64,000 bases of DNA from Spirogloea muscicola (lineage: Eukaryota; Streptophyta; Zygnematophyceae; Spirogloeales; Spirogloeaceae). The notes beneath the pieces were generated by a model. The model worked only from the letters and a program-made list of their open reading frames with translations. It searched no databases and had not been told where the DNA came from. Position 1 is the first letter of the stretch. Every line of letters begins with the position of its first letter. Shown in pieces: positions 1 to 64,000 of this stretch. The stretch lies in assembly GCA_009602725.1 (NCBI GenBank), contig WELB01000021.1:679502-743501 (forward strand), read 5' to 3'. Both the position numbers and the translations under genes were made by a program.

Positions 1-360
1 GCCCGCCGCTTCCATGGGGAGCCGGTGGACTCCCATGCAGCAGGGTCGCTAGCGCAGGTGTACCGCATGCGCTTGGCCGTCTCGCTGCAGAGGTCTATGG
101 CCCGCGCTCTGCACCTGCGTGCAGGCAGAGCCCTCGCTGCTGCCTCTGGCTCTGGCCAGGGGACCCGCTTCCAGGAACCCAGTCTCTCTGACCTGAGGCT
201 GCTTAGCAGGGGTTACTGAGGGCTTCGTAGCTGCTTCGTTTCTTTTCTGTGCTTGTTGTTCTTTGTACTTCCCCTGGCCCCTTCTCGTCCTTTGTTCATT
301 CTTTTCTGGGCTGGCTTTTTCCAGCCCCTATCCTCAATGGGCGAGCCCTTCTTCTTTCTC
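1..360 (+). mobile_element. LINE 3' end, 5'-truncated copy
   Basis: The window opens inside the last codons of a LINE-type ORF. The frame at 25-219 reads Leu-Gln-Arg-Ser then Arg-Ala-Gly-Arg-Ala-Leu and ends Leu-Leu-Ser-Arg-Gly-Tyr-stop. The same ending recurs at many places in the window in diverged form, always at the end of an open frame. About 90 bp after the stop is the tail hairpin at about 305-330 (GGGCTGG ... CCAGCCC), followed by the shared GGGCGAGC/CTTTCT tail. Only the terminal ORF segment is present, as expected for 5'-truncated reverse transcription. That the ORF is LINE-type is inferred from longer copies such as 48904-49390. Confidence 0.65.
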
Positions 361-559
361 ATAGCCATTGCGTAAATTGATAGAGCTGTTTCGTGCAGAG
401 AGGAAGGCGCCGCTAGATTGATTGGTGGCTGTGCTCTCGCTCCCCTGAGAGTTTCGCCGCCCGGCTGCGGCGCCCCCGTGCTCCTGGGGCTCCCCCCACC
501 GTTCCTTCTTTTCTGAGCTGCCAATCACAGCCATCGCCCTCGTTCTTCTATTGGGAGGC

Positions 560-1180
560 CTAGTCAAGTATGACTCAGCCTCAACAGTGGCGTGTCAAGT
601 CAGGTCAGTTTATGGCGGAAAAGGAGCCACCGACGGGATGGGGCGCAACAAACGAAGAACGGGCTCGCCACAACAACAGCGCTGCCGTCCACCGATAGTC
701 AAGCACCGCTCGAGACTGCATTCGGCAAGCTCCCAGCAGCGCAAGAGGAAAAGAGGGGCTGGCAAAGCCAGCCCAAAAAAGAATGGACAAAGTCCAAAGC
801 CAAAGAAAGAGGAGCCGGAGAGAGGACTACTACAACAAACAGCTCTTTCAAGTGGAGGCCATGGCTGTGAGAGGCGAGCTCAAAGGAATGTATTACTACG
901 CAAAGCGGCGGCGCAGGGCAGGGTGGCGGGGGACTCCCGCCACCCCTGCTACTTCTCCCTGTGCTTCCCTCTGCATCCTTTCTGTGTTTTTGCCGTGCTT
1001 TGTCGTGTAGTCCTTTTTCCGGCTCCTCTTTCTTTGGCTTTGGACATTGTCCATTCTTTTTTGGGCTGGCTTTGCCAGCCCCTCTTCTCTATGGGCGAGC
1101 ACTTTCAGCCTCCCTTTCATCTCATTCGCACCTGTGGCTTCTCCCTTGCAGCTACCTTGAATCCCCTTCTAAGCAACTTT
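560..1180. repeat. Stacked LINE tail modules
   Basis: Two hairpin tails lie back to back. One in minus orientation is near 755-790 (GGGGCTGG ... CCAGCCC, then GAATGGACAAAG). One in plus orientation is near 1040-1110. A block at 565-960 (GTATGACTCAGCCTCAACAG onward) recurs at 2790-3060 at high similarity and, inverted, near 12940-13190. It therefore belongs to an interspersed element rather than to a gene. I see no host gene in 360-1560. Confidence 0.5.
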
Positions 1181-1569
1181 TGACCAAGTGAAATTGGAAA
1201 AGAGCAGCTTGCGGCTTTGTTGGAACAGCTGGGCTTATGTTCGGAAAATCTTAGGGTTGACTGGCAGGGGTGGTGGAACACCTGCACATTCACTAACCAC
1301 TTGTCTGCACATGACAGTAGGTGCGTTAAAGCCACCACCTAACCAAAGCCTACGCAGCTCAAGGAGTCGTTCTCGGGCTGTGGGTCACTGTGAGCTACAC
1401 TTCTCACCTGTTATACAACCATGGGTCCAACATAGCCTGATGTTGGGCTGCCAAACTGGCTAGTGCAGTCTTTTGGCTTTGGCAGTAGCACCATGCCAAT
1501 ATACGACAGGTAAAGATTTTCGAAAGGAATTGCACTGTACAACCAGATAGCCAAACTTCTCCCGCTCGC

Positions 1570-1790
1570 CTTCCCAGGGCGGGGCCCGGGCGGCGAAGAA
1601 GGAGAATGACGCTTCCAGGAGAGGCGGGAAGTGTGTATTTAATGATGGAGGGCCTTAGAGAGCGGTGGCTGGGAGAGGCCAGCCCAGAGAAAAGAATCAA
1701 CAAAGCCAGCAGTGGAAGAGCTGTTTCTTACAGTGAAAGAGCTGTTTCTTTTAGGAAGAGCTTTCAGAAGAGCTTTTTCTTTTACATCTC
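1570..1790 (-). repeat. LINE tail module, minus orientation
   Basis: A hairpin tail lies near 1665-1700 (GTGGCTGGGAGAGGCCAGCCC followed by AGAGAAAAGAAT), preceded by GACGCTTCCAGGAGAGG. The same string of motifs recurs at 12180, 15570, 57465 and 61805. A short internal repeat (GAAGAGCTGTTTCTT) follows at 1717-1760. No gene is recognised between 1190 and 2060. Confidence 0.45.
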
Positions 1791-2059
1791 TCATACTTGA
1801 CATTGTGGGCGTGCAACCTGGTGGAGGACCACGGGCCTTGGTTGATGTTGTTGTTACGGAGGGTTATAAAGGTCCAGCACCGACGCACATCGTGGCCACG
1901 CAGTGGGCAGTGCAGGACGAAGAAAGCTGCAGCACTACTTCGATTACCCCCAATGCGATCAGCTCCTGCCAGCTACAGTCGACATCTTTGGCTGTTTAGG
2001 TCCTCGTCCGTACACTCCTTCAGAAAATTGCCAATCTAGGCTATGCACGAAGTGCAGAT

Positions 2060-2420
2060 GTGTGTCCGGCTGAGGTGGGCTTGCCAGCTGCATATATGTC
2101 ATTCTTGCGACGACGAGTTTCGGCCTGTTTGCAGCGTGCTCAGGCTAATGCTTTGCACCAGAAAGCTGGGAGAGCTCTAGTTGGTGGCAGAAGGGCTTCG
2201 TATCTGCCATCTAGTATTCAGGCATCGAGTAGCGACCTTTATGTATTGACCCGTGTCTACGGAGCGGGTCAATCTGCTATAGGTGATGTACGTCTTTAGA
2301 TGTGCTTGCCTTTGTACTTGGCCATTTGGCCTTTGTTTAAAATACACGACAATTACTCCGCCTGCTAGCTATACCGACTTGCACTTACTGAGTAGAGGTT
2401 ACTGAGAGCCCCCTTGCTGC
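2060..2420 (+). mobile_element. LINE 3' end, second subfamily
   Basis: The frame at 2060-2299 carries the shared ORF ending in a distinct version (His-Gln-Lys-Ala-Gly-Arg-Ala-Leu-Val-Gly-Gly-Arg-Arg, later Leu-Thr-Arg-Val-Tyr). After it comes a tail with TTGTACTTGGCCATTTGGCC at about 2315. That string is a small GGCCA/TGGCC hairpin that recurs at about 12915, 17210, 47637 and 47786. This subfamily therefore has both its own ORF variant and its own hairpin. Related ORF copies lie at 5250-5400, 12590-12863 and 47480-47590. Confidence 0.6.
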
Positions 2421-2439
2421 CGTCTTAGCGATTAGTATC

Positions 2440-3420
2440 TTGCTTTTTACGCCATCCGGCCCCTTCAGAACTTGTCCTATTTATGGGCTGGCCTCTCACA
2501 GCCACCAGTCAATCTGGGAGCGCTGTTCTCATTTCCGGGCTGGCTTCTCACAGCCCTTGCCCCCATGGGAGAGTCACTTCCTTTTCGGGTTGGTTGGCTC
2601 GCTTGCCTCGTTGCGCATCGAGCGCTCATCTGGCAGTGGGGCAAGAGGACGCGCGGGCCTTGCCCCTTGGCCGTATTCTGCTACCGTGATGTCGCATTGA
2701 CAGTCGAGCGCTCGCTTTGACCTTTGACCATTCTTTCTTTCTCTGACCGAGCATGGACCCCCCACCTCGAGTCTGTTCAAAGCAGGAAGTATGACTCAGC
2801 CTCAACAGTGGCGTGTCAAGTCAGGTCATTTTTGGCGGAAGAGGAGCCACGACGGTATGGGCGCAACAAAAGGGCTGCCGTCCTCCTACCGTCGAGCACC
2901 GCTCGAGACTGCATTCGGCAAGCCACCAGCGGCGCAAGACCAGAGAGCACTTTCTTCTTCAGTAGCTGTGAGAGGCGAGCCCAAAGATGCGCAAAGCGCA
3001 AAGCGGCGGCGCAGGGCAGGGTGGCGGGGGACTTCCGCCAACCCCCAGGCCACTTCGCTCGCCACGTCCCACGGGGTGGGGCCCCAGCGCGGAGAAGAAG
3101 GCAGACTCTTCTGTGAACGGAATCGAGGTGGGGGTTCCATGCTCGGTCAAAGCTCAAAGCGCGCGCACGCGACTGAAAATGCGACTAAATGGTGGCAGAA
3201 TACGGCAAAGGGGCAAGGCCCGCGCGTCCTGCCAAATGACCGCTCGATGCGCAATAGCGAGGCAAGCGAGCCCAACGGATGAGAGGGAGAAGAAAGTTGT
3301 ATCTGCGAGAGAAAGGGCTTCCAGTAGAGGGCGATATCTGAGTGGCCAGCTCAGAAAATATAATGAAGGAAGTTTGAAAGGGCCAGAGAAAGCGCTAAAC
3401 CACACAGTGACTCAATGGCC
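2440..3420. repeat. Cluster of LINE tails and shared repeat block
   Basis: Plus-orientation hairpin tails are centred near 2488 and 2540. A repeat block at 2790-3060 matches 565-960, and the segment around 2600-2790 matches 3110-3290 in inverted orientation (CGCGCGGGCCTTGCCCC against GGGGCAAGGCCCGCGCG). A GCGCTAAACCACACAGTGACTCAATGGCCACGAGG string at about 3390-3425 returns near 34830-34870. No gene is supported. Confidence 0.45.
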
Positions 3421-3539
3421 ACGAGGTACTCAGTAACCCCTGTGTCTTTGCAATCATCATAAAAAGAGTGCAATAGTGACAAGACAGTACCCTTCCTTTG
3501 GGGAGGTGGCTGTAATAGGACAGCACAGATATTGGCCAA

Positions 3540-3781
3540 AGTTGGATGAGCAGGAGGGGAGGGGGTGAGAGAGCGCGAGCAAGCGCGAGAGTGAGTGAGA
3601 GAGCGCCGAGCGAGCGCAAGACAGACGGAGAGAAAAGAGAGATAGAGAGAGAGAGAGAGGAGGAGCGATGGATAGAAAAGAGGGAGTAAGGAGAGGGGGG
3701 AAGCGGCTGCTGGGGGGAGAGGGAGGAAAGAGAGAGGGGAGGGAGAGAGAGAGGGAGAGAGAGTGAGAGGGAGAGAGAGAG

Positions 3782-3842
<61 letters not shown>
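3540..3842. repeat. GA-rich tract with pure (GA)n core
   Basis: The stretch is almost all purine on the plus strand, and about 3785-3840 is uninterrupted GA dinucleotide repeat. On the minus strand it gives a meaningless Ser/Leu-rich frame. A shorter relative lies at 26910-26998, next to another copy of the 4060-4480 repeat, so the purine tract belongs to the same interspersed element. Confidence 0.85.
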
Positions 3843-3843
<1 letters not shown>

Positions 3844-4480
3844 AGATGAGGCACCTATCATCCTCCAGCGCTCTCGCTCAAGGCCTTCTCATTCTTCCCA
3901 ATGCTGCCTCTTCGCAATGATGTGATGGTGCTGGTAGCTTAGCACCAAGATTGTCGTCATGAGGTCAATCTTGGCCAAATCCTGAAGCCGTTATGGGCGT
4001 GCTTGCGTGCTACCTTATAATCGTAATTGATGGTGGGGAGGCGTGGTGGTAGCTCGTGGTTCAGTATTGCACAAAGATATCACACAAACTAAGTGATGGA
4101 GGGCCTGAGTGACAAAGTACAAATGCAACCACATCTATATTACGCAGGACACAGCACAAGCAGGTGAAGATGGGGGAGGCGAAACCAATGGGAGGCCGGC
4201 AATTGTGAGCAGCAGCAAGCCCAGTGGTCAGCCGTGACGTCGGTCGCAAAGTATGGGCTCGAGAAGGTGACACGAGGCTTTACCTGCTGCTTGCCCAGAG
4301 GCAGCCTTCGTCAGCCCCGCCTCGCCGACCATCGGTGCAACGCTTGGCCCATGCGCGCTGCGGATGATGCCGCAGGTGGCTCGATGGCCGCTTGCTTGCC
4401 GCCTGAACGCGTCAGAAGCGACGTCCTTCTTCGGCAGCCGCGGAGTCCTGGCAGAGTCCGTCCTCCTCTCCTCCCCACCT
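3843..4480 (+). repeat. Interspersed repeat A, copy 1
   Basis: The segment from about 4060 to 4470 aligns by eye with about 27235-27640. Shared strings include GATGGAGGGCCTGAGTGAC, CACAAGCAGGTGAAGA, GGGCTCGAGAAGGTG, TTGCCCAGAGGCAGCCTTCGTCAG and CAATGGCCGCTTGCTTGC-like text. Both copies follow a GA-rich tract. A fragment of the same element (TGATGGAGGGCCTGTGTGG) occurs near 14539. No open frame is shared, so this looks like a non-coding or dead element of unknown class. Confidence 0.6.
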
Positions 4481-5180
4481 CCAGCAATGCACTCCTGCAC
4501 CAGACCCCGCCTCCGAGCGGGTCCCCATCTCCTCATCTACCTCCCCCGCTACTCCAGCCGCCTGTGGTGGCTCCCATAGTGCCAGGGCCGCCAGAGGCAC
4601 CCTTGCACAATGCAGGGCTGCTCTCCTCAACAGCGGCTTGCCAACCATGGCCGCCCCGGTGCCCCAGGCTCGCCGGTCTCCTGCCAAGGCTGCCAGTACC
4701 TCTTCAACGTGCGGAGTTTGGCAATCCACTCTGTGCACTGCAGCGAATGCCGGGCTTGCCATGAGCTGGTGGCAGCACCGCTCCTGACAGATGTCGTCCG
4801 CCCCAAACCATCTCCGTAACTGGAAGGCTGGCGGTGGGCAGCCACGGTGGACCTCCTCCGGTTCCTTTTCCCAACAGCCTCCACAACCGTCGGCGATGTT
4901 GCAAAGGCACACCATGAGCGCTGCAAGGTGCTGGCTGCCATCCTCTCACGTATGGTTTCTGCTCTAGCAGACGAGCCCGCCTGCACAAATGTACCTGCTC
5001 TCCTCCAAGCTTGTTCCTGGCCCTTTTTCCTCCTATGGTGGGGATGGCCGCAGCTGCCTCTTGGACAGGCTGGCTCGTTTAGCAGGCGGCAGTGAGAGCG
5101 ACCTGGCTCACCAGCGTGCAGCTCCGCTCGGGCTGCTCGGGCCGTGCTCTCAGAAGGTGGTTTGCGCGTGGCAATGCAGA
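4480..5180. other. No recognisable gene
   Basis: Several overlapping frames are open here, partly because the DNA is CG-rich, but none matches a family I know or shows paired splice signals. It may be part of the decayed coding block that follows. Confidence 0.4.
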
Positions 5181-5239
5181 CAACCAGCCAATTTGTGTAG
5201 GTCCTCATCTCTACAAACCATTTGAAATGTTTGCCAGCC

Positions 5240-5410
5240 CTTGTTATGCTCACTATGAGGATGTCTTTCTGGTCGAGATGGGCTTGCTGGCAGCATGTCT
5301 GGTTCTTGAGCAGTCATGTGTCAGTTTGCCTGCAGCGAGCTCAGGCCAGGTGCTCTGCACCAGAAAGCTGGGAAAGCCTTGCACTCACTTGATTCTGGTC
5401 TGTTCCTGTC
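5240..5410 (+). mobile_element. LINE 3' ORF end, second subfamily, old copy
   Basis: The sequence GAGATGGGCTTGCTGGCAGC to GCTCTGCACCAGAAAGCTGG aligns with 2075-2175. It encodes the His-Gln-Lys-Ala-Gly core of the second-subfamily ORF ending, with frame changes. It is more diverged than the copy at 2060, so it is probably older. Confidence 0.5.
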
Positions 5411-5589
5411 TTTTTCTTCTTTTATCAAAATGTCTATCGATCTCGATTTTTACCTCTCCACATGGATTCTACTTCTGGCAAAGCCATCACGCGCCAATCT
5501 GACGATACAGAAAGCAAAGACTCCTGCAGCACAACCCTCAGTAGGCGTGGTCACATGTGAACTATTCTCTGCAGTGAAGGTAGCAAAGA

Positions 5590-7500
5590 AGCACTTTCCA
5601 CAATGAGGCGGCCTTGACGCTTTATCCCTGTCCTCATGGCACGGCCCTTGCTGGGCTACTACATTGCGGAGGCGCAGCCTGTCTGCCAGCAGCGTCTCTA
5701 CTCCCTGCCGCTTCTCATGGCGAGGTTGCTGAGGGGAGCTTTTGGGCTTATGGTGGACCAGGAAACTGCACTACACCCTCCTCCACCCTGATTGCAACTC
5801 GCAACTGGGCCGCGGCAGCCCCCTGACAGCAGCCTTGCTCAAGCGTGCCATCCGCTTCGCCAATGCAACCGAAACCTTGCATGCCATGCAGGCCCTCAAG
5901 CCCTCCTCAACTGCTCTGGCATATGACATAGCGTAGCTGGCCCTGCAGGAGCTCCACCTGCTGTCACCTGCCAACACCCCATTGTCCATTGGCTGGCCTC
6001 TAATATCTCCTCGATGGAGGATGACCTTGACTCTGCACGTCTCTAACGGGCAGCATTGCAGCTTAGCGCAGCTGTAGGGGGCCCTTCAGGCATGCCTCTG
6101 GAGTACCTGAAGAAGCTGAAGGTGGGGGGGCGATGCAGCAGACTTTGAGCATGTCTCCCAACACATTGCAAGTGGGCCTCAGCTCCTCCGCAGGCTCGGT
6201 GTGCTTCTCACCAGCCTCCTGACAGGTTTTAAGGGAGGGGGAAATGGCAGCCTCTCAACATGCGCAGTGTTTAAAGTACTGGATGTGTCTTCTATGGTGT
6301 CCACCAATTCCACTTCAAGTCCTGTATACTTGGCACTGGCCTGTACTGCAGCGGCAAGGCTACTACCTTCAGCACACGAGGTGCATTGGAAGCACACCGC
6401 AATCTCCAGGTGCCGTTTGGCAAAACAGGAGATGCTTCCAACACCACCAAGTGCCGCATAGGGTAGGAGCTCAGTGATGCCTTTCTACCCAACCTTGTCA
6501 GAATCCTCTTAGCTATGTAGGGCAAGATTAGTACGCTCTAGTGGTGGCATGGGCATGCTGCATGGCGCTGTTGACCACAGGCACACGGATGCCTGTGTTG
6601 ACTTCTGAATCACTTTGGCGTAACTCTGCATCCTCTTCCTGTCTTCTGCCACCCATCCTTGCGTCCTCCTCTTGGCAATTGCCAGTACTGTCTCCATTGT
6701 TGCCCCCCACCCACCTTGTCCTCACAGCCTATGGCACCTTGCTCTAGGAGTTGGCACTCTGGGCTTAACATGAGACCCTCCAAGTACTTCTCGTGGCTTA
6801 GCATGTGGCTTGCTGGCCTGCCTCCTGCTACCCGAGTAGTGCCAGTCCCTGCACCAGGTCAAATACTTGTCGGACGCTGGACGCCCGTGTGCTTGTGCAG
6901 GCCAAGGTGGAGGAGCATCTCCAGTACTACCTATGTTAACGGGCTCGGCTATCAGGCCTCCAGGGCTTGCAGAAGCCGTTCCCCAAGGCTGGATCGTTCA
7001 ACGCCCGACATTCATCACTTGATTTACTCTCTCAGGGCGTTTCCCCTTACGACGACCTCAGGGATGTCAATTCTGGCTTTGTAAGAAGTTCCTATCGATG
7101 ATTGACTGAGAACTTGTTCGTGGATTTTCCTATTCTTAGCTTCAACCAGACCTACCTTGCTGCAGACCACGAGGAGCTAATGGCTTGCACAACACTGATG
7201 GCCCTCCACCTCAAAGCCTCCTACTATCTGCAACTTCTTCCCCAGCAGCCTCGGGCGGACTTGGATTGACGCTGTCAGGACCAGGCTTGCAGGCCCGTCT
7301 ACCTTGGCAGCTGGACAGCTTCTGCGGCCACAGTCTTATCTTTAATGTTCCAGCCATGGCTGGCGCATCATTGAGGCACTCCTGAATGACATCCGCTGGT
7401 CACAACCGCCTCATGTTGACCTGCCCACCACCAGCTCTTCGGAGCCCGAATTGAGCAGCTACAGATACTTTCACAACAACGGTGTGCACGTGGATGGGGG
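5590..7500 (+). pseudogene. Decayed coding block of unknown origin
   Basis: Protein-like segments are scattered over the plus strand in shifting frames. They include a 60-codon segment at about 5750-5935 rich in helical residues, one near 6140-6230 (Leu-Arg-Arg-Leu-Gly-Val-Leu-Leu-Thr-Ser-Leu), and one near 7100-7270 containing Asp-His-Glu-Glu-Leu-Met-Ala. The next segment, 7255-7500, continues in another frame. The run of plausible but broken pieces suggests a dead gene or dead transposon. I recognise no catalytic motif and cannot name it. Confidence 0.35.
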
Positions 7501-8189
7501 AATGCAGCAGCACAATCTCAAGGAGAGAGATCAGGCAGCTTCCAACTAGTAGTCAAGAGCTGTGGTGTTTGACAATTGGAGTCAAAATTAGTCCCTCTTT
7601 GTTTTTCTCTTGGTGCATCGGCATTTCCATCCTGCCACTCTTGTTGCCAACGCCCTGCATGTAGCAGGAATTGCTTACTGACTAGTTGTGCTGCTGCGCC
7701 TGGGCCCTCCTTGAAGCAAGATGGCAGTGTGTACGCAGGTTTCAGTAGGCAGGTGCAGTCTTGATCCTGGTGCACATGGTACGTGTGGCTGGAAGTAGTC
7801 TAATGGCCGTCATGAATTGTGTGAGACAGCAAGTTTGGCATGTTCTCATGGTTGGGGGATTTGCTAAGTATCACTGAGGTGTTGTTCAATTATAGTGCCA
7901 ATATAGGTGCGTGCAGACAACCTCCAGTGTGCAGACGAATCCTACAATGGGAGGTTTTGTCGGGGTACTACTTGGTGGTGACCTTCGCCTCTTGCTCTCT
8001 TTGGATGATCACCAACTGCCAGGTTAATATCTCTGCCACTGTGTCTGCACCAGAAGAGGGCTGAGCACTCTGTGCTGCAAATGTTGGAAGGTAGCTCAGT
8101 ATGCCGAAAACCGCCCCCCTTCGCTGCTAGATACACTCTTCAGCTATGAGCCTCATTGTTCGTTATAAGAAGTTTTGGCTTGCCCTTAG
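7500..8189. other. No recognisable gene
   Basis: I see no supported exon, repeat or hairpin here. The region may be intronic or intergenic, leading up to the exon that starts at 8190. Confidence 0.35.
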
Positions 8190-8426
8190 GCTTGCATAGA
8201 GCGGCAGGTCAAGTTTGTGGCCAATACCAACACAACAAGTATTCGAATCTGTACACCCCTCCTTGGAACTCTTGATGTACTTGTCCTGCTCCTCACAGCA
8301 CTTGCAGGCTATGCCCTTGCACTTACACGCTCTGTGTGCATTGGCTGCCACGTCTATGATTGGCTCGTTAAATGTGTGGCTCTGGAGCTATGGTCATTCA
8401 TCCAGCTCCCCTTATCGTTATCAGAA
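8190..8426 (+). CDS. Exon of an unknown membrane protein
   Basis: A 79-codon segment is framed by an acceptor (TTGGCTTGCCCTTAG, exon from 8190) and a donor (exon to 8426, then GTGAGG); both ends are phase 0. The product starts Ala-Cys-Ile-Glu-Arg-Gln-Val-Lys-Phe. It contains one clear hydrophobic span of about 20 residues (Leu-Leu-Gly-Thr-Leu-Asp-Val-Leu-Val-Leu-Leu-Leu-Thr-Ala-Leu) followed by a Cys-rich, moderately hydrophobic part. It is probably one exon of a larger integral membrane protein. Flanking exons are not secure, though 9160-9289 could belong. No family is recognised. Confidence 0.4.
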
Positions 8427-9159
8427 GTGAGGGCCATCATGCAGCCCTCTGCCTTTGCCACTCGTTCTCACCCAACATGCCTGTCAGCTCCACAAGCCAC
8501 GAGCTTCTGGGGAGGGACCTGGTGGATTGAAGAGATGGAGACGTCTTTTGCAGCTCGCCCCTGCCAGTTGCCTTCGTACTCTTTGACCCACCACTATGAC
8601 TATGTAAGCAGCTCCACATATGCATCGCGTATCAGGTGAGCTTGAGAGCTCCACGATAAGACATAGCTGTGAATAGCCACCTTGCTCCTTGCAAGAGGCG
8701 CGTGGAAGCGTGAGGACAAGACAATATGAGCTCCTGAGTGTGTGGCAAGGGCCAGGCTTATGCAGACGAGGGCCTGTTGAAAGGAGTACTGGCATGCGCG
8801 CAGAAGTGACAGGCTAATGACGACGGGCACAGTATTCTGGATAGCTGCCAGGTGGCTGTCTCAGAAGAGCCCGTCGAGCAGCAAGCTAGAAGAGTGGTGG
8901 TGAGACTGATGGCGACGGTGGCATCATGACCGTCACAAGAGTCTGGCCAAGCACTCAAATCAATGGCTAGGGTCATCCAAAAGCACCATTGGTACAGAAC
9001 GGACAGTCCGGCTTCTGATAGCTAGTAGCGATACATAAAAGCACACAGGTGGACAGCAAGGACACAGCATGCAGTGTAGGCGGTCTCCCCCTAGAGACAG
9101 GAGTGACTGCAGCAGCAAGAACAAGTGCAGACAGTGCATTTGTAATACTTTATTTGCAG

Positions 9160-9289
9160 GCGTCCAAGGCTTGAGTATACTCTGCACTTGACAATTGGTC
9201 TCAGTCGCAATGTTGAGCCCCTCTTTGATTATTCTGGTATGTTGGATGAATCATCCAAAAGCAAGCGAGAATCACATTCCATTACTTGA
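9160..9289 (+). CDS. Possible exon, unknown protein
   Basis: A pyrimidine-rich acceptor (ACTTTATTTGCAG) precedes a coding-like frame that begins Arg-Pro-Arg-Leu-Glu-Tyr and runs to a stop at 9287-9289. An alternative end is the donor-like TCTG/GTATGT at 9236. The composition is mixed polar and looks like ordinary protein. It may continue the gene of the exon at 8190-8426, but intervening exons could not be placed. Confidence 0.3.
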
Positions 9290-10380
9290 TCATGTTGGCC
9301 TCCACCTAGCTAGCTTAACTGACATGCAAGGGGATGCAAGCGCACGTGCTCAAGCAAGTCGCAGTCTAGCTCCAACAACCAAGGATGAGACGATGGATGT
9401 GTTGGCACCGTGACAAGCACCTTGCATGCCACTTGCCCACCCTCTACTTAGCACATTCAAAGCTACCTGTGTGTAGAAGTAGAACTGCATTGGGACGCCA
9501 TATCATCACTTGTGACAAGCAGGTGCGCCTTCGTGCACTTGCTGAACACGTGCGGTCAACGACCTCTTCAATGTGAAGGGTGATAATAATGAAAGAATCA
9601 TGCGAGTCAGTAAGGTCCAGCCCCACAATTTGCAGGTCAGAACTCAGGTCGGTGCCAGTGCAGGCAGAGTAGACTAGACTCGCTATCTCGCTATCTCGCT
9701 ATCTGAAGCTCAAGCTTCACTAACCACCTCAACGTCCTCTCTATGAGGTACTTCCATGAGAGGAGGGACGAAATACCAACTTCATACATCGAATGTAAAT
9801 TGACATCCTTAGTAGTCAGTGATTTCTATGGATGTGACAAAGCAGCTCTGTACAATGTTCACGTGCTCATGGTCACCGGTTTTGCAGATCTTTCCAGTCA
9901 AGCACAAGGTCGTCCAGTGACATATTTAGGCAGGTCGTCCAGGCAAAAGGCAGGTCGTCCATGCCAAGTCCGCGCAATGAGACGGTTGAGACAGTTGTTG
10001 CCTGCCAAGTCACAAGCCCTTAGAGGTCAGAAGCCCAATCCTGTGTCGATATCAAGAGAAATATACTTCGACTCGAGAGCTCACTGACAGCGGTAAATCC
10101 TCTCTTTGATCACGAAGCATTTCAAACCTTGGTTTGCTAGGTTTACCTTAGGCGAGGCGCTGAATCTTGAATAGAGATTCCAGCATCCAAAAGCTAGTAG
10201 CATTCCTGTGAACGCCGTAAGGAAAACGGCTGCAATGTGGACGGTACAGCTCCCGGATAAGGGGAGGGGGCCACGAGCAGGCGTCCAAAGCTTCGACAGA
10301 TTCCGGGCTCTTGAAAAGTGGTCCCAGCTGCGGCACTGTGCCCCTTCTTCATGTTCCCGAGGCTGTGAGCAACGCAGTCA
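9290..10380. other. No recognisable gene; short 8-bp repeat
   Basis: The only ordered feature is three copies of CGCTATCT at about 9681-9704. The same motif recurs in a longer run at 42230-42262. A loose repeat of CAGGTCGTCCA occurs around 9940-9962. No supported exon is seen. Confidence 0.45.
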
Positions 10381-10428
10381 TGGTAGAATCATGGTCACAT
10401 AGAAAATCTGACCACGGTGGTCTCCACA

Positions 10429-10668
10429 GATCCACCCATCCGAATTTATGGATGCACAGACGTGCTCAAGGTGTTGCATGCTGGCTCCAACCTGCAGAAA
10501 GGAGATGTTCGCTGGCCCCGCGACGAGCACATCCTGGGTGCTGTGCGGCACTGGAAGAAACACCGTGATGCTTGACCTGCAATGCTGGGCGAGAGCTTCA
10601 GCGAGACATGAACGAAAACGAGATATGGTGCATCATGAAGTTGCAGGATCCAGGGCAAGTTGCGCGTA
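10429..10668 (+). CDS. Coding-like segment, possible exon with strong donor
   Basis: After an acceptor-like GTGGTCTCCACAG, one frame reads Pro-Ile-Arg-Ile-Tyr-Gly-Cys-Thr-Asp-Val-Leu and continues for about 45 codons to a stop near 10578. A second frame then reads Glu-Leu-Gln-Arg-Asp-Met-Asn-Glu-Asn-Glu-Ile-Trp and ends at a textbook donor (GCGC/GTAAGT at about 10668). The two halves are in different frames, so the exon is either disrupted or split by an intron I cannot place. The overlapping minus-strand frame (10446-11300) is Arg/Pro-rich and looks like a GC-driven shadow. Confidence 0.25.
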
Positions 10669-11790
10669 AGTCTACCCGCTCGTGAAGGAGGTGAAGGCCG
10701 CCGTCGTCGGCGGCGGGGAGGGCGCCACTGCGAGGCACTCGCATGCCTTGAGAGCGGCGCCACAAAATGGGGGTGAGTGGCAGGGGACGGTGGGCGAGGC
10801 GCAGAGAATGAAGCAGCTCTCGGGAGGGGGGGGCTGAAGTGCACTGAGCGCCGGCTTGGAGCGCCCAAGGCATGGCCGAGCTCAGGTGAGTCGCAGTCTG
10901 CCTCTGACCATCCAAAAGACGGTGCTTGACCACAGCGCGGAGAGTGCAGCCTTGGCTTTGTACGGCACCGGCAGGGACGCCGCACGCATGGCCATCGCGG
11001 GGCTGCTGCGAGACGACGCCGGGCGAGCTGTACGGCGAGCTTGAGCTTGAGCGAGATTGAGCGCGGAGCGGGAGGCGCAGCGAGGAATCTAATGGAATTC
11101 GGCCCGAATCTCGAGCGGGGCGTCGGCCTACCGGCTCGTGGAGGTGGCCGAGAGCAGCCAAGCTGGGCTGCGAGCCGGCGGCGGCGACGGCGCCGCGGCG
11201 AGGGTTCCGCCGCTTGGCGGCGGCCGCGGCCGGGGGGGGGGGGGGCCGGGCAAGGTGGGGAGTCGGGCTGGGCGCCGAGAATCGGAGTATAATGCTGCAT
11301 AGGCGACGCCTCCGCTCCTCAGCCGTCGCCACCCTACGGAGTCAGCGTACAAGCGGGAGCCGTCGTTGCGCAGAAGGCGAGCGGAGGAAGCGTGCGCCCA
11401 GGCGCGAGCAAAGGAAGAGTGCGCCCAGGTGCGCGCGGAAGGAACGGAGGAAGCTGCTGTGAGCTGCGGACGGACCCGTTGCTGGCCCGGCGGCCCGCCC
11501 AAATCCCGCCAAAATCCCAGGGGGGCCCCCAGCTGCCGCGGCGCGTGGCCCCGCGGGGGGCCGCGCCTCCCTCCCCGCCGGCCTTCCATCCGCTGCCCGC
11601 GCGTCTCGCCGCAACCGGGCCGCCCTCCCTCCTCACCACCACCCCGGCCCTTGACCAGGGTTGAACCTGGGCGCCCGCGCCTAATGGGCAGCTACCACGA
11701 TAGTCTCTCAATGGGCAGCCACCACGACATATCACGGCCGCCCGGGCGCGCGCCCTTCTCCCTCTTTATCTCTACATCATAAGTTCTGTG
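10669..11790. other. GC-rich, CpG-rich stretch
   Basis: GC content rises sharply, with runs such as CGGCCGCGGCCGG followed by a poly-G tract near 11225-11245. All frames are open for long distances because stop codons are scarce, and they encode Arg/Ala/Pro-rich text. Similar GC-rich blocks lie next to the WRKY gene and upstream of the NAC gene in this window, so this may be a promoter or first exon. No specific gene can be supported. Confidence 0.4.
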
Positions 11791-11799
11791 ATTCTCTCT

Positions 11800-12330
11800 A
11801 AAAGAGATGGGCCCCCAGCCGCATACCGCCGACGCCGACTCCCGCACGGGTGCCATCGGAACAGCGCTTCCAGATTGACAGCAGTGGCTTTGAGAGGTCA
11901 GCCCACAGAAAGTGGCTCCCCTGATGAGGGCAAGGGCTGTGATAAAACAGGCCACAAAAAGACAAGATTTGAAGGGAAGGGGCCACGAGCCAGCGGCGTT
12001 GAAGTCAGCCGGCTCACCGCGCCTGCGGGACACATTGCGCCACGCACGCCCCGTGCACGTCCACAGCCAGGGGGACGAACTCATCTCCAGCCGGGTGGTC
12101 GGCGTGTTTGGACGCTTGCTGCGAGCGGCCGTCGTCGCAGCGTGGCCAGCCCGCGAGGCAGAGAGCCCCGGGTTGGAGAAAGTGGTTGGCTGGGAGAGGC
12201 CAGCCCAGAGAAAAGAATGAACAAAGTTCGAAGGGGCCAGGGAAAGCGCTAAAAGCACACAGGGAAGCAAGTAGCTACGAAATACTCAGTAACCCGTACT
12301 AAGCAACCGTAGGTCGAAGAAACAGTACTC
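11800..12330 (-). mobile_element. LINE ORF/tail fragment, minus strand
   Basis: On the minus strand, about 12020-12110 encodes a degraded version of a conserved block found again at 49180-49240: a polar start, then Glu-Phe-Val-Pro-Leu-Ala-Val-Asp-Val-His-Gly-Ala. Hairpin tails in minus orientation lie near 11885 and 12190. The end TCGAAGGGGCCAGGGAAAGCGCTAAA at about 12228-12253 is shared with 15613, 16932, 57527 and 61860, which suggests it is part of the element's 3' end. Confidence 0.5.
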
Positions 12331-12479
12331 TGACTCCTGGAGCCGTGCCCCCCACGGCTCTTCTCCGCCCGAGGGCCCCCGGCCCGGTGAGGTGGCGGAG
12401 CCCTCCTCCACCCCTGCCACTCAGGCCAAGCAGTAGGCAGTACGGAACAAGAGGAAAGATTAGGGCGATGATTGGCTGT

Positions 12480-12950
12480 TATTGGCCAGCCCAGAAAGAG
12501 ATTGAACGCAAAGAATTAAATCTAAAGAATGCTGCAGCACTGCATCGACTACCCCCACTGCGATTAGCTCCTGCCAGCTGCAGTCGACATCTTTGACTGT
12601 ATAGGTCCTCGATGCCACACTCTCGTCGAGAATTTTGCCAATCTTGGCACGACAAGCAGATGTGCTTCCGGCCGAGATGGGCTTGCCAGCTGCATATCAG
12701 TCATTCTTGCTTCATCGAGTGTCGGCCTTTTTGCAGCGTGCTCGGGCTCATGCTTTGCACCAGAGCTGGGCGAGCTCTTGTTGGTGGCAGAAGGGCTTGG
12801 AATTTGCCATCTAGTTCTCAAGCATCGATTAGCAACCTTTACGTGCTGACCCGTGGTTATTGAGCGGGTCATCTGCAGTGGTAATGTACGTCAATCAGAT
12901 GTGCTTGCCGTCGTACTTGGCCACTTTGGCCTTCCATTGTGACGACACAC
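12480..12950 (+). mobile_element. LINE 3' end, second subfamily
   Basis: The segment CTGCCAGCTGCAGTCGACATC to the Leu-Thr-Arg-Gly-Tyr-stop at 12861-12863 aligns with 1970-2270. It is followed by the GGCCA/TGGCC hairpin tail near 12915. The ORF ending includes Ala-Gly-Arg-Ala-Leu-Val-Gly-Gly-Arg-Arg. The 1910-2270 and 12530-12870 copies share sequence upstream of the ORF core, so they extend further 5' than most. Confidence 0.6.
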
Positions 12951-13440
12951 ACAAGTCCTGCCCGTGCGCCGCCGCTTTGCGCATTCGTTCCGTACATCAC
13001 TTTGGGCTTGCCTCTCACAGCCATTGCCCTTCTTGACCCGCTGGGTGCTTGCCAATGCAGTCTCGAGCGGTGGTCGACCCTAAGAGGACGGCAGCACTTT
13101 GTTGCGCCCCATCCCGTCGGTGGCTCCTTTCCGCCATGACAGCCTGGCTTGATAAGCAATTGTCTAAGGCTGAGTCATGCTTTACTAGTGTGCATAGACT
13201 CGAGGTTGGGGGTCCGTGCTCGAGCATGGGTCAAGGCGAGCGCTCGACTAAATTGTGACATAACGGTAGCAAAATGATGGCGAAGGGCAAGGCCCGCGCG
13301 TCCTCTGGCCCACTGCCAGACCGCTCGATGCGCAACAGCGAGGCACGCCCATCGGAGGAGAGGTAGAAGAACTTTTACCCAAGAGAAGCAGCTTCTCTAA
13401 TGTACTGCACTGGCTTTGAGAGGCCGGCCTATAAGGAATG
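12950..13440. repeat. Inverted copy of the 565-960 repeat block with hairpin tails
   Basis: The text around 12985-13200 is the reverse-complement relative of 565-900 (GGGGCGCAACA-type and GACTGCATTGGCAAG-type strings). A plus-oriented hairpin tail lies near 13007-13030 and a minus-oriented one near 13400-13425. The segment 13195-13345 resembles 3115-3275. No gene is seen. Confidence 0.45.
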
Positions 13441-13539
13441 TACAGGTAATAAACAGAAAGGAAGGCGGGCTATGCAGTCTGCCAAGCGGCAGGTGCCAAG
13501 GAGTGGAGTACGCTAGTCACCCTGCTGGCGACGATTTTT

Positions 13540-13870
13540 TTGTTAGAGAGATGCTGGCTCGACCTGCTCCAGCAGCTTGCACTGCATGCTGTATTTCGCC
13601 GTCAAGGCCAGCAGAGCGAGCAGCCCGGCTTCGAAGCCGCCGGGTCGCTCGCTCAATTGTACAGTATGCGCCTGCCATCTCTCTGCAGCGTTCTCTGGCC
13701 TTTGCGGCGCACTTGCGTGCAGGCCGCTCCTTGGCTGCTGGCTCCCATTTTCCACACTTGCGGGCAGGTAGCGCCTTGACAGCTAGCTCTGGGTCTCGAC
13801 GGGGCGACAAAGCTCCTCCTCTTCACTCCGATCTGCATTTGTAGACTATAGATTATAGTGTGTCCCATTT
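13540..13870 (+). mobile_element. LINE 3' ORF end
   Basis: The frame at 13540-13680 encodes Trp-Leu-Asp-Leu-Leu-Gln-Gln-Leu-Ala and Arg-Arg-Gln-Gly-Gln-Gln-Ser-Glu-Gln-Pro-Gly-Phe. This matches the longer copy at 48941-49387 on the minus strand. It then shifts frame into the Leu-Gln-Arg-Ser and Arg-Ala-Gly-Arg core. A duplicated stretch (CACTTGCGTGCAGGCCGCTCC and CACTTGCGGGCAGGTAGCGCC) lies in the core. The copy is broken. Confidence 0.6.
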
Positions 13871-15080
13871 GCAGAAGTCACAGAAAGTATGTTGGTGGTT
13901 CTGCAACTAGCAGCCCTGTCCAACCTTGTTCAAGGCTTTTGGGCTGATCTATGCAGTTCTAAGCATTTACAGACAAGAAGCACCTTACAAAGGGGATGCC
14001 CAGCCTTCGCTGATGCTGTTGTCTTACAAGAGGTGCACTCTGAAAGCATCAGAAGGCCATGGCTCCCGCAGAGAAAACAAACGCTTTCATGTCAGCTTTC
14101 TCACTCAATTAATGAGCCACTAATGAAGCACCCACCTCGCTTGACCTAAGAGCCTGATATGGACCTGCAGGGGACGCGATTCTTGCTACTGCAGGAGCTC
14201 TTGCTGGCGGCCATAATGTAAACATTGAGAGCTATACACACAAGCATGCCAAAGCTTACCTTCTTGTTGGGCCCATCATGTTGCTGTTGACAATGTTGTA
14301 CATGAATGAGCTCTAGATGGAGCTTACGCCAGCATTCACAACATGGTAATGACGTAGTAGGCTGGAAGTCGTGCCCAGTCAAGCGGTGTACCAGAAATAC
14401 AACGGCTAGAGATGTGGAGGGCTTGGCTTCTAGATGAAGAATCCTGAAAGGTCTGGTGAAGCCTTTGGCTTCGCAACGCCAAGAGGACGGCCAGCCTCAA
14501 CTTGCGGCTGCTGACAGAGATAACAGAGTTTTGATTAGTGATGGAGGGCCTGTGTGGCCAGGTACAAAGACAAGGGGTCATTGAGCAGGCACCCTTAGTT
14601 ATCACTACGATTTTTCGGCTCGTCTAAGTCTTGCTCAATGCTTTGTTCTTATCACAGAGAGAAAGCTCTTCCAATGTAAGGTAGTGGCTGCGAAAGGCCA
14701 GCTCAAAAAGTATGGACATAGTCTTAGGAGCCGAAAGGCGCCTAATCACCGCCCCCCCCCCTACTTGGCGACGATTTTCCGCCCTCTAGTTACTTAATTC
14801 TGCACTTGTTGACTAGAGCTTGTTGAGCGTCCATCCGCAGATATAGTGGAGAGTAGTTTCACGTGTAAGCGCTTTCCAGCCCTCGGGACCTTGTTCACTC
14901 TATATACGCTGGCCTCTTACAGCCATCGCCTCACTTTGGACAAGCTGGTTCTTCTTTCCTTTTGAGAGTGCTTCTTCACTGTTTGTGCTCGGCCTGCCCT
15001 GACTTCTGCCTCCTCTACTGGGAAAAAGAAGAAAGACGCTTCCAGGAGCATCGGCGCATTCCAACCAGGGGCACCCACAC
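13871..15080. other. No recognisable gene; fragment of repeat A and one LINE tail
   Basis: A fragment near 14535-14570 shares GATGGAGGGCCTG with repeat A. Tails lie near 14683-14720 (minus orientation) and 14905-14935 (plus orientation). Frames at 13889-14149 and 14336-14605 are open but unremarkable. No splice-framed exon was found. Confidence 0.4.
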
Positions 15081-15530
15081 CGTCAGTGCCAGGTTGGGCG
15101 ACACAACATGCGGAGAGGAAGAAGGGGAGGCACTACAATGTCCACCCCGGGACGACCACTTCTTCCCATGCGCCATGGACATGTACGGCGGCTACGGAAC
15201 GAAGTGGTCTAGCCTCCTCCATCGCCTGGCGCTGCATGTCAATGCCCGCCGACGTAGTCAGGCGGGTAGCTAGGGCATTCCAGTGTCCCACAAGCCGTCA
15301 TTGCATGCTATAGAATGCCGCTATCAGTGAGTCTACAGCGCTCCCAGGCACTTGCGATACACCAGCGTGCTGGGCGTGCATCAGCCCAGGCTAATGGCTT
15401 CCGTGGTGGTGGTTGCCTCCTCAGCTTGGCTTGTCAGATATGCATGTGCTCACTCGGGGATATGAGTGTCCCCCTTAGCCAGCTCATTACCCCGTTAGCA
15501 GGACATTTGTAAGGCTAGAATTGGCCTCCC
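15080..15530 (+). mobile_element. LINE 3' end, diverged
   Basis: From about 15145 the plus strand encodes a conserved block in diverged form (Asp-His-Phe-Phe-Pro-Cys-Ala-Met-Asp-Met-Tyr-Gly-Gly). The Leu-Leu-His-Arg-Leu-Ala segment follows, and then, in another frame from 15315, the Leu-Gln-Arg-Ser and Arg-Ala-Gly-Arg-Ala core. A stretch of the downstream tail (CAGATATGCATGTGCTCACTCGG onward, 15438-15560) recurs at 16790-16915, where the ORF part is missing. Confidence 0.55.
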
Positions 15531-15559
15531 TTTCGATTTCATGCGCATTGCGCGCCTTC

Positions 15560-17260
15560 TTCTTCCAGGAGAGGGCGGTGGCTGGGAGAGACCAGCCCAG
15601 AGAAGACGATGAACAAAGTTCGAAGGGAGTTGCCCCACTACTCCCAAAACCTAAATCCCGCAACTCCTTTCCTGCTGCTACTTTTCCTGACTTGCGGCTG
15701 CTGACTTAGGGTTGACTGAGCAGGCACCCTCACTGATCCCTCCACGTCTTTCCCGGCTCCGTTGGACTTTGTTTATTCTTTTGTAGGCTGGCTTTTGGAC
15801 TTTGTCCTTCTTTTAGGCTGGCCTTTCCCAGCCCCTACCCTCTGAGGGAGAGCACTTTCTTTGTAGGCTGGCTTTCGGCAGCCCTCCACCCTTCCGAATA
15901 TATAGCTCTTCCAACGTAAGAAGATGGCTGTGAGCAGCGCTTGCATTCAAGCTGCGAGTTACTCCGACCTGCGGCTGCTGAGGGGTTTGAGCTCCTATTT
16001 GCTGTAGCCCTCTGCATAGTTGTGTGATTTGAGCCCCAGTCAGCCATTTTGATCTCGTCCACACTTTCTTGACTGGCTTTTCACAGCCCTTGCCCCCTTT
16101 TGACGAGCCAATTTCTTTTTATGAGCTGCTTCCTTCTACTTGCTGCCACTTCTCAAACTTTCGGCTGCTAAATAGGCGGCTACTAAGCAAGTACCTCTAG
16201 TGATCTCCATGTTTTCTAACTCGCTTGGCCTCCTCCTCATATCATGCGCACCGCGCGCCTTCTCGGTTTCCTCTGAGCACTATTTCTGAGCAAAAGTAGT
16301 CACGGGGGATGAGTGGCAGTTGTACTGAGAAGTTCTTGCCAAAAGGGGGCTATGGTTGTGACAGGCCAGCCCAAAAGGGATGAACAAGGTCCGAAGAGAA
16401 GTGCTCGCCCAAAAGAGGATAGGGGCTGGGAACGGCCAGCCCAAAAAGAATGAACAAGGTTGTCAGTCTGCTTCAGCGGTCCATGGCCCACGCCTTGCAT
16501 CTGCGTGCCGGCCGTGCTCTCGCTGCGGCCTCCGGCTTTCGTCAGGGGGATAGTTTTCCGGCAGCTAGTCTGTCGGATTTGAGGCTCCTCACTCGTGACT
16601 ACTGAGTGGTCCATCCTCCCCCGTTCTGACATGTCATCGTCAGACTCTTCGTAGCTGCTTAGCGCTGTAGGCCCCTCCGTCATTGGGCCCCTTCGAACCT
16701 TCGTCAAGTTCTTTTCGGGCTGGCTGTTGAAAGCCCTTGCCCCCCTTGGGAGAGCCACTTCTTTCTAATTAGCATATAGCATGTCAGATATGCATGTGCT
16801 CACTCGGAAATATTAGTGTCCCCCTTAGCCAGCTCATTACCCAGTTAATAGGACATTTGTAAGGCTAGAATTGGCCTCCCTTTCAATTTCATGCGCACCG
16901 CGCGCCTTCTCTCTAGAATGAAAGAACAAGATTCGAAGGGGCCAGGGGAAGCGCTGAAAACAAACAAATCCGATAGGGCCGGTTAGATCTAAACCACACA
17001 GCTAAGCAAGTGGCTTCCACGAAGAGCTGCATAACGCCTATTCTGACAGTGGGGGTGCCTCGTGAGGGGTGCCCCTGCGCCTTCCGTCATCTGTATTTTG
17101 CCATCAGGTATTCAGAAACCGCTTAGCGACCTTCGTGTTGTCCCGTGCTTACTGAGCAGGTCAATTTACAGTAGGTAATTTACGTCCAAAAATGTGCTTG
17201 CCTTTGTACTTGGCCATTCTGGCCTTTGATCGTTTCAAATACACAAGGTTTTCCTTCCAA
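15560..17260. repeat. Dense array of LINE tails, both orientations
   Basis: Hairpin tails are centred near 15590 (minus), 15795, 15825 and 15875 (plus), 16080 (plus), 16360 and 16430 (minus), 16715 (plus), and the second-subfamily GGCCA hairpin lies near 17210. A near-complete ORF ending of the first subfamily is at about 16465-16605 (Gln-Arg-Ser-Met-Ala-His-Ala-Leu to Leu-Thr-Arg-Asp-Tyr-stop). No host gene is seen. The serial arrangement suggests repeated insertion into earlier copies. Confidence 0.6.
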
Positions 17261-17710
17261 CCCTTTCAGACCTTGTTTGATCTTATTGAATTGGCTCTCA
17301 CAGCCATTTGCCTTGTGAGTCTATCTTTTGGGGTGCCCTGTCCCTTGCTGGGCCTCGTACGCCGCGACCACGCCGCGACGTGACCAACGCTTACTGAGTA
17401 CCTGGAATTTCCGCGGAAACTCCAGGTGGGTGCACACCAGGTCGTGGCGCAGCCGCCAGAGCGTGGCGGCAGCGGCAGCGGCAGCGGGCCGCCACCGCCA
17501 CCGCCAAACACCCCCATCCCGCCGCCAGTCCGTCAGAAAGGCCCACCTAGAGGCCTGTGGAAGCAAAACAGAGTCATCGGCTCGGTGTTGCGCTCAACTC
17601 AGACCATTTCCACGACTTCTCGCGAGGCCTCCAGTGAGCGCCTGACCAAGTGTGGCTGATCGCCTTCTCATAGCCTGAGTGTTCTGAATACCTAAGTGCA
17701 CTCTTCCAGA
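17261..17710. promoter_or_regulatory. Probable promoter/5' UTR region of the 17.7-kb gene
   Basis: The 450 bp before the ATG at 17711 contain a GC-rich block (17420-17545, GGCAGC and CCGCCA repeats). This resembles the GC-rich DNA that precedes the WRKY start. The inverted 15-mer TGGAATTTCCGCGGAAACTCCA lies near 17403-17425 and forms a good palindrome around TTTCCGCGGAAA. The promoter role is inferred from position only. Confidence 0.35.
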
Positions 17711-18721
17711 ATGGGCAACCTCTTTAGCGGACCAGCGGAGATTGTAGGTACAGCTATCACTGACTCTGCTGACCAGCTCAACCGAACAGCGCAGACTGTA
17801 GGTAGAGCTATCATCGACTCTGCTGACAAGCTCAACGGAACAGCCGCATGGGCCGCTGGTAAGGCTGTCTGTCGCTTTCAATGAAAGAGGTTGGCCAGTC
17901 AACAAACCAATCTGCTTTCACTCTGCCTCCACCTTTGGCTCCTAGGTAAACTGACGACACATCTATTACTCACAGAAGCTGCCTTCACTGTGCAGTCCGA
18001 GTCGGAGAATCAGCGGAAGCAGCAAAAGCTACCATGGCACAGATGAATGTTGCGGCCAATGCCATTTCCAGTGCAGCCACTCATGCTGAAGAAGTAGCAA
18101 ATTCGGCTCAGGTTGCTTGCACCAAGGCTGGCGATGCAAGCAATGGCATAGAAAAACTAGCCAACACAACAGCATCTTTGGTGGGAGAGCTTGGACCGAG
18201 GCTTGGCACGACATTTGATCAAGCATCGACAACTCTTGGTGCTGTTCAAGAATCCGTCAACCAGATCACACCACAGGCAGCCTCGACTCTGGAGACGGTC
18301 CAAACGTCTGTCCAGGACTTGACGCCTACTGCACAAAGTGCTCTGCACTCGTTGAGTGCCACAAGCGAGGCTGTGGGACATAACATTCCAGCCTTGATGC
18401 AAAGCTGTCAGGTCATTGATTTGACAAGCCTGCTTTTGCTTGTTGACTCAAGTGCCGCTTGCTGCATCATCGGCACGCTTGGTCTGACATACAGGCTGTG
18501 CTCATAAGAGGCACAATTTGCTGTTTGAAGCAACGGAAACTCATAAATCTCGCAATCTGTATGGTCCTAGCCTTGGACGAACTTTTATCTCCACTCTTGC
18601 AGTTTTTTTTAAGTAGTCGCCTTCTCAGTTTTTCTTGACTAATTGCTATGTTTCTCTTCAGGCTGCAGCTGTAGCAGCTGGCATAGGCGCTGCAGCTCTG
18701 GCTAGTACGCTCATAGTCTGA
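17711..18721 (+). CDS. 207-residue helical protein with putative lipid anchor and C-terminal membrane tail (3 exons)
   Basis: The exons are 17711-17858, 17996-18411 and 18662-18721. Donors are G/GTAAGG and CAG/GTCATT; acceptors are CACTGTGCAG and TTTCTCTTCAG with a GACTAAT branch-like site. Phases agree (1 then 0). The protein starts Met-Gly-Asn-Leu-Phe-Ser, which fits the N-myristoylation rule of Gly2 with Ser at position 6. The body is Ala/Ser/Thr-rich with repeated Thr-Ala-Ser-Leu and Thr-Gln-Ser-Ala units, typical of long amphipathic helices. Exon 3 encodes an Ala/Val/Ile-rich tail ending Ser-Thr-Leu-Ile-Val-stop, short for a membrane span. It may sit on a membrane or lipid surface; LEA-like or perilipin-like behaviour is only a guess. 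I do not recognise the family. Confidence 0.6.
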
Positions 18722-18771
18722 AAACAATTGCTGTGAACTCTGCGAGAATGGTTGCTACGAAATAGGCCAGC

Positions 18772-19857
18772 CTGGTCTGCAGAGCATCTGATAGAGTTTC
18801 CGACAGAGCATGCGATTTCTTCAAAGCTTTGAAAGATGATCAGCATGGTGTATTCATCCCCGCCATTGAAGATGCATACTTGACGTGCTGCAACAACTTC
18901 ACCAAAAAAATGCAAGAGCATCACTTGGCTAGGTAAGTTGCAACATCTCAAGAATGGCACACAATGCGTACCAACATTCGTGCTGTGCTTTCAATGCTAT
19001 GCATTACTCAGGAGTCCTGGCCCGCTTCTCCGATCTACGTAAAGGCTTTGCAGCGATACAGTCTAGCTGACATTCCGACACAAACTTCTGTGACGCTTCC
19101 CTGTCGTCTGGCTGGGCCATGGAGACATGGAAGAAAAGAATGGAAAAAGTGTGTCACATGGTGCAGGACACCAAAGGATGCAATAGAGAAGGTCAAGGCT
19201 ATGCGCGAAAGTGGTGTTCTGCTAAAAGAGGAGGTTGTCTACCATCGCGACGTCATTGTTGCCACCTGTGATAAAGACATCATTGAGATGCCAAAAGGGA
19301 TGGGTCGCTTTAAAATCTGCGGCAGCACTGAGTTGCATGGACAGCCTTACATCCAGTTGAAGGGGATAATTTGTGACATGGACCAGTCTGGTGCACCAAT
19401 GGGGAAAATTAAGAATCTAGCATGGCAACCTCAACATGTTGCACTGGAGGTAATCTTCAAACTGCTTACCTTGGTTGCAGTGCCCATAAACATTACAAGT
19501 GTAGTACATCGGATCAGGTGTACGTATCAGTCTGCGCGTCCTACGGATTACTGATCGTATAGATGAGTAAACGTGGACTCCTCAAGGAATATATCTTGAC
19601 CTGACCGCCAAACATCTGCTTGTCGTACTCTTGTGAAGGGAGAACTGTGGTCAGCAGCTGGAGCGTATGTGGAGGTGCCTCACAAGCACTTCCTTTGAAG
19701 TTGGTGGGCATGGGGTTGATCAAGCTTGCATATGGATCCTGCCTTGTTGGTGTACTTCCAGGGTATGGCATTGTAATCACAACCACAACTGTGTTGGGAC
19801 TTACTTGCTGGGCGTGGAAGCATGATGGGTTGTCAGAAGACAAGCAGGTAAGGAGAG
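18772..19857 (+). pseudogene. Disrupted multi-exon gene, unknown product
   Basis: Coding-like exons follow the previous gene on the same strand. Exon 18772-18934 ends at GGCTAG/GTAAGT. A block at about 18999-19458 ends at CTGGAG/GTAATC. A third at about 19638-19850 follows a TTGTGAAG acceptor and ends AAGCAG/GTAAGG; it is phase 0 with the preceding donor. The last exon encodes a strongly hydrophobic, membrane-like segment (Gly-Tyr-Gly-Ile-Val-Ile-Thr-Thr-Thr-Thr-Val-Leu). Within the exons the natural reading changes frame at about 19160-19175 (after Val-Gln-Asp-Thr-Lys) and near 19695, and one TGA interrupts near 19074. The gene is either decayed or the sequence contains indel errors. No family is recognised. 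Confidence 0.4.
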
Positions 19858-20640
19858 GGCTGTTCCATGGCGGTAACCCTTTACCAGTATGCATAGCAAG
19901 TGCGAGCTGAGCCATCAAGATAACTCATAATTATGATAACGTAGTAAAGCAGCTGAGCTGGAAAAGCACTGACTCAGCCCAGTGGTCAGTGGAAGGGCTT
20001 GTCTGTACAGTGGGTGCACCAGTACGGCGGGCTCATTCACTTTCAAGCCAAACAATCGTAATGGAAATTGAGGCGAGCGAATCTGCGTGCATGTCCTAGC
20101 CATTGCTGCTTTCCACCCTGAGTGCGAGCAGAGCCTGTGCATGTTCAATCTGTCTGCCGCCATTAACGGAGCTGCATCTGTACCACTGAGCCGAGGGCGA
20201 GCTGCTGGTCTCTTAAAAAGGGAAATTTGCAATGAGTACTTTGATTGGGGAAGACAAGAAGCAACGGTGGCGGCTGTCGACTCCAAACCGGGAGATGCAA
20301 GTAAAAGTGGCCAGCTTTGAAAGGCATCAGATCTGGCCCAACTGGGATGCTCGCAGCCCGTCGTCACTCCCAAGCTGTCGCTGTATGCAAACTAGACAAT
20401 CTGGAGATACCATGCGACAGAGCTGCTTCAGTTTAGGGGCGTATGGGGGTGCTGTAGAAATCCAGCAAGTTCAGGCTTTGTCAGCCGGCCTCTAAGGAGA
20501 ACGCTCTAACTACGACTATTGTAGTAAATCCATCTGAGGACTAGCTGGTCGGCATTGTCAATAAGCCACTCACAAGCGAGATATACGTTTGACCTTTAAG
20601 GCAAGTTTGAGAACAGTAGAAGTGACAAGGCGTTCCTTCT
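19858..20640. other. No recognisable gene
   Basis: Frames at 20087-20320 and 20232-20495 are open and protein-like in part, but neither has convincing splice borders or a known motif. They could be further exons of the disrupted gene upstream, or flank of the copia-like fossil. Confidence 0.3.
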
Positions 20641-22950
20641 TAGCATGGGACTGGCGAATGCAGAGATCAGGAAGACGAGCCTGTACAGGACTTCGTCGAA
20701 TCTGAAGGCATGGCGCTGCAAATTGCGGAAGAATGAAGAGGCAGTTCTATATAGGCATCAGGTGCTCACCAGCCTCATGGGGCTCTCACCTAAATGCGGT
20801 GCTCTGTACGACTCCTTCCAGACCGTAGCTAATGAGCAGTTGACGCTGAACTATGTGCTGGCTCGCCTGCTTCTCAAAGTGAAGCAAGAGAGTTGGAGGA
20901 AATAGGAAGAGCTACCGGACAGCACATCGACCAATCGAAATGGACTGCAACTCAGCGTTAAGGCTTACACAGGCAGTTGTCAACGTATAATCGTCGCAAA
21001 ACAATCAGGCAATAGAAGATGAAATAATATCTGTGATGTAGACTGCCATTTTCCACTTTCCCATGTCTTATTCCCCTGAGTCCTAGGCTTATGCCATAAA
21101 CCACATATTGATACACGAGCAGGTGATGCAGGTGATCTAAATTATGCAGTGAAATGCACGAGGCCACATCATCTTTGGACACGATACAAGCCCACCATTG
21201 CCCATTTTTGGGTGTTCGGCATTTGAGGGTGTATGCGCAATCCAAGGGGAATATAACACGAGTGCATCAAAGACTCGTCAAACTGTTGTGGTAGAGTACG
21301 GTGAGCAAGTGAGAAGAAATTGCTTGGTCATGAGGAAAGGAGGATGGTATACAGCGAAGATGCGCTTTCTTGACGAAAGGGAGGTCCAGACGACTCCGCC
21401 TGTCCCCTTAGGTCTTGAGATAGTTGGTGACCTGTACCTGAGAAATTTTAGCTTTTTGCTAGTGTGAGGGCAGGAGATGAGACGGGCAATTGAGTCAAAG
21501 GAAGTGCAAAGAGTTGACTCAGATGAGGCTGCCGCATTAGTGGGAGACAGACTGTGAAGCTGAAAGGAGGTGGCCAGGTCAGACACGCAAAATCCGGGAG
21601 AAGATTGTGCTCTTGCCCCTGCTGGTTTCATGAGCCTCTAAGCATGTGAAAAGTTATGAGCAGTGCTGATGCTAGCAAATGGAGAATACTTGCAGGAGCG
21701 GAGATGAGCTCCAGTGAGTAGAACAAGATCTGCGTCTCGGTGGACCTGCCAGCTAAGAGGGAGGCCACCTCCAACACATTGAATGTCAAAGTCAAAGCGA
21801 AGAAGACGTTTCTGTCTGTTACGTACACAACACGTCGTGTAGCTAGCGCTTGTGCTCGAGAGGATAGGACCGCTCACAATGAGACGTCAGCTCTTGTTGT
21901 CTAGGACAGTGCTGTGAGACTACACTTTCATGGTGGCCTCGATATTTAGAAGTAAAGCAGGTGCATATAACCACAGCATTCTGACTGTGGAGTCGGAGGA
22001 TGAGTAAACGGTCGTGCAATTCCAAGGCTTTAAGGTTAAGGGAGAAGAGAGAGCAGAGTCTGCAATCTGAAGGGAGCTCTCTCAAGGCTGAAAGAGGCTC
22101 CCAGATCATAGTCACCTTCCTTCTGCTCCAAGCTTTCAGATTTTTGAGACTGATCCTAGCGCGTATGTGACGGAGCAACCTACCAAAACGATCCTGGCAC
22201 TCAAAGTTAATGACTTGGGTCTGATTGAAATTTCGACCGGTTAAGTCAGGAAAGTAACAGCGGAGCTGAGCCATAAGACACAACACGAAATATGGGAACT
22301 TGAAAAATCTCTTGGAGATTCAAGTGAAGAGCGATAGCGAAGCAGGTGGTTTGCTTGGGGTTGTCTCAAGTGCGTCATGAAGCTGTTGAACGGACATGAT
22401 AATGCAATACTGCAGTCCAATCTCCAAGTACAGGCTTTCAAACAAACAGTGAGCAAGGAGCAGGGGCCCAAGAGTGATCGAGACAGGTGGCAGATAGCAC
22501 AGGTGCCTTGTTGAAAGGCCATGGGGTGTTAAATGTATGTGGCTGTGTCAGCGCTGCCAGACAGAGCAGTAGCAGTAGGAGTGGTTGCTCAAATTCTTGA
22601 AGCCCAGATTGAGAACCTTGGAAAGCTGGAAGGTGTTTCCTTGTTTGCTTGAACAAATCCATCCTGGCTGACAATGGAGCGAGTAGGAGGTAAAGGTGGT
22701 GAACTGGTGGGCTTTTGCGACGCAGCTTGGGCAGGAAGCTTGGACCACGGAAATTTGGTGGAAGGCTACATAGTTTTGCTTGGAAGAGGAGCAGTAAGTT
22801 GGAGCAGTAGGAACAGCTGACCGCTGCGACATCGACCACTAAAACGGAGTACATGGCCTCCATAGCTTCAACAGGGATCATGTCCTGGCAGAACTATGTC
22901 AGCTAGTTGCTCTTGCGTCTACATAGCACACTATGATTGACTGCACACCA
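20640..22950 (+). mobile_element. Ty1/copia-like LTR retrotransposon fossil
   Basis: A Gag-like segment resembling the UBN2-type copia Gag lies at about 20645-20905. A segment resembling copia RNase H lies at about 22690-22840. Between them are further coding-like stretches on the same strand that I cannot assign; a complete integrase and reverse transcriptase are not recognisable at this length. Terminal repeats were not found. The element is clearly broken, with many breaks and internal loss, and looks old. Confidence 0.6.
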
Positions 22951-23374
22951 AGAAGGCCAATGTACTCAAATTTGTGACAGCTTATGGAACAATTCTGCAG
23001 AGCTTGCTTAAAGTGCTACTCGTCATTGGGGAAATCAGGCAGCTCAGACCTAACAGCTCAGACGTGATGAATGATCTTGACATGCTGTTAAGAGTGGTGC
23101 GCATCAGTTTCCACCAATAAGCGGAAGATTGGACGTGCAATTGATGTATATCAAGATTGGCACTTTGAGAGCATCTCTGAGGCGCTCGAACGTGCCTCAA
23201 AAAACAAATGTCTAATACAGGATTGCCCTTACGCATGGAAGCAATTCCTGTGTGCACTGTACACAGAAAGTGCAACCACATTGTTGCAAGGAAGTAGTCA
23301 GTCACTGGAGTTCGACTACTTATTAAACAGAGTCTGGACATAAGTAGCATCAGAATAGGCCCAGTGAAGAAAAC
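22951..23374. other. No recognisable gene
   Basis: Minus-strand frame 22982-23461 is open for 159 codons but extends into the tandem duplication at 23375 and has no recognisable domain. It is probably a chance frame. Confidence 0.35.
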
Positions 23375-23577
23375 TTTACTGGGCCTTTTCTTCGTGTCAG
23401 TCACCAATCTAGACTGCACATGCAAAGAAGTGCTGGACACCACCCTGTATGCCATTGACATCCTTGCGTATGATATTTACTGGGGCCTTTTCTTCATATC
23501 ATTCACAAAGCTAGACTGCACATGCAAAGAAATGCTAAACACCACCCTGTATGCCATTGACATCCTTGCGTATGATC
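23375..23577 (+). repeat. Tandem duplication, period 101 bp, two units
   Basis: Units 23375-23475 and 23476-23577 share TTTACTGGGGCCTTTTCTTC-like starts, the core CTAGACTGCACATGCAAAGAA and the end CATTGACATCCTTGCGTATGAT. They differ at only a handful of sites, so the duplication is fairly recent. It lies just beyond the stop codon of the WRKY gene and may fall in its 3' UTR or terminator region. Confidence 0.85.
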
Positions 23578-23599
23578 CTTGCACGTATTGAAGCATAGG

Positions 23600-25533
23600 C
23601 TAGATTCGCATGTTCATGAAGTCTAAGGGATCTAGTGGTGCAAAGCCATTGTCTGCCTCTGCTATTTCTCCAAAAGGCAGACGCCACTCATATTGCGCGT
23701 GCAAGACATGTGCCTTCTCTGGACCTGCTTCTGACTGGGAGCTGAAGAAGGAGTCCACAGCCTCAGGTTTCGGGGAAAATTCCAGGGACTTGCTGGAGCT
23801 TGGTGTAGAACTGTAGTCCTCCATGTCCTCCGCCCCTGAGCCCGCTGCAGCGACATCAGCAAAGCCTGCATCCTGTCCCTCGAAGATTGCTGCGATGTCC
23901 ATGTTGCAATTTACATCAGCTTTGTGTGTGTACTGCTCACATGTGATGCATGGTAAGACGGGCCAACAAGCTGATGCTTTTGCAGTTGCTGGTGCAGGCC
24001 CCAAAGTCTGATGATCTCTGAACTGAGTAAGTGCGGCAGTGCTTGGTCCTCCTCTAGGTGGCGGATCAGGGCCTCTTGGACCGATGTCAATGGGTGGGCC
24101 CCCAGCCTGGCTGATAAGAGAGATCGTGATTGGGTTTGGGGGGGCAGCGTGGTTATGGTAGCCTCGATAAGTGACAACGAAGACATTTTTGTCGTCCTTC
24201 GAAACTTCCACTTGCTTCTTCGCCAGGCATGGCTGGTCAGAGTCCTCCAGACTGCAGCGGAAGTAGTTGCGGGGATTTGGCGAACTCTTGATGGGCTTCT
24301 TGCCGTATTTGCGCCAACTCCAACCATCGTCAGGAATTTGCTTCTCGTCGAAGGTTTCTGGAACTATCACTTGGATCTGCTTAGTGGGCACCTTTGGCCT
24401 GCAGAAGTTAGACTTTGCAGGTGTTAGTACACATGTGGATTGGAAAGTTATCACAGCTAGCTGCTCACACACCGTGGCAGCAATACATATTCGGATGACA
24501 TCCTATGTCGACGCAAGGAGACAGTGTTGTCGTATCGGTGTTGATGAGCTCAGACTTTTTGTGGTGAGCAAGCTCATGCAATGTGGCTCATTGCAATTGA
24601 CCACACCCAAGTCCATGTAGCACTCACTTTCTTGGAGATCGGCGACTGCCATCCATCCTGTCGCCATTGGAGCATCTGGTCCGCTTGACTCCGGCATTCT
24701 CGTCAGAACACTGGTTTAGAACATCAGCTCCCCTGTTGCAGTGTGATTCATTCGACGCCCTCTTGGCACTGGCTTGCATACGGACATCCTCCTCCATCTT
24801 TATGGGTAGCAGGGCTGAGTTTTCATCGAGGTAAGCCGTGCTCTTCTCACTGGAGGTCGTTGATGCAGGCATTGGGATTGGGGGTGCCATATGTGGGCCA
24901 AGGGCGTTGCTGCTGCATGCTCCCAGATGGACCCCTCGATCAAGGGCGAGAGAGGGAGAAGAAGCATGTGTACTGGCAACTCCCAGATGGCCTGCAAGGA
25001 CACGGAACTCCAGTAACTGCTCTTGGGCTTGCAGCAATGTTTTCGTGAGATCCACCAGCTGCCTCTGCCCAGTGCTTGCTGTACTCGTGGCTGCTGATCC
25101 CTTGAAAGACCTGCAACAAGTAGAAGAAGACGAAAAATTGAAGGAACCGCGAGCGCCAGTCATTGAAGCAGGCTCATCGCACAATGTAGCACACTCAAGC
25201 ACAGCAAGGTTCCAGGTAGCAACTGAGCAGATGGGCGCATATGTTCAAGCAGCCGTGTGGAGGGTTTTACAGAAGACTCGCTGCTGCGAAGGGCAGTCTT
25301 GCGCCTGAGTGCGGAGAGCTGTACCTAGCTGCAGCTGCGCATGGTGCCAACTGAGCGAGGTCGTGGCACATCTCCTGCTGGCAAGCAGAGCTCCTCTGAA
25401 CCCACAGCAGCTCGGCGAGAGCCGCGAGGTTGCCGACGGTGAGGCTGAGGGCGGAGGCGGCCTCCATGAGCAGGCGCGCGGCGTGACCTGGGTCCGAGCC
25501 GCCGGCGGGGCTGCCTCGGGGCAGCCGCGCCAT
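23600..25533 (-). CDS. WRKY transcription factor with WRKYGKK motif (3 exons)
   Basis: The exons on the minus strand are 25533-25325, 25110-24628 and 24398-23600. Junctions are AG/GTACAG to TTGTTGCAG and AAA/GTGAGT to TTCTGCAG; both are phase 2 and rejoin cleanly, giving 496 residues. The N-terminal 70 residues are Ala/Leu-rich and helical. Residues 71-230 are polar and Ser-rich and include a basic Lys-Arg-Thr-Arg patch. The DNA-binding domain starts near residue 254, with Trp-Arg-Lys-Tyr-Gly-Lys-Lys at 259-265. Zinc ligands are Cys279, Cys288, His312 and His314. The spacing is C-X8-C-X23-H-X-H, longer than the usual C-X4-5-C or group III C-X7-C. The C-terminal 180 residues are acidic and Ser-rich, like an activation region. 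By family it should act in the nucleus on W-box-like DNA; the GKK variant often prefers altered sites. Confidence 0.9.
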
Positions 25534-25990
25534 TCGGGAGACGGCGCAAGGGGCTTGGGAGAAGCGGGGGCGCTAGCTTAGCAATGGCTCGCTTAGCTGG
25601 GCCCTCCGCGACGAGGGGGAGCGGCCGGGGAGACGTTGCGGCGGTAGGTGGGCAATGCGGGCTTGTGCTGCGAGACGCGGCGCGTATGTGGGCGCGGCGG
25701 TGAGGCGGCGGCGGCGGCCCGCGCCGGAGTCTGTCCGGCCGACGGGCTCCGCCACTTAGCCACCGCCACAGCCGTTTATACGCGTCTTGGACTCCGCCTC
25801 CATGGGCGGGGCGCCCCCCGGCCGGGCGGGGGCCCGCCGCCAGGGTCAACGCCCCGCTCGCTAGCCTCCACGTGGAGCAGGCTCGAGGGTCCCACTTCCA
25901 GCCACCGTTCTGTGCGCAGTACCCGGCCCCGCTTCCTGGCCTCCTTCCGATACGCGTCGGGATTGCCACTGCTTGCTCTGCGCTGATAGC
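25534..25990 (-). promoter_or_regulatory. GC-rich promoter region of the WRKY gene
   Basis: Immediately upstream of the WRKY start, GC content is very high with many CpG dinucleotides up to about 25960. A CpG-rich promoter and 5' UTR is the simplest reading. Long open frames on both strands here are a by-product of base composition. No TATA-like element stands out. Confidence 0.4.
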
Positions 25991-26029
25991 AGCCCATCCT
26001 CGAGACGCGACGCCTGCGTAAAATTAAAA

Positions 26030-26110
26030 GAAAGACTCTTCTAGTAGAGGGCGCTGGCTGTTGTTGGCCAGCCCAGAGAGATAAGAAGTCGGGTCAATTG
26101 TAGACACAGG
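26030..26110 (-). repeat. LINE tail module, minus orientation
   Basis: The string AAGAAAGACTCTTCTAGTAGAGGGC, then the hairpin GCTGGCTGTTGTTGGCCAGCCC and AGAGAGATAAGAAG, matches the minus-oriented tails elsewhere. It lies just upstream of the GC-rich WRKY promoter region. Confidence 0.5.
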
Positions 26111-26909
26111 CTCGCTTATCCTGCCTGGCCACTTGACAGGCTACCCGCGTATCTTGCGCCCACATCTGTGACGTCTTTTCCGCCTCCGAGTCGAGCGCAC
26201 CCTCAATCACGGATTGCAAGCTCCACTTCCATCTTCGCTGTCCATGACCGCCACCAGCACGGCGCTATTTTGAAGCTGGGCTTGCTTTCTATAGCCACTG
26301 CCCCCTAGAAGAGCCTCTTCTGCTTGAGCTAGCAATGCTGATCTTGTCCAAATGAAACTCAATCGACTTGCATGGTCTGAGGTGGCGGCTAATGCATATC
26401 CTCGATCTGGTGGCACGACCAACATTGCATGGAGAATCAAGAGGCAAGCTACCACGCCTTACATGTTCAATGGACCTGCACCAACCAGACCGCTTATTGA
26501 ATGTAGGGAGTGAAAGGATCTGACATAGGACGCAATCCACAGTTACACGGAGCCCGATTTTCTCTCTTATTCAGCAAAGCGAGAATTGTTCCTGTGAGGC
26601 TGGCTCTTGTTGACTGCAGCGTTGACTTGAACTTCATAAAGGCTGGCCCTGATGATCCCTTGCCGACTGCGGCAGTAAAAGAAGCAAGTCATGTGCCTCA
26701 AATGGCCCCATCACGCCTAACATGCGTAGCCTGTTGCATAAGCAGATGTTCACAGTCAAGGATCTGATGGTTTACTCAAGATGATGCACGACGACATTTG
26801 CTGTCACAGCCAAGAACGTCCCCTCAGGTACCGCACATGGAGCCTTACGTTCATGAAGGTACGTTGCTGTCAACGCTTGCATCTATGAGACTAACACTGA
26901 AGAAAAGCA
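26111..26909. other. No recognisable gene
   Basis: A plus-strand frame at 26510-26767 is protein-like but has no splice framing and no motif I know. The rest is unremarkable. Confidence 0.3.
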
Positions 26910-27640
26910 TGAGACAGGGAGAGGGAGAGGAGAGTGATGGAGGAGAGAGGGATACAGAGGAAGGAGAGAGGAGGAGAGGGAGAGAGAAGGAAAGCTGAAG
27001 GACTTGAGGCATCTACGATTCTCCAACGCTGCAAAAAGGCACTTGCATTCCGCTTAGTGCTGCCTCCGCCCTCCAGCATTCAACTTCAATGGTGGCTCTG
27101 ATGGGTTATCTGGGTTTTCTCCAAGTGCATGTCATACGTAAATGTTGGCCAATACTTGGGGGTGTATGGGATTGCGTGATTGTTGCCTTCTGAATTGCAT
27201 GCAATGCTGGATAAGCGTCGTGTGAGCTCATGGTTGCAAAGAAGAGTGACATGTATCGGGTGATGGAGGGCCTGAGTGACCAAAAACAAAGGGAAGCAAC
27301 ATCATATCGGGCAGGGCAATGCACAAGCAGGTGAAGAGGGCAGGCGTGATACAAAAGGAGCCCGGTGATTGTTTGCAGCAGCAAGCACGGTGGTGCAGCC
27401 ATGACGTCGATTGCAAAGTTTGGGCTCGAGAAGGTGGAACGAAGCTATACCTGCATCAGCAGTATGCTTGCCCAGAGGCAGCCTTCGTCAGAGCCCCGCC
27501 TCGCGCCGGCTTTAGGCACAGCGCTTGGCCCGTGCGCTCTGCTGTGGACGCCGCAGGTTGCTCAATGGCCGCTTGCTTGCTGCCTGAACGTGGCAGTCGC
27601 AACAACTCCCTCCACTCTGCGCTGCCGGGGGTGCGCCCTT
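26910..27640 (+). repeat. Interspersed repeat A, copy 2
   Basis: A GA-rich tract (26910-26998) leads into sequence that aligns with 3843-4470, including GATGGAGGGCCTGAGTGAC, the GGGCTCGAGAAGGTGGAACG run and GCCCAGAGGCAGCCTTCGTCAG. The two copies have diverged through many small indels, so the element is old. The order of tract then body is the same in both copies. Confidence 0.6.
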
Positions 27641-27890
27641 CTTGGCACCATGCCTCGACCATGACGGGGCGGCCGACTTGTCGCCCTAGGTCAATATCCG
27701 ATCTCACACTTGTACAGCGTTTCCAGCAGCCTGCACTCCGAGTAGACGGCGAACCTGAGATGATAAGTCGAGCCGGCGGCGGCCATGGCCGCGGGAGCGC
27801 GTCGCGACGAGCTTGAAGAAAATGCGGCTGCTGATATAAAAGGTAAAAGCCAGCCAGGTGCATTGAGCAGAGCGCTGCCTGGACGTCATA

Positions 27891-27959
27891 GGGCCCACGG
27901 CCCTACATCGGGCCCACGGCCCCACATCGGACCCACGGCCCGCCATCGGGCCCACGGCC
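27891..27959. repeat. 19-bp minisatellite, 3.6 units
   Basis: Units of GGGCCCACGGCC followed by a variable CTACATC/CCACATC/CGCCATC run from 27891 to 27959. GGGCCC is palindromic. The array lies in a GC-rich stretch, 27770-27990. No gene is assigned to 27640-28235. Confidence 0.85.
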
Positions 27960-28235
27960 AGCCCAGCTTGTCGGTGGTGCGTTGACCCCTGCGCGCGGGG
28001 TGAATGCGCGTGATTAGGCGGAAGGTCCTCGCCCGGCCGCCCGTTGACCTCCACATAGGAGCTTGTGGGAGGGAGCTGTTGATTTGACGAAGACTTCGCC
28101 ATCGAAGCTTCAGTTGTGGAGCGCACACTTCTCCAGCTCCTCGGTGCCCTCCTCGGGGAGCTCGAGGCAAGGTGTTCGCCCTTGACTTGGATGGCGCTGA
28201 GTTGAGCAGCTCGCTGCTGCCGCGTGCAGCATTAT

Positions 28236-29975
28236 CGCAGCAGCAGCAGCAGAGAGGCGCAGCTCAAACTCCCCGCCTAGGAGCACACTCCATAGGTCCA
28301 TATGGCGATGTAATAGGCTGCAAGGCTCTGCGTGTGTAACATCACCAGAGGCATTCACTTGGCATCCGACACATTGACCAGAACATTGTACAATCCGATG
28401 CTGAGGACTACAACTGCAGTGGTCAAGCGTGGCTCGATGCTCACGCTTCAGTAGATGCCGTGTCGCTTGATGGTACACCAAGGATGTAAATGACGGCTGA
28501 ATCACCCCTGAGCTTAATCCACACTCCATTCCTGAACAATTGACCACGACAAGAGTACCATACTTTATGGCTGCTCCTGCTTGTGAAGCTTCAAGCGCCT
28601 CCACTTGCTATATGACAAGTGTGAACATTCTTAGAGGCAGCCCATGCAAGTGAGTTACCTTCTTGACAAATCTGCAGCAACTCACATTGGCAAACCACTA
28701 GATGACAGTGTCATTGTTCCAATGGCACACAGAATGCATGATCTAGAAGCATATAGCACTTGCATCCATGCAAGAAAAGCACTTGCTCTCTACGAGAAGT
28801 AGTAACCTTCTTGAAGTCCTGCTCTTTGTTGTGGTATGAGAAGGTTATATTTATCAAGTGCGCACATTCTTAGAGGCAGCCCATGCAAGTGAGTCACCTT
28901 CTTGACAAATCTGCAGCAACCCACATTGGCAAACCACTAGATGACAGTGTCACTGTTCCAATGGCACACAGAATGCATGATTTAGAATCACATAGAACTT
29001 GCATTCATGCAAGAAAGCACTTGCTCTCTACGAGAAGTAGTAACCTTCTTGAAGTCCTGCTCTTTGTTGTGGTATGAGAAGGTTATATTTATCAAGTGCG
29101 CACATTCTTAGAGACAGAAAATGCAAGTGAGTCACCTTCTTGACAAATCTGCAGCAACCCACATTGGTAAACCACTAGATGACAGTGTCACTGTTCCAAT
29201 GGCACACAGAATGCATGATTTAGAATCACATAGAACTTGCAATCATGCAAGAAAGCACTAGCTCTCTACGAGAAGTAGTAACCTTCTTGAAGTCCTGCTC
29301 TTCGTTGTGGTATGAGAAGGTGGTCGTGACTATCAGAAATCTCAGCACCGCCGCTGCAGCAGCGGCGGCGAGGCGCAGCTCACACTCCCTGCTCGAGATC
29401 ACACTCCATACTTTCATATGGCGATGTAGTTGGCTGCAGAGACTCTGCGTGTGTAACATCAACAGAGTAATCTATAAAGCATCCGACACACTGACCAAAT
29501 ACTTGCATTTTTCGATGCTGAGGGACTGCAATGCAGTAGTCAAGCGTGGCTCGATGCTCACGCTTCAGTAGATGCTGTGTCACTTCATGATACACCGAGG
29601 ATGTGAACCACGGCTGGATCACCCCTGACAGTTGACCACGACAAGAGTACCATACTTTGTGGCTGCTCTTGCTTGTGAAGCTTCAAGCACCTCCACTTGC
29701 TGCAATACTCCACTTGCTGCAATACAAGTGCGAACATTCTTAGAAGCAGTCCATGCAAGTGAATCACCTTCGTGACTAATTTGCAGCAACTCACATCAGA
29801 AAAGCACTAGATGACGGGATCACTGTTCCAATGGCACACACAATCCATGAACTTGAATACCACAGAACATGCATTCATGCAAGATAAGCACTTGCTCTAC
29901 AGAATTTAGTAACCTTCTTGAAGTACTTCTCTCTGCGGTGGGATGAGAAGGTGGTCATGTTCATCAGAAAACCAC
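28236..29975. repeat. Compound duplication with a 239-bp tandem array
   Basis: Block X (about 28236-28625) is followed by three tandem units starting at 28626, 28865 and 29103 (period 238-239 bp; CATTCTTAGAGGCAGCCCATGC-type start). Then comes a second block X (about 29346-29734) and a fourth, more diverged unit (29735-29975). Block X shares GGTCAAGCGTGGCTCGATGC-like text and a CAG/GCC trinucleotide run. The three adjacent units are very similar, so the array grew after the larger X-plus-unit duplication. On the minus strand both X blocks keep an open frame of about 80 codons (28110-28604, 29380-29622) with clear amino-acid similarity, so X may derive from an exon. Confidence 0.8.
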
Positions 29976-30140
29976 ATGGCCAGCTTAGATGCAAATTTCG
30001 CTGAGAGTTGGTGATAAATTCTTGCCTTTCCTGATTTGTGTATAATATGCTTCTGCAGACAAGAGTTCTGACCAGAACATAATAAACGTCTATCAGGAAG
30101 TCACGTCAGCTAGCACGTCTTCTGACAGTACAAATGAGTC

Positions 30141-30540
30141 ATGGAAGCTGGGGTGCATGATTACATCGCTAAAACAATTGCAGAGCTTACTGTTCTTCTT
30201 CTTGCTTCAGGCCTGGAGAAGCAAACAGCACCATTATTGTTCTTGGGTCACTTCTGTTGTTGCAAGACAAGGTGGAGCCAGCTGTTCGCAAGTCTTTTGA
30301 CTGCAGCTGCTGTGAAAGCTCGCAAACGATTAGCTGTACCTTAAAACCTTAAAAATCCCCCAAACTCAACAGTACTGAAGGGCACTGTCGACCAGATTTG
30401 TAATGACCCGCAAGGCATTACACAAGAGGTTAAAGTCTGTCTGACAACAGTCGATGTGTTCTTGATACAGAATGCTTTGCTTACCGCACAGCAGCACAAG
30501 GAACAGTCGTTCATCAACCCTCCAGATTCCAGCCTACCGT
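30141..30540 (+). pseudogene. Possible gene fragment with one internal stop
   Basis: One plus-strand frame runs from ATG at 30141 to a stop at about 30540, interrupted by a single TAA near 30342. The second half (Gly-Thr-Val-Asp-Gln-Ile-Cys-Asn-Asp, later Val-Cys-Leu-Thr-Thr-Val-Asp-Val-Phe) reads like ordinary soluble protein. The first half has helical character. The break may be a decayed stop or a missed intron. No family is recognised. Confidence 0.3.
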
Positions 30541-30645
30541 AATGCACTCCGACAATCTTATGCAATCTACTGTCAATCAGTAGATGATGCTTAAGAGGAT
30601 GAAGTTGACATTGCATAGAGCCACAACTACCCGGCAACGAGCTCT

Positions 30646-31074
30646 ATGGAACTCTATGGTAGGTGGTGGGACGTGCTAGGCTGCTATCTGGCACCTTCCA
30701 ACGAGCAGCCTTACCTTCGTTGGGTTCGGCACCGCAAGCTGTTGTCTGTGTGCGACACATGCTGTGAGTTGCAGTGTGGTGACGATTTAGGAGCTGCTGA
30801 AGCCAGATTGGCGAACACCAGGGCCAGCATATGTTGGTTGGCCATGCACAAGAATATTGTCACGTCCATGTATTGTTGCATACTCACCTGCACACTCTTC
30901 GTGCAGATATCTCCACAGGTTCGCTACACGCAACTGCTCGGACCTCGCTACACTTTCAAAGCAGAAGCAGCGGACCCAGCAGTCTCTGGCCAGACTCCTC
31001 TCAGCCGAAGGGGCTGCCCTTCAGACCTGTGATGACAAAGACGCGAGCTGTCTGCTCTGCTCCAGTAGCTGAAG
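30646..31074 (+). CDS. Possible exon pair of an unknown coiled-coil protein
   Basis: A frame from 30646 contains Glu-Leu-Gln-Cys-Gly-Asp-Asp-Leu-Gly-Ala-Ala-Glu-Ala-Arg-Leu. After an acceptor-like ATATCTCCACAG near 30918, another frame reads Ser-Asp-Leu-Ala-Thr-Leu-Ser-Lys-Gln-Lys-Gln-Arg and stops at about 31074. Both stretches are rich in Gln, Leu, Ala and charged residues, as in coiled coils. The donor for the first exon is not clear, so the join is unproven. Confidence 0.3.
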
Positions 31075-32220
31075 AATCTGAATGTGAGCACATGTGAGCA
31101 TGTGTAAGCTGGGCTGCAGGTCTGGATGGCATATTGTGTGCTGGACGTAAGCATATGTCTTGAGACTCCTTGACTACGAAGTGCTCCGGCACAACTGCTT
31201 AGTACTGGCAGACTTCTTGAGCAAGCTGGGTGACTGCAGCATGTGCTGAGCAGGATGGCTGTGTATTGCCGCTGGCAGTCACCTGCAGTTTGTGGCTCTT
31301 AAGAGACAGGTAGTCAGAAGTTTCGGCCCTCTTCCTAGGACACGCTGGATGCCCTCAAACAAAAGGTGAAGGCACTGGCAAGCCTGCTGGCGGTGCTTGC
31401 AGATCTGGCTACGACCGCAATCAGCACATGTCTGGGTGCTTCTGCAGGCGGGCCAGTCCTTGGACGGCTGAATCAGCTTGTGCACCTGCAGTGTAGGCGA
31501 GGCGAGGCTGGCTTTTCCATCTGATCACCCACAAGCAGGAGAGGTGCATAGGCACATGCGAGCCTTAAGAGGGAAGGTTCTTCTCTGCAGAAGGCGGTGG
31601 CTGAGGAGAGCCAGCCTGAAAGCATGGACATATGTCTGCAAGGAGACCATAACAAGTGGACATAACCTCTGCATAGCGTGTGGCTGTTGCAGTAGCCACT
31701 TATGCCCTCGAATCACGACTGCCAGTCAGATTACAATTGCAGCAGGGAAGAGAGTTGCCACGCGAGTCCCAGAGGCGGCAGTCAAGGACAGAAGCTGCCA
31801 TGAAGATGCAGAATGCCAGCTTGTGAAATTCAAGAAGGGCTGCGTACGATACGAGGAGCGTGGATGCTGGCAGAGGCGCCGTGCACGCCGGAGTAGATGT
31901 GTGCATAGTAGATGCATGATGGAAATGGGCAAAAGGCCGTTAGCATCGGGAATTGCCCCGCGAATTGCCTCGAGACAATTCTCGCAGCCAATTGCGCACC
32001 CGCCTCACCACCAATCAGTGAGGGACTCACACTGTTGTGAGACTGAAGCGGCTGGCGGCAGCGCATGTGACTGCCATGTATGTGCGTCCATCCTCTCTCT
32101 TTCCTTCTCATAGCCTCCTCTCACAAGCCCAGTCACTCGCGCGCTTCAATCCATGCCGGTCCTCAGACTTGGTGAGACGTGCCTGTATCCGCAGTAACCG
32201 AATGGTGGTCATGACTGCTT
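31075..32220. other. No recognisable gene; one LINE tail
   Basis: A degraded minus-oriented tail lies near 31570-31625 (GGTGGCTGAGGAGAGCCAGCC). The 211-codon frame at 31478-32113 has no domain, and several overlapping minus-strand frames are equally open, so I do not call it a gene. Confidence 0.35.
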
Positions 32221-32229
32221 GTTGGTACA

Positions 32230-33200
32230 CGTCGCATGACCACCCCGATCGAGCTCAAACTGCTCAGCGAAAGCGCGGGAGGCTCCAGCAACCCCCCGTC
32301 CGGGCAACGACCGCACGGCAAGCGGCTGTGGGCGGTGCTGGCGCAGCAGGAGCCGGGAGGGACCCGCTTGGCCCGGCCGGCCGGCGGGCTGGCGGAGGCC
32401 CTCTCGCCGTGCAGGAGCCCGCCCGCCTCTTGGAAGCAGCTCTTTCAACGTAAGAAGTGTACAAGGTCTAGAAGGGCCGGCCTTGGATTCTTGTCGGGAC
32501 GACCGCGGAACGACCGCCGAAGGACGACCCGGCCTTGACGACCTCCAGAAAGACGGCGAGCATGAGCGGGTGCTCCTTTCTCTCTGCGCCATCCGGCTCC
32601 TTCAGACCTTGTCCATTCCTTTGGGCTGGCCTCTCACAGCCACCAGTCAATTGGGCCGCGCTTTCTTTCTCTCGGCCCCTTAGGACCTCTGTCGATCCCG
32701 TTTTGGGCTGGCCTTTCACAGCCATCGCCCCATCCTGGTTCTTGTAGTCTTGGGCTGACCTTTTCAAAGCCGTCGCCTTTCTCCAACTTACCTCTCCCTT
32801 TTCCGGTGCGTTTCCAGATGCATGACTCCAATGCTGAGTGTCGGTCATCGAACACCCATTCTGAAGTCACTCGCAGAGCTTGTGAAGTGAGCGCATCTTG
32901 GCACTTTGGCCTGTGTCCATCCTTTCCGGGATGGCTTTTCACAGCCCTCGCCTCCTTTGGTTCATTTCTTTTCTGGGCTGGCCCTTCACAGCACTTGCCC
33001 TCTACTGGAAGAGTCTCTCTCTCCCTTTGGAAAAGTCTACTTCTTCTCTTCGCTAAAAAAATTGATAGATGCTGTCCCAAAGGGGGAAGGCTGTGAACCA
33101 GCCAGCCCAACACAAATCTGACAAGGTCCGGTGGGGCCAGAAAGCGCTTTTCCAGAGCTTTCAAGGGAGGTTATACAGAGGACTGAGAAGGGCAGGCTTA
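32230..33200. repeat. GC-rich block followed by stacked LINE tails
   Basis: 32230-32530 is GC-rich. Hairpin tails in plus orientation follow at about 32630, 32712, 32760, 32935 and 32982, each headed by TTCATT/CCATCC-like text. A minus-oriented tail is near 33085-33115 and ends GACAAGGTC. Five same-direction tails within 400 bp imply serial insertion or tandem growth of the tail alone. Confidence 0.55.
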
Positions 33201-33834
33201 AAAAAAGGTCTGTAAGAAGTGTCTGCGAGGAAGCCGCAACGAGGACAAACCCCTCAGCCTTGCGAGCGGCCGCTCTACAGTGAGAGGGCCGGAGCGGGCA
33301 TGTACAAGGCAAATGTAGTCGCGAACGCACGTTGTCGAGGTCCACTGCGATCGTTGGCTACCTGCTGGATGCTGAGCTGGCGTCGCCGCTCCCTTGGGCG
33401 CGGCGCAGCAACATGGCAGCAGGAGTGTGATCGCTGCCCCTGTCGCGGCTCCGCTCGTGCTGCCGCCGGCTGAAGCCCAACAGACATGCCCAGGCCTTTG
33501 TCCTCGGGCTATTGTTCGCGGGTTCAGGCCCTGAGTGCAGTTACTGGGCGCCCAGGAGTTTGTATGCACATCTTGTCTAGTCTGCCTTTGATGTTCGTTA
33601 CCCTTTCCCTCCTGCTGCCTTAGGCATCTCTTCATCCTCTGCAACCTGCGGGGAGACTAGGCAAGCCCGTGTTTAATGATGATAGGTGCTGTCGAGTGAA
33701 GCGAAATACGACTCAATGTCCATCTTGAGCCCGCCCTTCAAGGCCAGGCGTGGGGTGGTAATTACTGTGATTAGTGATTGCACGCGCTCACAGCCATGCC
33801 GGTACTGACTTAATTACACTTGATGACAATTGAG
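33201..33834. other. No recognisable gene
   Basis: Moderately GC-rich sequence with several open frames on both strands and no motif, splice pair or repeat that I recognise. Confidence 0.3.
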
Positions 33835-33990
33835 GTGTGAACTTCGGCAGAGGGCAATATCCTGCTTCGGACTCGTTCATGGGAGGCCGCATAGCGCACA
33901 AACGATGTCAGCCTGCACTTGTGAAACATCTGGCAAGCTTTCCGCGTATGGTCAGTCGCTTATGCACCGTAGCTTCTTGCGCAGGAGGGG
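33835..33990 (-). pseudogene. Duplicated scrap of the NAC gene (intron end plus exon start)
   Basis: On the minus strand this segment aligns with 43970-44100, covering the end of an intron (CTTGCCAGATG...GTGCAG) and the start of the NAC exon at 44071. Shared text includes AGGCTGACATCGT and TGTGCGCTAT. The frame is lost soon after. It carries the Ala-Asp-Ile-Val-Cys motif that corresponds to the end of the NAC domain. The copy includes intron sequence, so it arose by DNA duplication and not by retroposition. Confidence 0.5.
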
Positions 33991-35880
33991 CACGGACTAT
34001 GACTGGAGAACCAGAGACATGGAAATCTTAGTAATCAGAAGGAAAGCTTCGACCCACCTCTAGATGAAGCCAATCGACGACTTCTCCAGGACGTAGGAAA
34101 TTTGACGAGTGTAAGCCCTTCACATTCTGGCAAGGTTGGAGAAGCATCACGTCAAGCATCATCAGACAAGCATCCTTGCAATCAGGGGCAAGACGCGCTT
34201 GCAAGCATGCTATGCGGTTGACAGCTTAGCAATGTCTAGGCTGATGTATCTCCTACTCATTCATTGTAATCGTACAAACACTCACAGCCAAGAGACAACT
34301 CATATGCTGGCTGTCTGAAGTACCTATCAAAGAGGAAGAAGATGCTCTGTGCAGCTTGCTCAATCTTACGGCAGCTCATATTTTTAGGATTGTCGGTATG
34401 GTCTTGTCTACAGCTTTGCCAATAAGAGACAGACTTGGATGTGAAAGCGGAGTAATTGCAGTCTCTTTTGTCATTCAGCAGACGTCCAACCAGGATAGTG
34501 GCGTGAAGCTCATTACACGCCTTGTTCAGTCAAGTGATGAAACATCCAAGCAAAAGCACGAAGACAGGATATCAGCACAGGCAGGGAGGGACACGCATGA
34601 CCCAAGAATAGCTTCCTCCGTATCATCATGGCACCCACACATCATGGGCTGTACTGGGGGTGCCCTGAGAATGCGAGCATAAGCTGCAACGGAGATCCTC
34701 AGTTTCCCGTGCCAACTTAGCACATAACTGCCATATCCTCCCGACTATGAAGGTCTGGTGAGGTAGTCAATTACCTGCTGTGAGATGGTGGCCTTCAGAA
34801 GATTGACAAAGGTCGAAGGGGCCAGAGAAAGCCCTAAAAGACAGTGACTCAAGTGGCCACGAGGCACTCAGTAACCCCTGTTGGCAGCGGCTGGTCATAG
34901 AAACTAGTTCCTGGGTAGCGGGTCCTCTGGCCAGAGCCAGAGGCTGCAGTCAATGCGCGACCGGCCTTCAAGAGGTACTGCACATGGTGCCCGCTTGCAT
35001 ACAGACGCAATGAATTCCTCCTTCTCACTTATTGTTGTTCTCCATTGATTTGCAGCTTGAGATGCTGCCTCAACGACTTATATGATAGACGCCAAGAAAA
35101 GAGACGACTTATGAAGCAAGCCTCTTACCCATTGCTATTCTTTCACTCTATTGTACTCCTTTTCACCTCCATTTATTTCAAGCCAGTGCAAAACCACGTA
35201 TAGTGATTGGATCTGTACTGCAGGCATGCTGGCAAGAGCATGTAGTACCACGCTCTCCTGTGTACTGCAAGGTGGTGTGTAAGCATAGACACGCTGACTT
35301 ACAAGTAGGCCACATATATGATGCTCAAGAAGGGAAGATAGGACTACACTGCTTACTTTCTAACAAGCTTCCTGTTCTACTGAGTTATCCTCTTCTTGCA
35401 ATTGCTTTGCTGAGACGTTGTCTTGCTAAGATGTGGTCAGCTTTACTCCACTCGCTGTTGCTTACATCATGGCACTCATAAGAAACAAACACGTCTATTT
35501 GTTGTAGCAACGCTCTAGAGAGACATCCTCTTCAAGGCAACAGCTGTGAGAGGCCAGCCCAAAAGCAATGGACAAGGTAAACGCGGCCGGAAGGCACAAT
35601 AGCAGGAACCTCTGTAATTTCTGCAAATGGGCGCTTACTCAGTTTCGAGTCAACAGATCTAGATCCGTATAAGCAGTGGGCGGGAATGCTCCAACAATGC
35701 TTAACAAACGCTTCAAGAAAAGTGTGCAAGCAACAATAAGAGCATACTTGTATACTTGTAAGAGCACACAACTTGCTTGGTGCCCGTCACATGCAAATGC
35801 TAGCTGACCGCAGCAGCCGTCCATGGCCTCTTTGAGAGTGCGTGCTCCAGTTTTGAAGGAATTATTGACACAAGATTTGT
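33991..35880. other. Mostly unassigned; LINE-tail scraps
   Basis: GACAAAGGTCGAAGGGGCCAGAGAAAG at 34804-34830 and the following 50 bp match the segment near 3375-3440. A minus-oriented tail lies at about 35545-35580 (CAGCTGTGAGAGGCCAGCCC, then CAATGGACAAGG). The frames at 34136-34682 and 35203-35481 lack recognisable motifs. The region is AT-richer than average. Confidence 0.35.
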
Positions 35881-35993
35881 TGCGAAGCGTCAGCAGACGA
35901 GGCTAGCGACAACGTCCATTTATATGCTTACGACCAACCTGAGGATGCGGTCTTCAGACAGCTTGAGGTCCTTCAGTAATTGAGATAAAGATC

Positions 35994-37106
35994 AATGGTG
36001 ATGCATAGTCCATGGAGACTTCGAGTTACTGCAATGCTCAGCACCCACGGCCAAATTCTGTACCTATATTCTGGCGGCTTCTTCCAAACAAAATTGAAAG
36101 ACCAAGCAGACCTTCGTAAGTACCTTGCAATATTACTGGCTCCAATGTGAGTGCGACTTGCTTATGGTGTTATCTTACATTATGACTACTTTGTCGACCT
36201 ACGATAATATGGCAATTTAGTGTGCTACTCTGTGAATCTTGCCTTATGTGCTTGAGCAGCACAAGTATAGCTGACACCGGGCTTGCTTAGAACATTCAGA
36301 AGCAAGTGCCCTTCAAGAGTACTCTAATAGAAAACGCGTGCGGTGCTTATGATTTCAAAGGGAGGCCAAGCTAACTGATTATACACAAAATCGTCAGACC
36401 TTGCTACTGCAGAAGAGTGTATTGGACATTCGGTCTTCTATCTAGAAGGTGGAAGGTATATCGTCTTAAACCAGATTATTCCGGTGGCAGCAAAAAGATG
36501 GTCGGATACGTACGTTAAGTGCTGTACTAGCTGGTGTCTGACTATCCTAGTGCACTTATATTCAGTACACAACCTCATGCAGCCCTACCGCTGAGGCTAA
36601 AGCATGTTTGTCACTGAGAACGACTGGCCAGAGCAATGAGTGCCATCATGACACTGAGAAGGCCCACAATAACAGGTCCAATGTATTGCGCGTGCCTGCG
36701 GAACAAACATAATCAGAAATAATCTGGGTCAAAGTAGCTCTCTGAACAGCTAGATAGCTGCGAGAGACTCAGCACAGGCAATTGGCAGCACAGATGGTGA
36801 AGCACACAGAATGTCTACTGGACAGGACCGGATTGCTAATTTTTCACATGTTTCTAGAACCCTTCTACAGAAGATGAGATCCAGGTTGTGCACAGCTACA
36901 GCATCCAACCTTATGAGGACGTTGTAAAAACAAGCCTGCCTCTCACCAGGACGGAACTTGCACTTGATGGAGAAAGGGCTCAGGCAAGAAGTACTGCTGA
37001 TAAGCTTTTGCCTCAACGTCAAGGATACGAAGAGCTAGGAAGAGTTGCACAGCGTAGTCATTTCGTGCTGCTTTCAGAGTTTCCGACGGCCCCCATGACA
37101 AGCTAA
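35994..37106 (+). CDS. Probable two-exon gene, unknown product
   Basis: A coding-like exon starts at ATG near 35994 and contains Leu-Ser-Thr-His-Gly-Gln-Ile-Leu-Tyr-Leu-Tyr-Ser-Gly-Gly. It ends at CTTC/GTAAGT near 36117, phase 1. The next clear exon is 36871-37106, after acceptor CCCTTCTACAG, and also needs phase 1, so the two can be joined. It ends Pro-Thr-Ala-Pro-Met-Thr-Ser-stop. In-frame coding-like sequence also lies just upstream (about 35890-35980), separated by stops, so the true start may be further 5' or the gene may be damaged. The 750-bp intron could hide other exons. The last exon is polar and charged. No family is recognised. Confidence 0.4.
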
Positions 37107-37150
37107 GCGTCTGCTCACACTAACAGTACAGCATCAGCAGCTCACTAACT

Positions 37151-37213
37151 TACTCAAGACTTGACTCACTTTAACTTACTCAAGACTTGAAGCTCACTGA
37201 CTTCAAGTCTTGA
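37151..37213. repeat. Short direct repeat and perfect 13-bp hairpin
   Basis: TACTCAAGACTTGA occurs at 37151 and 37177. The second copy forms one arm of a perfect inverted repeat, TCAAGACTTGAAG (37180-37192) and CTTCAAGTCTTGA (37201-37213), with an 8-base loop. It lies just after the plus-strand exon ending at 37106 and before a minus-strand exon, so it could act as a 3'-end or boundary structure. Confidence 0.75.
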
Positions 37214-37385
37214 AAGCGTTGAAACGTTGAAAGCGTTGCCAAGAAGGTTGTGCTTGAGGTATCTGAAAAGGTTGAGAAGCTAGACTGCTGGAAAGCTAGC
37301 ATTTGAGAGCAAGTCTAGCACTAGGTAGTCGTCTGTGGCAGCACACAGAGACTTAGCACATGTACACAAAAACATGAATACATAC

Positions 37386-37659
37386 CTTACTGCACGCGTA
37401 ATTTGCAGCATAAGTAGCTGCCACAAAATTCTCAACCCCAATCTTGATTCCAGTGGAAGGAGCTTTGTCTCTTCTACAGGATTCCACTACATTTTGTAAA
37501 ATCGATCTGATAGCCTGCAACACGAGCTCTCTGAAGTTTTCTGGTGATTGCTGGCGACTGGCGTCAGGCCAATTTTTCAAAACCTTTTCCCCGGCTTCTT
37601 TGACGGACAAGTACAGCTTCGCAAACAAGCATAACAATAGATTTGTCAGCTCAAGTGTG
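37386..37659 (-). CDS. Internal exon of an unknown helical protein
   Basis: The exon is bordered by an acceptor at 37660 (GCTTGTAGACAG) and a strong donor after 37386 (AGTAAG/GTATGT). It holds 91 codons plus one base (phase 2 in, phase 0 out). The product is helical: a Leu/Thr/Asn hydrophobic start, then Tyr-Leu-Ser-Val-Lys-Glu-Ala-Gly-Glu-Lys, and a later Leu-Val-Leu-Gln-Ala-Ile-Arg-Ser-Ile-Leu-Gln. A first exon may lie in the GC-rich DNA at 37.9-38.7 kb. I cannot name the family. Confidence 0.45.
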
Positions 37660-37899
37660 CTGTCTACAAGCAGTCCAGTAAGTCGCAATCATAGAAATGG
37701 TGTCGTTACAAAGGACATCAGAATCAATCTGTCCTGTGACTCGGCCGACCAGCAACAAGATGCAAACGCATGAAGGTGTGGCGGTCTCTTGTCACGTGAC
37801 TGCCACCACTTGAAGTGGCAACTCGGGTATGGAGCCTTGTCGCGGACATCTGTTCAGAAGTTGCATCCTGGAAGTCTCACTTACTGTGGGCGGCCTATC

Positions 37900-39300
37900 G
37901 GAAGCGCTGTTAAGAGGGGGTTGACCGTCAGCCACACTGCTTGTTCTTGACGAGGGTGGCTGCTCTGAGATCACGGGCGTCATGTGAGGGCCTCGCCGGA
38001 TCGCCAGAGGCACCCGTGCAAAGCGCCGACTGCGATCTGCGGAGCCGTCAGAAGTCAGAAGTCAGGAGTCGAACGCCGTCAGCGAGCCGTGCGCGCGCGG
38101 ATGAGCCGAGGGCAGAGCAAGGGGCGCAGGAGAGCGAGGGCGCACGAGAGGGCGGGCCTCTGGCGGGAGAGGGGGAAAGGCGTGGGCTGCCTACCCGTCG
38201 CCTGGGATGGTTGTGGCTGCTGACGTTGAAAGAGCAAGGCGCCGCCGCCGCTGTGCAAGCCGCAGCCGCCGTGTCTGCGCCGCCGCCGCCACCGTGTGGA
38301 TATAGAGAACAACCCGTCAACTAGCTTATATAGTGGCGCGTCAGAGTAGCGCGTGCATGGTGTCGGGCCCGGGCAGCCCCCGCCGCCGCGCCTGCCAGCC
38401 GCCGCTATCCTCTTCCCCCCCTCCCCTGCACCCCGCCTCACCTCTCCCCCGCCCTACCGGCCACCCATCTCGGTCCCCTCACCCTCTCTTCTAGCTCCCC
38501 CTTCTCTCCCCCCCTTTCCTCCTCTCTCTCGCTTCGTCCGGAAGCTGTCGGTTAGGACGACGACGTCCATGGGAAGCCGCGTGGCTCCCACGGGGACGCC
38601 GACCAGATCGACACGCCGCGTCCGAGGGACCCCGTTGCGGAGCTGGACGGGCGTCACCCCGGTGCTCTCCAGCGCCACTTAATATTCCGCCTCCTTGATA
38701 TCCCGCCCTGATGGTGTTCCACCCTGGCATTCCTCCCCCTCGCCTCCCTGGTCCTTCTCCTGGTTGCGGCGCCACCAGCGGCCGCAGGCGGCGGCAGGCC
38801 TGCCTGCGGTGACGCCCGCTGTGGCGCTGGAGGATGGCGGCGGCGGCGGCGGTGGTGCCGGCGGCCGCGGGGCCCCAGCTGTGGCTGCCGACAGGGGGCC
38901 CCACCTGCGCCCGCCTGCTGGCCTGCGCCGCGCTGGTCGTCATCGCTGCCGCCACCGGCCTGCCCTACCTTCTCGTCGGCGACGGCTTGCAGGTGCCGCC
39001 GCAGACGACTACCGGCCACCCTGCCAGCCTCATCCCATCTCGGGCGCAGCAGCTCATGCTGAGCAGAAGGAGGCCCCGTCCCGCAGGCGAGCCGCGCGGC
39101 GTCGCTGGTGGCGGCGGCGCGTGACGCCGCAGGACCGCCTTCCCCGTCTTCCGAGCCCACGCTGTTGGACGAGGAGCGCATCTCCACTGTGCACAGCGCC
39201 AAGGTGGGCGGCGCATCCTGCCGTTGCCAGCGCCTGATGATAGCATGGCAGAAAGGCCTGCGTGCTGCCGGCGTGTCAGCTCGGATCGTCTGCAGCGTCT
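37900..39300. other. GC-rich region, possible promoter/first exons
   Basis: A long GC- and CpG-rich stretch holds many mutually overlapping open frames. Two deserve note. A plus-strand frame at 38834-39124 has an Ala/Val-rich possible membrane span (Leu-Leu-Ala-Cys-Ala-Ala-Leu-Val-Val-Ile). A minus-strand frame at 38454-38678 has a mixed sequence (Gly-Val-Thr-Pro-Val-Gln-Leu-Arg-Asn-Gly-Val-Pro). Neither is secure. The block may serve as promoter for the minus-strand exon at 37386-37659. Confidence 0.35.
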
Positions 39301-39306
39301 GCAATG

Positions 39307-39330
39307 CTAAACTCTAAACCCTAAACCTTA
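39307..39330. repeat. Interstitial plant-type telomere motif
   Basis: The text CTAAACTCTAAACCCTAAACC contains one perfect and two imperfect CCCTAAA units, the plant/green-alga telomere repeat. Such short interstitial motifs also occur as chance or in promoters (telo-boxes), so this is not a chromosome end. Confidence 0.6.
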
Positions 39331-40620
39331 GAGCCTACTAGCATCCCGCAAGCATTGGTTGCCTAGTACAGAGTGCAGCTCTCGCCTAGTCTGCAGCGTT
39401 CCCAAGCTTTAGCTGTACATCAGTGTGCTGGGCGCCCATACAGTCAGGCGACTGGCTTAGGGCTGGCTTTCACAGCCCCAGCCCCCTCGTCGGGCCCGCC
39501 TTCCTGAAGGTGGGCCTTGAAGCGAGCCTGCTTGAAGATCATCTGGGGAGGTGGCAGGTGAAGCTCTATAATTGTGCGCTTAGACCAGACGCGGGGGGGG
39601 GGCTTCAATTTGAAGTAGTGAGGCCCACAGAGAGATAGAGGCCCAGCCCTGCTGCTGCCTGCTGCTGCAGCCCGTCTTTGCAGCCCGTCACTGCAAATCA
39701 TCGCCGGCTTTCTGTGAGTAGTCTGGGGCTGCTCCTTGGGAAGACACTTGCTGGCTTGTGCCCGTGAGGTAAGTCGCCGCATGTCGGCGGCACCTTGGGC
39801 AAGGTATTTCTGCTGCGTTGTGTGCGTAGTGCTTTACTGTGTTGGGGGTCGTTTTCTAAATTCCCAATGACCAGATCCATGAGGACGTTATCAGTCTTAC
39901 CTCTTTAATTAGTGGTGAACTGTCACAGGGGCGGATTGCTGATTCTCTTCGACGGTATTATTACGGTAAGAAGCAACTTGGGCTGGGAAAGCCTTCTTGT
40001 GAAATGTGCTAGTTTGAACAAGCGGGGAGGGGGAATCTCGGAGTGGGAATCAAACTTTGAAAGCACAATGCGCTCAACCAACCAACCTTTTGGACTACAT
40101 CTACACAACGCTGAGCTGCCATTCTACGTGACAGCAGGCCAGAGCGACCAAGGACAGATCTGCGGATCAAAGTCGGGTCAGTAGCCGTCGGTCAGCACGT
40201 GAAAGATTCTACATAACATCGTACATGGACCGGCGGATTCCAAGCCTTCCTGCCAAAAACTAAAGGTAGCCAAGCTTTCTGGAGCAAAGCAAGGGCCTAA
40301 GCTCGCGGCAGACAGTGTAAGAGAGGCTTGCGAACATCCAAGCCCAGGCGCGCAGGCAAGCAAGAAATATCTGGAAGGCAATGGGATGTGGCTGCAACGA
40401 ACACAGCTATAAAGCTGAAGGGCTAGGTCCAGATAACAGGAGTTTCTCCCAATAGGAGGCGATGTCTGTTAAAGGCCAGCCCATAAACGAATGGACAAGG
40501 TCTAAAGAGGCCGGAGAGTGGAAAATTAGTGCTAAACCAATGCCCACGCGAGTGGCTGTGACTTTTGTCCTCAGTCAGTCCTAGTCACAAGTCGCAAGTC
40601 AGAGTAGCTTGCAGCCGGGA
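39331..40620. other. LINE-tail scraps; no recognisable gene
   Basis: Hairpin tails lie near 39458-39485 (plus) and 40465-40500 (minus, ending GAATGGACAAGGTC). A degraded LINE ORF-end core may lie near 40620-40690 on the minus strand (CAGCCAAAGCACGGCCTGCC compares with 48990). No host exon is supported. Confidence 0.4.
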
Positions 40621-40899
40621 AATTGTCAACGTGGCTGCTTCTGAGAAGAAATCAGTTGCAGCCAAAGCACGGCCTGCCCGCAAGTTCCACCGGAAAGCCT
40701 GAAAACGCTGAAGCGAGACTGATAGCACCTAAGAGCGACCCAGCGCACAGTGGCCGGGCTGTTTCACCTTGCGGGCCTTGGCCTTGGTGGGTTGCACGCC
40801 TCACAAGCTGCCGAAGAAGGTCACGTCCTTGGGTACAGTAGGCACAAATCCTTTAAACACCTAGACTTGGCTAGCTTCGTGACAGTAGCAAAGATAACG

Positions 40900-41420
40900 A
40901 GTTTATGAGTTGAATTTGCGTACATTCACTTTGAAGATGACCACACATGGCAATGCACTGGGTTTGCAAGGCTCAATCCTACGGAGAACCAAAAGACTAT
41001 CAAGGCATGTTGTACTGGCACTCTTCCAGGTTCTTCTCAAAGGGAAATGCCCCGCTGGCGGTTGGGGCTCGACCTCCACCAGCAGCTTGCACTACAAGCA
41101 GTGGCCCAGCGGCAGGATCAGCGGGGTGAGCTGCCACAAACAGGGCTGCGGGCTTGCTGGCTCAGTTGTGTCCTATGGCAGGCCCCTCCGTCTTGCTCTA
41201 GCGATCCCATTGCATCTACGTGCTAGCATGCCTTGGCTACCGCCTCTGGGTACCGACGAGGCTACTCTTTTTCTGCGAGCTCCTGGTCTGGACATTCATT
41301 GGTTGACAAGGGGTGCTGTGCGCCATCTTTAGTAATACTTGCTATTGCTGAGTGTTTTGGGGCTTCTCCAAGATCCCTGTCCAGCCTTTTGTGCTAGCCT
41401 TTCACAGCAAACCTTGTCTT
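40900..41420 (+). mobile_element. LINE 3' end, old copy
   Basis: From about 41068 the plus strand encodes a diverged Leu-Asp-Leu-His-Gln-Gln-Leu-Ala-Leu and Ala-Gln-Arg-Gln-Asp-Gln-Arg, matching the 13560 and 49080 copies. The Leu-Ala-Ile-Pro-Leu-His-Leu-Arg-Ala-Ser core and a terminal Leu-Thr-Arg-Gly follow in a shifted frame. A degraded hairpin tail follows at about 41388-41410. This is one of the more diverged copies. Confidence 0.5.
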
Positions 41421-42585
41421 TGCAAGGCTCTTTCCTTCACAAGTCATGACGAACAAGCAAGGAGAGTAAGGCTCCATTGTTGAGTCTTCTCTCTTTGTCA
41501 TGCGCACCAAAGGCCTCAGTGATCTCGATGCTTACCGACTTCAGGTCGTCGTTAAGCTTTTGATGGAAACGACATATTTAAGCGGCTCATATGCAAGGAG
41601 GGTGTCATTGCCAATTGGATATTAAATCTCGTGAGGCTTTTACACGTCTCATTTCCTGGCACTTCGTTTCGGTCTACCAGACGCTTATGAGCAACACAAG
41701 AAGATGCATAACACCAACTCTATCACAGACACCTTTTGTTGCCTCGCGTCAATCTCCTTACTCTTGCCAAAAGCCGCTTGGAAAACACTTACTCGAGAAC
41801 AGTTTTTGATGATTGTGTACAAGAAGATGGTTGGTCCCTTCCGTTGCACATGACTTCATTGCCGAATCCGAAGTACGGGAGGGGCTTGTCTCTCTGTACC
41901 TCGATGAATCATATCCAATATGGGATTTTGCACGTCAACTACCTCTCTATTCAATTCTAGCACTAAGGGTAAAACTCCATGGGCAGCCACATGGCCAAAA
42001 AACAGAAGTGGCATTTTTTACCTGTTTTGTCTTAGCCATTGTGTTGAACATTTATACGGCTTACGACCGGACGTGAATGGAAGACCTTTTCCTTATCAAA
42101 GGAGTACTTCTGCCAACTGAGCTACGTTGGCCCAAAACGGAGGACATCAAGATTCAAGCGACTGCACTGCACTGCACTGCAGAGCAGAAGCAGGGAGATT
42201 CTCTGTCTTAGTCGTTATCTCTCTATTTTGCTATCTCGCTATCTCGCTATGTCGCTATGTCGAGGCGAGAGGACCTAAAAGATCAAATTAACGAGATGAA
42301 ATATATACCTGTAATTTCATACGTCAAAAGCATGTGCTTTATTAATTGAACTACGCCCCCGCGTGGAGGAGATCAATGTCTGGACGAACGACTACAGCAA
42401 TAGCAACGTTGAAGGCAATCATTAATTACGTTCTTTTCGTCTTCGATATTGATGTCAAAAGTTTCAGGTGGTCGACCCAAATTGGAACATGCAAAAGTAG
42501 CAAACTTTGGGGTACAGAAGATTTTCTCGACAGCTTTGTCGACAAGCCCGCTTGCAACACTTTGGTATAGCTACAGCAAGCAAAG
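41421..42585. other. Unassigned; 8-bp tandem repeat
   Basis: Four to five units of an 8-bp repeat (CGCTATCT/CGCTATGT) lie at 42230-42262, related to 9681-9704. The sequence ACTGCACTGCACTGCA occurs near 42160. Frames at 41591-42076 are open and moderately protein-like but show no recognisable motif or splice borders. Confidence 0.4.
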
Positions 42586-43168
42586 CTACTTTCCTCGTTC
42601 AGCTTGACTATTTTTCCAGGTCTGTGATATTTGACCTGGATCACTATTCAAGGCCTCGTTGTTATGGAGAATTTGGTAGTCAGCCATCAATGCCTCTGTG
42701 TCTGCGAACACGTTGCTGTCGTTGACTTCTGACCCTGTAAGCAAGTTCTCAATCCAGGTTGTTGTTCCAGCCAATGACATGCTGAAGTCTTCTGCATAAT
42801 ACATATCTCCTACTGCCTGCAAGAACTCGACAATTGTCTTAGGGTTCAAAGGAAATTGGACGCTGTCATGGCAGGCATTTGAATCCTGCAGAGCTCCGTG
42901 AAGCCATCAAAGCAGAAGCTCAAGCATGGAAGACTTGATTGGATATACTTATTGACGAAAACGAGAACCGATAGATGCAGATCATGCACTTAGTCAATCC
43001 GTGACTGACTCTGGTCGATGTTACCTGAGGCGCAAAAAGCTGCGAATAAAGTCTGTGATCGCAAGTGCTTACAGGATCCTCATGTCGCGGTTGATCTTGG
43101 CAAAAGCTAGACATCCCCATGACCTTGGCCACTAGAGTTCCTTCTAGAAGTGCTTCATAGTGACTTCC
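42586..43168 (-). CDS. Two terminal exons, probably the 3' end of the NAC gene
   Basis: The exons are 43168-43025 (acceptor TTCTGCTGCTTTTCAG, donor CCTCAG/GTAACA) and 42885-42586 (acceptor GGAGCTCTGCAG, ending in a stop). Both junctions are phase 0, giving 48 plus 99 residues. The product is polar and acidic, for example Asp-Glu/Asn-rich text around Leu-Leu-Thr-Gly-Ser-Glu-Val-Asn-Asp-Ser-Asn, and contains Trp and aromatic residues. That would fit the C-terminal activation region of a transcription factor. The link to the NAC exons upstream on the same strand is likely from position, but the intervening exons (43.2-43.7 kb) could not be placed in phase. It could instead be a separate gene. 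Confidence 0.5.
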
Positions 43169-43792
43169 CTGAAAAGCAGCAGAAGGAAACGGCCATGTGA
43201 AATCGAAGTTTACATGCTTTCTCCTGTAACAGACCCTGCATGTTGACATACAAGCTAAGGATGCTTTGCAGCACCTTTCTGAAGCATTTAATAATTGTTT
43301 GCCTTGTTGTGGAAGAGTGAACGTTGATATCGATGATAAGCTCACAGATAACATACACACATAATCGAAGTAAAAAATGCTGTTGCATATGAGGAGGTCA
43401 CATTTTGAACCTGCAGAATGTGGCTTTCAATCTCACAGGCACTCATCGTCCACCTCATCAAGGATGAGCCTTGCTGATCCTGTCACCACAACAAGCGATG
43501 AAAGTCTGAGGAGTGGCAGGTCATTTCCGGTGTCGTCCCCCTCCACGTAGCATTGAGGCAGCACAGCTGCATGCTACTTCATATACATCACCCCAGCAAG
43601 ACCGGTACATCACAATAGCTGTCCGGAATCAGCATCCACTAAGACAAGGTCTTCAGCTGCTTATTATCTGTGCAAGCCCAGTTGTTGCAGCCATGCAGGT
43701 TACAGTGCACAGCTCATGCTGACAAGAAGATGATTTAGTTAGGACATCGCGCTTACAATTTGAGCAACATGTAGGCAGAAATTGAAGCTCAC

Positions 43793-45549
43793 CAGATTTA
43801 TGCTGGGCGAAGCAGCTGCTTCTGTATCTTGCAGCTTGCACTTTCCTTTGTCAGCCACTCCATCGGCTGATGATGAGCCTGTATATGATGACCCTACATC
43901 ATCGCACGTTCTTGTGCAGAAATTTTCAGCAAGCCCCGTCTTGGTTGATCTCTCGCATTCGACTTGTGCTTCTGTCACAAAGATTGCAGGTGTTGTTGTC
44001 GGCTGAGGGCAACTCTCATGTGCTTCAGACCCGACCATACGAGGCCGTATAGCGCACAACACGATGTCAGCCTGCAAAGCAACCGGCAAGCATTTCATAC
44101 GTGATCGACTGCTGAGCCTTTTAACCTACAACTTTGCAGCACAAGGCGTATGTTACGCCTGAAGAAACACAGGGCTTGCACCTTCTCAGCATTCAGATGA
44201 AGAATGCCTGTATTGGGGCTCTGACTAGGAGAAGCTAAGCGGCACTTCGTAAGGCTTCCCTAAGAAGCTAATGAAGCTCTTACAATTCAAACCCTACACA
44301 GCCTAATGGGAAACAAGAGAATCACAATATAGTCAACAAGCGTGAGCTAGTGGATTGCAGACATGTGAGACGAGTTAGTAAACTGGAGTGTACACAAGCT
44401 GTGAGCTTGCTTACTTCTGCACACAGAGGATAAGCAGGGTACGTGGCATACCGAAAATGCTGCTGAATGATCGCCGTTGGAGCTTGTCAGTCTATACTCT
44501 GACATCGTCCATCCAGTTGCGACCTCTTTCACGGTGTGGGAGTTCTTGGTGCCGATCACTTCATCACTATTCGTGATGTAATACTTGTAAGTTTTCTTTG
44601 TGCCCGTCACTATGTTCCTGGCACATGCTACTCTTGTTGGCGCTCCTCCTGTGTCTCTCCAGCGGCCATCTCCTACGGTGCGATTTACATGCTCCACGCG
44701 CTCTTTGCTATTCAGCCACTTCCTGCTAGGAGCAGGACTGAAGTAGAAAAATGGATGACCTCCTTGGCAAGCTTGGGCTGCGCAACTCAAGCCGAAGGGG
44801 TTGCGTGAGAGGAGAAAGCTCACTGAAGCTGAGAAATGTTATGTTGTTGCAGCTGGAAATTGATGAGAATCAAAAGACCACGTTGAACGAGGGTCTCTAC
44901 AGATGTGTGGAGGAGATGATGGAGAAGGTGGACATTCGAGCATAAATGAGCACAGTAGTTGCTTGAAGGAATGTCATGGAAGCAGCTGGGTATATTGCTC
45001 GCATTGGACGAGTGGAAGGGTCATGACATTGTTGTGATAGGAGAGGAGATCATCAATTAGTTTGTGGTGCTTGGGCTAGACTGCAAGCCTATGACAAGTA
45101 TGACTGTGGCAGTGTATGTCAAGGTCCTCGTTGACGCACTAGCAAGCAGTTGCAAGTTGCTGAAGCCATATCACTGCCTTGATGACTTAATCACTGAAGC
45201 AAATCTCCTATTAGCAAGAAAAGATACACGCAAATGTGATGGTCTGAGGACCTGATGGTGGGAGCTTCCATGGGGGTTCCATGTAGACATTTCTGTCTGG
45301 AATGAATGGTGCAAGTGCTTTAAGCCGTGCGTGCATCTCCGCAGTGTAACCAGTCCCACCCTTTGCCTGTCTGTCCTTTGCATCCAAGTGCTCAATCAGG
45401 GTTGCGTCATTGATGGTCAGCTGTAGGCCAGGCACACGTTTGCCTTCAAAGTCTGGGTGCGATGATTCCAGCTGTTTGCAGCTCCAGCACACCTCTACTC
45501 GGTTGGTCGTTCGAGAATTCCTTGTGCCCATGCATTGGGCCCTGGCCAT
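43793..45549 (-). CDS. NAC-domain transcription factor, SOG1-like (3 exons supported)
   Basis: The exons on the minus strand are 45549-45252, 44777-44452 and 44071-43793; phases agree (1, then 0). The start ATG lies directly after a strong acceptor (CCCCTTCTTTCAG), so a 5' exon, perhaps non-coding, lies upstream. Residues 21-24 are Cys-Trp-Ser-Cys, and 33-42 resemble the pre-domain Val-Pro-Gly-Leu of SOG1-type NACs. Next come Leu-Ile-Glu-His-Leu-Asp-Ala-Lys (51-58) and Phe-Ile-Pro-Asp...Pro-Trp-Lys-Leu-Pro. Then Arg-Trp-Arg-Asp-Thr-Gly-Gly (138-144), Thr-Gly-Thr-Lys-Lys-Thr (157-162) and Trp-Thr-Met-Ser-Glu-Tyr-Arg-Leu (189-196) mark subdomains C and D. Asp-Ile-Val-Leu-Cys-Ala-Ile (210-216) ends the domain. 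The third exon adds an acidic Ser/Thr-rich tail. SOG1 governs the plant DNA-damage response, but that role here is only suggested by domain layout. Further 3' exons probably lie at 42586-43168. Confidence 0.75.
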
Positions 45550-46390
45550 CTGAAAGAAGGGGGGGTGGGTCCATGTGTTGACAACAGAAACCCACTTCGT
45601 CAAAGAAAAGACGTGCACAACTACAGTTTCCACTTGCAGATGTCGCTGTTCAGGTGTTGTCCAAATACTTGCTAGCTCCACACGAGATGGAAGAGTGATG
45701 TTCAATTACTTGCTAGCTTCAATTTACTTGCTAGCTCCAATACAAGGGATGGAAGCGTGTGCTGTTCTCCGGCACATGTCTTTGCAAGACAATGCTTGAT
45801 GTAGCAACATCAACGGCCAGCAGGCTATGCGCAAGTCCAGCACGAACTCAGTACATCAAAGATTTGACACTTAATCAGCATGAGATCAGGTGTGGCTCAC
45901 CCGTCAGCAAAATTAGCAAACCAAAAGCTCATGTGCAGAGTCCCTCCTGTGCTCCATGTTTCACCACTTGCCAGTGGTCACGGTGTGAAGTGAAGGTTGT
46001 AAACGCTTTGAAGGACCTCTAGCGTTTCTTCTGGCTTGACATGCTAGCTAGCATGCTCAGCAGAGAGCAGCCAGTAGTCGGTATAGTGAGAGGGTCAGGC
46101 GCTTACATGAAACACCTGCACGTTCTTGTGAACATCAGGCGAGGCCACTGTGCTTGACACGGGAGGAGGTCAACATGCACGTATTGCACATCCAGGGGCT
46201 CTGCTGTCAATGAATGATCAGATTGCAGGATCATCGAACCAAGGCAGCTAGCTCAGCTCGCAAGTGCCTGCATTGACTTGCAAGAAGTGCTACCGGCTGG
46301 AGCCAGCAGGATCAATTCGTGGCGGTTGCCGCAGGCTTGTTGTGCAGCCTTGGCGATCAAGCGTAGGCAGACATCAGACGAGCACTTACT
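45550..46390. other. Upstream intron/flank of the NAC gene
   Basis: No exon is recognised. A very strong donor sequence on the minus strand (CTCAAA/GTAAGT, just below 46391) may mark the end of a first, perhaps untranslated, NAC exon. That would make this whole stretch an intron. Confidence 0.35.
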
Positions 46391-46920
46391 TTGAGAAAGC
46401 ACGCCCACTCCAACGTTAGCAAAGCAAGGCTGATGCAGCACAAGGCGCGTGGCGGCCGACTCAGGGCCGACTCAAGCCAGCTGCAGCGCCGCGCTGCAGA
46501 GCAGACCGAAGTCAGCACTGGCTGGGCCTCGCCCGCGCTGTGTATGCCAAGGCCGCAGGTTTGCCGCTGCTGGCCTCGACCAGTGGCGGCAGCTCGCCGA
46601 GGGGGACTTGTCGAGCCGCGGGATGCGGCAGAATGCTGGAAGAGTAAGAGGAATGAGACGTGGGCTCTTCTGGCTGCTGGACAGCAGCGTATGAAGATAG
46701 CAGTGGGCAGAGGGACGGAGCCAGGCGCCTGCTTGGCGGGCAGCCCCCGCTGGCCTGTGGCGGACGACGTCCGCCAGGACGGCGGGGACGCCCAGCCACG
46801 CCACTCGCAAGCGGGTGGCGCATATGTGCGAATCTTGTGTATGGCGAGGGAATTGCGAGCTCCAACATTGAGAGTCATTTGCTCAGGGGGGCGAGCCATT
46901 CCCATCCACATCGATGAGCA
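46391..46920 (-). promoter_or_regulatory. GC-rich block, possible promoter/first exon of the NAC gene
   Basis: GC- and CpG-rich sequence lies upstream of the NAC gene, in the same relation as the GC-rich block upstream of the WRKY gene. It ends at the AAA/GTAAGT donor near 46391 (minus strand). Open frames on both strands (for example 46357-46911 and 46391-47218) are Ala/Arg/Pro-rich and look like composition artefacts. Confidence 0.35.
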
Positions 46921-46989
46921 AATACTTGTACTTGGAAAGAAGACAAGTTTGGCCTCTTCTCATTCCAGCAACTGGGTCCTGCTTCGGCA

Positions 46990-47830
46990 AGGGGGGGGGG
47001 CACCGGCGCGTGTCACTACCACAGTTGCGACCGAGCAGCCTCGGCACACTTGCATGCAATTTTGGCTGGGCCCGGGCGAGCGCGAATGGAGGGAGCGGGC
47101 CCACTGCTCGGACCTTGTCCAATTCTTTCGGACTCGCTTTTCGCTGCCCTCGTTCACTTTGTTCTTTTTGTTGGAGGAGCTTACTTTCGCTTGCCACAAG
47201 GCCGTCCGTGACATTTAGTGATTGTTCTGGGCTGGCATTTCACATTCCTTTTGGGCTGGACTTTCACGGTCACTCCTTATATTGGACGAGCTGTTCCTTT
47301 TCTGTAAGACGTCAGCAAATGGGCTCTCAGTGACCTTTAATCATTACGTGCAAGTTCCCCGCCTCCTTTGTCCCCCCCCCTCCATTCCTCCTGCCACTGC
47401 TACTGCCTCACTCCTCTAGCTTCAGAAGCGGACGCATGAAAGGCCCCCGGGGGCTCTGCCGGCCCTCCTTTCCCTATTTTCAGAAAGCTGGGCGAGCTCT
47501 AGTTGGTGGCAGAAGGGCTTCGTATCTGCCATCCAGTATTCAGGCGTCGGATAGCAACCTTTATTTTTGACCCGTGGTTACTGAGCGGGTCAATCTATTG
47601 TAATTATGTAGGTCTTAATATGTGCTTGCCTTTGTACTTGGCCGATTGGCCTTCGCTTGTTTCAAATACACAGAATCTTCCCCCCCCCCTTACCTTTGCC
47701 TGCCACTGCTGCTGCTCTACTCCTCTAGCAGCTCCAGTAGCTGCTAGATGCTAGCTGCTACGTCATTTGATGTGCTTTGCCTTCGTACTTGGCCATATTG
47801 GCCTTCAATTGATTCAAATACACGAAAATT
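46990..47830 (+). repeat. LINE tails of both subfamilies
   Basis: First-subfamily tails are near 47228 and 47255. Second-subfamily ORF end (GAAAGCTGGGCGAGCTCTAGTTGG) lies at about 47484-47590, with its GGCCA hairpin tail at about 47637. A further copy of that tail alone is near 47786. ACACGAAAATTTTC/ACACAGAATCTTCC strings follow each tail and may be the 3' terminus of the second subfamily. Confidence 0.55.
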
Positions 47831-48169
47831 TTCTTAGGAAGATGCTCATTTTTCAAACTTCCGAAAAGAAGGCGAAAACGACAATATGCCTGGAAGCACT
47901 TTCTTAAAATTAATGGAAAGAGGGAATGGGGGACGCCGATGGGAGCCTCACGCGGCCCCCTTCCTTGGTTGACCTGAGGAAACCCGTTGACTATATTACA
48001 ATGGACTCTTCCGGCTAGGCGCCCCTTGCGCAACGAATACAAACAGCTCTGCGCACACAAACAGCAATGAAAGCAAGCGTCTGAGTCGTCCGCCAAGGCG
48101 GTAAGTGAAATTTGCAATATTGGCAGCGCCTGCCAGCCAAGATGCAGCCAGCTAAGTGGCGGTGCAAAT

Positions 48170-48385
48170 GTGAGCCTGACAGAAAAAAGAATTGGCGATC
48201 ACAGCAGACTGTGGATGCTGCAATTATTTGCCGCTTCCCAGGTGTTCAATGCCACGAAAAGCTCAGACAAGACAACAGATGCGCAACTAGTGGGGCTGCC
48301 CTGCTCACTGCAGTACGAAACCGCAACTTATATTTTACCATTTGCACACAAAGACCACCCAGATAGTGTCCCGCTTCTGGTGTGA
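48170..48385 (+). CDS. Possible exon, unknown protein
   Basis: The frame is 71 codons and includes Leu-Val-Gly-Leu-Pro-Cys-Ser-Leu-Gln-Tyr-Glu-Thr-Ala-Thr-Tyr-Ile-Leu-Pro-Phe and ends Val-Pro-Leu-Leu-Val-stop. It has the look of a folded soluble protein. Donor-like CTG/GTGTGA lies at its end and acceptor-like CGCTTCCCAG inside it. No neighbours can be joined and no family is recognised. Confidence 0.3.
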   Translation: MSLTEKRIGDHSRLWMLQLFAASQVFNATKSSDKTTDAQLVGLPCSLQYETATYILPFAHKDHPDSVPLLV

Positions 48386-48449
48386 GTGGGCGTCGCTGCT
48401 TGTGAATACGCCTAAAAAACATGCCGACTTGTCAGCGCCATGGTCCTCG

Positions 48450-48850
48450 GCACTAAGATGAGAGAAGCGCGTCCAAATTGAGAGCAGTGGCTGTGAGAGG
48501 CCAGCCCAAAAGAATGGACAAGGTCTGAAAAGAAAAAGGGCCGGAGGGCACAAGAAGCAAGATACAAACCACGAAGTCAGCAAGTGGGCTCTCAGTAAAC
48601 TCTAGTCAGTAAATGGAGGTCGGAGTAGCTAGAGGGCGGAAAGACGTCGCCCTGACAGAATCCGGAGGCAGTAGCCACGGCGCGACCTGCACGTACGTGG
48701 ACGGCAAAGGCAAGGGACCTCTGCAGGGAGATGGCCAGGCGCATCCGGAGCGCTGATCCTGGGCCTAGCCTCTGCACAAGCAACAGCGCTGCCAAATTGA
48801 CTGGAGGCTGTGAGAGGCCAGCCCAAAGGAATGGAGAATTCTGAAGGAGC
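48450..48850 (-). mobile_element. LINE 3' end, minus strand
   Basis: The ORF ending reads on the minus strand from about 48795 to a stop near 48607 (Leu-Gln-Arg-Ser-Leu-Ala-Phe-Ala, Arg-Ala-Gly-Arg-Ala, Leu-Leu-Thr-Arg-Val-Tyr). Beyond it lies the tail with the hairpin at about 48488-48510 and CAAAAGAATGGACAAGGTC on the plus-strand text. A second tail starts at about 48808, so this copy is inserted in or next to the tail of the one that follows. Confidence 0.65.
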
Positions 48851-48859
48851 CGGATGGCG

Positions 48860-49390
48860 CAACAAGCAAGGTACGAAGTGCTAAGACGGCAGCAAGGGGG
48901 GTCTCAGTAACCTCTAGTCAGTAATTGCAAATCGAAATAGCTAAGCAGGCGGATAGACGTCGCCCTGTCGGACCCCGGAGGCCGCAGCCAAAGCGCGGCC
49001 TGCACGCAAGTGGACAGCGAAGGCAAGGGACCGCTGCAGGGAAATGGCCAAGCGCATCCGGAATACTTGAGCAAGGGACCCGGCGGCATTGAAGCCAGGC
49101 TGTTTGCTCTGCTGCCCTTGGCGGCGGGCCACTGCACGCCGCGCAAGGCGCTGGAGAAGGTCAAGCCAGCGAGTCCAAAACGCCCCGTGCACGTTGACGG
49201 CGACCGGGACGAACTCGTCCCCCACTAAGTGATCGGCGTGTTTGCGTTCCTTGACGCCCGCCGCTTGGCAGAGAAAGTGCGCGCCCATAGAGAAGATGGC
49301 TGGCAGAGGCCAGCCCGAATGGACAGAATCCAAAGAGCCAAAAAGACACCTAAAAGAAATGACACAGCTAGACACAAGACGACGCAACGG
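48860..49390 (-). mobile_element. LINE 3' end, longest clear copy
   Basis: Minus-strand codons from about 49260 down to 48904 hold the longest readable ORF end, in two overlapping frames. The order is Arg-Lys-His-Ala-Asp-His, Glu-Phe-Val-Pro-Val-Ala-Val-Asn-Val-His-Gly-Ala, Trp-Leu-Asp-Leu-Leu-Gln-Arg-Leu-Ala, Leu-Gln-Arg-Ser-Leu-Ala, Arg-Ala-Gly-Arg-Ala-Leu-Ala-Ala-Ala-Ser-Gly and Leu-Leu-Thr-Arg-Gly-Tyr-stop. The block around Phe-Val-Pro...Val-His-Gly resembles the C-terminal part of LINE-type ORFs, where an (F/L)-x-P-L-(A/V)-x-E-x-(F/H)-G motif follows the RT. This copy is the reference for the family. A second tail (hairpin about 49295-49315) lies at its 5' side. Confidence 0.7.
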
Positions 49391-49519
49391 AAAGCTCAGT
49401 AACCCCTGCTACGCCGCTCCGCGGACTGCGTAGTCCGCCTCCTCCGACGAGCATTGGGCGCTCCGAGAACCGACGCAGTCGAGTGGTGACGACGTCGGCA
49501 ATTAGCCGGGGCTGCTTGG

Positions 49520-50220
49520 TTTCTTCTTGTGCTTATTTTTCGTAGTGCTTCCCCTGGCCCCTTCGTTTCAATGCTCCCTAGCCTACGCCGTCCACACGCG
49601 AGCAGGCCGTGCTATGGCTGCCGCTGGGTCTCGGCAGAGTGCCTCTTTCCCTGCAACGAGCTACTCCGACCTGATGTTACTGAGCTTCCCTTTGTATCGT
49701 CGGGGTCACTAGCGCAGGTGTACCGTATGCGCTTGGCCGTCTCGCTGCAGAGGTCTATGGCCCACGCGCTGCACCCGCGTGCCGGCAGAGCCCTCGCTGC
49801 TGCCTCTGGCTCTGGCCAGGGGACCACTTCCAGGAGCCTAGCTTCTCTGACCTGCGGCTGCTTAGCAGGGGTTACTGAGTAATTCGTATCTGCTTTGTTT
49901 CTTCTTGTGCTTGTATTTCTTAGCACTTCCCCTGGGCCCCTTCTCGTACTTTGTTCATTCTTTTTTTGGGCTGGTTTTTCCAGCCCCTATCCTCGATGGG
50001 CGAGCCCTTTCTCTTGTGTTTTGTAGTGTTTTGAGGTGTAGTACTTTTTCGGCACCTCTTTCTTTCGCTTTGAACATTGTCCATTCTTTTCGGGCTGGCT
50101 TTGCCAGCCCCTCTTCTCTATGGGCGAGCACTTTCTCTTTCTTTCTTCTTGTCCTTTGTTCATTCTTTTTTGGGCTGGCTTTTTCCAGCCCCTATCCTCA
50201 ATGGGCGAGCCCTTCTTCGC
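49520..50220 (+). mobile_element. Two nested LINE 3' ends and three serial tails
   Basis: A partial ORF end at about 49545-49690 (Arg-Ala-Gly-Arg-Ala-Met-Ala-Ala-Ala, then Tyr-Ser-Asp-Leu-Met-Leu-Leu-Ser) is cut by a second ORF end at about 49695-49880 that closely matches the copy at 35-219. Three tails follow, with hairpins near 49968, 50092 and 50172. They are spaced 124 and 80 bp apart and all in plus orientation. The first tail and the third share the words TTTGTTCATTCTTTTTTTGGGCTGG almost exactly, so they are recent. Confidence 0.65.
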
Positions 50221-51795
50221 TGGGGCCCCCAGCCCAGCGCGGTGGCGAGGAGATTGGCGCGCCGGGTGTAAAGGCGGCCATCCGCCCCAGCAGTCAGGGG
50301 CGTGACGCCTCTGCACAAGACGACAAGCGCCGTCGGCCGGTCAACATCACCGGCAGCTCTTGCCCTGATTGCTTCCGACCAAAGTAACCGCGATCTGTTG
50401 TGGGGTAACCGCCGTCGCTGTGGGCCCGCTTTCTCCAACACCGCCCGCTAGAGCCTGGCGCGCGACGTCCGCCTGCTACTCCGATCTCTAGCCTCGGTGC
50501 ACCCGGGCCTGGTGTCAGCCCACGACACCTCATCAGACTCGTCGCGCTTCTCTTTGAAAGCGCCTCTTTCTACTTGCCATGACTCGGCTCAACGAGTCCG
50601 AAAGAGAGGAGCGGAGCATGTTAAAAAAGCATAGAAAAGAAAAAGAGCATGAAAGCATTGGAAGCCAAGCCGAGCCAGGACGTATTGCAGATGAAGTAGT
50701 AAAGAGTGGGGCAAAAGCCTTAGGCTAACAGGGGCTAAGGTGACAGGGCGAAAGCACAACTGAAGGGGGATAATCAGCACTCACGACTGATCACGTACAG
50801 ACTCAAAGGACTAGCCGGAGCACCGCCACAGCTGTCAGTTGCCTGGCTAAGTGCATGCCAAGTGCGCAGACTAATGTAGAGCCACGACAACAGCATGCAT
50901 TTCTGTCCTTGATGCAGCTTAGAACCACTGTACTTCTGATGCGCTTCCATGGCTTCTAAGACTGCAACCATGTGAGGAAGATTGACAAGTATGATGACTA
51001 GCCAGTTTCACTATACTCAGATTTGCGCCATCTTTCAGTAGTACATCTTTGTGTCAATGCTGGCCAAATTTCTGGAATGAAGTGCTGCACATGCTTACTT
51101 AGCGCACCTCATAGGCAGCTAAGGCTTCCTTGTGGCTTCCTTGTATACGCACAGATGACTACTTAGAACCCTACTGTAATCACTAACAATGAAAAGTCAC
51201 CGGTGCACTCTTACATAATGGGGCGCAACATGGACAGAACAATCAAGCAGCATTGGAGCATCGACTTGTCAAATTGCCAGGAGGAAGGTACTTTACTGCA
51301 AGCATCTGCCCCATGACCACTTTCTCAGAGTGAACATAACAGGAAGGACATGTACTCGGCTGCTGCATACAAGTTGTCCTTCGGCTGTCCCAGGACTGGT
51401 GACATGAGCTAACAGGAGTAGTCGTAACTGGAAAAATTTGATCAAAGAGAGTAGCAAACACTCATCAATTACAACCTGGTTACTTCATTGATAAAAGAAG
51501 CACGGCTGAGCTTTGCCGAACAGACTCAAATGTTGACAACTTCCATCAGACATTTTTACGGTACTGCCAAAGCTTCTGCCATACCTGGTCAGCTTAGATC
51601 TACAGAAAATGGCTGTCTTGAATATAAGCTTCAAATACAGGCATCATAACATAGGCAGAAGCAGCAGAAGCTTCTATTCTGTAGTAATTACCTGGCCCCA
51701 ATCAGCTGTATTGACATCTCATTCATGACTCTGCAGATATGACTTGCCCTCTTCTGTACCTTGGATAAAGCAAATGAATGTGGAAAAGATACTGA
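50221..51795. other. No recognisable gene
   Basis: 50220-50540 is GC-rich with no assignable feature. 50540-51795 is AT-richer with only short frames. It may be the 3' flank of the minus-strand DUF579 gene. Confidence 0.35.
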
Positions 51796-52751
51796 CTAAG
51801 ATATGTCTGCAGAGGCTGGGCAGAATTCAGTGTTCTGACGGTCATCTTCAGGAATGTGGAAATGGCACAAGATCCTGCGGCAGGTTACCTTGTTCTTGGT
51901 GCAGAGGAACTCATGGCTCCACTGCCACTCGATCTTCTTTCCATGTCATGCACCAGGGCATCGACTGCACCAGGGGTCCGACGATTGTGTGCAAACAGCG
52001 AAGCCGTGAAGATGGAGGTCATGCGGCCAGGACTAAGCGTTGCATATCCCACAGGAGCATCAACCATGATCACATCCCAGTCCACATCATACAGCTGGCT
52101 GCACTGACAGAGGACAGTGTCATGGCCCAAGGACAGGTATAAAATCTGGGATGGGTGCAAGGTCTGATCATGACATGGCAAGTGCTACAACACAGAACGA
52201 GGTGTGACAAGAGAGAAGTACAGGAGGCACAATTGAGGAGACATCTATCAGTGACAAGGACCGCTTAACATCGAGATGCTTGTCTGATAGATTACTTGGG
52301 TAGCTGTGTCAAGGTGATGTTGCACTTGCTTGACCCCACATCCTGATGGGGTGCACAATCACCACGTTTGGTTGCCTTTGCATGTTGCAGGAGCATGTTT
52401 GCTTGATGAAGTTCTGTCATATAAGAGACGTAGTACATCTCCAGGTAAAGTTTGGCCTTTGCCAGTTTCTGAAGCATAATTATGGAGACAATTGTTAATC
52501 TCTACCGAGTTGACCAGCTTGAGTGCTTTGCATCCAGTGTAAGTAGTACATATGCTTGCAGTGACTGCTAGGAGCTTGGCATAGGAATAACCTTCTCAAG
52601 ATTGACCATCCAAGATGATCATCCTCCAGGAAGACTGTACGACCATCCACATTCAGTGATGCCCACATTGGGCTGTCCAGCCCAAAGACGAGCATGTTGC
52701 ACGGTCCCCGTGGCTGGAGAATGTCGATCGTGATCAAGATCAGATCATCTC
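51796..52751 (-). CDS. DUF579 (IRX15/GXM-like) xylan-related protein, minus copy
   Basis: The exons on the minus strand are about 52751-52592, 52468-52296 and 52098-51796. The first encodes Leu-Val-Phe-Gly-Leu...Met-Trp-Ala-Ser-Leu-Asn-Val-Asp-Gly-Arg-Thr-Val-Phe-Leu-Glu-Asp. The second contains Tyr-Met-Thr-Glu-Leu-His-Gln-Ala-Asn and ends Thr-Leu-Thr-Gln-Leu-Pro. The third has Val-Asp-Trp-Asp-Val-Ile-Met-Val-Asp-Ala-Pro-Val-Gly, Pro-Gly-Arg-Met and Val-His-Asp. Exons 2 and 3 join in phase 2 (CCCAA/GTAATC to GTGCAG). These are hallmark blocks of DUF579, the family of glucuronoxylan 4-O-methyltransferases and IRX15. After Val-His-Asp-Met-Glu-Arg the frame shifts by one base near 51930; the continuation (Glu-Phe-Leu-Cys...His-Ile-Pro) reads to a stop at 51796. 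The N-terminal exon is missing or unrecognised. It would act in the Golgi if functional; the shift suggests decay or a sequence error. Confidence 0.7.
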
Positions 52752-52954
52752 CTAGTACGCAAGCAAACACACATGACAAGCACTTATAGCTCTAGCTTTT
52801 GACAAGCTTGCAACCTTCTATTATGACATTAGTGAGCACTCACTGATTTGGACACCCCTGCATGCTTCTCGACTAGTCATAGGGCTGCCAGCAGGTGTTG
52901 ACTGCATGTTTGCGCAAATCTGACAAGCTGCAGTAAGGAGGTTCTCACCAAAGA

Positions 52955-53640
52955 TTGCTGAGGCGTGACTTTGGAGGTGGCATAGTGAACAAGAGCCCTA
53001 GCGGCTTCTTTTGGAGGGCAGATCCCTTTCCAGCCTGCCCTTGTAACCTCTTGGAAGCCAGGCTGTATGCAGAATGTGACAGAGAAGATTTGAAATATCG
53101 TGGACTGAAATTAGGCTCTGAGAATAACATGGGGCAGGGCAAATGGAGCAATCTCTTCAAAGGCACTGCATTAGCTAAGATTGATGAAAAGCTGCTGGCT
53201 AGACATTCCTTTGAATCACATGAAGAGCAGATTGCAATGAGCTCTGTGACACTGCCAAAGCACATTGCAGGCAAGGCACCTAACACGCGATGCTATGGCT
53301 CATGACATGGTTCTGACGGCCCTTCCAGCTTCCAAGTGCTCGTGTCATGTAAGGCAATGCCCTCGCTGTTGGTTGCTCGAGCCCGCCATGGATAGCTCAA
53401 ACTCGCCAGAGGTGCATGGAGCTAAGTAGCCCAATGCTGAGGGAGGTCAAGCATCACACCGCAGAAGTACGATGGCTTACTCGGTGAGATTGACCTCGAG
53501 CGTCGCGCGGTCAGCCCTCCAGATGCCTCTGCTGGTGGGACCGGCGTAGAGAATGGCACAAACGACTCTGTGATGGCAGAAAAAGGCACGAGCTCGAGCT
53601 TGAGTCGAGGAGAGGGGAAGCTCAGTCGCAAGCTATTCTG
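52955..53640 (+). CDS. Unknown gene, two coding-like exons
   Basis: The first segment, 52955-53305, is an open frame of 116 codons after an acceptor-like GGTTCTCACCAAAG. It reads as ordinary protein (Phe-Gly-Gly-Gly-Ile-Val-Asn-Lys, Trp-Ser-Asn-Leu-Phe-Lys-Gly, Lys-Ile-Asp-Glu-Lys-Leu-Leu-Ala-Arg). The second, about 53448-53640, reads Gln-Lys-Tyr-Asp-Gly-Leu-Leu-Gly-Glu-Ile-Asp-Leu-Glu-Arg-Arg and ends Leu-Ser-Arg-Lys-Leu-Phe-stop; it is Ser/Gly-rich and looks like a disordered C-terminus. The first ends in its own stop, so they may be separate. No family is recognised. The segment lies between the 5' ends of the two DUF579 copies. Confidence 0.35.
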
Positions 53641-53779
53641 AGCAACCGACTGCCCCTACGCTGTCATGTCCTTGTCATGCGTCCTCTCAGTCACGACGTT
53701 CGTGTATGTACGCCAAGTGCCGGGCAGCAAGATTGCCTGTTAAGCCGTCAACTGGCGACTCAGGCTCCTAGGGCAGCGC

Positions 53780-54240
53780 GTCGCTAAGCCGGCCAGGATG
53801 AAGGCGGCGGCCAGCCCCACGAAACGGCCGACGGAGCGCGACGAAGACATCGCCGCGAGCGCAGCGCCCACGCCGACTGCACGTCTCTCCCACGAAGCTG
53901 GCAGGCCGCCGAAGGAGGGGCGGCCAGCTCCGAGCTTTCCGGCCCCTCTGCAGATTGGTCCAGTCTTTTCTTTCTTCCTTTCATGACCGCTGGTCTGAGC
54001 TGGCCCAATGTACTAGCTCCTAAAGAAGTGGCTCTCCTAGGAAAGAATGGCGCGCCATGAGAGAAGAGGGGGCTGGCCAAGCCAGCCCAAGAGTCGAGTT
54101 GACAAGGTAAACCCAAGATTTCAGCTTCTGTTTTTTTTTGGGTGTTGGCCTGCCTGTCTCGTCACGCGGTGCTGGAGAATGCTCACTGGGCAGCTCGAGG
54201 CTTTTCACAGCCCTTGCCGCCTTCTAAGCACAGAAAAGAA
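53780..54240. repeat. GC-rich DNA with LINE tails
   Basis: Minus-oriented tail near 54068-54100 (GGGGCTGGCCAAGCCAGCCC, then GAGTTGACAAGG) and a truncated plus-oriented tail at 54188-54215. A 62-codon plus-strand frame at 53798-53986 is open but unsupported. Confidence 0.45.
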
Positions 54241-54524
54241 ACGAAGCCTCCAACTCGTTCTCGACGAGGAAGCGGCCCGCTTCTCGACGCCGACGACGAC
54301 GCCGCTGAGGCCAACATCCTTGGTGAAGGTGGTGTCGGTGACGCGGGCCTTGAGCTTGAGGTCCTCGACGCGCCAGGCGGCGGTGGCGATGGCCTCCTGG
54401 GTGTACGAGTTGAAGGCGGCCTTGACGGACGCCCGCCCGGGGCCCAGGTACCGGTCCGTCTGGCCCTCCGACGGGAACGCCTGCAAGTCGTAGTCGTTGC
54501 CCGTGCGGAACGACTTGGCGGCCA

Positions 54525-54525
<1 letters not shown>
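54241..54525 (-). CDS. GC-rich first exon of an unknown gene, interrupted by LINE sequence
   Basis: Minus-strand ATG at 54525 opens a frame with almost all codons ending in G or C. It starts Met-Ala-Ala-Lys-Ser-Phe-Arg-Thr-Gly-Asn-Asp-Tyr and continues Arg-Tyr-Leu-Gly-Pro-Gly-Arg-Ala-Ser and Val-Thr-Asp-Thr-Thr-Phe-Thr-Lys-Asp-Val-Gly. Near 54240 it runs into a LINE hairpin tail (CCTTGCCGCC side) and the sense is lost by the stop at 54205. The start is preceded by a GGC-repeat tract. The strong third-position GC and sensible amino acids argue for a real coding exon. Family unknown. Confidence 0.45.
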
Positions 54526-54558
<33 letters not shown>

Positions 54559-54600
54559 NCGGCGGCGGCAGCGGCGGCGGCGGCGGCGGCGGGCGGGGCT
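54526..54600. repeat. GGC trinucleotide tract containing an unresolved base
   Basis: GGC/CGG repeats run from about 54526 to 54597 and contain the only N in the window, at 54559. It probably marks an assembly or base-calling problem in the repeat. The tract would encode poly-Ala or poly-Arg and may be 5' UTR of the minus-strand exon. Confidence 0.9.
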
Positions 54601-54679
54601 GGCGGGGAGCTGTTTGCCGCCTCCCCCGCTCTGCCATAGCATCTTCAGGCCCCGCAGTCGCTGCTTAGCTCGTAGTTTG

Positions 54680-55015
54680 GCCCCTTCAAACCTTGTCATT
54701 CATTTCGGGCTGGCTTCTCACAGCCCTGGCACCCATTGGGAGAGCCACTTCTTCTTTCTCGTTGGTGCACCCTAGACCGAGCCTATTTCCTCTCCCTTGG
54801 CTGGGATTCACGCAGCTACGACGGCGGAGGCGTCGACTTCCCGGGTCTCGCTTGCCGTTGGCCCGCGGCCTGCCGGTCGCCCAGCCCTACCGAACCATCT
54901 TGTCAAAATTCCCTTTTGGGCTGGCTTTTCACAGCCCTTGCCGCCACTGGGAGAGCCACTTCTCTCACAATTGCAAGCGCGGCCAGAATAACTGGTGGCT
55001 GGGAGAGGCCAGCCC
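54680..55015. repeat. LINE tails flanking the RT fragment
   Basis: Plus-oriented tails lie near 54707-54745 and 54915-54960 and a minus-oriented tail at about 54993-55015. The last abuts the RT fragment directly, so the RT piece and this tail may be from separate insertions joined end to end. Confidence 0.55.
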
Positions 55016-55615
55016 AAACCGCGCCACAGTCGCCGAGGAGCTCCATGCGGCCTTCCCCACCCTGCTGCCGTTCTTTCGGCTGGCCTACGGCCAGCCCAGT
55101 GATCTCCTATAGCGGCATGGAGCCAGAGGGGTGGAGGTCCTTCAGTCTTCCACGGGCACGCGTCAGGGGGACCCGCTGGCGGGGTTTTTCTACGCGCTGG
55201 CCCACGACCGCGCCCTGAAGGCCACGGCAGCTGCTCACCCGGGCGTCCTCATGCCCACGTATGCCGACGACACCACCCTGGTCGGGCAACCAGACGAGGT
55301 CTTGGCTGCCTTCGCCACCCTCGAGGAGCAGCTGAAGAAGATCCGCCTGGACATCCGAGCGTCGAAGTGCAGCGCTTGGTCTCCACAAGGGTTGCCAGCC
55401 CTCCTCCACCTTCCCTCCTGCTGTCAGACACCAGCCGGGGGCCTCACACTCCTCGGGGTTCCATTGGGCTCACCTACCTTCGTGGACGAGCAGCTGCGCA
55501 GCAAGCTGCAGGAGCACCTCAAGCCGGCGGCCCGCCTCCCTGAGCTGCACGATATGCAGCTAGGGCTTGCCATGCTGACGAGCAGCATAAACCTCTTGAT
55601 AAGACCATGGTAAAT
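55016..55615 (+). mobile_element. LINE reverse transcriptase fragment
   Basis: Frame 55131-55613 contains Thr-Gly-Thr-Arg-Gln-Gly-Asp-Pro-Leu (RT block 4), Tyr-Ala-Asp-Asp-Thr (block 5, with the catalytic Asp pair), Ala-Ser-Lys-Cys-Ser (block 6) and Leu-Leu-Gly-Val-Pro-Leu-Gly (block 7). Just upstream, 55020-55115 in another frame gives the preceding block (Leu-Pro-Phe-Phe-Arg-Leu-Ala-Tyr-Gly), so there is a frame change near 55120. Codons are GC-rich. The fragment ends abruptly at about 55613 where the flank of the plus DUF579 copy begins. It is likely the RT of the LINE family whose 3' ends fill the window, but no copy links the two directly. Confidence 0.8.
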
Positions 55616-55783
55616 GGGAGAGCTCTTGCGATGCACCATGTCATGCCAGATAGATTTTATATGTGCAGGGCAGGAAGAGAAGCATTGCAAGTTGTCCCGG
55701 TCCTTTAGTCTGTCATTTCTGCCAGGCCACGTTGCAGTGACATGTATGGATTGCCACTGAGCTGTTTTGTGTGCTTACTCCAG

Positions 55784-56716
55784 GAAGAGATTACAATCAT
55801 GCTCGACATCCTCCAGCAGCGGGGTCCTACCCATGTGCTTGCTTTTGGGTTGGCCCAAGTCAGCCCACTTTGGGCAGCACTGAATGCTGGTGGTCGCACA
55901 GTATTTTTGGAGGATTCACTCGATTGGATGGCGGCCACGAATCTGGTTGGTGACTTTTTACCAACTTCCGTCCTTTTGTTTGCTGCAGCATGCATGCGAC
56001 TTGCTGCGTGCACACTACTCAGCAGAGCCATCAGCTTGAAGTCGTCTAGACGGGAGAGTGACTGACATGCCCAATGTCATGCTCATAGAAAGTGATGAAG
56101 GCTGGCATCAACTTGGAAATGGGCCATACTTGTCTACAAGACAATACTCTCTCAAGCACACGAGCTGATGAGTTATGCATGCGAAGGCGGTGAGGACGGG
56201 GGTCTGCAAGCCGCATCAAGATCTGGAGTCAAGCGAGTGCAACCTCACTTTGACTCAGCTCCCTAAGTACGACCAGACTTGACACCCAACAGGCCATCTT
56301 CCTACTTCTTGAAGGCACAAATTCATTGTTCAGCTGTGCATTCCTTCTTACACAGTTGTTGTTGGTATTGTGTTGACACCATGTATTCCCTTGGTGCTTT
56401 CCTTGAGCCATGACCTTACCGATGCGTCAGTGCAGGCAACTCTTTCACGTGGATTGGGATGTTATCATCATTGATGCTCTTGTGGGCCAGCGACACAGCG
56501 CTCGTGGGCGGATGGCTCTCATCGTCACAGCTGCGGTCTTTGCCCACAACAGACAGTCACCTGGTGCAACTGACGTGCTGGTACACGATGTTACCAGGAA
56601 TGTGGAGCAAGATTGGAGCGATGAGTTTCTTTGTCTTTAGAACAAGGTTGCCTGCTCAGGGCGCTTGTGCCACTATAATGCATCTCGATATTTCAATACC
56701 ACGTCCTCCCTTTTGA
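55784..56716 (+). pseudogene. DUF579 (IRX15/GXM-like), plus copy, disrupted
   Basis: Exon 55784-55945 (acceptor TGCTTACTCCAG) encodes Val-Leu-Ala-Phe-Gly-Leu...Leu-Trp-Ala-Ala-Leu-Asn-Ala-Gly-Gly-Arg-Thr-Val-Phe-Leu-Glu-Asp. A second exon ends at 56266 (Thr-Leu-Thr-Gln-Leu-Pro, CCTAA/GTACGA). A third starts at 56436 (acceptor CGTCAGTGCAG) with Val-Asp-Trp-Asp-Val-Ile-Ile-Ile-Asp-Ala-Leu-Val-Gly, Arg-Gly-Arg-Met, Val-His-Asp and Glu-Phe-Leu-Cys. Exons 2-3 join in phase 2, as in the minus copy. Exon 2 has a frame change near 56180. In exon 3 a TAG follows Glu-Phe-Leu-Cys-Leu, where the family normally continues about 20 residues; related codons do continue past it. The Ala-Pro of the usual Asp-Ala-Pro motif is Ala-Leu here. 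These breaks suggest a decaying paralog of the 51.8-kb gene, or sequence errors. Confidence 0.65.
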
Positions 56717-57275
56717 CCTTTCCCCATGTAGTGATTTGACGTCGTTGACTCATGAGCACTGGCAGGGGTGAATCATCTGCATGCCAGGCAAGTAAGCCCC
56801 ACTGCACTTGAATGTGCCCAATATGCCATGATGAAGGGACTGTACAATGGTGACAAGCGACCTCATGGAGACTCTGGAAATTGCTTGTGTGGGTTGGTGT
56901 TTGCTCAATAGGACCAGCCTAACACCTTGCTTCATGAGCTGGCATTATGCCACTTGGGCCGTTCACTTTGCAGTTTGCTCAGCTCCATCCGTCCTTGCTC
57001 CACGTATCTGCAATTCTAGGCTGCTCTGGTGCTGGAGAAGTTGCTGGATCAGTGTGGGCAACTGCTCTGAAATTTGTCAGGCTAGATGGTGGGCAGGCCG
57101 CGGCAGGCCAAGGCGACCAAGGACGCTGACGGCCACCACAGGCTGCTCTGTGAATCATTGCTTTTGATGCAAACAAGTCTCGTCCATGCAGTGGCTGAAC
57201 TTGCTGCTGAGGCTGGCATGCTGGGCGAAGGTGACAGGCAAAAGCAGCGAGTAGTGAGGTATCCATGTCGTAAGC
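56717..57275. other. No recognisable gene
   Basis: Frames on both strands are open for up to about 150 codons without motifs or splice borders. This is the 3' flank of the plus DUF579 copy. Confidence 0.35.
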
Positions 57276-59321
57276 TTTTTCGACTTCTCCCACCACTCTA
57301 TCGCCTTCTCCCACCACAAGAGTGGTGGCAGATCTCCCACCACAAGAGTTGTGGGAGAACGAATCTTCTTTTGTCTTCTTGAAGGGATCGCAGACATGCG
57401 CCGTAGAGTCGATGTGCGCCAGGAACCTGCACAAGTAGCAGCCTCGGTTTTAAGAGTGAAAGACGCTTCCAGGAGAGGGCGGTGGCTGGGAGGGGCCAGC
57501 ACAGAAGAAAGAACGAACAAAATTTGATGGGGCCAGGGAAAGCGCTAAAGCTAGCACACATGGTATCAAGCAGCTACGAAATACTCAGTAACCCCTGCTA
57601 AGCAGCCTCAGATGTTTAGGGCCCCTCTCTTACCTTTAGCCTCGAGCTGCCCACGTGTCCGGCACCGCGTGATGGGACAGACAGCTAAAGGCTGAAAGCT
57701 TGGGGTTGCCTTCAATACTTGATCCATTCTACTGGGCTTGCCTTTCGTCTACTTCCCTATGGACCCGGGAAGTGGACGCCTCCGCCGTCGTAGCTGCTCA
57801 AATTCCAGCTAAGGAAATGTCAAAGGGAGTCGACTCGGTCTAGGGTGCAGCCCCAAGAGAAACAGCCCTTCCAATTTTCGGCAATGGCTGTGAGAGGCAG
57901 AAGGCGCGCAGTGCACAATAGTGAAGCGGAGGCCAAATCACAGCACGGCCAGCACCTGCGTGCTGGCCGTGCCGTGCTCTACCCGCAGCCTCTGGCTTTC
58001 GTCTGGGGGATTGCTTCCCGGCTGCTAGTCTTTCGGATTTGCGGCTCCTCACTCGTGGTCACTCGTGACGCCTAGTATCTGCTTTTTGCGGCATCCGGGC
58101 CTTTCCTAACCCGTCCAGTCCTTTGGGCTGGCCTCTAACAGCCACTGCTGTCAATTCGTAAGAGCTGTCTCCTTCACTGTGTCATCCATCCTACCCAAGC
58201 TCTGAGAGTCCTTTTCGGCCCATTCTGACCTTGCTCATTTTTTTCGGGCTGGCTGTTCACAGCCCTCGCCCCCCTTAGGAGAGCCACTTGTCCTTTTGGA
58301 AGAGCTCACTTCTTTTCTCAGTCTAGGGCATTGGCTGTGAGAGGCCAGCCCAAAGAATTGAACAAAGTTGATAGGGCAGGAAGGCGCAGACGGACAGATG
58401 ATTTTCAGTGACTTCTGCCAAAACTTGGCCGCAGACCAGTGCATAAGCTCCGCTTGGCCTCCATTATGGATTATGCCCACCGTGCACAGTCTCCCTCTCT
58501 TAGCTATTGTCCCTTAGCATAGGGCTTCGCTTAGTTCAGGCCCATCGTTTGCACTAGCTTCTGCCTGAATAGAGCATTTGCTCCACATGGCCTCCCTTTT
58601 GTTTCATGTACACCGCGCGTCTTCTCTCCTGGAGAGGAGCAGGTGGTGGTCGAGAACATCCACCCACTTTAAGAAGGTGGCTGGGTCGAGAAGATCGCCG
58701 AACAGCGGATTCACAGGCAGAATGTAATGTGTGGCTTGGGCAAGCTGTGCGAGTATGAGCAAGTAAGTGGCTTGTACTCCGTTGGGCTGGCCTCTCCCTC
58801 TTCTCATAGCCATTGCCCCCATTAGTATAGCTTCTTCTGTCCGAGGTGGGGTGAAGGTTTCTATCTTGAGGGTCTCCTGGGATCGCGGAAGCACTGTGGG
58901 AGATGTGCTAGCAACAGGCACACCGCCACTCCAGTGGAATTATTGTTGGCCGTCAGCAAGTCAGAATTATTTTGACAAGGTCAACAAGGGGCCGGAGAGC
59001 GACTACCACGAAGTTACATCCAAGCGGGGGCGAGAAAAGCAGCTCTCAAAGGGGTGAGGGCTGTAAACAGCCAGCCAGCTTAGACTGTACAAGGTAAGGC
59101 GAGGTGGAGAAGAAGTGACGAGAGGAGAAGCGACTGTTGTCAAGACCACAGCAGGCACCCAAAGGCGAGAGGAGAAGTGACTGTTGTCAAGACCATAGCA
59201 GGCACCCATTGTGGTCTTCAACAAATTGTCACCGGCGCCTTTGGACCTTGTTCATTCTTTGTGGGCGAAATGGCTTCTTCCCAGCCCTCGCCTTTGCACC
59301 TGAGCTGCTTCTCCTCGGCTT
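57276..59321 (+). repeat. 2-kb direct duplication, copy 1
   Basis: The segment matches 61615-63605 nearly base for base. Ends are judged by eye: CTTTTTCGACTTCTCC at the start, CTTCTCCTCGGCTT at the end. It begins with a palindromic CTCCCACCAC/GTGGTGGGAG cluster (57286-57360). It then holds, in order, a minus-oriented LINE tail (57480), an ORF-end core (57955-58075), plus-oriented tails (58124, 58242), a minus-oriented tail (58330), a diverged tail (58782), a minus one (59050) and a plus one (59265). Copy 1 has an extra 46-bp tandem unit (CGAGAGGAGAAG... at 59119 and 59165) that copy 2 lacks. Confidence 0.9.
57286..57360. repeat. Palindromic CTCCCACCAC cluster, copy 1
   Basis: TTCTCCCACCAC recurs three times and pairs with GAGTGGTGGCAGA and GTTGTGGGAGAA, giving alternative hairpins with stems of about 10-12 bp. 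The equivalent at 61625-61700 pairs better (GTGGTGGGAGAA), so copy 1 has lost one base pair. Confidence 0.75.
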
Positions 59322-59696
59322 CTCCTCGGCTGCACTTTGATGTCATTGCGTCTCGTTGAATGCGGTCATAGTTGAGATTCCTTGGACTGCACAAGTGCTT
59401 TTTGCTCTGTTCAATGAATCTATTGAGGTTCTCGCTGGAAACCAAGCCTGCATAAGATCACGGGCATGTCTCCTCAGTCAGTGCGACTGCCATTGTGTGA
59501 ACTACTTAGCTTCCAAAATTGCTTTTCAGTTGTTACAGTCTGCCAGTTGACCAATTTCAGTCTGTGGCTTCAGGCCCTTGAGATACAGCAGCCTCATATG
59601 TTGCCGAGGAATGTTGTCGCTGACTAGTTCCCTTCAGAGACAAGACGTGCTACATTCAATGCCGCAAATATCAGCAGTGTTGCTTGCGTGTCTCAC
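59322..59696. other. No firm exon
   Basis: Open frames exist on both strands (59356-59550 plus; 59218-59445 minus), without splice support. The stretch may be intron or 3' exon of the minus-strand gene whose exon lies at 59697-59956. Confidence 0.3.
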
Positions 59697-59956
59697 CTGA
59701 ATGATTTCATGGCATGCACGTTGTGCATCATCCACTGCTTGCAAGAATCTTGACACAGAATCTTGCACAAGGGCAGCATTGACAGGAGTCTGCCTGTGCA
59801 TCTCCTGCATCACTGATTGTATGATTTTTCCGCTCGTTGCAACATGGGAAGCAGCAACAAGGCCGCCTGTCTTGGGTGTTGTTGGCTGTACGCTGGCCAA
59901 TGCTGCAACAGATTCGTCATTGTTTTGATGATTACGTCTCGAGCAGCCAGAATGAC
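59697..59956 (-). CDS. Internal exon of an unknown protein
   Basis: The exon is bounded by acceptor CTCTGTGGTCGCAG and donor CATTCAG/GTGAGA; phase 1 in, phase 0 out, 86 codons. The product is polar. A Ser/Thr/Ala-rich first half with an Arg-Arg-Asn-His-Gln-Asn-Asn stretch is followed by an amphipathic helix-like half (Leu-Val-Gln-Asp-Ser-Val-Ser-Arg-Phe-Leu-Gln-Ala-Val-Asp-Asp-Ala). It could be a coiled-coil or docking region. Neighbouring exons were not found and no family is recognised. Confidence 0.45.
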
Positions 59957-60263
59957 CTGCGACCACAGAGCTAGCAGGTGCAAATTGGTCAAGCATGTGT
60001 ATTCACACTTGACTACTTCGGAAGTCAGTTCAAGTCAACGTAAAGTGATTATGGAAGCCTCTAGAAATACCAGTCTTGCTCATGAAAATGCTAGCTGTAG
60101 CCTCAAGATCCTGGCACTTAGGGTAGTGAGAGGCCTGACTACATCTTTGCTTGTAAGACTATCCTTGTCTAAGTACAAGGAGTACATCGAAATCTCTATG
60201 CTGCTTGGTGCAATTAGCAAAGGCGGAGAGAAGTGGCAATGCTGCAATCAGAGGGTGGCATGC

Positions 60264-60673
60264 TCACAGGCTGTGCTTGTGACGGGGTGAGGATAGTCGC
60301 ATATCCAGTTCCACCATATGGATAGTGGCCAAGACGAAGATTGGAAGCTGTGTCGAATGTCGGCGGAGTTCTCCGCTGCCACCGAGAAGCCAGCCTCCAC
60401 CAGGATGCCATGCATCGCATCCCGGAGGCGGTCGTGGGCCGCTGTCCGCTCTCCGCCGTGGGAACAGCGCAGAACAAGAGTGGCCAGCTCCCCAGGCTCG
60501 GCCCCTCGCTCGCCACCTTCGCACTGACGCACACCCTGGAGGAATGGCGGCGGCAGGCCCAGGAGCCGGTGGACGGCACTGCGAAATACCTCGTCCGGGA
60601 GAGTGAGGGCGTCGTTGAGGGGGAGGGCCACGCCGCGGCCCCCACAAAGGTCTGAAACGGCCGGAAGGCGCAA
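60264..60673 (-). mobile_element. LINE ORF fragment downstream of the RT
   Basis: Minus-strand frame 60248-60673 reads Asn-Asp-Ala-Leu-Thr-Leu-Pro-Asp-Glu-Val-Phe-Arg, then Arg-Cys-Ser-His-Gly-Gly-Glu-Arg-Thr-Ala-Ala-His-Asp-Arg-Leu-Arg-Asp-Ala and Ile-Leu-Val-Glu-Ala-Gly-Phe. The pattern Cys...Gly-Glu-Arg...His-(Asn/Asp)-x-Leu-Arg-Asp followed by Leu-x-Glu-Ala-Gly is typical of the region after the RT in algal and protist LINE-type ORFs. It probably fills the gap between the RT fragment at 55.0 kb and the C-terminal ends seen elsewhere. Coding sense is lost below about 60290. Confidence 0.5.
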
Positions 60674-61614
60674 GAAGCAAGCAATCTGCAGTGCCGCGGT
60701 TTGCCGCGGGGCCGCACATTTGCGGCCGCGGACGCGGCGCGGTGGCGCGGCACGCTCGGCTGCGTTGTCGTCTCATCGTGGTCGGGAGCGCGCTCCGTTG
60801 CGTCGGGGGTCTCTTCAACGCGCGCGAAGGGCGGGAAGGTGACGCGTCGAGATTCTGTCAATGCCTCCGCTTTGCACGCAGTCAGCCGCTCAAGTCGCCC
60901 GCCGGATGTCCGACGTCGATTCCTACTTATGGTTGTATACCAAAAGGAAGGGTCTTTCTCCTCGTTTCCTCGGCTTTGCGCTTTCCGCCTGATTTGGCCT
61001 CATTTGGCCTCCATTATATTTGAGTGGAAGCGCACGGCTTCCTTCTGTCCCCTTCATCGCTGATTAAAGAAGAAATGAGCGCCATTGTATGCCGGTGGGG
61101 GTTGGGGGCCTGTAGTGTTGACACTTACTGAAGTACAAGGTTCACTAAATCAGACCAATCAAGCTTAGCGGCAAGGTTCCACTTCATCTTGCACACCCTG
61201 CACAATACGATTTGCAGTTTGTGATCTGGTGCTCACAAATAGGCGACTATTCAGGCCAAGTACTGAGGCAAGTCCGTCCTACTACTCGCTCGAGAATGAG
61301 GATGCCCACTGACAGCTTCCATAGGGTCCTACTGACCATTCTAGTACTTGCCCACGCCCGCTAAGTTGGCAAATCTCTTCCTCCCCCGGCGCTACAAGAG
61401 ACCCTTACGTAGTGGAACCTCCACTTGGCAGAGGCTTTCTGCAGCTTAACGTTTTCGAGTTCATTCAGACTACTCAATATGAAAAGTCCCCCGGAATTTA
61501 ATCAAAGCTATGGCGTTGGCCTTAATCGATCCTCTGCAGCAGCTGCAGCACAACTCTGGTCTTGAGAGAGGTAGGCTATGGAGGCTGGGAAGTGACCTTG
61601 ACATGATCTTGACT
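60674..61614. other. GC-rich then ordinary sequence; no recognisable gene
   Basis: GC-rich to about 60850, with open frames on both strands that look like composition artefacts; AT-richer afterwards. I see no exon or repeat I can name. Confidence 0.35.
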
Positions 61615-63605
61615 CTTTTTCGACTTCTCCCACCACTTTATCGCCTTCTCCCACCACAAGAGTGGTGGCAGATCTCCCACCACAAGAGTGGTGGGAGAAG
61701 GTATCTTGTTTTGTCTTCCTGAAGGGATCGCAGACATGCGCCGTAGAGTCGATGTGCGCCAGGAACCTGCACAAGTAGCAGCCTCGGTGTCTAGAGTGAA
61801 AGACGCTTCCAGGAGTGGGCGGTGGCTGGGAGGGGCCAGCACAGATGAAATAATGAACAAAGTTCGATGGGGCCAGGGAAAGCGCTAAAGGCAGCACACA
61901 TGGTATCAAGCAGCTACGAAATACTCAGCAACCCCTGCTAAGCAGCCTCAGATGTTTAGGGCCCCTCTCTTACCTTTAGCTTCGAGCTGCCCACGTGTGC
62001 GGCACAGCGTGATAGGACAGACAGCTGAAGGCTGAAAGCTTGGGGTTGCCTTCAATACTTGATCCATTCAACTGGGCTTGCGTTTCGTCTACTTCCCTAT
62101 GGACCCGGGAAGTGAACGCCTCCGCCGTCGTAGCTGCGCAAATTCCAGCTAAGGAAATGTCAAAGGGAGTCGACTCGGTCTAGGGTGCAGCCCCAAGAGA
62201 AACAGCCCTTCCAACTTTCGGCAATGGCTGTGAGAGGCAGATGGCGCGCAGTGCACAATGGTGAAGCGGAGGCCAAATCACAGCACGGCCAGCACCTGCG
62301 TGCCGGCCGTGCCGTGCTCTAGCTGCAGCCTCTGGCTTTCGTCAGGGAGATTGCTTCCCGGCTGCTAGTCTTTCGGATTTGCGGCTCCTCACTCGTGGTC
62401 ACTCGTGACGCCTAGTATCTGCTTTTTGCGCCATCCGGCCCTTTCCTAACCCGTCCATTCCTTTGGGCTGGCCTCTCACAGCCACTGCTGTCAATTCGGA
62501 AGAGCTGTCTCCTTTACTGTGTCATCCATCCTACCCAAGCTCTGAGAGTGCTTTTCGGCCCATTCTGACCTTGCTCATTTTTCTCGGGCTGGCTGTTCAC
62601 AGCCCTCGCCCCCCTTAGGAGAGCCACTTATCCTTTTGGAAGAGCTCACTTCTTCTCTCAGTCTAGGGTATTGGCTGTGAGAGGCCAGCCCAAAGAATTG
62701 AACAAATTTTATAGGGCAGGAAGGCGCAGACGGACATGATTTTCAGTGACTTCTGCCAAAAGTGCGCCGTGCATGAGCTCCGCTTGGCCTCCCTTATGGA
62801 TTATGCGCACCGTGCACAGTCTCCCTCTCTTAGCTATTAGGTCCCTTAGCATAGGGCTTCGCTTAATTCAGGCCCATCTTTTGCACTAGCTTCTGCCTGA
62901 ACAGAGCATTTGCTTCACATGGCCTACCTTTCGTTTAATATACACCGCGCGTCTTCTCTCCTGCAGAGGAGCAGGTGTTGGTCGAGAACATCCACCCACT
63001 TTAAGAAGGTGGCTGGGTCGAGAAGATCGCCGAATAGCGGATTCACAGGCAGAATGCAATGTGTGGCTTGGGCAAGCTGTGCGCGTATGAGCGAGTAAGT
63101 GGCTTGTACTCCATTGGGCTGGCCTCTCCCTCTTCTCATAGCCATTGCCCCCATTAGTATAGCTTCTTCTGTCCGAGGTGGGGTGAAGGTTTCTACCTTG
63201 GGGGTATCCTGGGATCACGGAAGCACTGTGGGAGATATGCTAGCCACAGGCACACCGCCACTCCAGTGGAATCATTGTTGGCCGTCAGCAAGTCAGAATT
63301 ATTTTGACAAGGTCAACAAGGGGCCGGAGAGCGACTACCACGAAGCTACATCCGAGCGGAGGGGGGCGAGAAAAGCAGCTCTCAAAGGGGTGAGGGCTGT
63401 AAACAGCCAGCCAGCTTAGACTGTACAAGGTAAGGCGAGGTGGACGAGGCGAGAGGAGAAGTGACTGTTGTCAAGACCACAGCAGGCACCCGTTGTGGTC
63501 TTCAACAAATTGTCACCGGCGCCTTTGGACCTTGTTCATTCTTTGTGGGCGAAATGGCTTCTTCCCAGCCCTCGCCTTTGCACCTGAGTTGCTTCTCCTC
63601 GGCTT
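61615..63605 (+). repeat. 2-kb direct duplication, copy 2
   Basis: Near-identical counterpart of 57276-59321. It holds the better-preserved palindrome (61625-61700), the ORF-end core at about 62285-62405, and the same order of LINE tails (hairpins near 61830, 62464, 62586, 62675, 63116, 63400 and 63547). Differences from copy 1 are scattered substitutions and small indels, plus the missing 46-bp tandem unit. The flanks differ from those of copy 1 on both sides. Confidence 0.9.
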
Positions 63606-63639
63606 TGCAGTAAGACGGCGTCAGCCATTTCAGCTGGAG

Positions 63640-64000
63640 ACGAGGCAGCCCAACCAAGTTGGCAAGTTGTGCCCGGCGAGAGTCGTAAGAAAGAAAGACT
63701 CTTCAGTAGAATGGAATGTGGCTCTCCCAATGGGGGCAAGGTTTGTGAACAGCCAGCCATAAAAGATTGACTATCTTCGAAGGGGCCAAAAGCGCTCTCA
63801 GAGCTTGGCCGGTAGGATGTATTACTCAGTAAGCACGAGTGAGGGCCGCAAATCAGAAAGACTAGAAAGAAAGTGGCTCTGCCAAAGAAAATGGGCGAGG
63901 GTTTTAGGGTAGATGACGACGGCCGTGATTGGTCAGCCCAGTAAGGAATGACAATGTCCGAAGGGGCCAAAAAAACATTAAAGCATGAGAAAGTCAAGCT
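63640..64000 (-). repeat. LINE tails at the window end
   Basis: Minus-oriented tails lie near 63720-63790 (GTGGCTCTCCCAATGGGGGCAAGG, hairpin, then CTTCGAAGGGGCC) and 63890-63975. The window ends inside this repeat cluster. Confidence 0.55.

Follow-up and report, generated by a model that had tools for sequence, protein, structure and literature searches.

A probable LINE family with conserved complementary arms near its 3' end in the streptophyte alga Spirogloea muscicola

Hairpins in the 3' tail have been described in several LINE groups (PMC4176376 and PMC3747384). In zebrafish L2 the stem-loop is essential and is bound by ORF2, the loop being the specific determinant and the stems exchangeable in ZfL2 (PMC4176376), while UnaL2 of eel carries a short tandem repeat at its end (PMC3747384). 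Among plants, the maize and sorghum L1 lineage monocot 1a (ME1; LINE1-1_ZM with ZmSINE2 and ZmSINE3) has a conserved 3' hairpin for which stringent recognition has been proposed, and SINEX-2_CR of Chlamydomonas combines a RandI-2-like tail with the 3' repeat (CTTT)n (PMC3747384). From few cases, the same work put forward that the ancestral green-plant LINE had stringent 3'-end recognition, which was later relaxed to poly(A).

The family under study, which we call LINE-A, resembles UnaL2, ZfL2-1 and ZfL2-2, which are stringent-type LINEs belonging to the L2 clade, in having a short 3' inverted repeat near the terminus, a terminal short tandem repeat (as in UnaL2) and a conserved tail. Unlike ZfL2, however, its stem sequence is nearly invariant and its loop variable, and the likeness is one of the tail. 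With monocot 1a it shares being a green-plant LINE with a conserved 3' hairpin, but the monocot 1a hairpin is reported to have compensatory changes and variable stem letters, with CGAG conserved on the 3' side of the stem and UCU within the loop, whereas the LINE-A stem is near-invariant and shows no covariation. Chlamydomonas RandI-2/Dualen LINEs and SINEX-2_CR also belong to the green lineage, and by published description SINEX-2_CR has a 3' repeat of CTTT type. Overall, the LINE-A tail has the anatomy of stringent-type LINE tails, namely a conserved inverted repeat near the 3' terminus and a short tandem-repeat tract.

The window analysed is the whole stretch of 64,000 nt covering positions 679,502 to 743,501 of the forward strand of contig WELB01000021.1 of S. 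muscicola. The literal pattern GGGCTG(3-30)CAGCCC matches it 14 times, against 0.37 expected, and a weight matrix on the 30-nt core finds 61 hairpin copies on both strands, while in 20 first-order Markov versions of the window the same matrix found no copy in 16 and one copy in 4. A 2-kb segmental duplicate (57275-59321 and 61615-63605, 92.7% identical) holds six of these copies in its second half; without them there are 55 independent copies, in good agreement with the roughly 50-60 copies in both orientations of the original prediction. These six twins are left out of the independent counts and kept in the 61-copy scan, the ORF-end register and the 11-row conservation figures. A few low-scoring copies are probably false, such as 55838 within an IRX15-like exon; sets of 50 copies (consensus fold of tails, outer helix, terminal tract and ORF-end score) are the 55 less the low-quality 3506, 33179, 47220, 55838 and 58775.

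The tail is continuous, through the ORF end, with a C-terminal protein domain common to several copies (...RMRLAISLQRS...RAGRALAAAS...DLHLLSRGY-stop). The LSRGY-stop pattern has 12 matches in the window, against 1.03 expected, and after 11 of them the hairpin region follows in register, being recognisable in nine (two of these are segmental twins) and decayed in two; the twelfth belongs to a related family with a different tail. In all eight intact independent ORF-end copies the distance from stop to hairpin is 78-88 nt, which bears out the assignment to a LINE family whose 3' UTR holds an inverted repeat at a set distance past a conserved ORF end. The 3' UTR before the hairpin is about 80 nt long and holds the conserved blocks GGCCCCTTC and TTGTYCATTC; the inverted repeat GGCTG/CAGCC encloses a loop of 5-8 nt, and the stem reaches 6-7 bp in some subfamilies. 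Past the hairpin come about 20 nt and then the terminal tract, a pyrimidine tract of the CTTT/CTTC type 20-30 nt 3' of the hairpin. The pyrimidine content is 0.78-0.79 at 20-28 nt past the hairpin, and CTTT-like 7-mers occur in 19 of 50 copies in the tract zone against 4/50 and 2/50 further on, using a motif set picked after inspecting the copies. Few pairwise alignments between copies extend beyond about +60. Many copies lack the 5' part and share a common 3' end, which is characteristic of LINEs.

Table 1. Coordinates, within the window, of LINE-A copies, tail units and related features.
Feature	Position	Strand	Details
LINE-A copy	34-354	+	C-terminal ORF remnant, ORF end 205-220, hairpin 308-327, 3' end near 354
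Tail hairpin, 7-bp form GGGCTGG/CCAGCCC	308-327	+	
LINE-B, related family, similar C-terminus, different tail	1990-2347	+	GGCCA..TGGCC, end near CAAATACAC
LINE-A copy	2357-2580	+	ORF end 2391-2406; two hairpins 52 bp apart, ~2485-2504 and ~2537-2556
LINE-A tail, decayed hairpin	3261-3557	-	ORF end 3429-3444, hairpin remnant ~3336-3353
Tandem tail units, 49 bp apart	11857-11984	-	
LINE-A copy	12165-12443	-	ORF end 12285-12300, hairpin ~12187-12206
Further LINE-B tail copies	about 12590-12945, 17090-17253, 47480-47680, 47759-47833		
Tandem tail units, 50 bp apart	15793-15886	+	
Tandem tail units, 70 bp apart	16318-16461	-	
Four clustered same-strand tail units	32585-33034	+	Units at 32614, 32696, 32919, 32966
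LINE-A tail, decayed hairpin	34699-35030	-	ORF end 34867-34882
LINE-A copy with C-terminal ORF	48466-48750	-	ORF end 48591-48606, hairpin ~48488-48507
LINE-A copy, longest C-terminal domain (DEFVPVAV...RAGRAL)	48785-49220	-	ORF end 48903-48918, hairpin ~48805-48824
LINE-A tail	49256-49567	-	ORF end 49395-49410, hairpin ~49297-49316
LINE-A copy with C-terminal ORF	49691-50013	+	ORF end 49864-49879, hairpin 49968-49986
Two more head-to-tail tail units behind copy 49691-50013	50056-50218	+	Hairpins 50092-50110, 50172-50191
LINE-type reverse transcriptase fragment (GTRQGDPLAG...YADD), joined to no tail	55113-55613	+	Pfam RVT_1 E 1.2e-8
LINE-A tail	57407-57743	-	ORF end 57584-57599, hairpin ~57483-57502
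LINE-A tail, segmental twin of 57407-57743	61747-62082	-	ORF end 61924-61939

The claim that the hairpin is better kept than the DNA around it stands, though with reservations. In the 11 rows recruited by their ORF end (twins included) identity is 0.89 in the stem, 0.80 in the loop and 0.72 in random other tail columns, but the block CTGGCCCCTTC reaches 0.88 in the same rows, the upstream block thus being conserved about equally with the stem. When copies are recruited on the 5' arm, CAGCC is found at the right distance in 33 of 41, and for the 39 copies that are not twins the 3' arm has an identity of 0.84, the loop 0.62 and the sequence downstream 0.45. Recruitment on the 3' side (18 copies) gives 0.74 for the 5' arm, 0.76 for the loop and 0.45 upstream, which sets arm and loop apart from the flank but not the arm from the loop. 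These data establish the sequence conservation of two complementary arms, and not a structure.

The compensating stem variants that had been predicted did not hold up in two tests of covariation: core pairs are formed in 247 of 275 cells, against 246.2 when shuffled, and both-sided changes occur in 1 of 288 cells of a 48-copy alignment (the 49 copies that pass a filter on spacing and 3' arm, less 55838). In fact, the variant GGGCTGG...CCAGCCC is changed on one side only, with A or C facing an unchanged G. RNAalifold predicted no consensus pair, either on 50 tails or on 48 hairpin segments. Of the 55 copies, 46 form the named stem when the hairpin segment is folded in isolation. With the surrounding sequence (-30 to +55) included, the minimum-energy fold contains the stem in 22 of the 55, with a median pair probability of 0.03 and a mean of 0.37, the slid control giving 0.001. 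Of 10 copies compared for the fold energy of the tail, eight show nothing unusual (z from -1.3 to +0.7), the other two, closely related to each other, reaching -3.4 and -3.6. Single folds also suggested an outer helix of greater length; it was rejected, its own pairing averaging -15.9 kcal/mol against -16.5 kcal/mol with swapped 3' halves (P 0.91, 50 copies).

Part of these results would fit an alternative in which it is the linear sequence of the conserved tail that is read, or the tail is preserved as DNA or as a signal for RNA processing, the RT not using the GGCTG/CAGCC symmetry as an RNA hairpin. Indeed, the tail is conserved without covariation or a consensus fold, the named stem is found in a minority of in-context folds and the upstream block is about as conserved; moreover, in the folds of 48466-48602 (minus) and 32585-32668 (plus), as read from the dot-bracket strings, GTCCA of the block pairs with TGGGC in competition with the named stem. 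Against it, two complementary arms are retained together at a fixed spacing, the arms stay constant while the loops vary among subfamilies, the location at a LINE 3' end fits known tail hairpins, and predicted folding is lowered because many copies are decayed; we hold this alternative to be rather unlikely.

A distinct question is posed by the hairpins away from an ORF end. The original prediction held that many copies share the same 3' ORF ending, and named hairpins with no link to an RT-type ORF end as a finding that would refute its reading. This finding is made in part: an intact end is present in a minority, 8 of 50 independent copies, and absent in 42, of which only 6 score at least 11/16 for a decayed end (1.2 expected). 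These figures bear on the possibility that tail-only copies are a separate short repeat sharing the LINE-A end, be it a SINE that carries a LINE tail or a minisatellite-like unit multiplied by recombination, in which case most hairpins would not be LINE insertions. With a profile derived from the 11 ORF-end copies, whose own matches are thus built in, the starts of the 51 matches are spread over the model but bimodal: 35 matches begin no more than about 50 nt from the stem, and model positions 118 to 201 contain no start, a clustering and a gap that plain 5' truncation does not predict. Also in favour of a separate repeat, close same-strand hairpin pairs number 12 against 2.5 expected (opposite-strand pairs, 2 against 2.4), four of the tandem pairs having a period of 47-52 bp; this count left out 3506, 33179, 55838 and 58775 and kept 47220, without which same-strand pairs number 11. 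A hairpin is moreover found at the same internal junction in three copies of an X element.

On the other hand, the six decayed ORF ends exceed expectation, with the reservation that at least one of them (861) resembles a chance match and that no copy scores 12 or more; the profile may stop early because the stretch upstream of the hairpin is weakly conserved even in true LINE-A copies (0.67); and no tRNA gene was found in the window. Short 5'-truncated inserts together with tail duplication are a simpler, if not proven, explanation of the hairpins without ORF end than a separate origin, which we consider unlikely. No convincing target-site duplications were found among 51 copies: at least 9 shared bases occur in three (in two of them the shared bases are tail sequence repeated in an adjacent unit, and in the third they are a CTTT run), against 0.9 on average and at most 3 in swapped controls, and the mean longest flank match is 5.71 against 5.22 (sd 0.23) in these controls, an absence which is weakly informative since the copies look old. 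The 61 copies came from a hairpin-centred matrix, so that recruitment through the hairpin itself might have produced the conservation. This is very improbable and largely refuted, since the conservation persists on recruitment by the ORF end alone or the 5' arm alone, the 3'-side recruits showing it with respect to the flank and not the loop.

A full-length element linking RT, post-RT region and tail, as had been anticipated, was not found in the 64-kb window, where the lone RT fragment (166 aa) stands separate and no RT is joined to an LSRGY tail; the Pfam scan covered 20 stretches, the window having 136 stop-to-stop ORFs of at least 110 aa, so that an endonuclease may lie outside the stretches scanned. 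Relatives of the RT were not found in IMG/VR, GTDB genomes or phages, nor were relatives of the C-terminal domain or the tail pattern in IMG/VR; no Rfam family was found in the window, and a single match in the PDB was judged to be due to chance. Among the open-licence papers listed, no description of this tail was seen.

Taken together, these results make it reasonably probable that LINE-A is an uncharacterised non-LTR retrotransposon of a green plant (streptophyte alga) with the order of C-terminal ORF domain, 3' UTR blocks, complementary arms and CTTT/CTTC-type tract given above, and we infer that its protein uses this tail. The reading as a stringent-type LINE tail keeps the fixed position, the conserved arms and the terminal tract, and loses the compensating variants, the consensus fold, a stable stem in context in most copies and a link between RT and tail within the window. 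The arms would form an RNA hairpin, and the tail would allow the protein of the element to place the terminal tract at the nicked target, so that target-primed reverse transcription can begin. Copies made of the tail alone, or of tandem units, would be very short 5'-truncated inserts plus duplications of the tail unit. These duplications might arise, as a conjecture, by template jumping or by slippage of the terminal tract against the TTCTTTT that precedes the stem. A bolder proposal, and a quite improbable one, is that a green-lineage LINE group recognises its RNA by the invariant stem sequence rather than by the loop, and that reverse transcription duplicates the whole 50-nt unit of hairpin plus terminus, and not a terminal repeat of 4-5 nt, so that tail-only hairpins are seeded at almost one per kb.

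Once a full-length element is found and its RT clade identified, LINE-A would be a useful test case for the proposal of a stringent ancestor, on account of its high copy number, near-invariant arms, variable loop and tandem tail units, and of the related family whose tail differs. Two of the copies, 43-356 and 49703-50015, are 90% identical.

The GGCTG/CAGCC inverted repeat in the 3' UTR of the LINE family studied here (LINE-A) is highly repeated, as the literal pattern GGGCTG(3-30)CAGCCC has 14 matches against 0.37 expected, and an iterated weight matrix run on both strands retrieves 61 hairpin copies, compared with none in 16 and one in four of the 20 versions of the window generated by a Markov model. 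Excluding six twins that arise from a segmental duplication leaves 55, which bears out the original count of some 50-60 copies. The DNA of the LINE-A ORF end, which encodes LSRGY-stop (AGYAGGGGTTACTGAG, ≤3 mismatches), has 12 matches against 1.03 expected; the hairpin region follows in register in 11 of these, being recognisable in nine and decayed in two, and since the matches at 57584 and 61924 are segmental twins the independent in-register copies number 10. The stop-to-stem distance is 78-88 nt in the eight intact independent copies, and several copies encode one C-terminal domain upstream of the ORF end, the longest reading DEFVPVAVNVHGAFWTRWLDLLQRLARRAVARR...GSLAQVFRMRLAISLQRSLAFAVHLRAGRALAAAS. 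The ORF end said to be shared by many copies is confirmed for a minority: of 50 independent copies eight carry it, and 42 lack an intact one, six of these scoring at least 11/16 for it (1.2 expected) and none 12.

The twelfth match (47570) belongs to a related family, LINE-B, whose C-terminus aligns with that of LINE-A at 58% over 24 aa (E 8e-4) and ends in SNLYVLTRGY-stop (copy B2), LTRGY-stop (B3) or LTRVY without a stop (B1). Its tail is unlike that of LINE-A, terminating near CAAATACAC and bearing a palindrome GGCCA..TGGCC in four of five copies; with similar C-termini and a tail of its own in each, tail and C-terminus pair by family. The only reverse transcriptase (RT) fragment listed below has other sequence on either side and is joined to no tail within the 64-kb window; relatives in IMG/VR, GTDB genomes and phages were not detected at the sensitivity used.

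Recruitment by the ORF end yields 11 rows with a stem identity of 0.89, a value reached by 11 random other tail columns in 0.01% of draws, next to 0.88 for the block CTGGCCCCTTC, 0.85 for TTTGTTCATTC and 0.80 for the loop. In an ungapped stack of hairpin copies the information content is highest in both arms and near background about 30 nt beyond the hairpin, a peak that is partly ascertainment, as the hairpin itself recruited the copies. When T..GGGCTGG alone is used for recruitment, CAGCC is found at +13 or +14 in 33 of 41 cases, and the 39 without twins agree better in the 3' arm (identity 0.84) than in the loop (0.62) or downstream (0.45). Conversely, recruitment on the 3' side (n=18) finds GGCTG upstream in 15, with 0.74 in the 5' arm, 0.76 in the loop and 0.45 upstream. 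These reciprocal recruitments indicate that both arms are conserved jointly above their flanks, so that, with reservations, the hairpin is better kept than its surroundings; that the arms are better kept than the loop shows clearly with 5'-arm recruits but not with those from the 3' side.

In the analysis of covariation, 247 of 275 core-pair cells hold a standard pair versus 246.2 with the 3' arms shuffled (P 0.35), and in a 48-copy alignment 79.5% of cells pair, compared with 34-53% when slid by 1-3 columns. Both-sided stem changes occur in one of 288 cells of these 48 copies, a level reached by 485 of 500 shuffles, and the compensating variants originally put forward are one-sided changes, so the covariation claim fails. 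RNAalifold returns a consensus of zero pairs on 50 tails and likewise on 48 hairpin segments. The named stem forms in 46 of 55 copies when the hairpin segment is folded in isolation and in 22 of 55 within -30 to +55, where its pair probability averages 0.37 (median 0.03; slid control 0.001); decay of the copies depresses all these values. As we read them, two of 10 longer single folds, those of 48466-48602 (minus) and 32585-32668 (plus), replace the named stem by a two-hairpin alternative, with GTCCA from the upstream block paired to TGGGC and UGGC to GCCA. An outer helix around the named stem fails the swap test and was rejected. These tests do not demonstrate an RNA hairpin, which stays a candidate structure for the inverted repeat.

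The evidence base is this single window and the literature, and on it the LINE-A tail is a genuine LINE tail, for which no earlier description was found in the literature searched. Zebrafish L2 elements need a 3' stem-loop, to which the ORF2 protein binds, with the loop as the chief determinant (PMC4176376). In one L1 lineage of plants the 3' hairpin is conserved and shows compensatory changes, and stringency has been proposed for the ancestral L1 of green plants (PMC3747384). LINE-A is like both in its anatomy. We infer that the tail likely acts in priming.

The most unusual feature of the tail is its tandem units. A set of 51 copies contains 12 neighbouring same-strand pairs ≤130 bp apart, where 2.5 are expected and 5000 random placements never reach 12, next to two opposite-strand pairs within 130 bp (2.4 expected); four same-strand pairs have a period of 47-52 bp, with pyrimidine-rich junctions. 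Between 20 and 28 nt past the hairpin the pyrimidine fraction is 0.78-0.79, dropping back to 0.51 by +32, and CTTT-like 7-mers, a set picked after inspecting the copies, occur there in 19 of 50 copies, falling to 4/50 and 2/50 further on. Most copy-to-copy alignments stop between +10 and +30 or between +40 and +50, few passing +60. Against a profile built from 11 ORF-end copies, 16 of 51 matches start no later than model position 118 and the other 35 at 201-254, about 50 nt or less from the stem. Such arrays could arise when the terminal tract and the TTCTTTT that precedes the stem slip against each other, or alternatively by template jumping, which is described for R2 (PMC4117753). Unequal recombination would produce them too, and copy 1 of a separate repeat, the X element, has that look. 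The X element, whose arms are inverted copies of each other (73% over 195 bp), resembles a foldback or MITE-type DNA transposon, and three of its copies carry the LINE-A hairpin at one common internal junction.

Features located in the window
Feature	Position	Strand	Detail
ORF end, decayed hairpin	3429-3444	minus	
ORF end, decayed hairpin	34867-34882	minus	
RT fragment	55113-55613		GTRQGDPLAG and YADD; RVT_1 E 1.2e-8
X element	2596-3272		arms 2596-2785 / 3108-3272
X-element relatives	560-990; 12957-13371		
Direct segmental duplication	57275-59321 vs 61615-63605		2 kb, 92.7% identity; six hairpin copies per half
WRKY transcription-factor ORF	23600-24502	minus	Pfam E 8.1e-23
IRX15/IRX15L/GXM-like coding stretch	55709-56065	plus	beside RT fragment; IRX15/GXM-like part about 55784-55939, E 2.8e-13
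Direct repeats	28236-29970		unit ~230-240 bp, identity 78-96%
(GA)n microsatellite, long	3590-3840		

The presence of the WRKY ORF and the IRX15-like stretch indicates that the host is a green plant or streptophyte alga.
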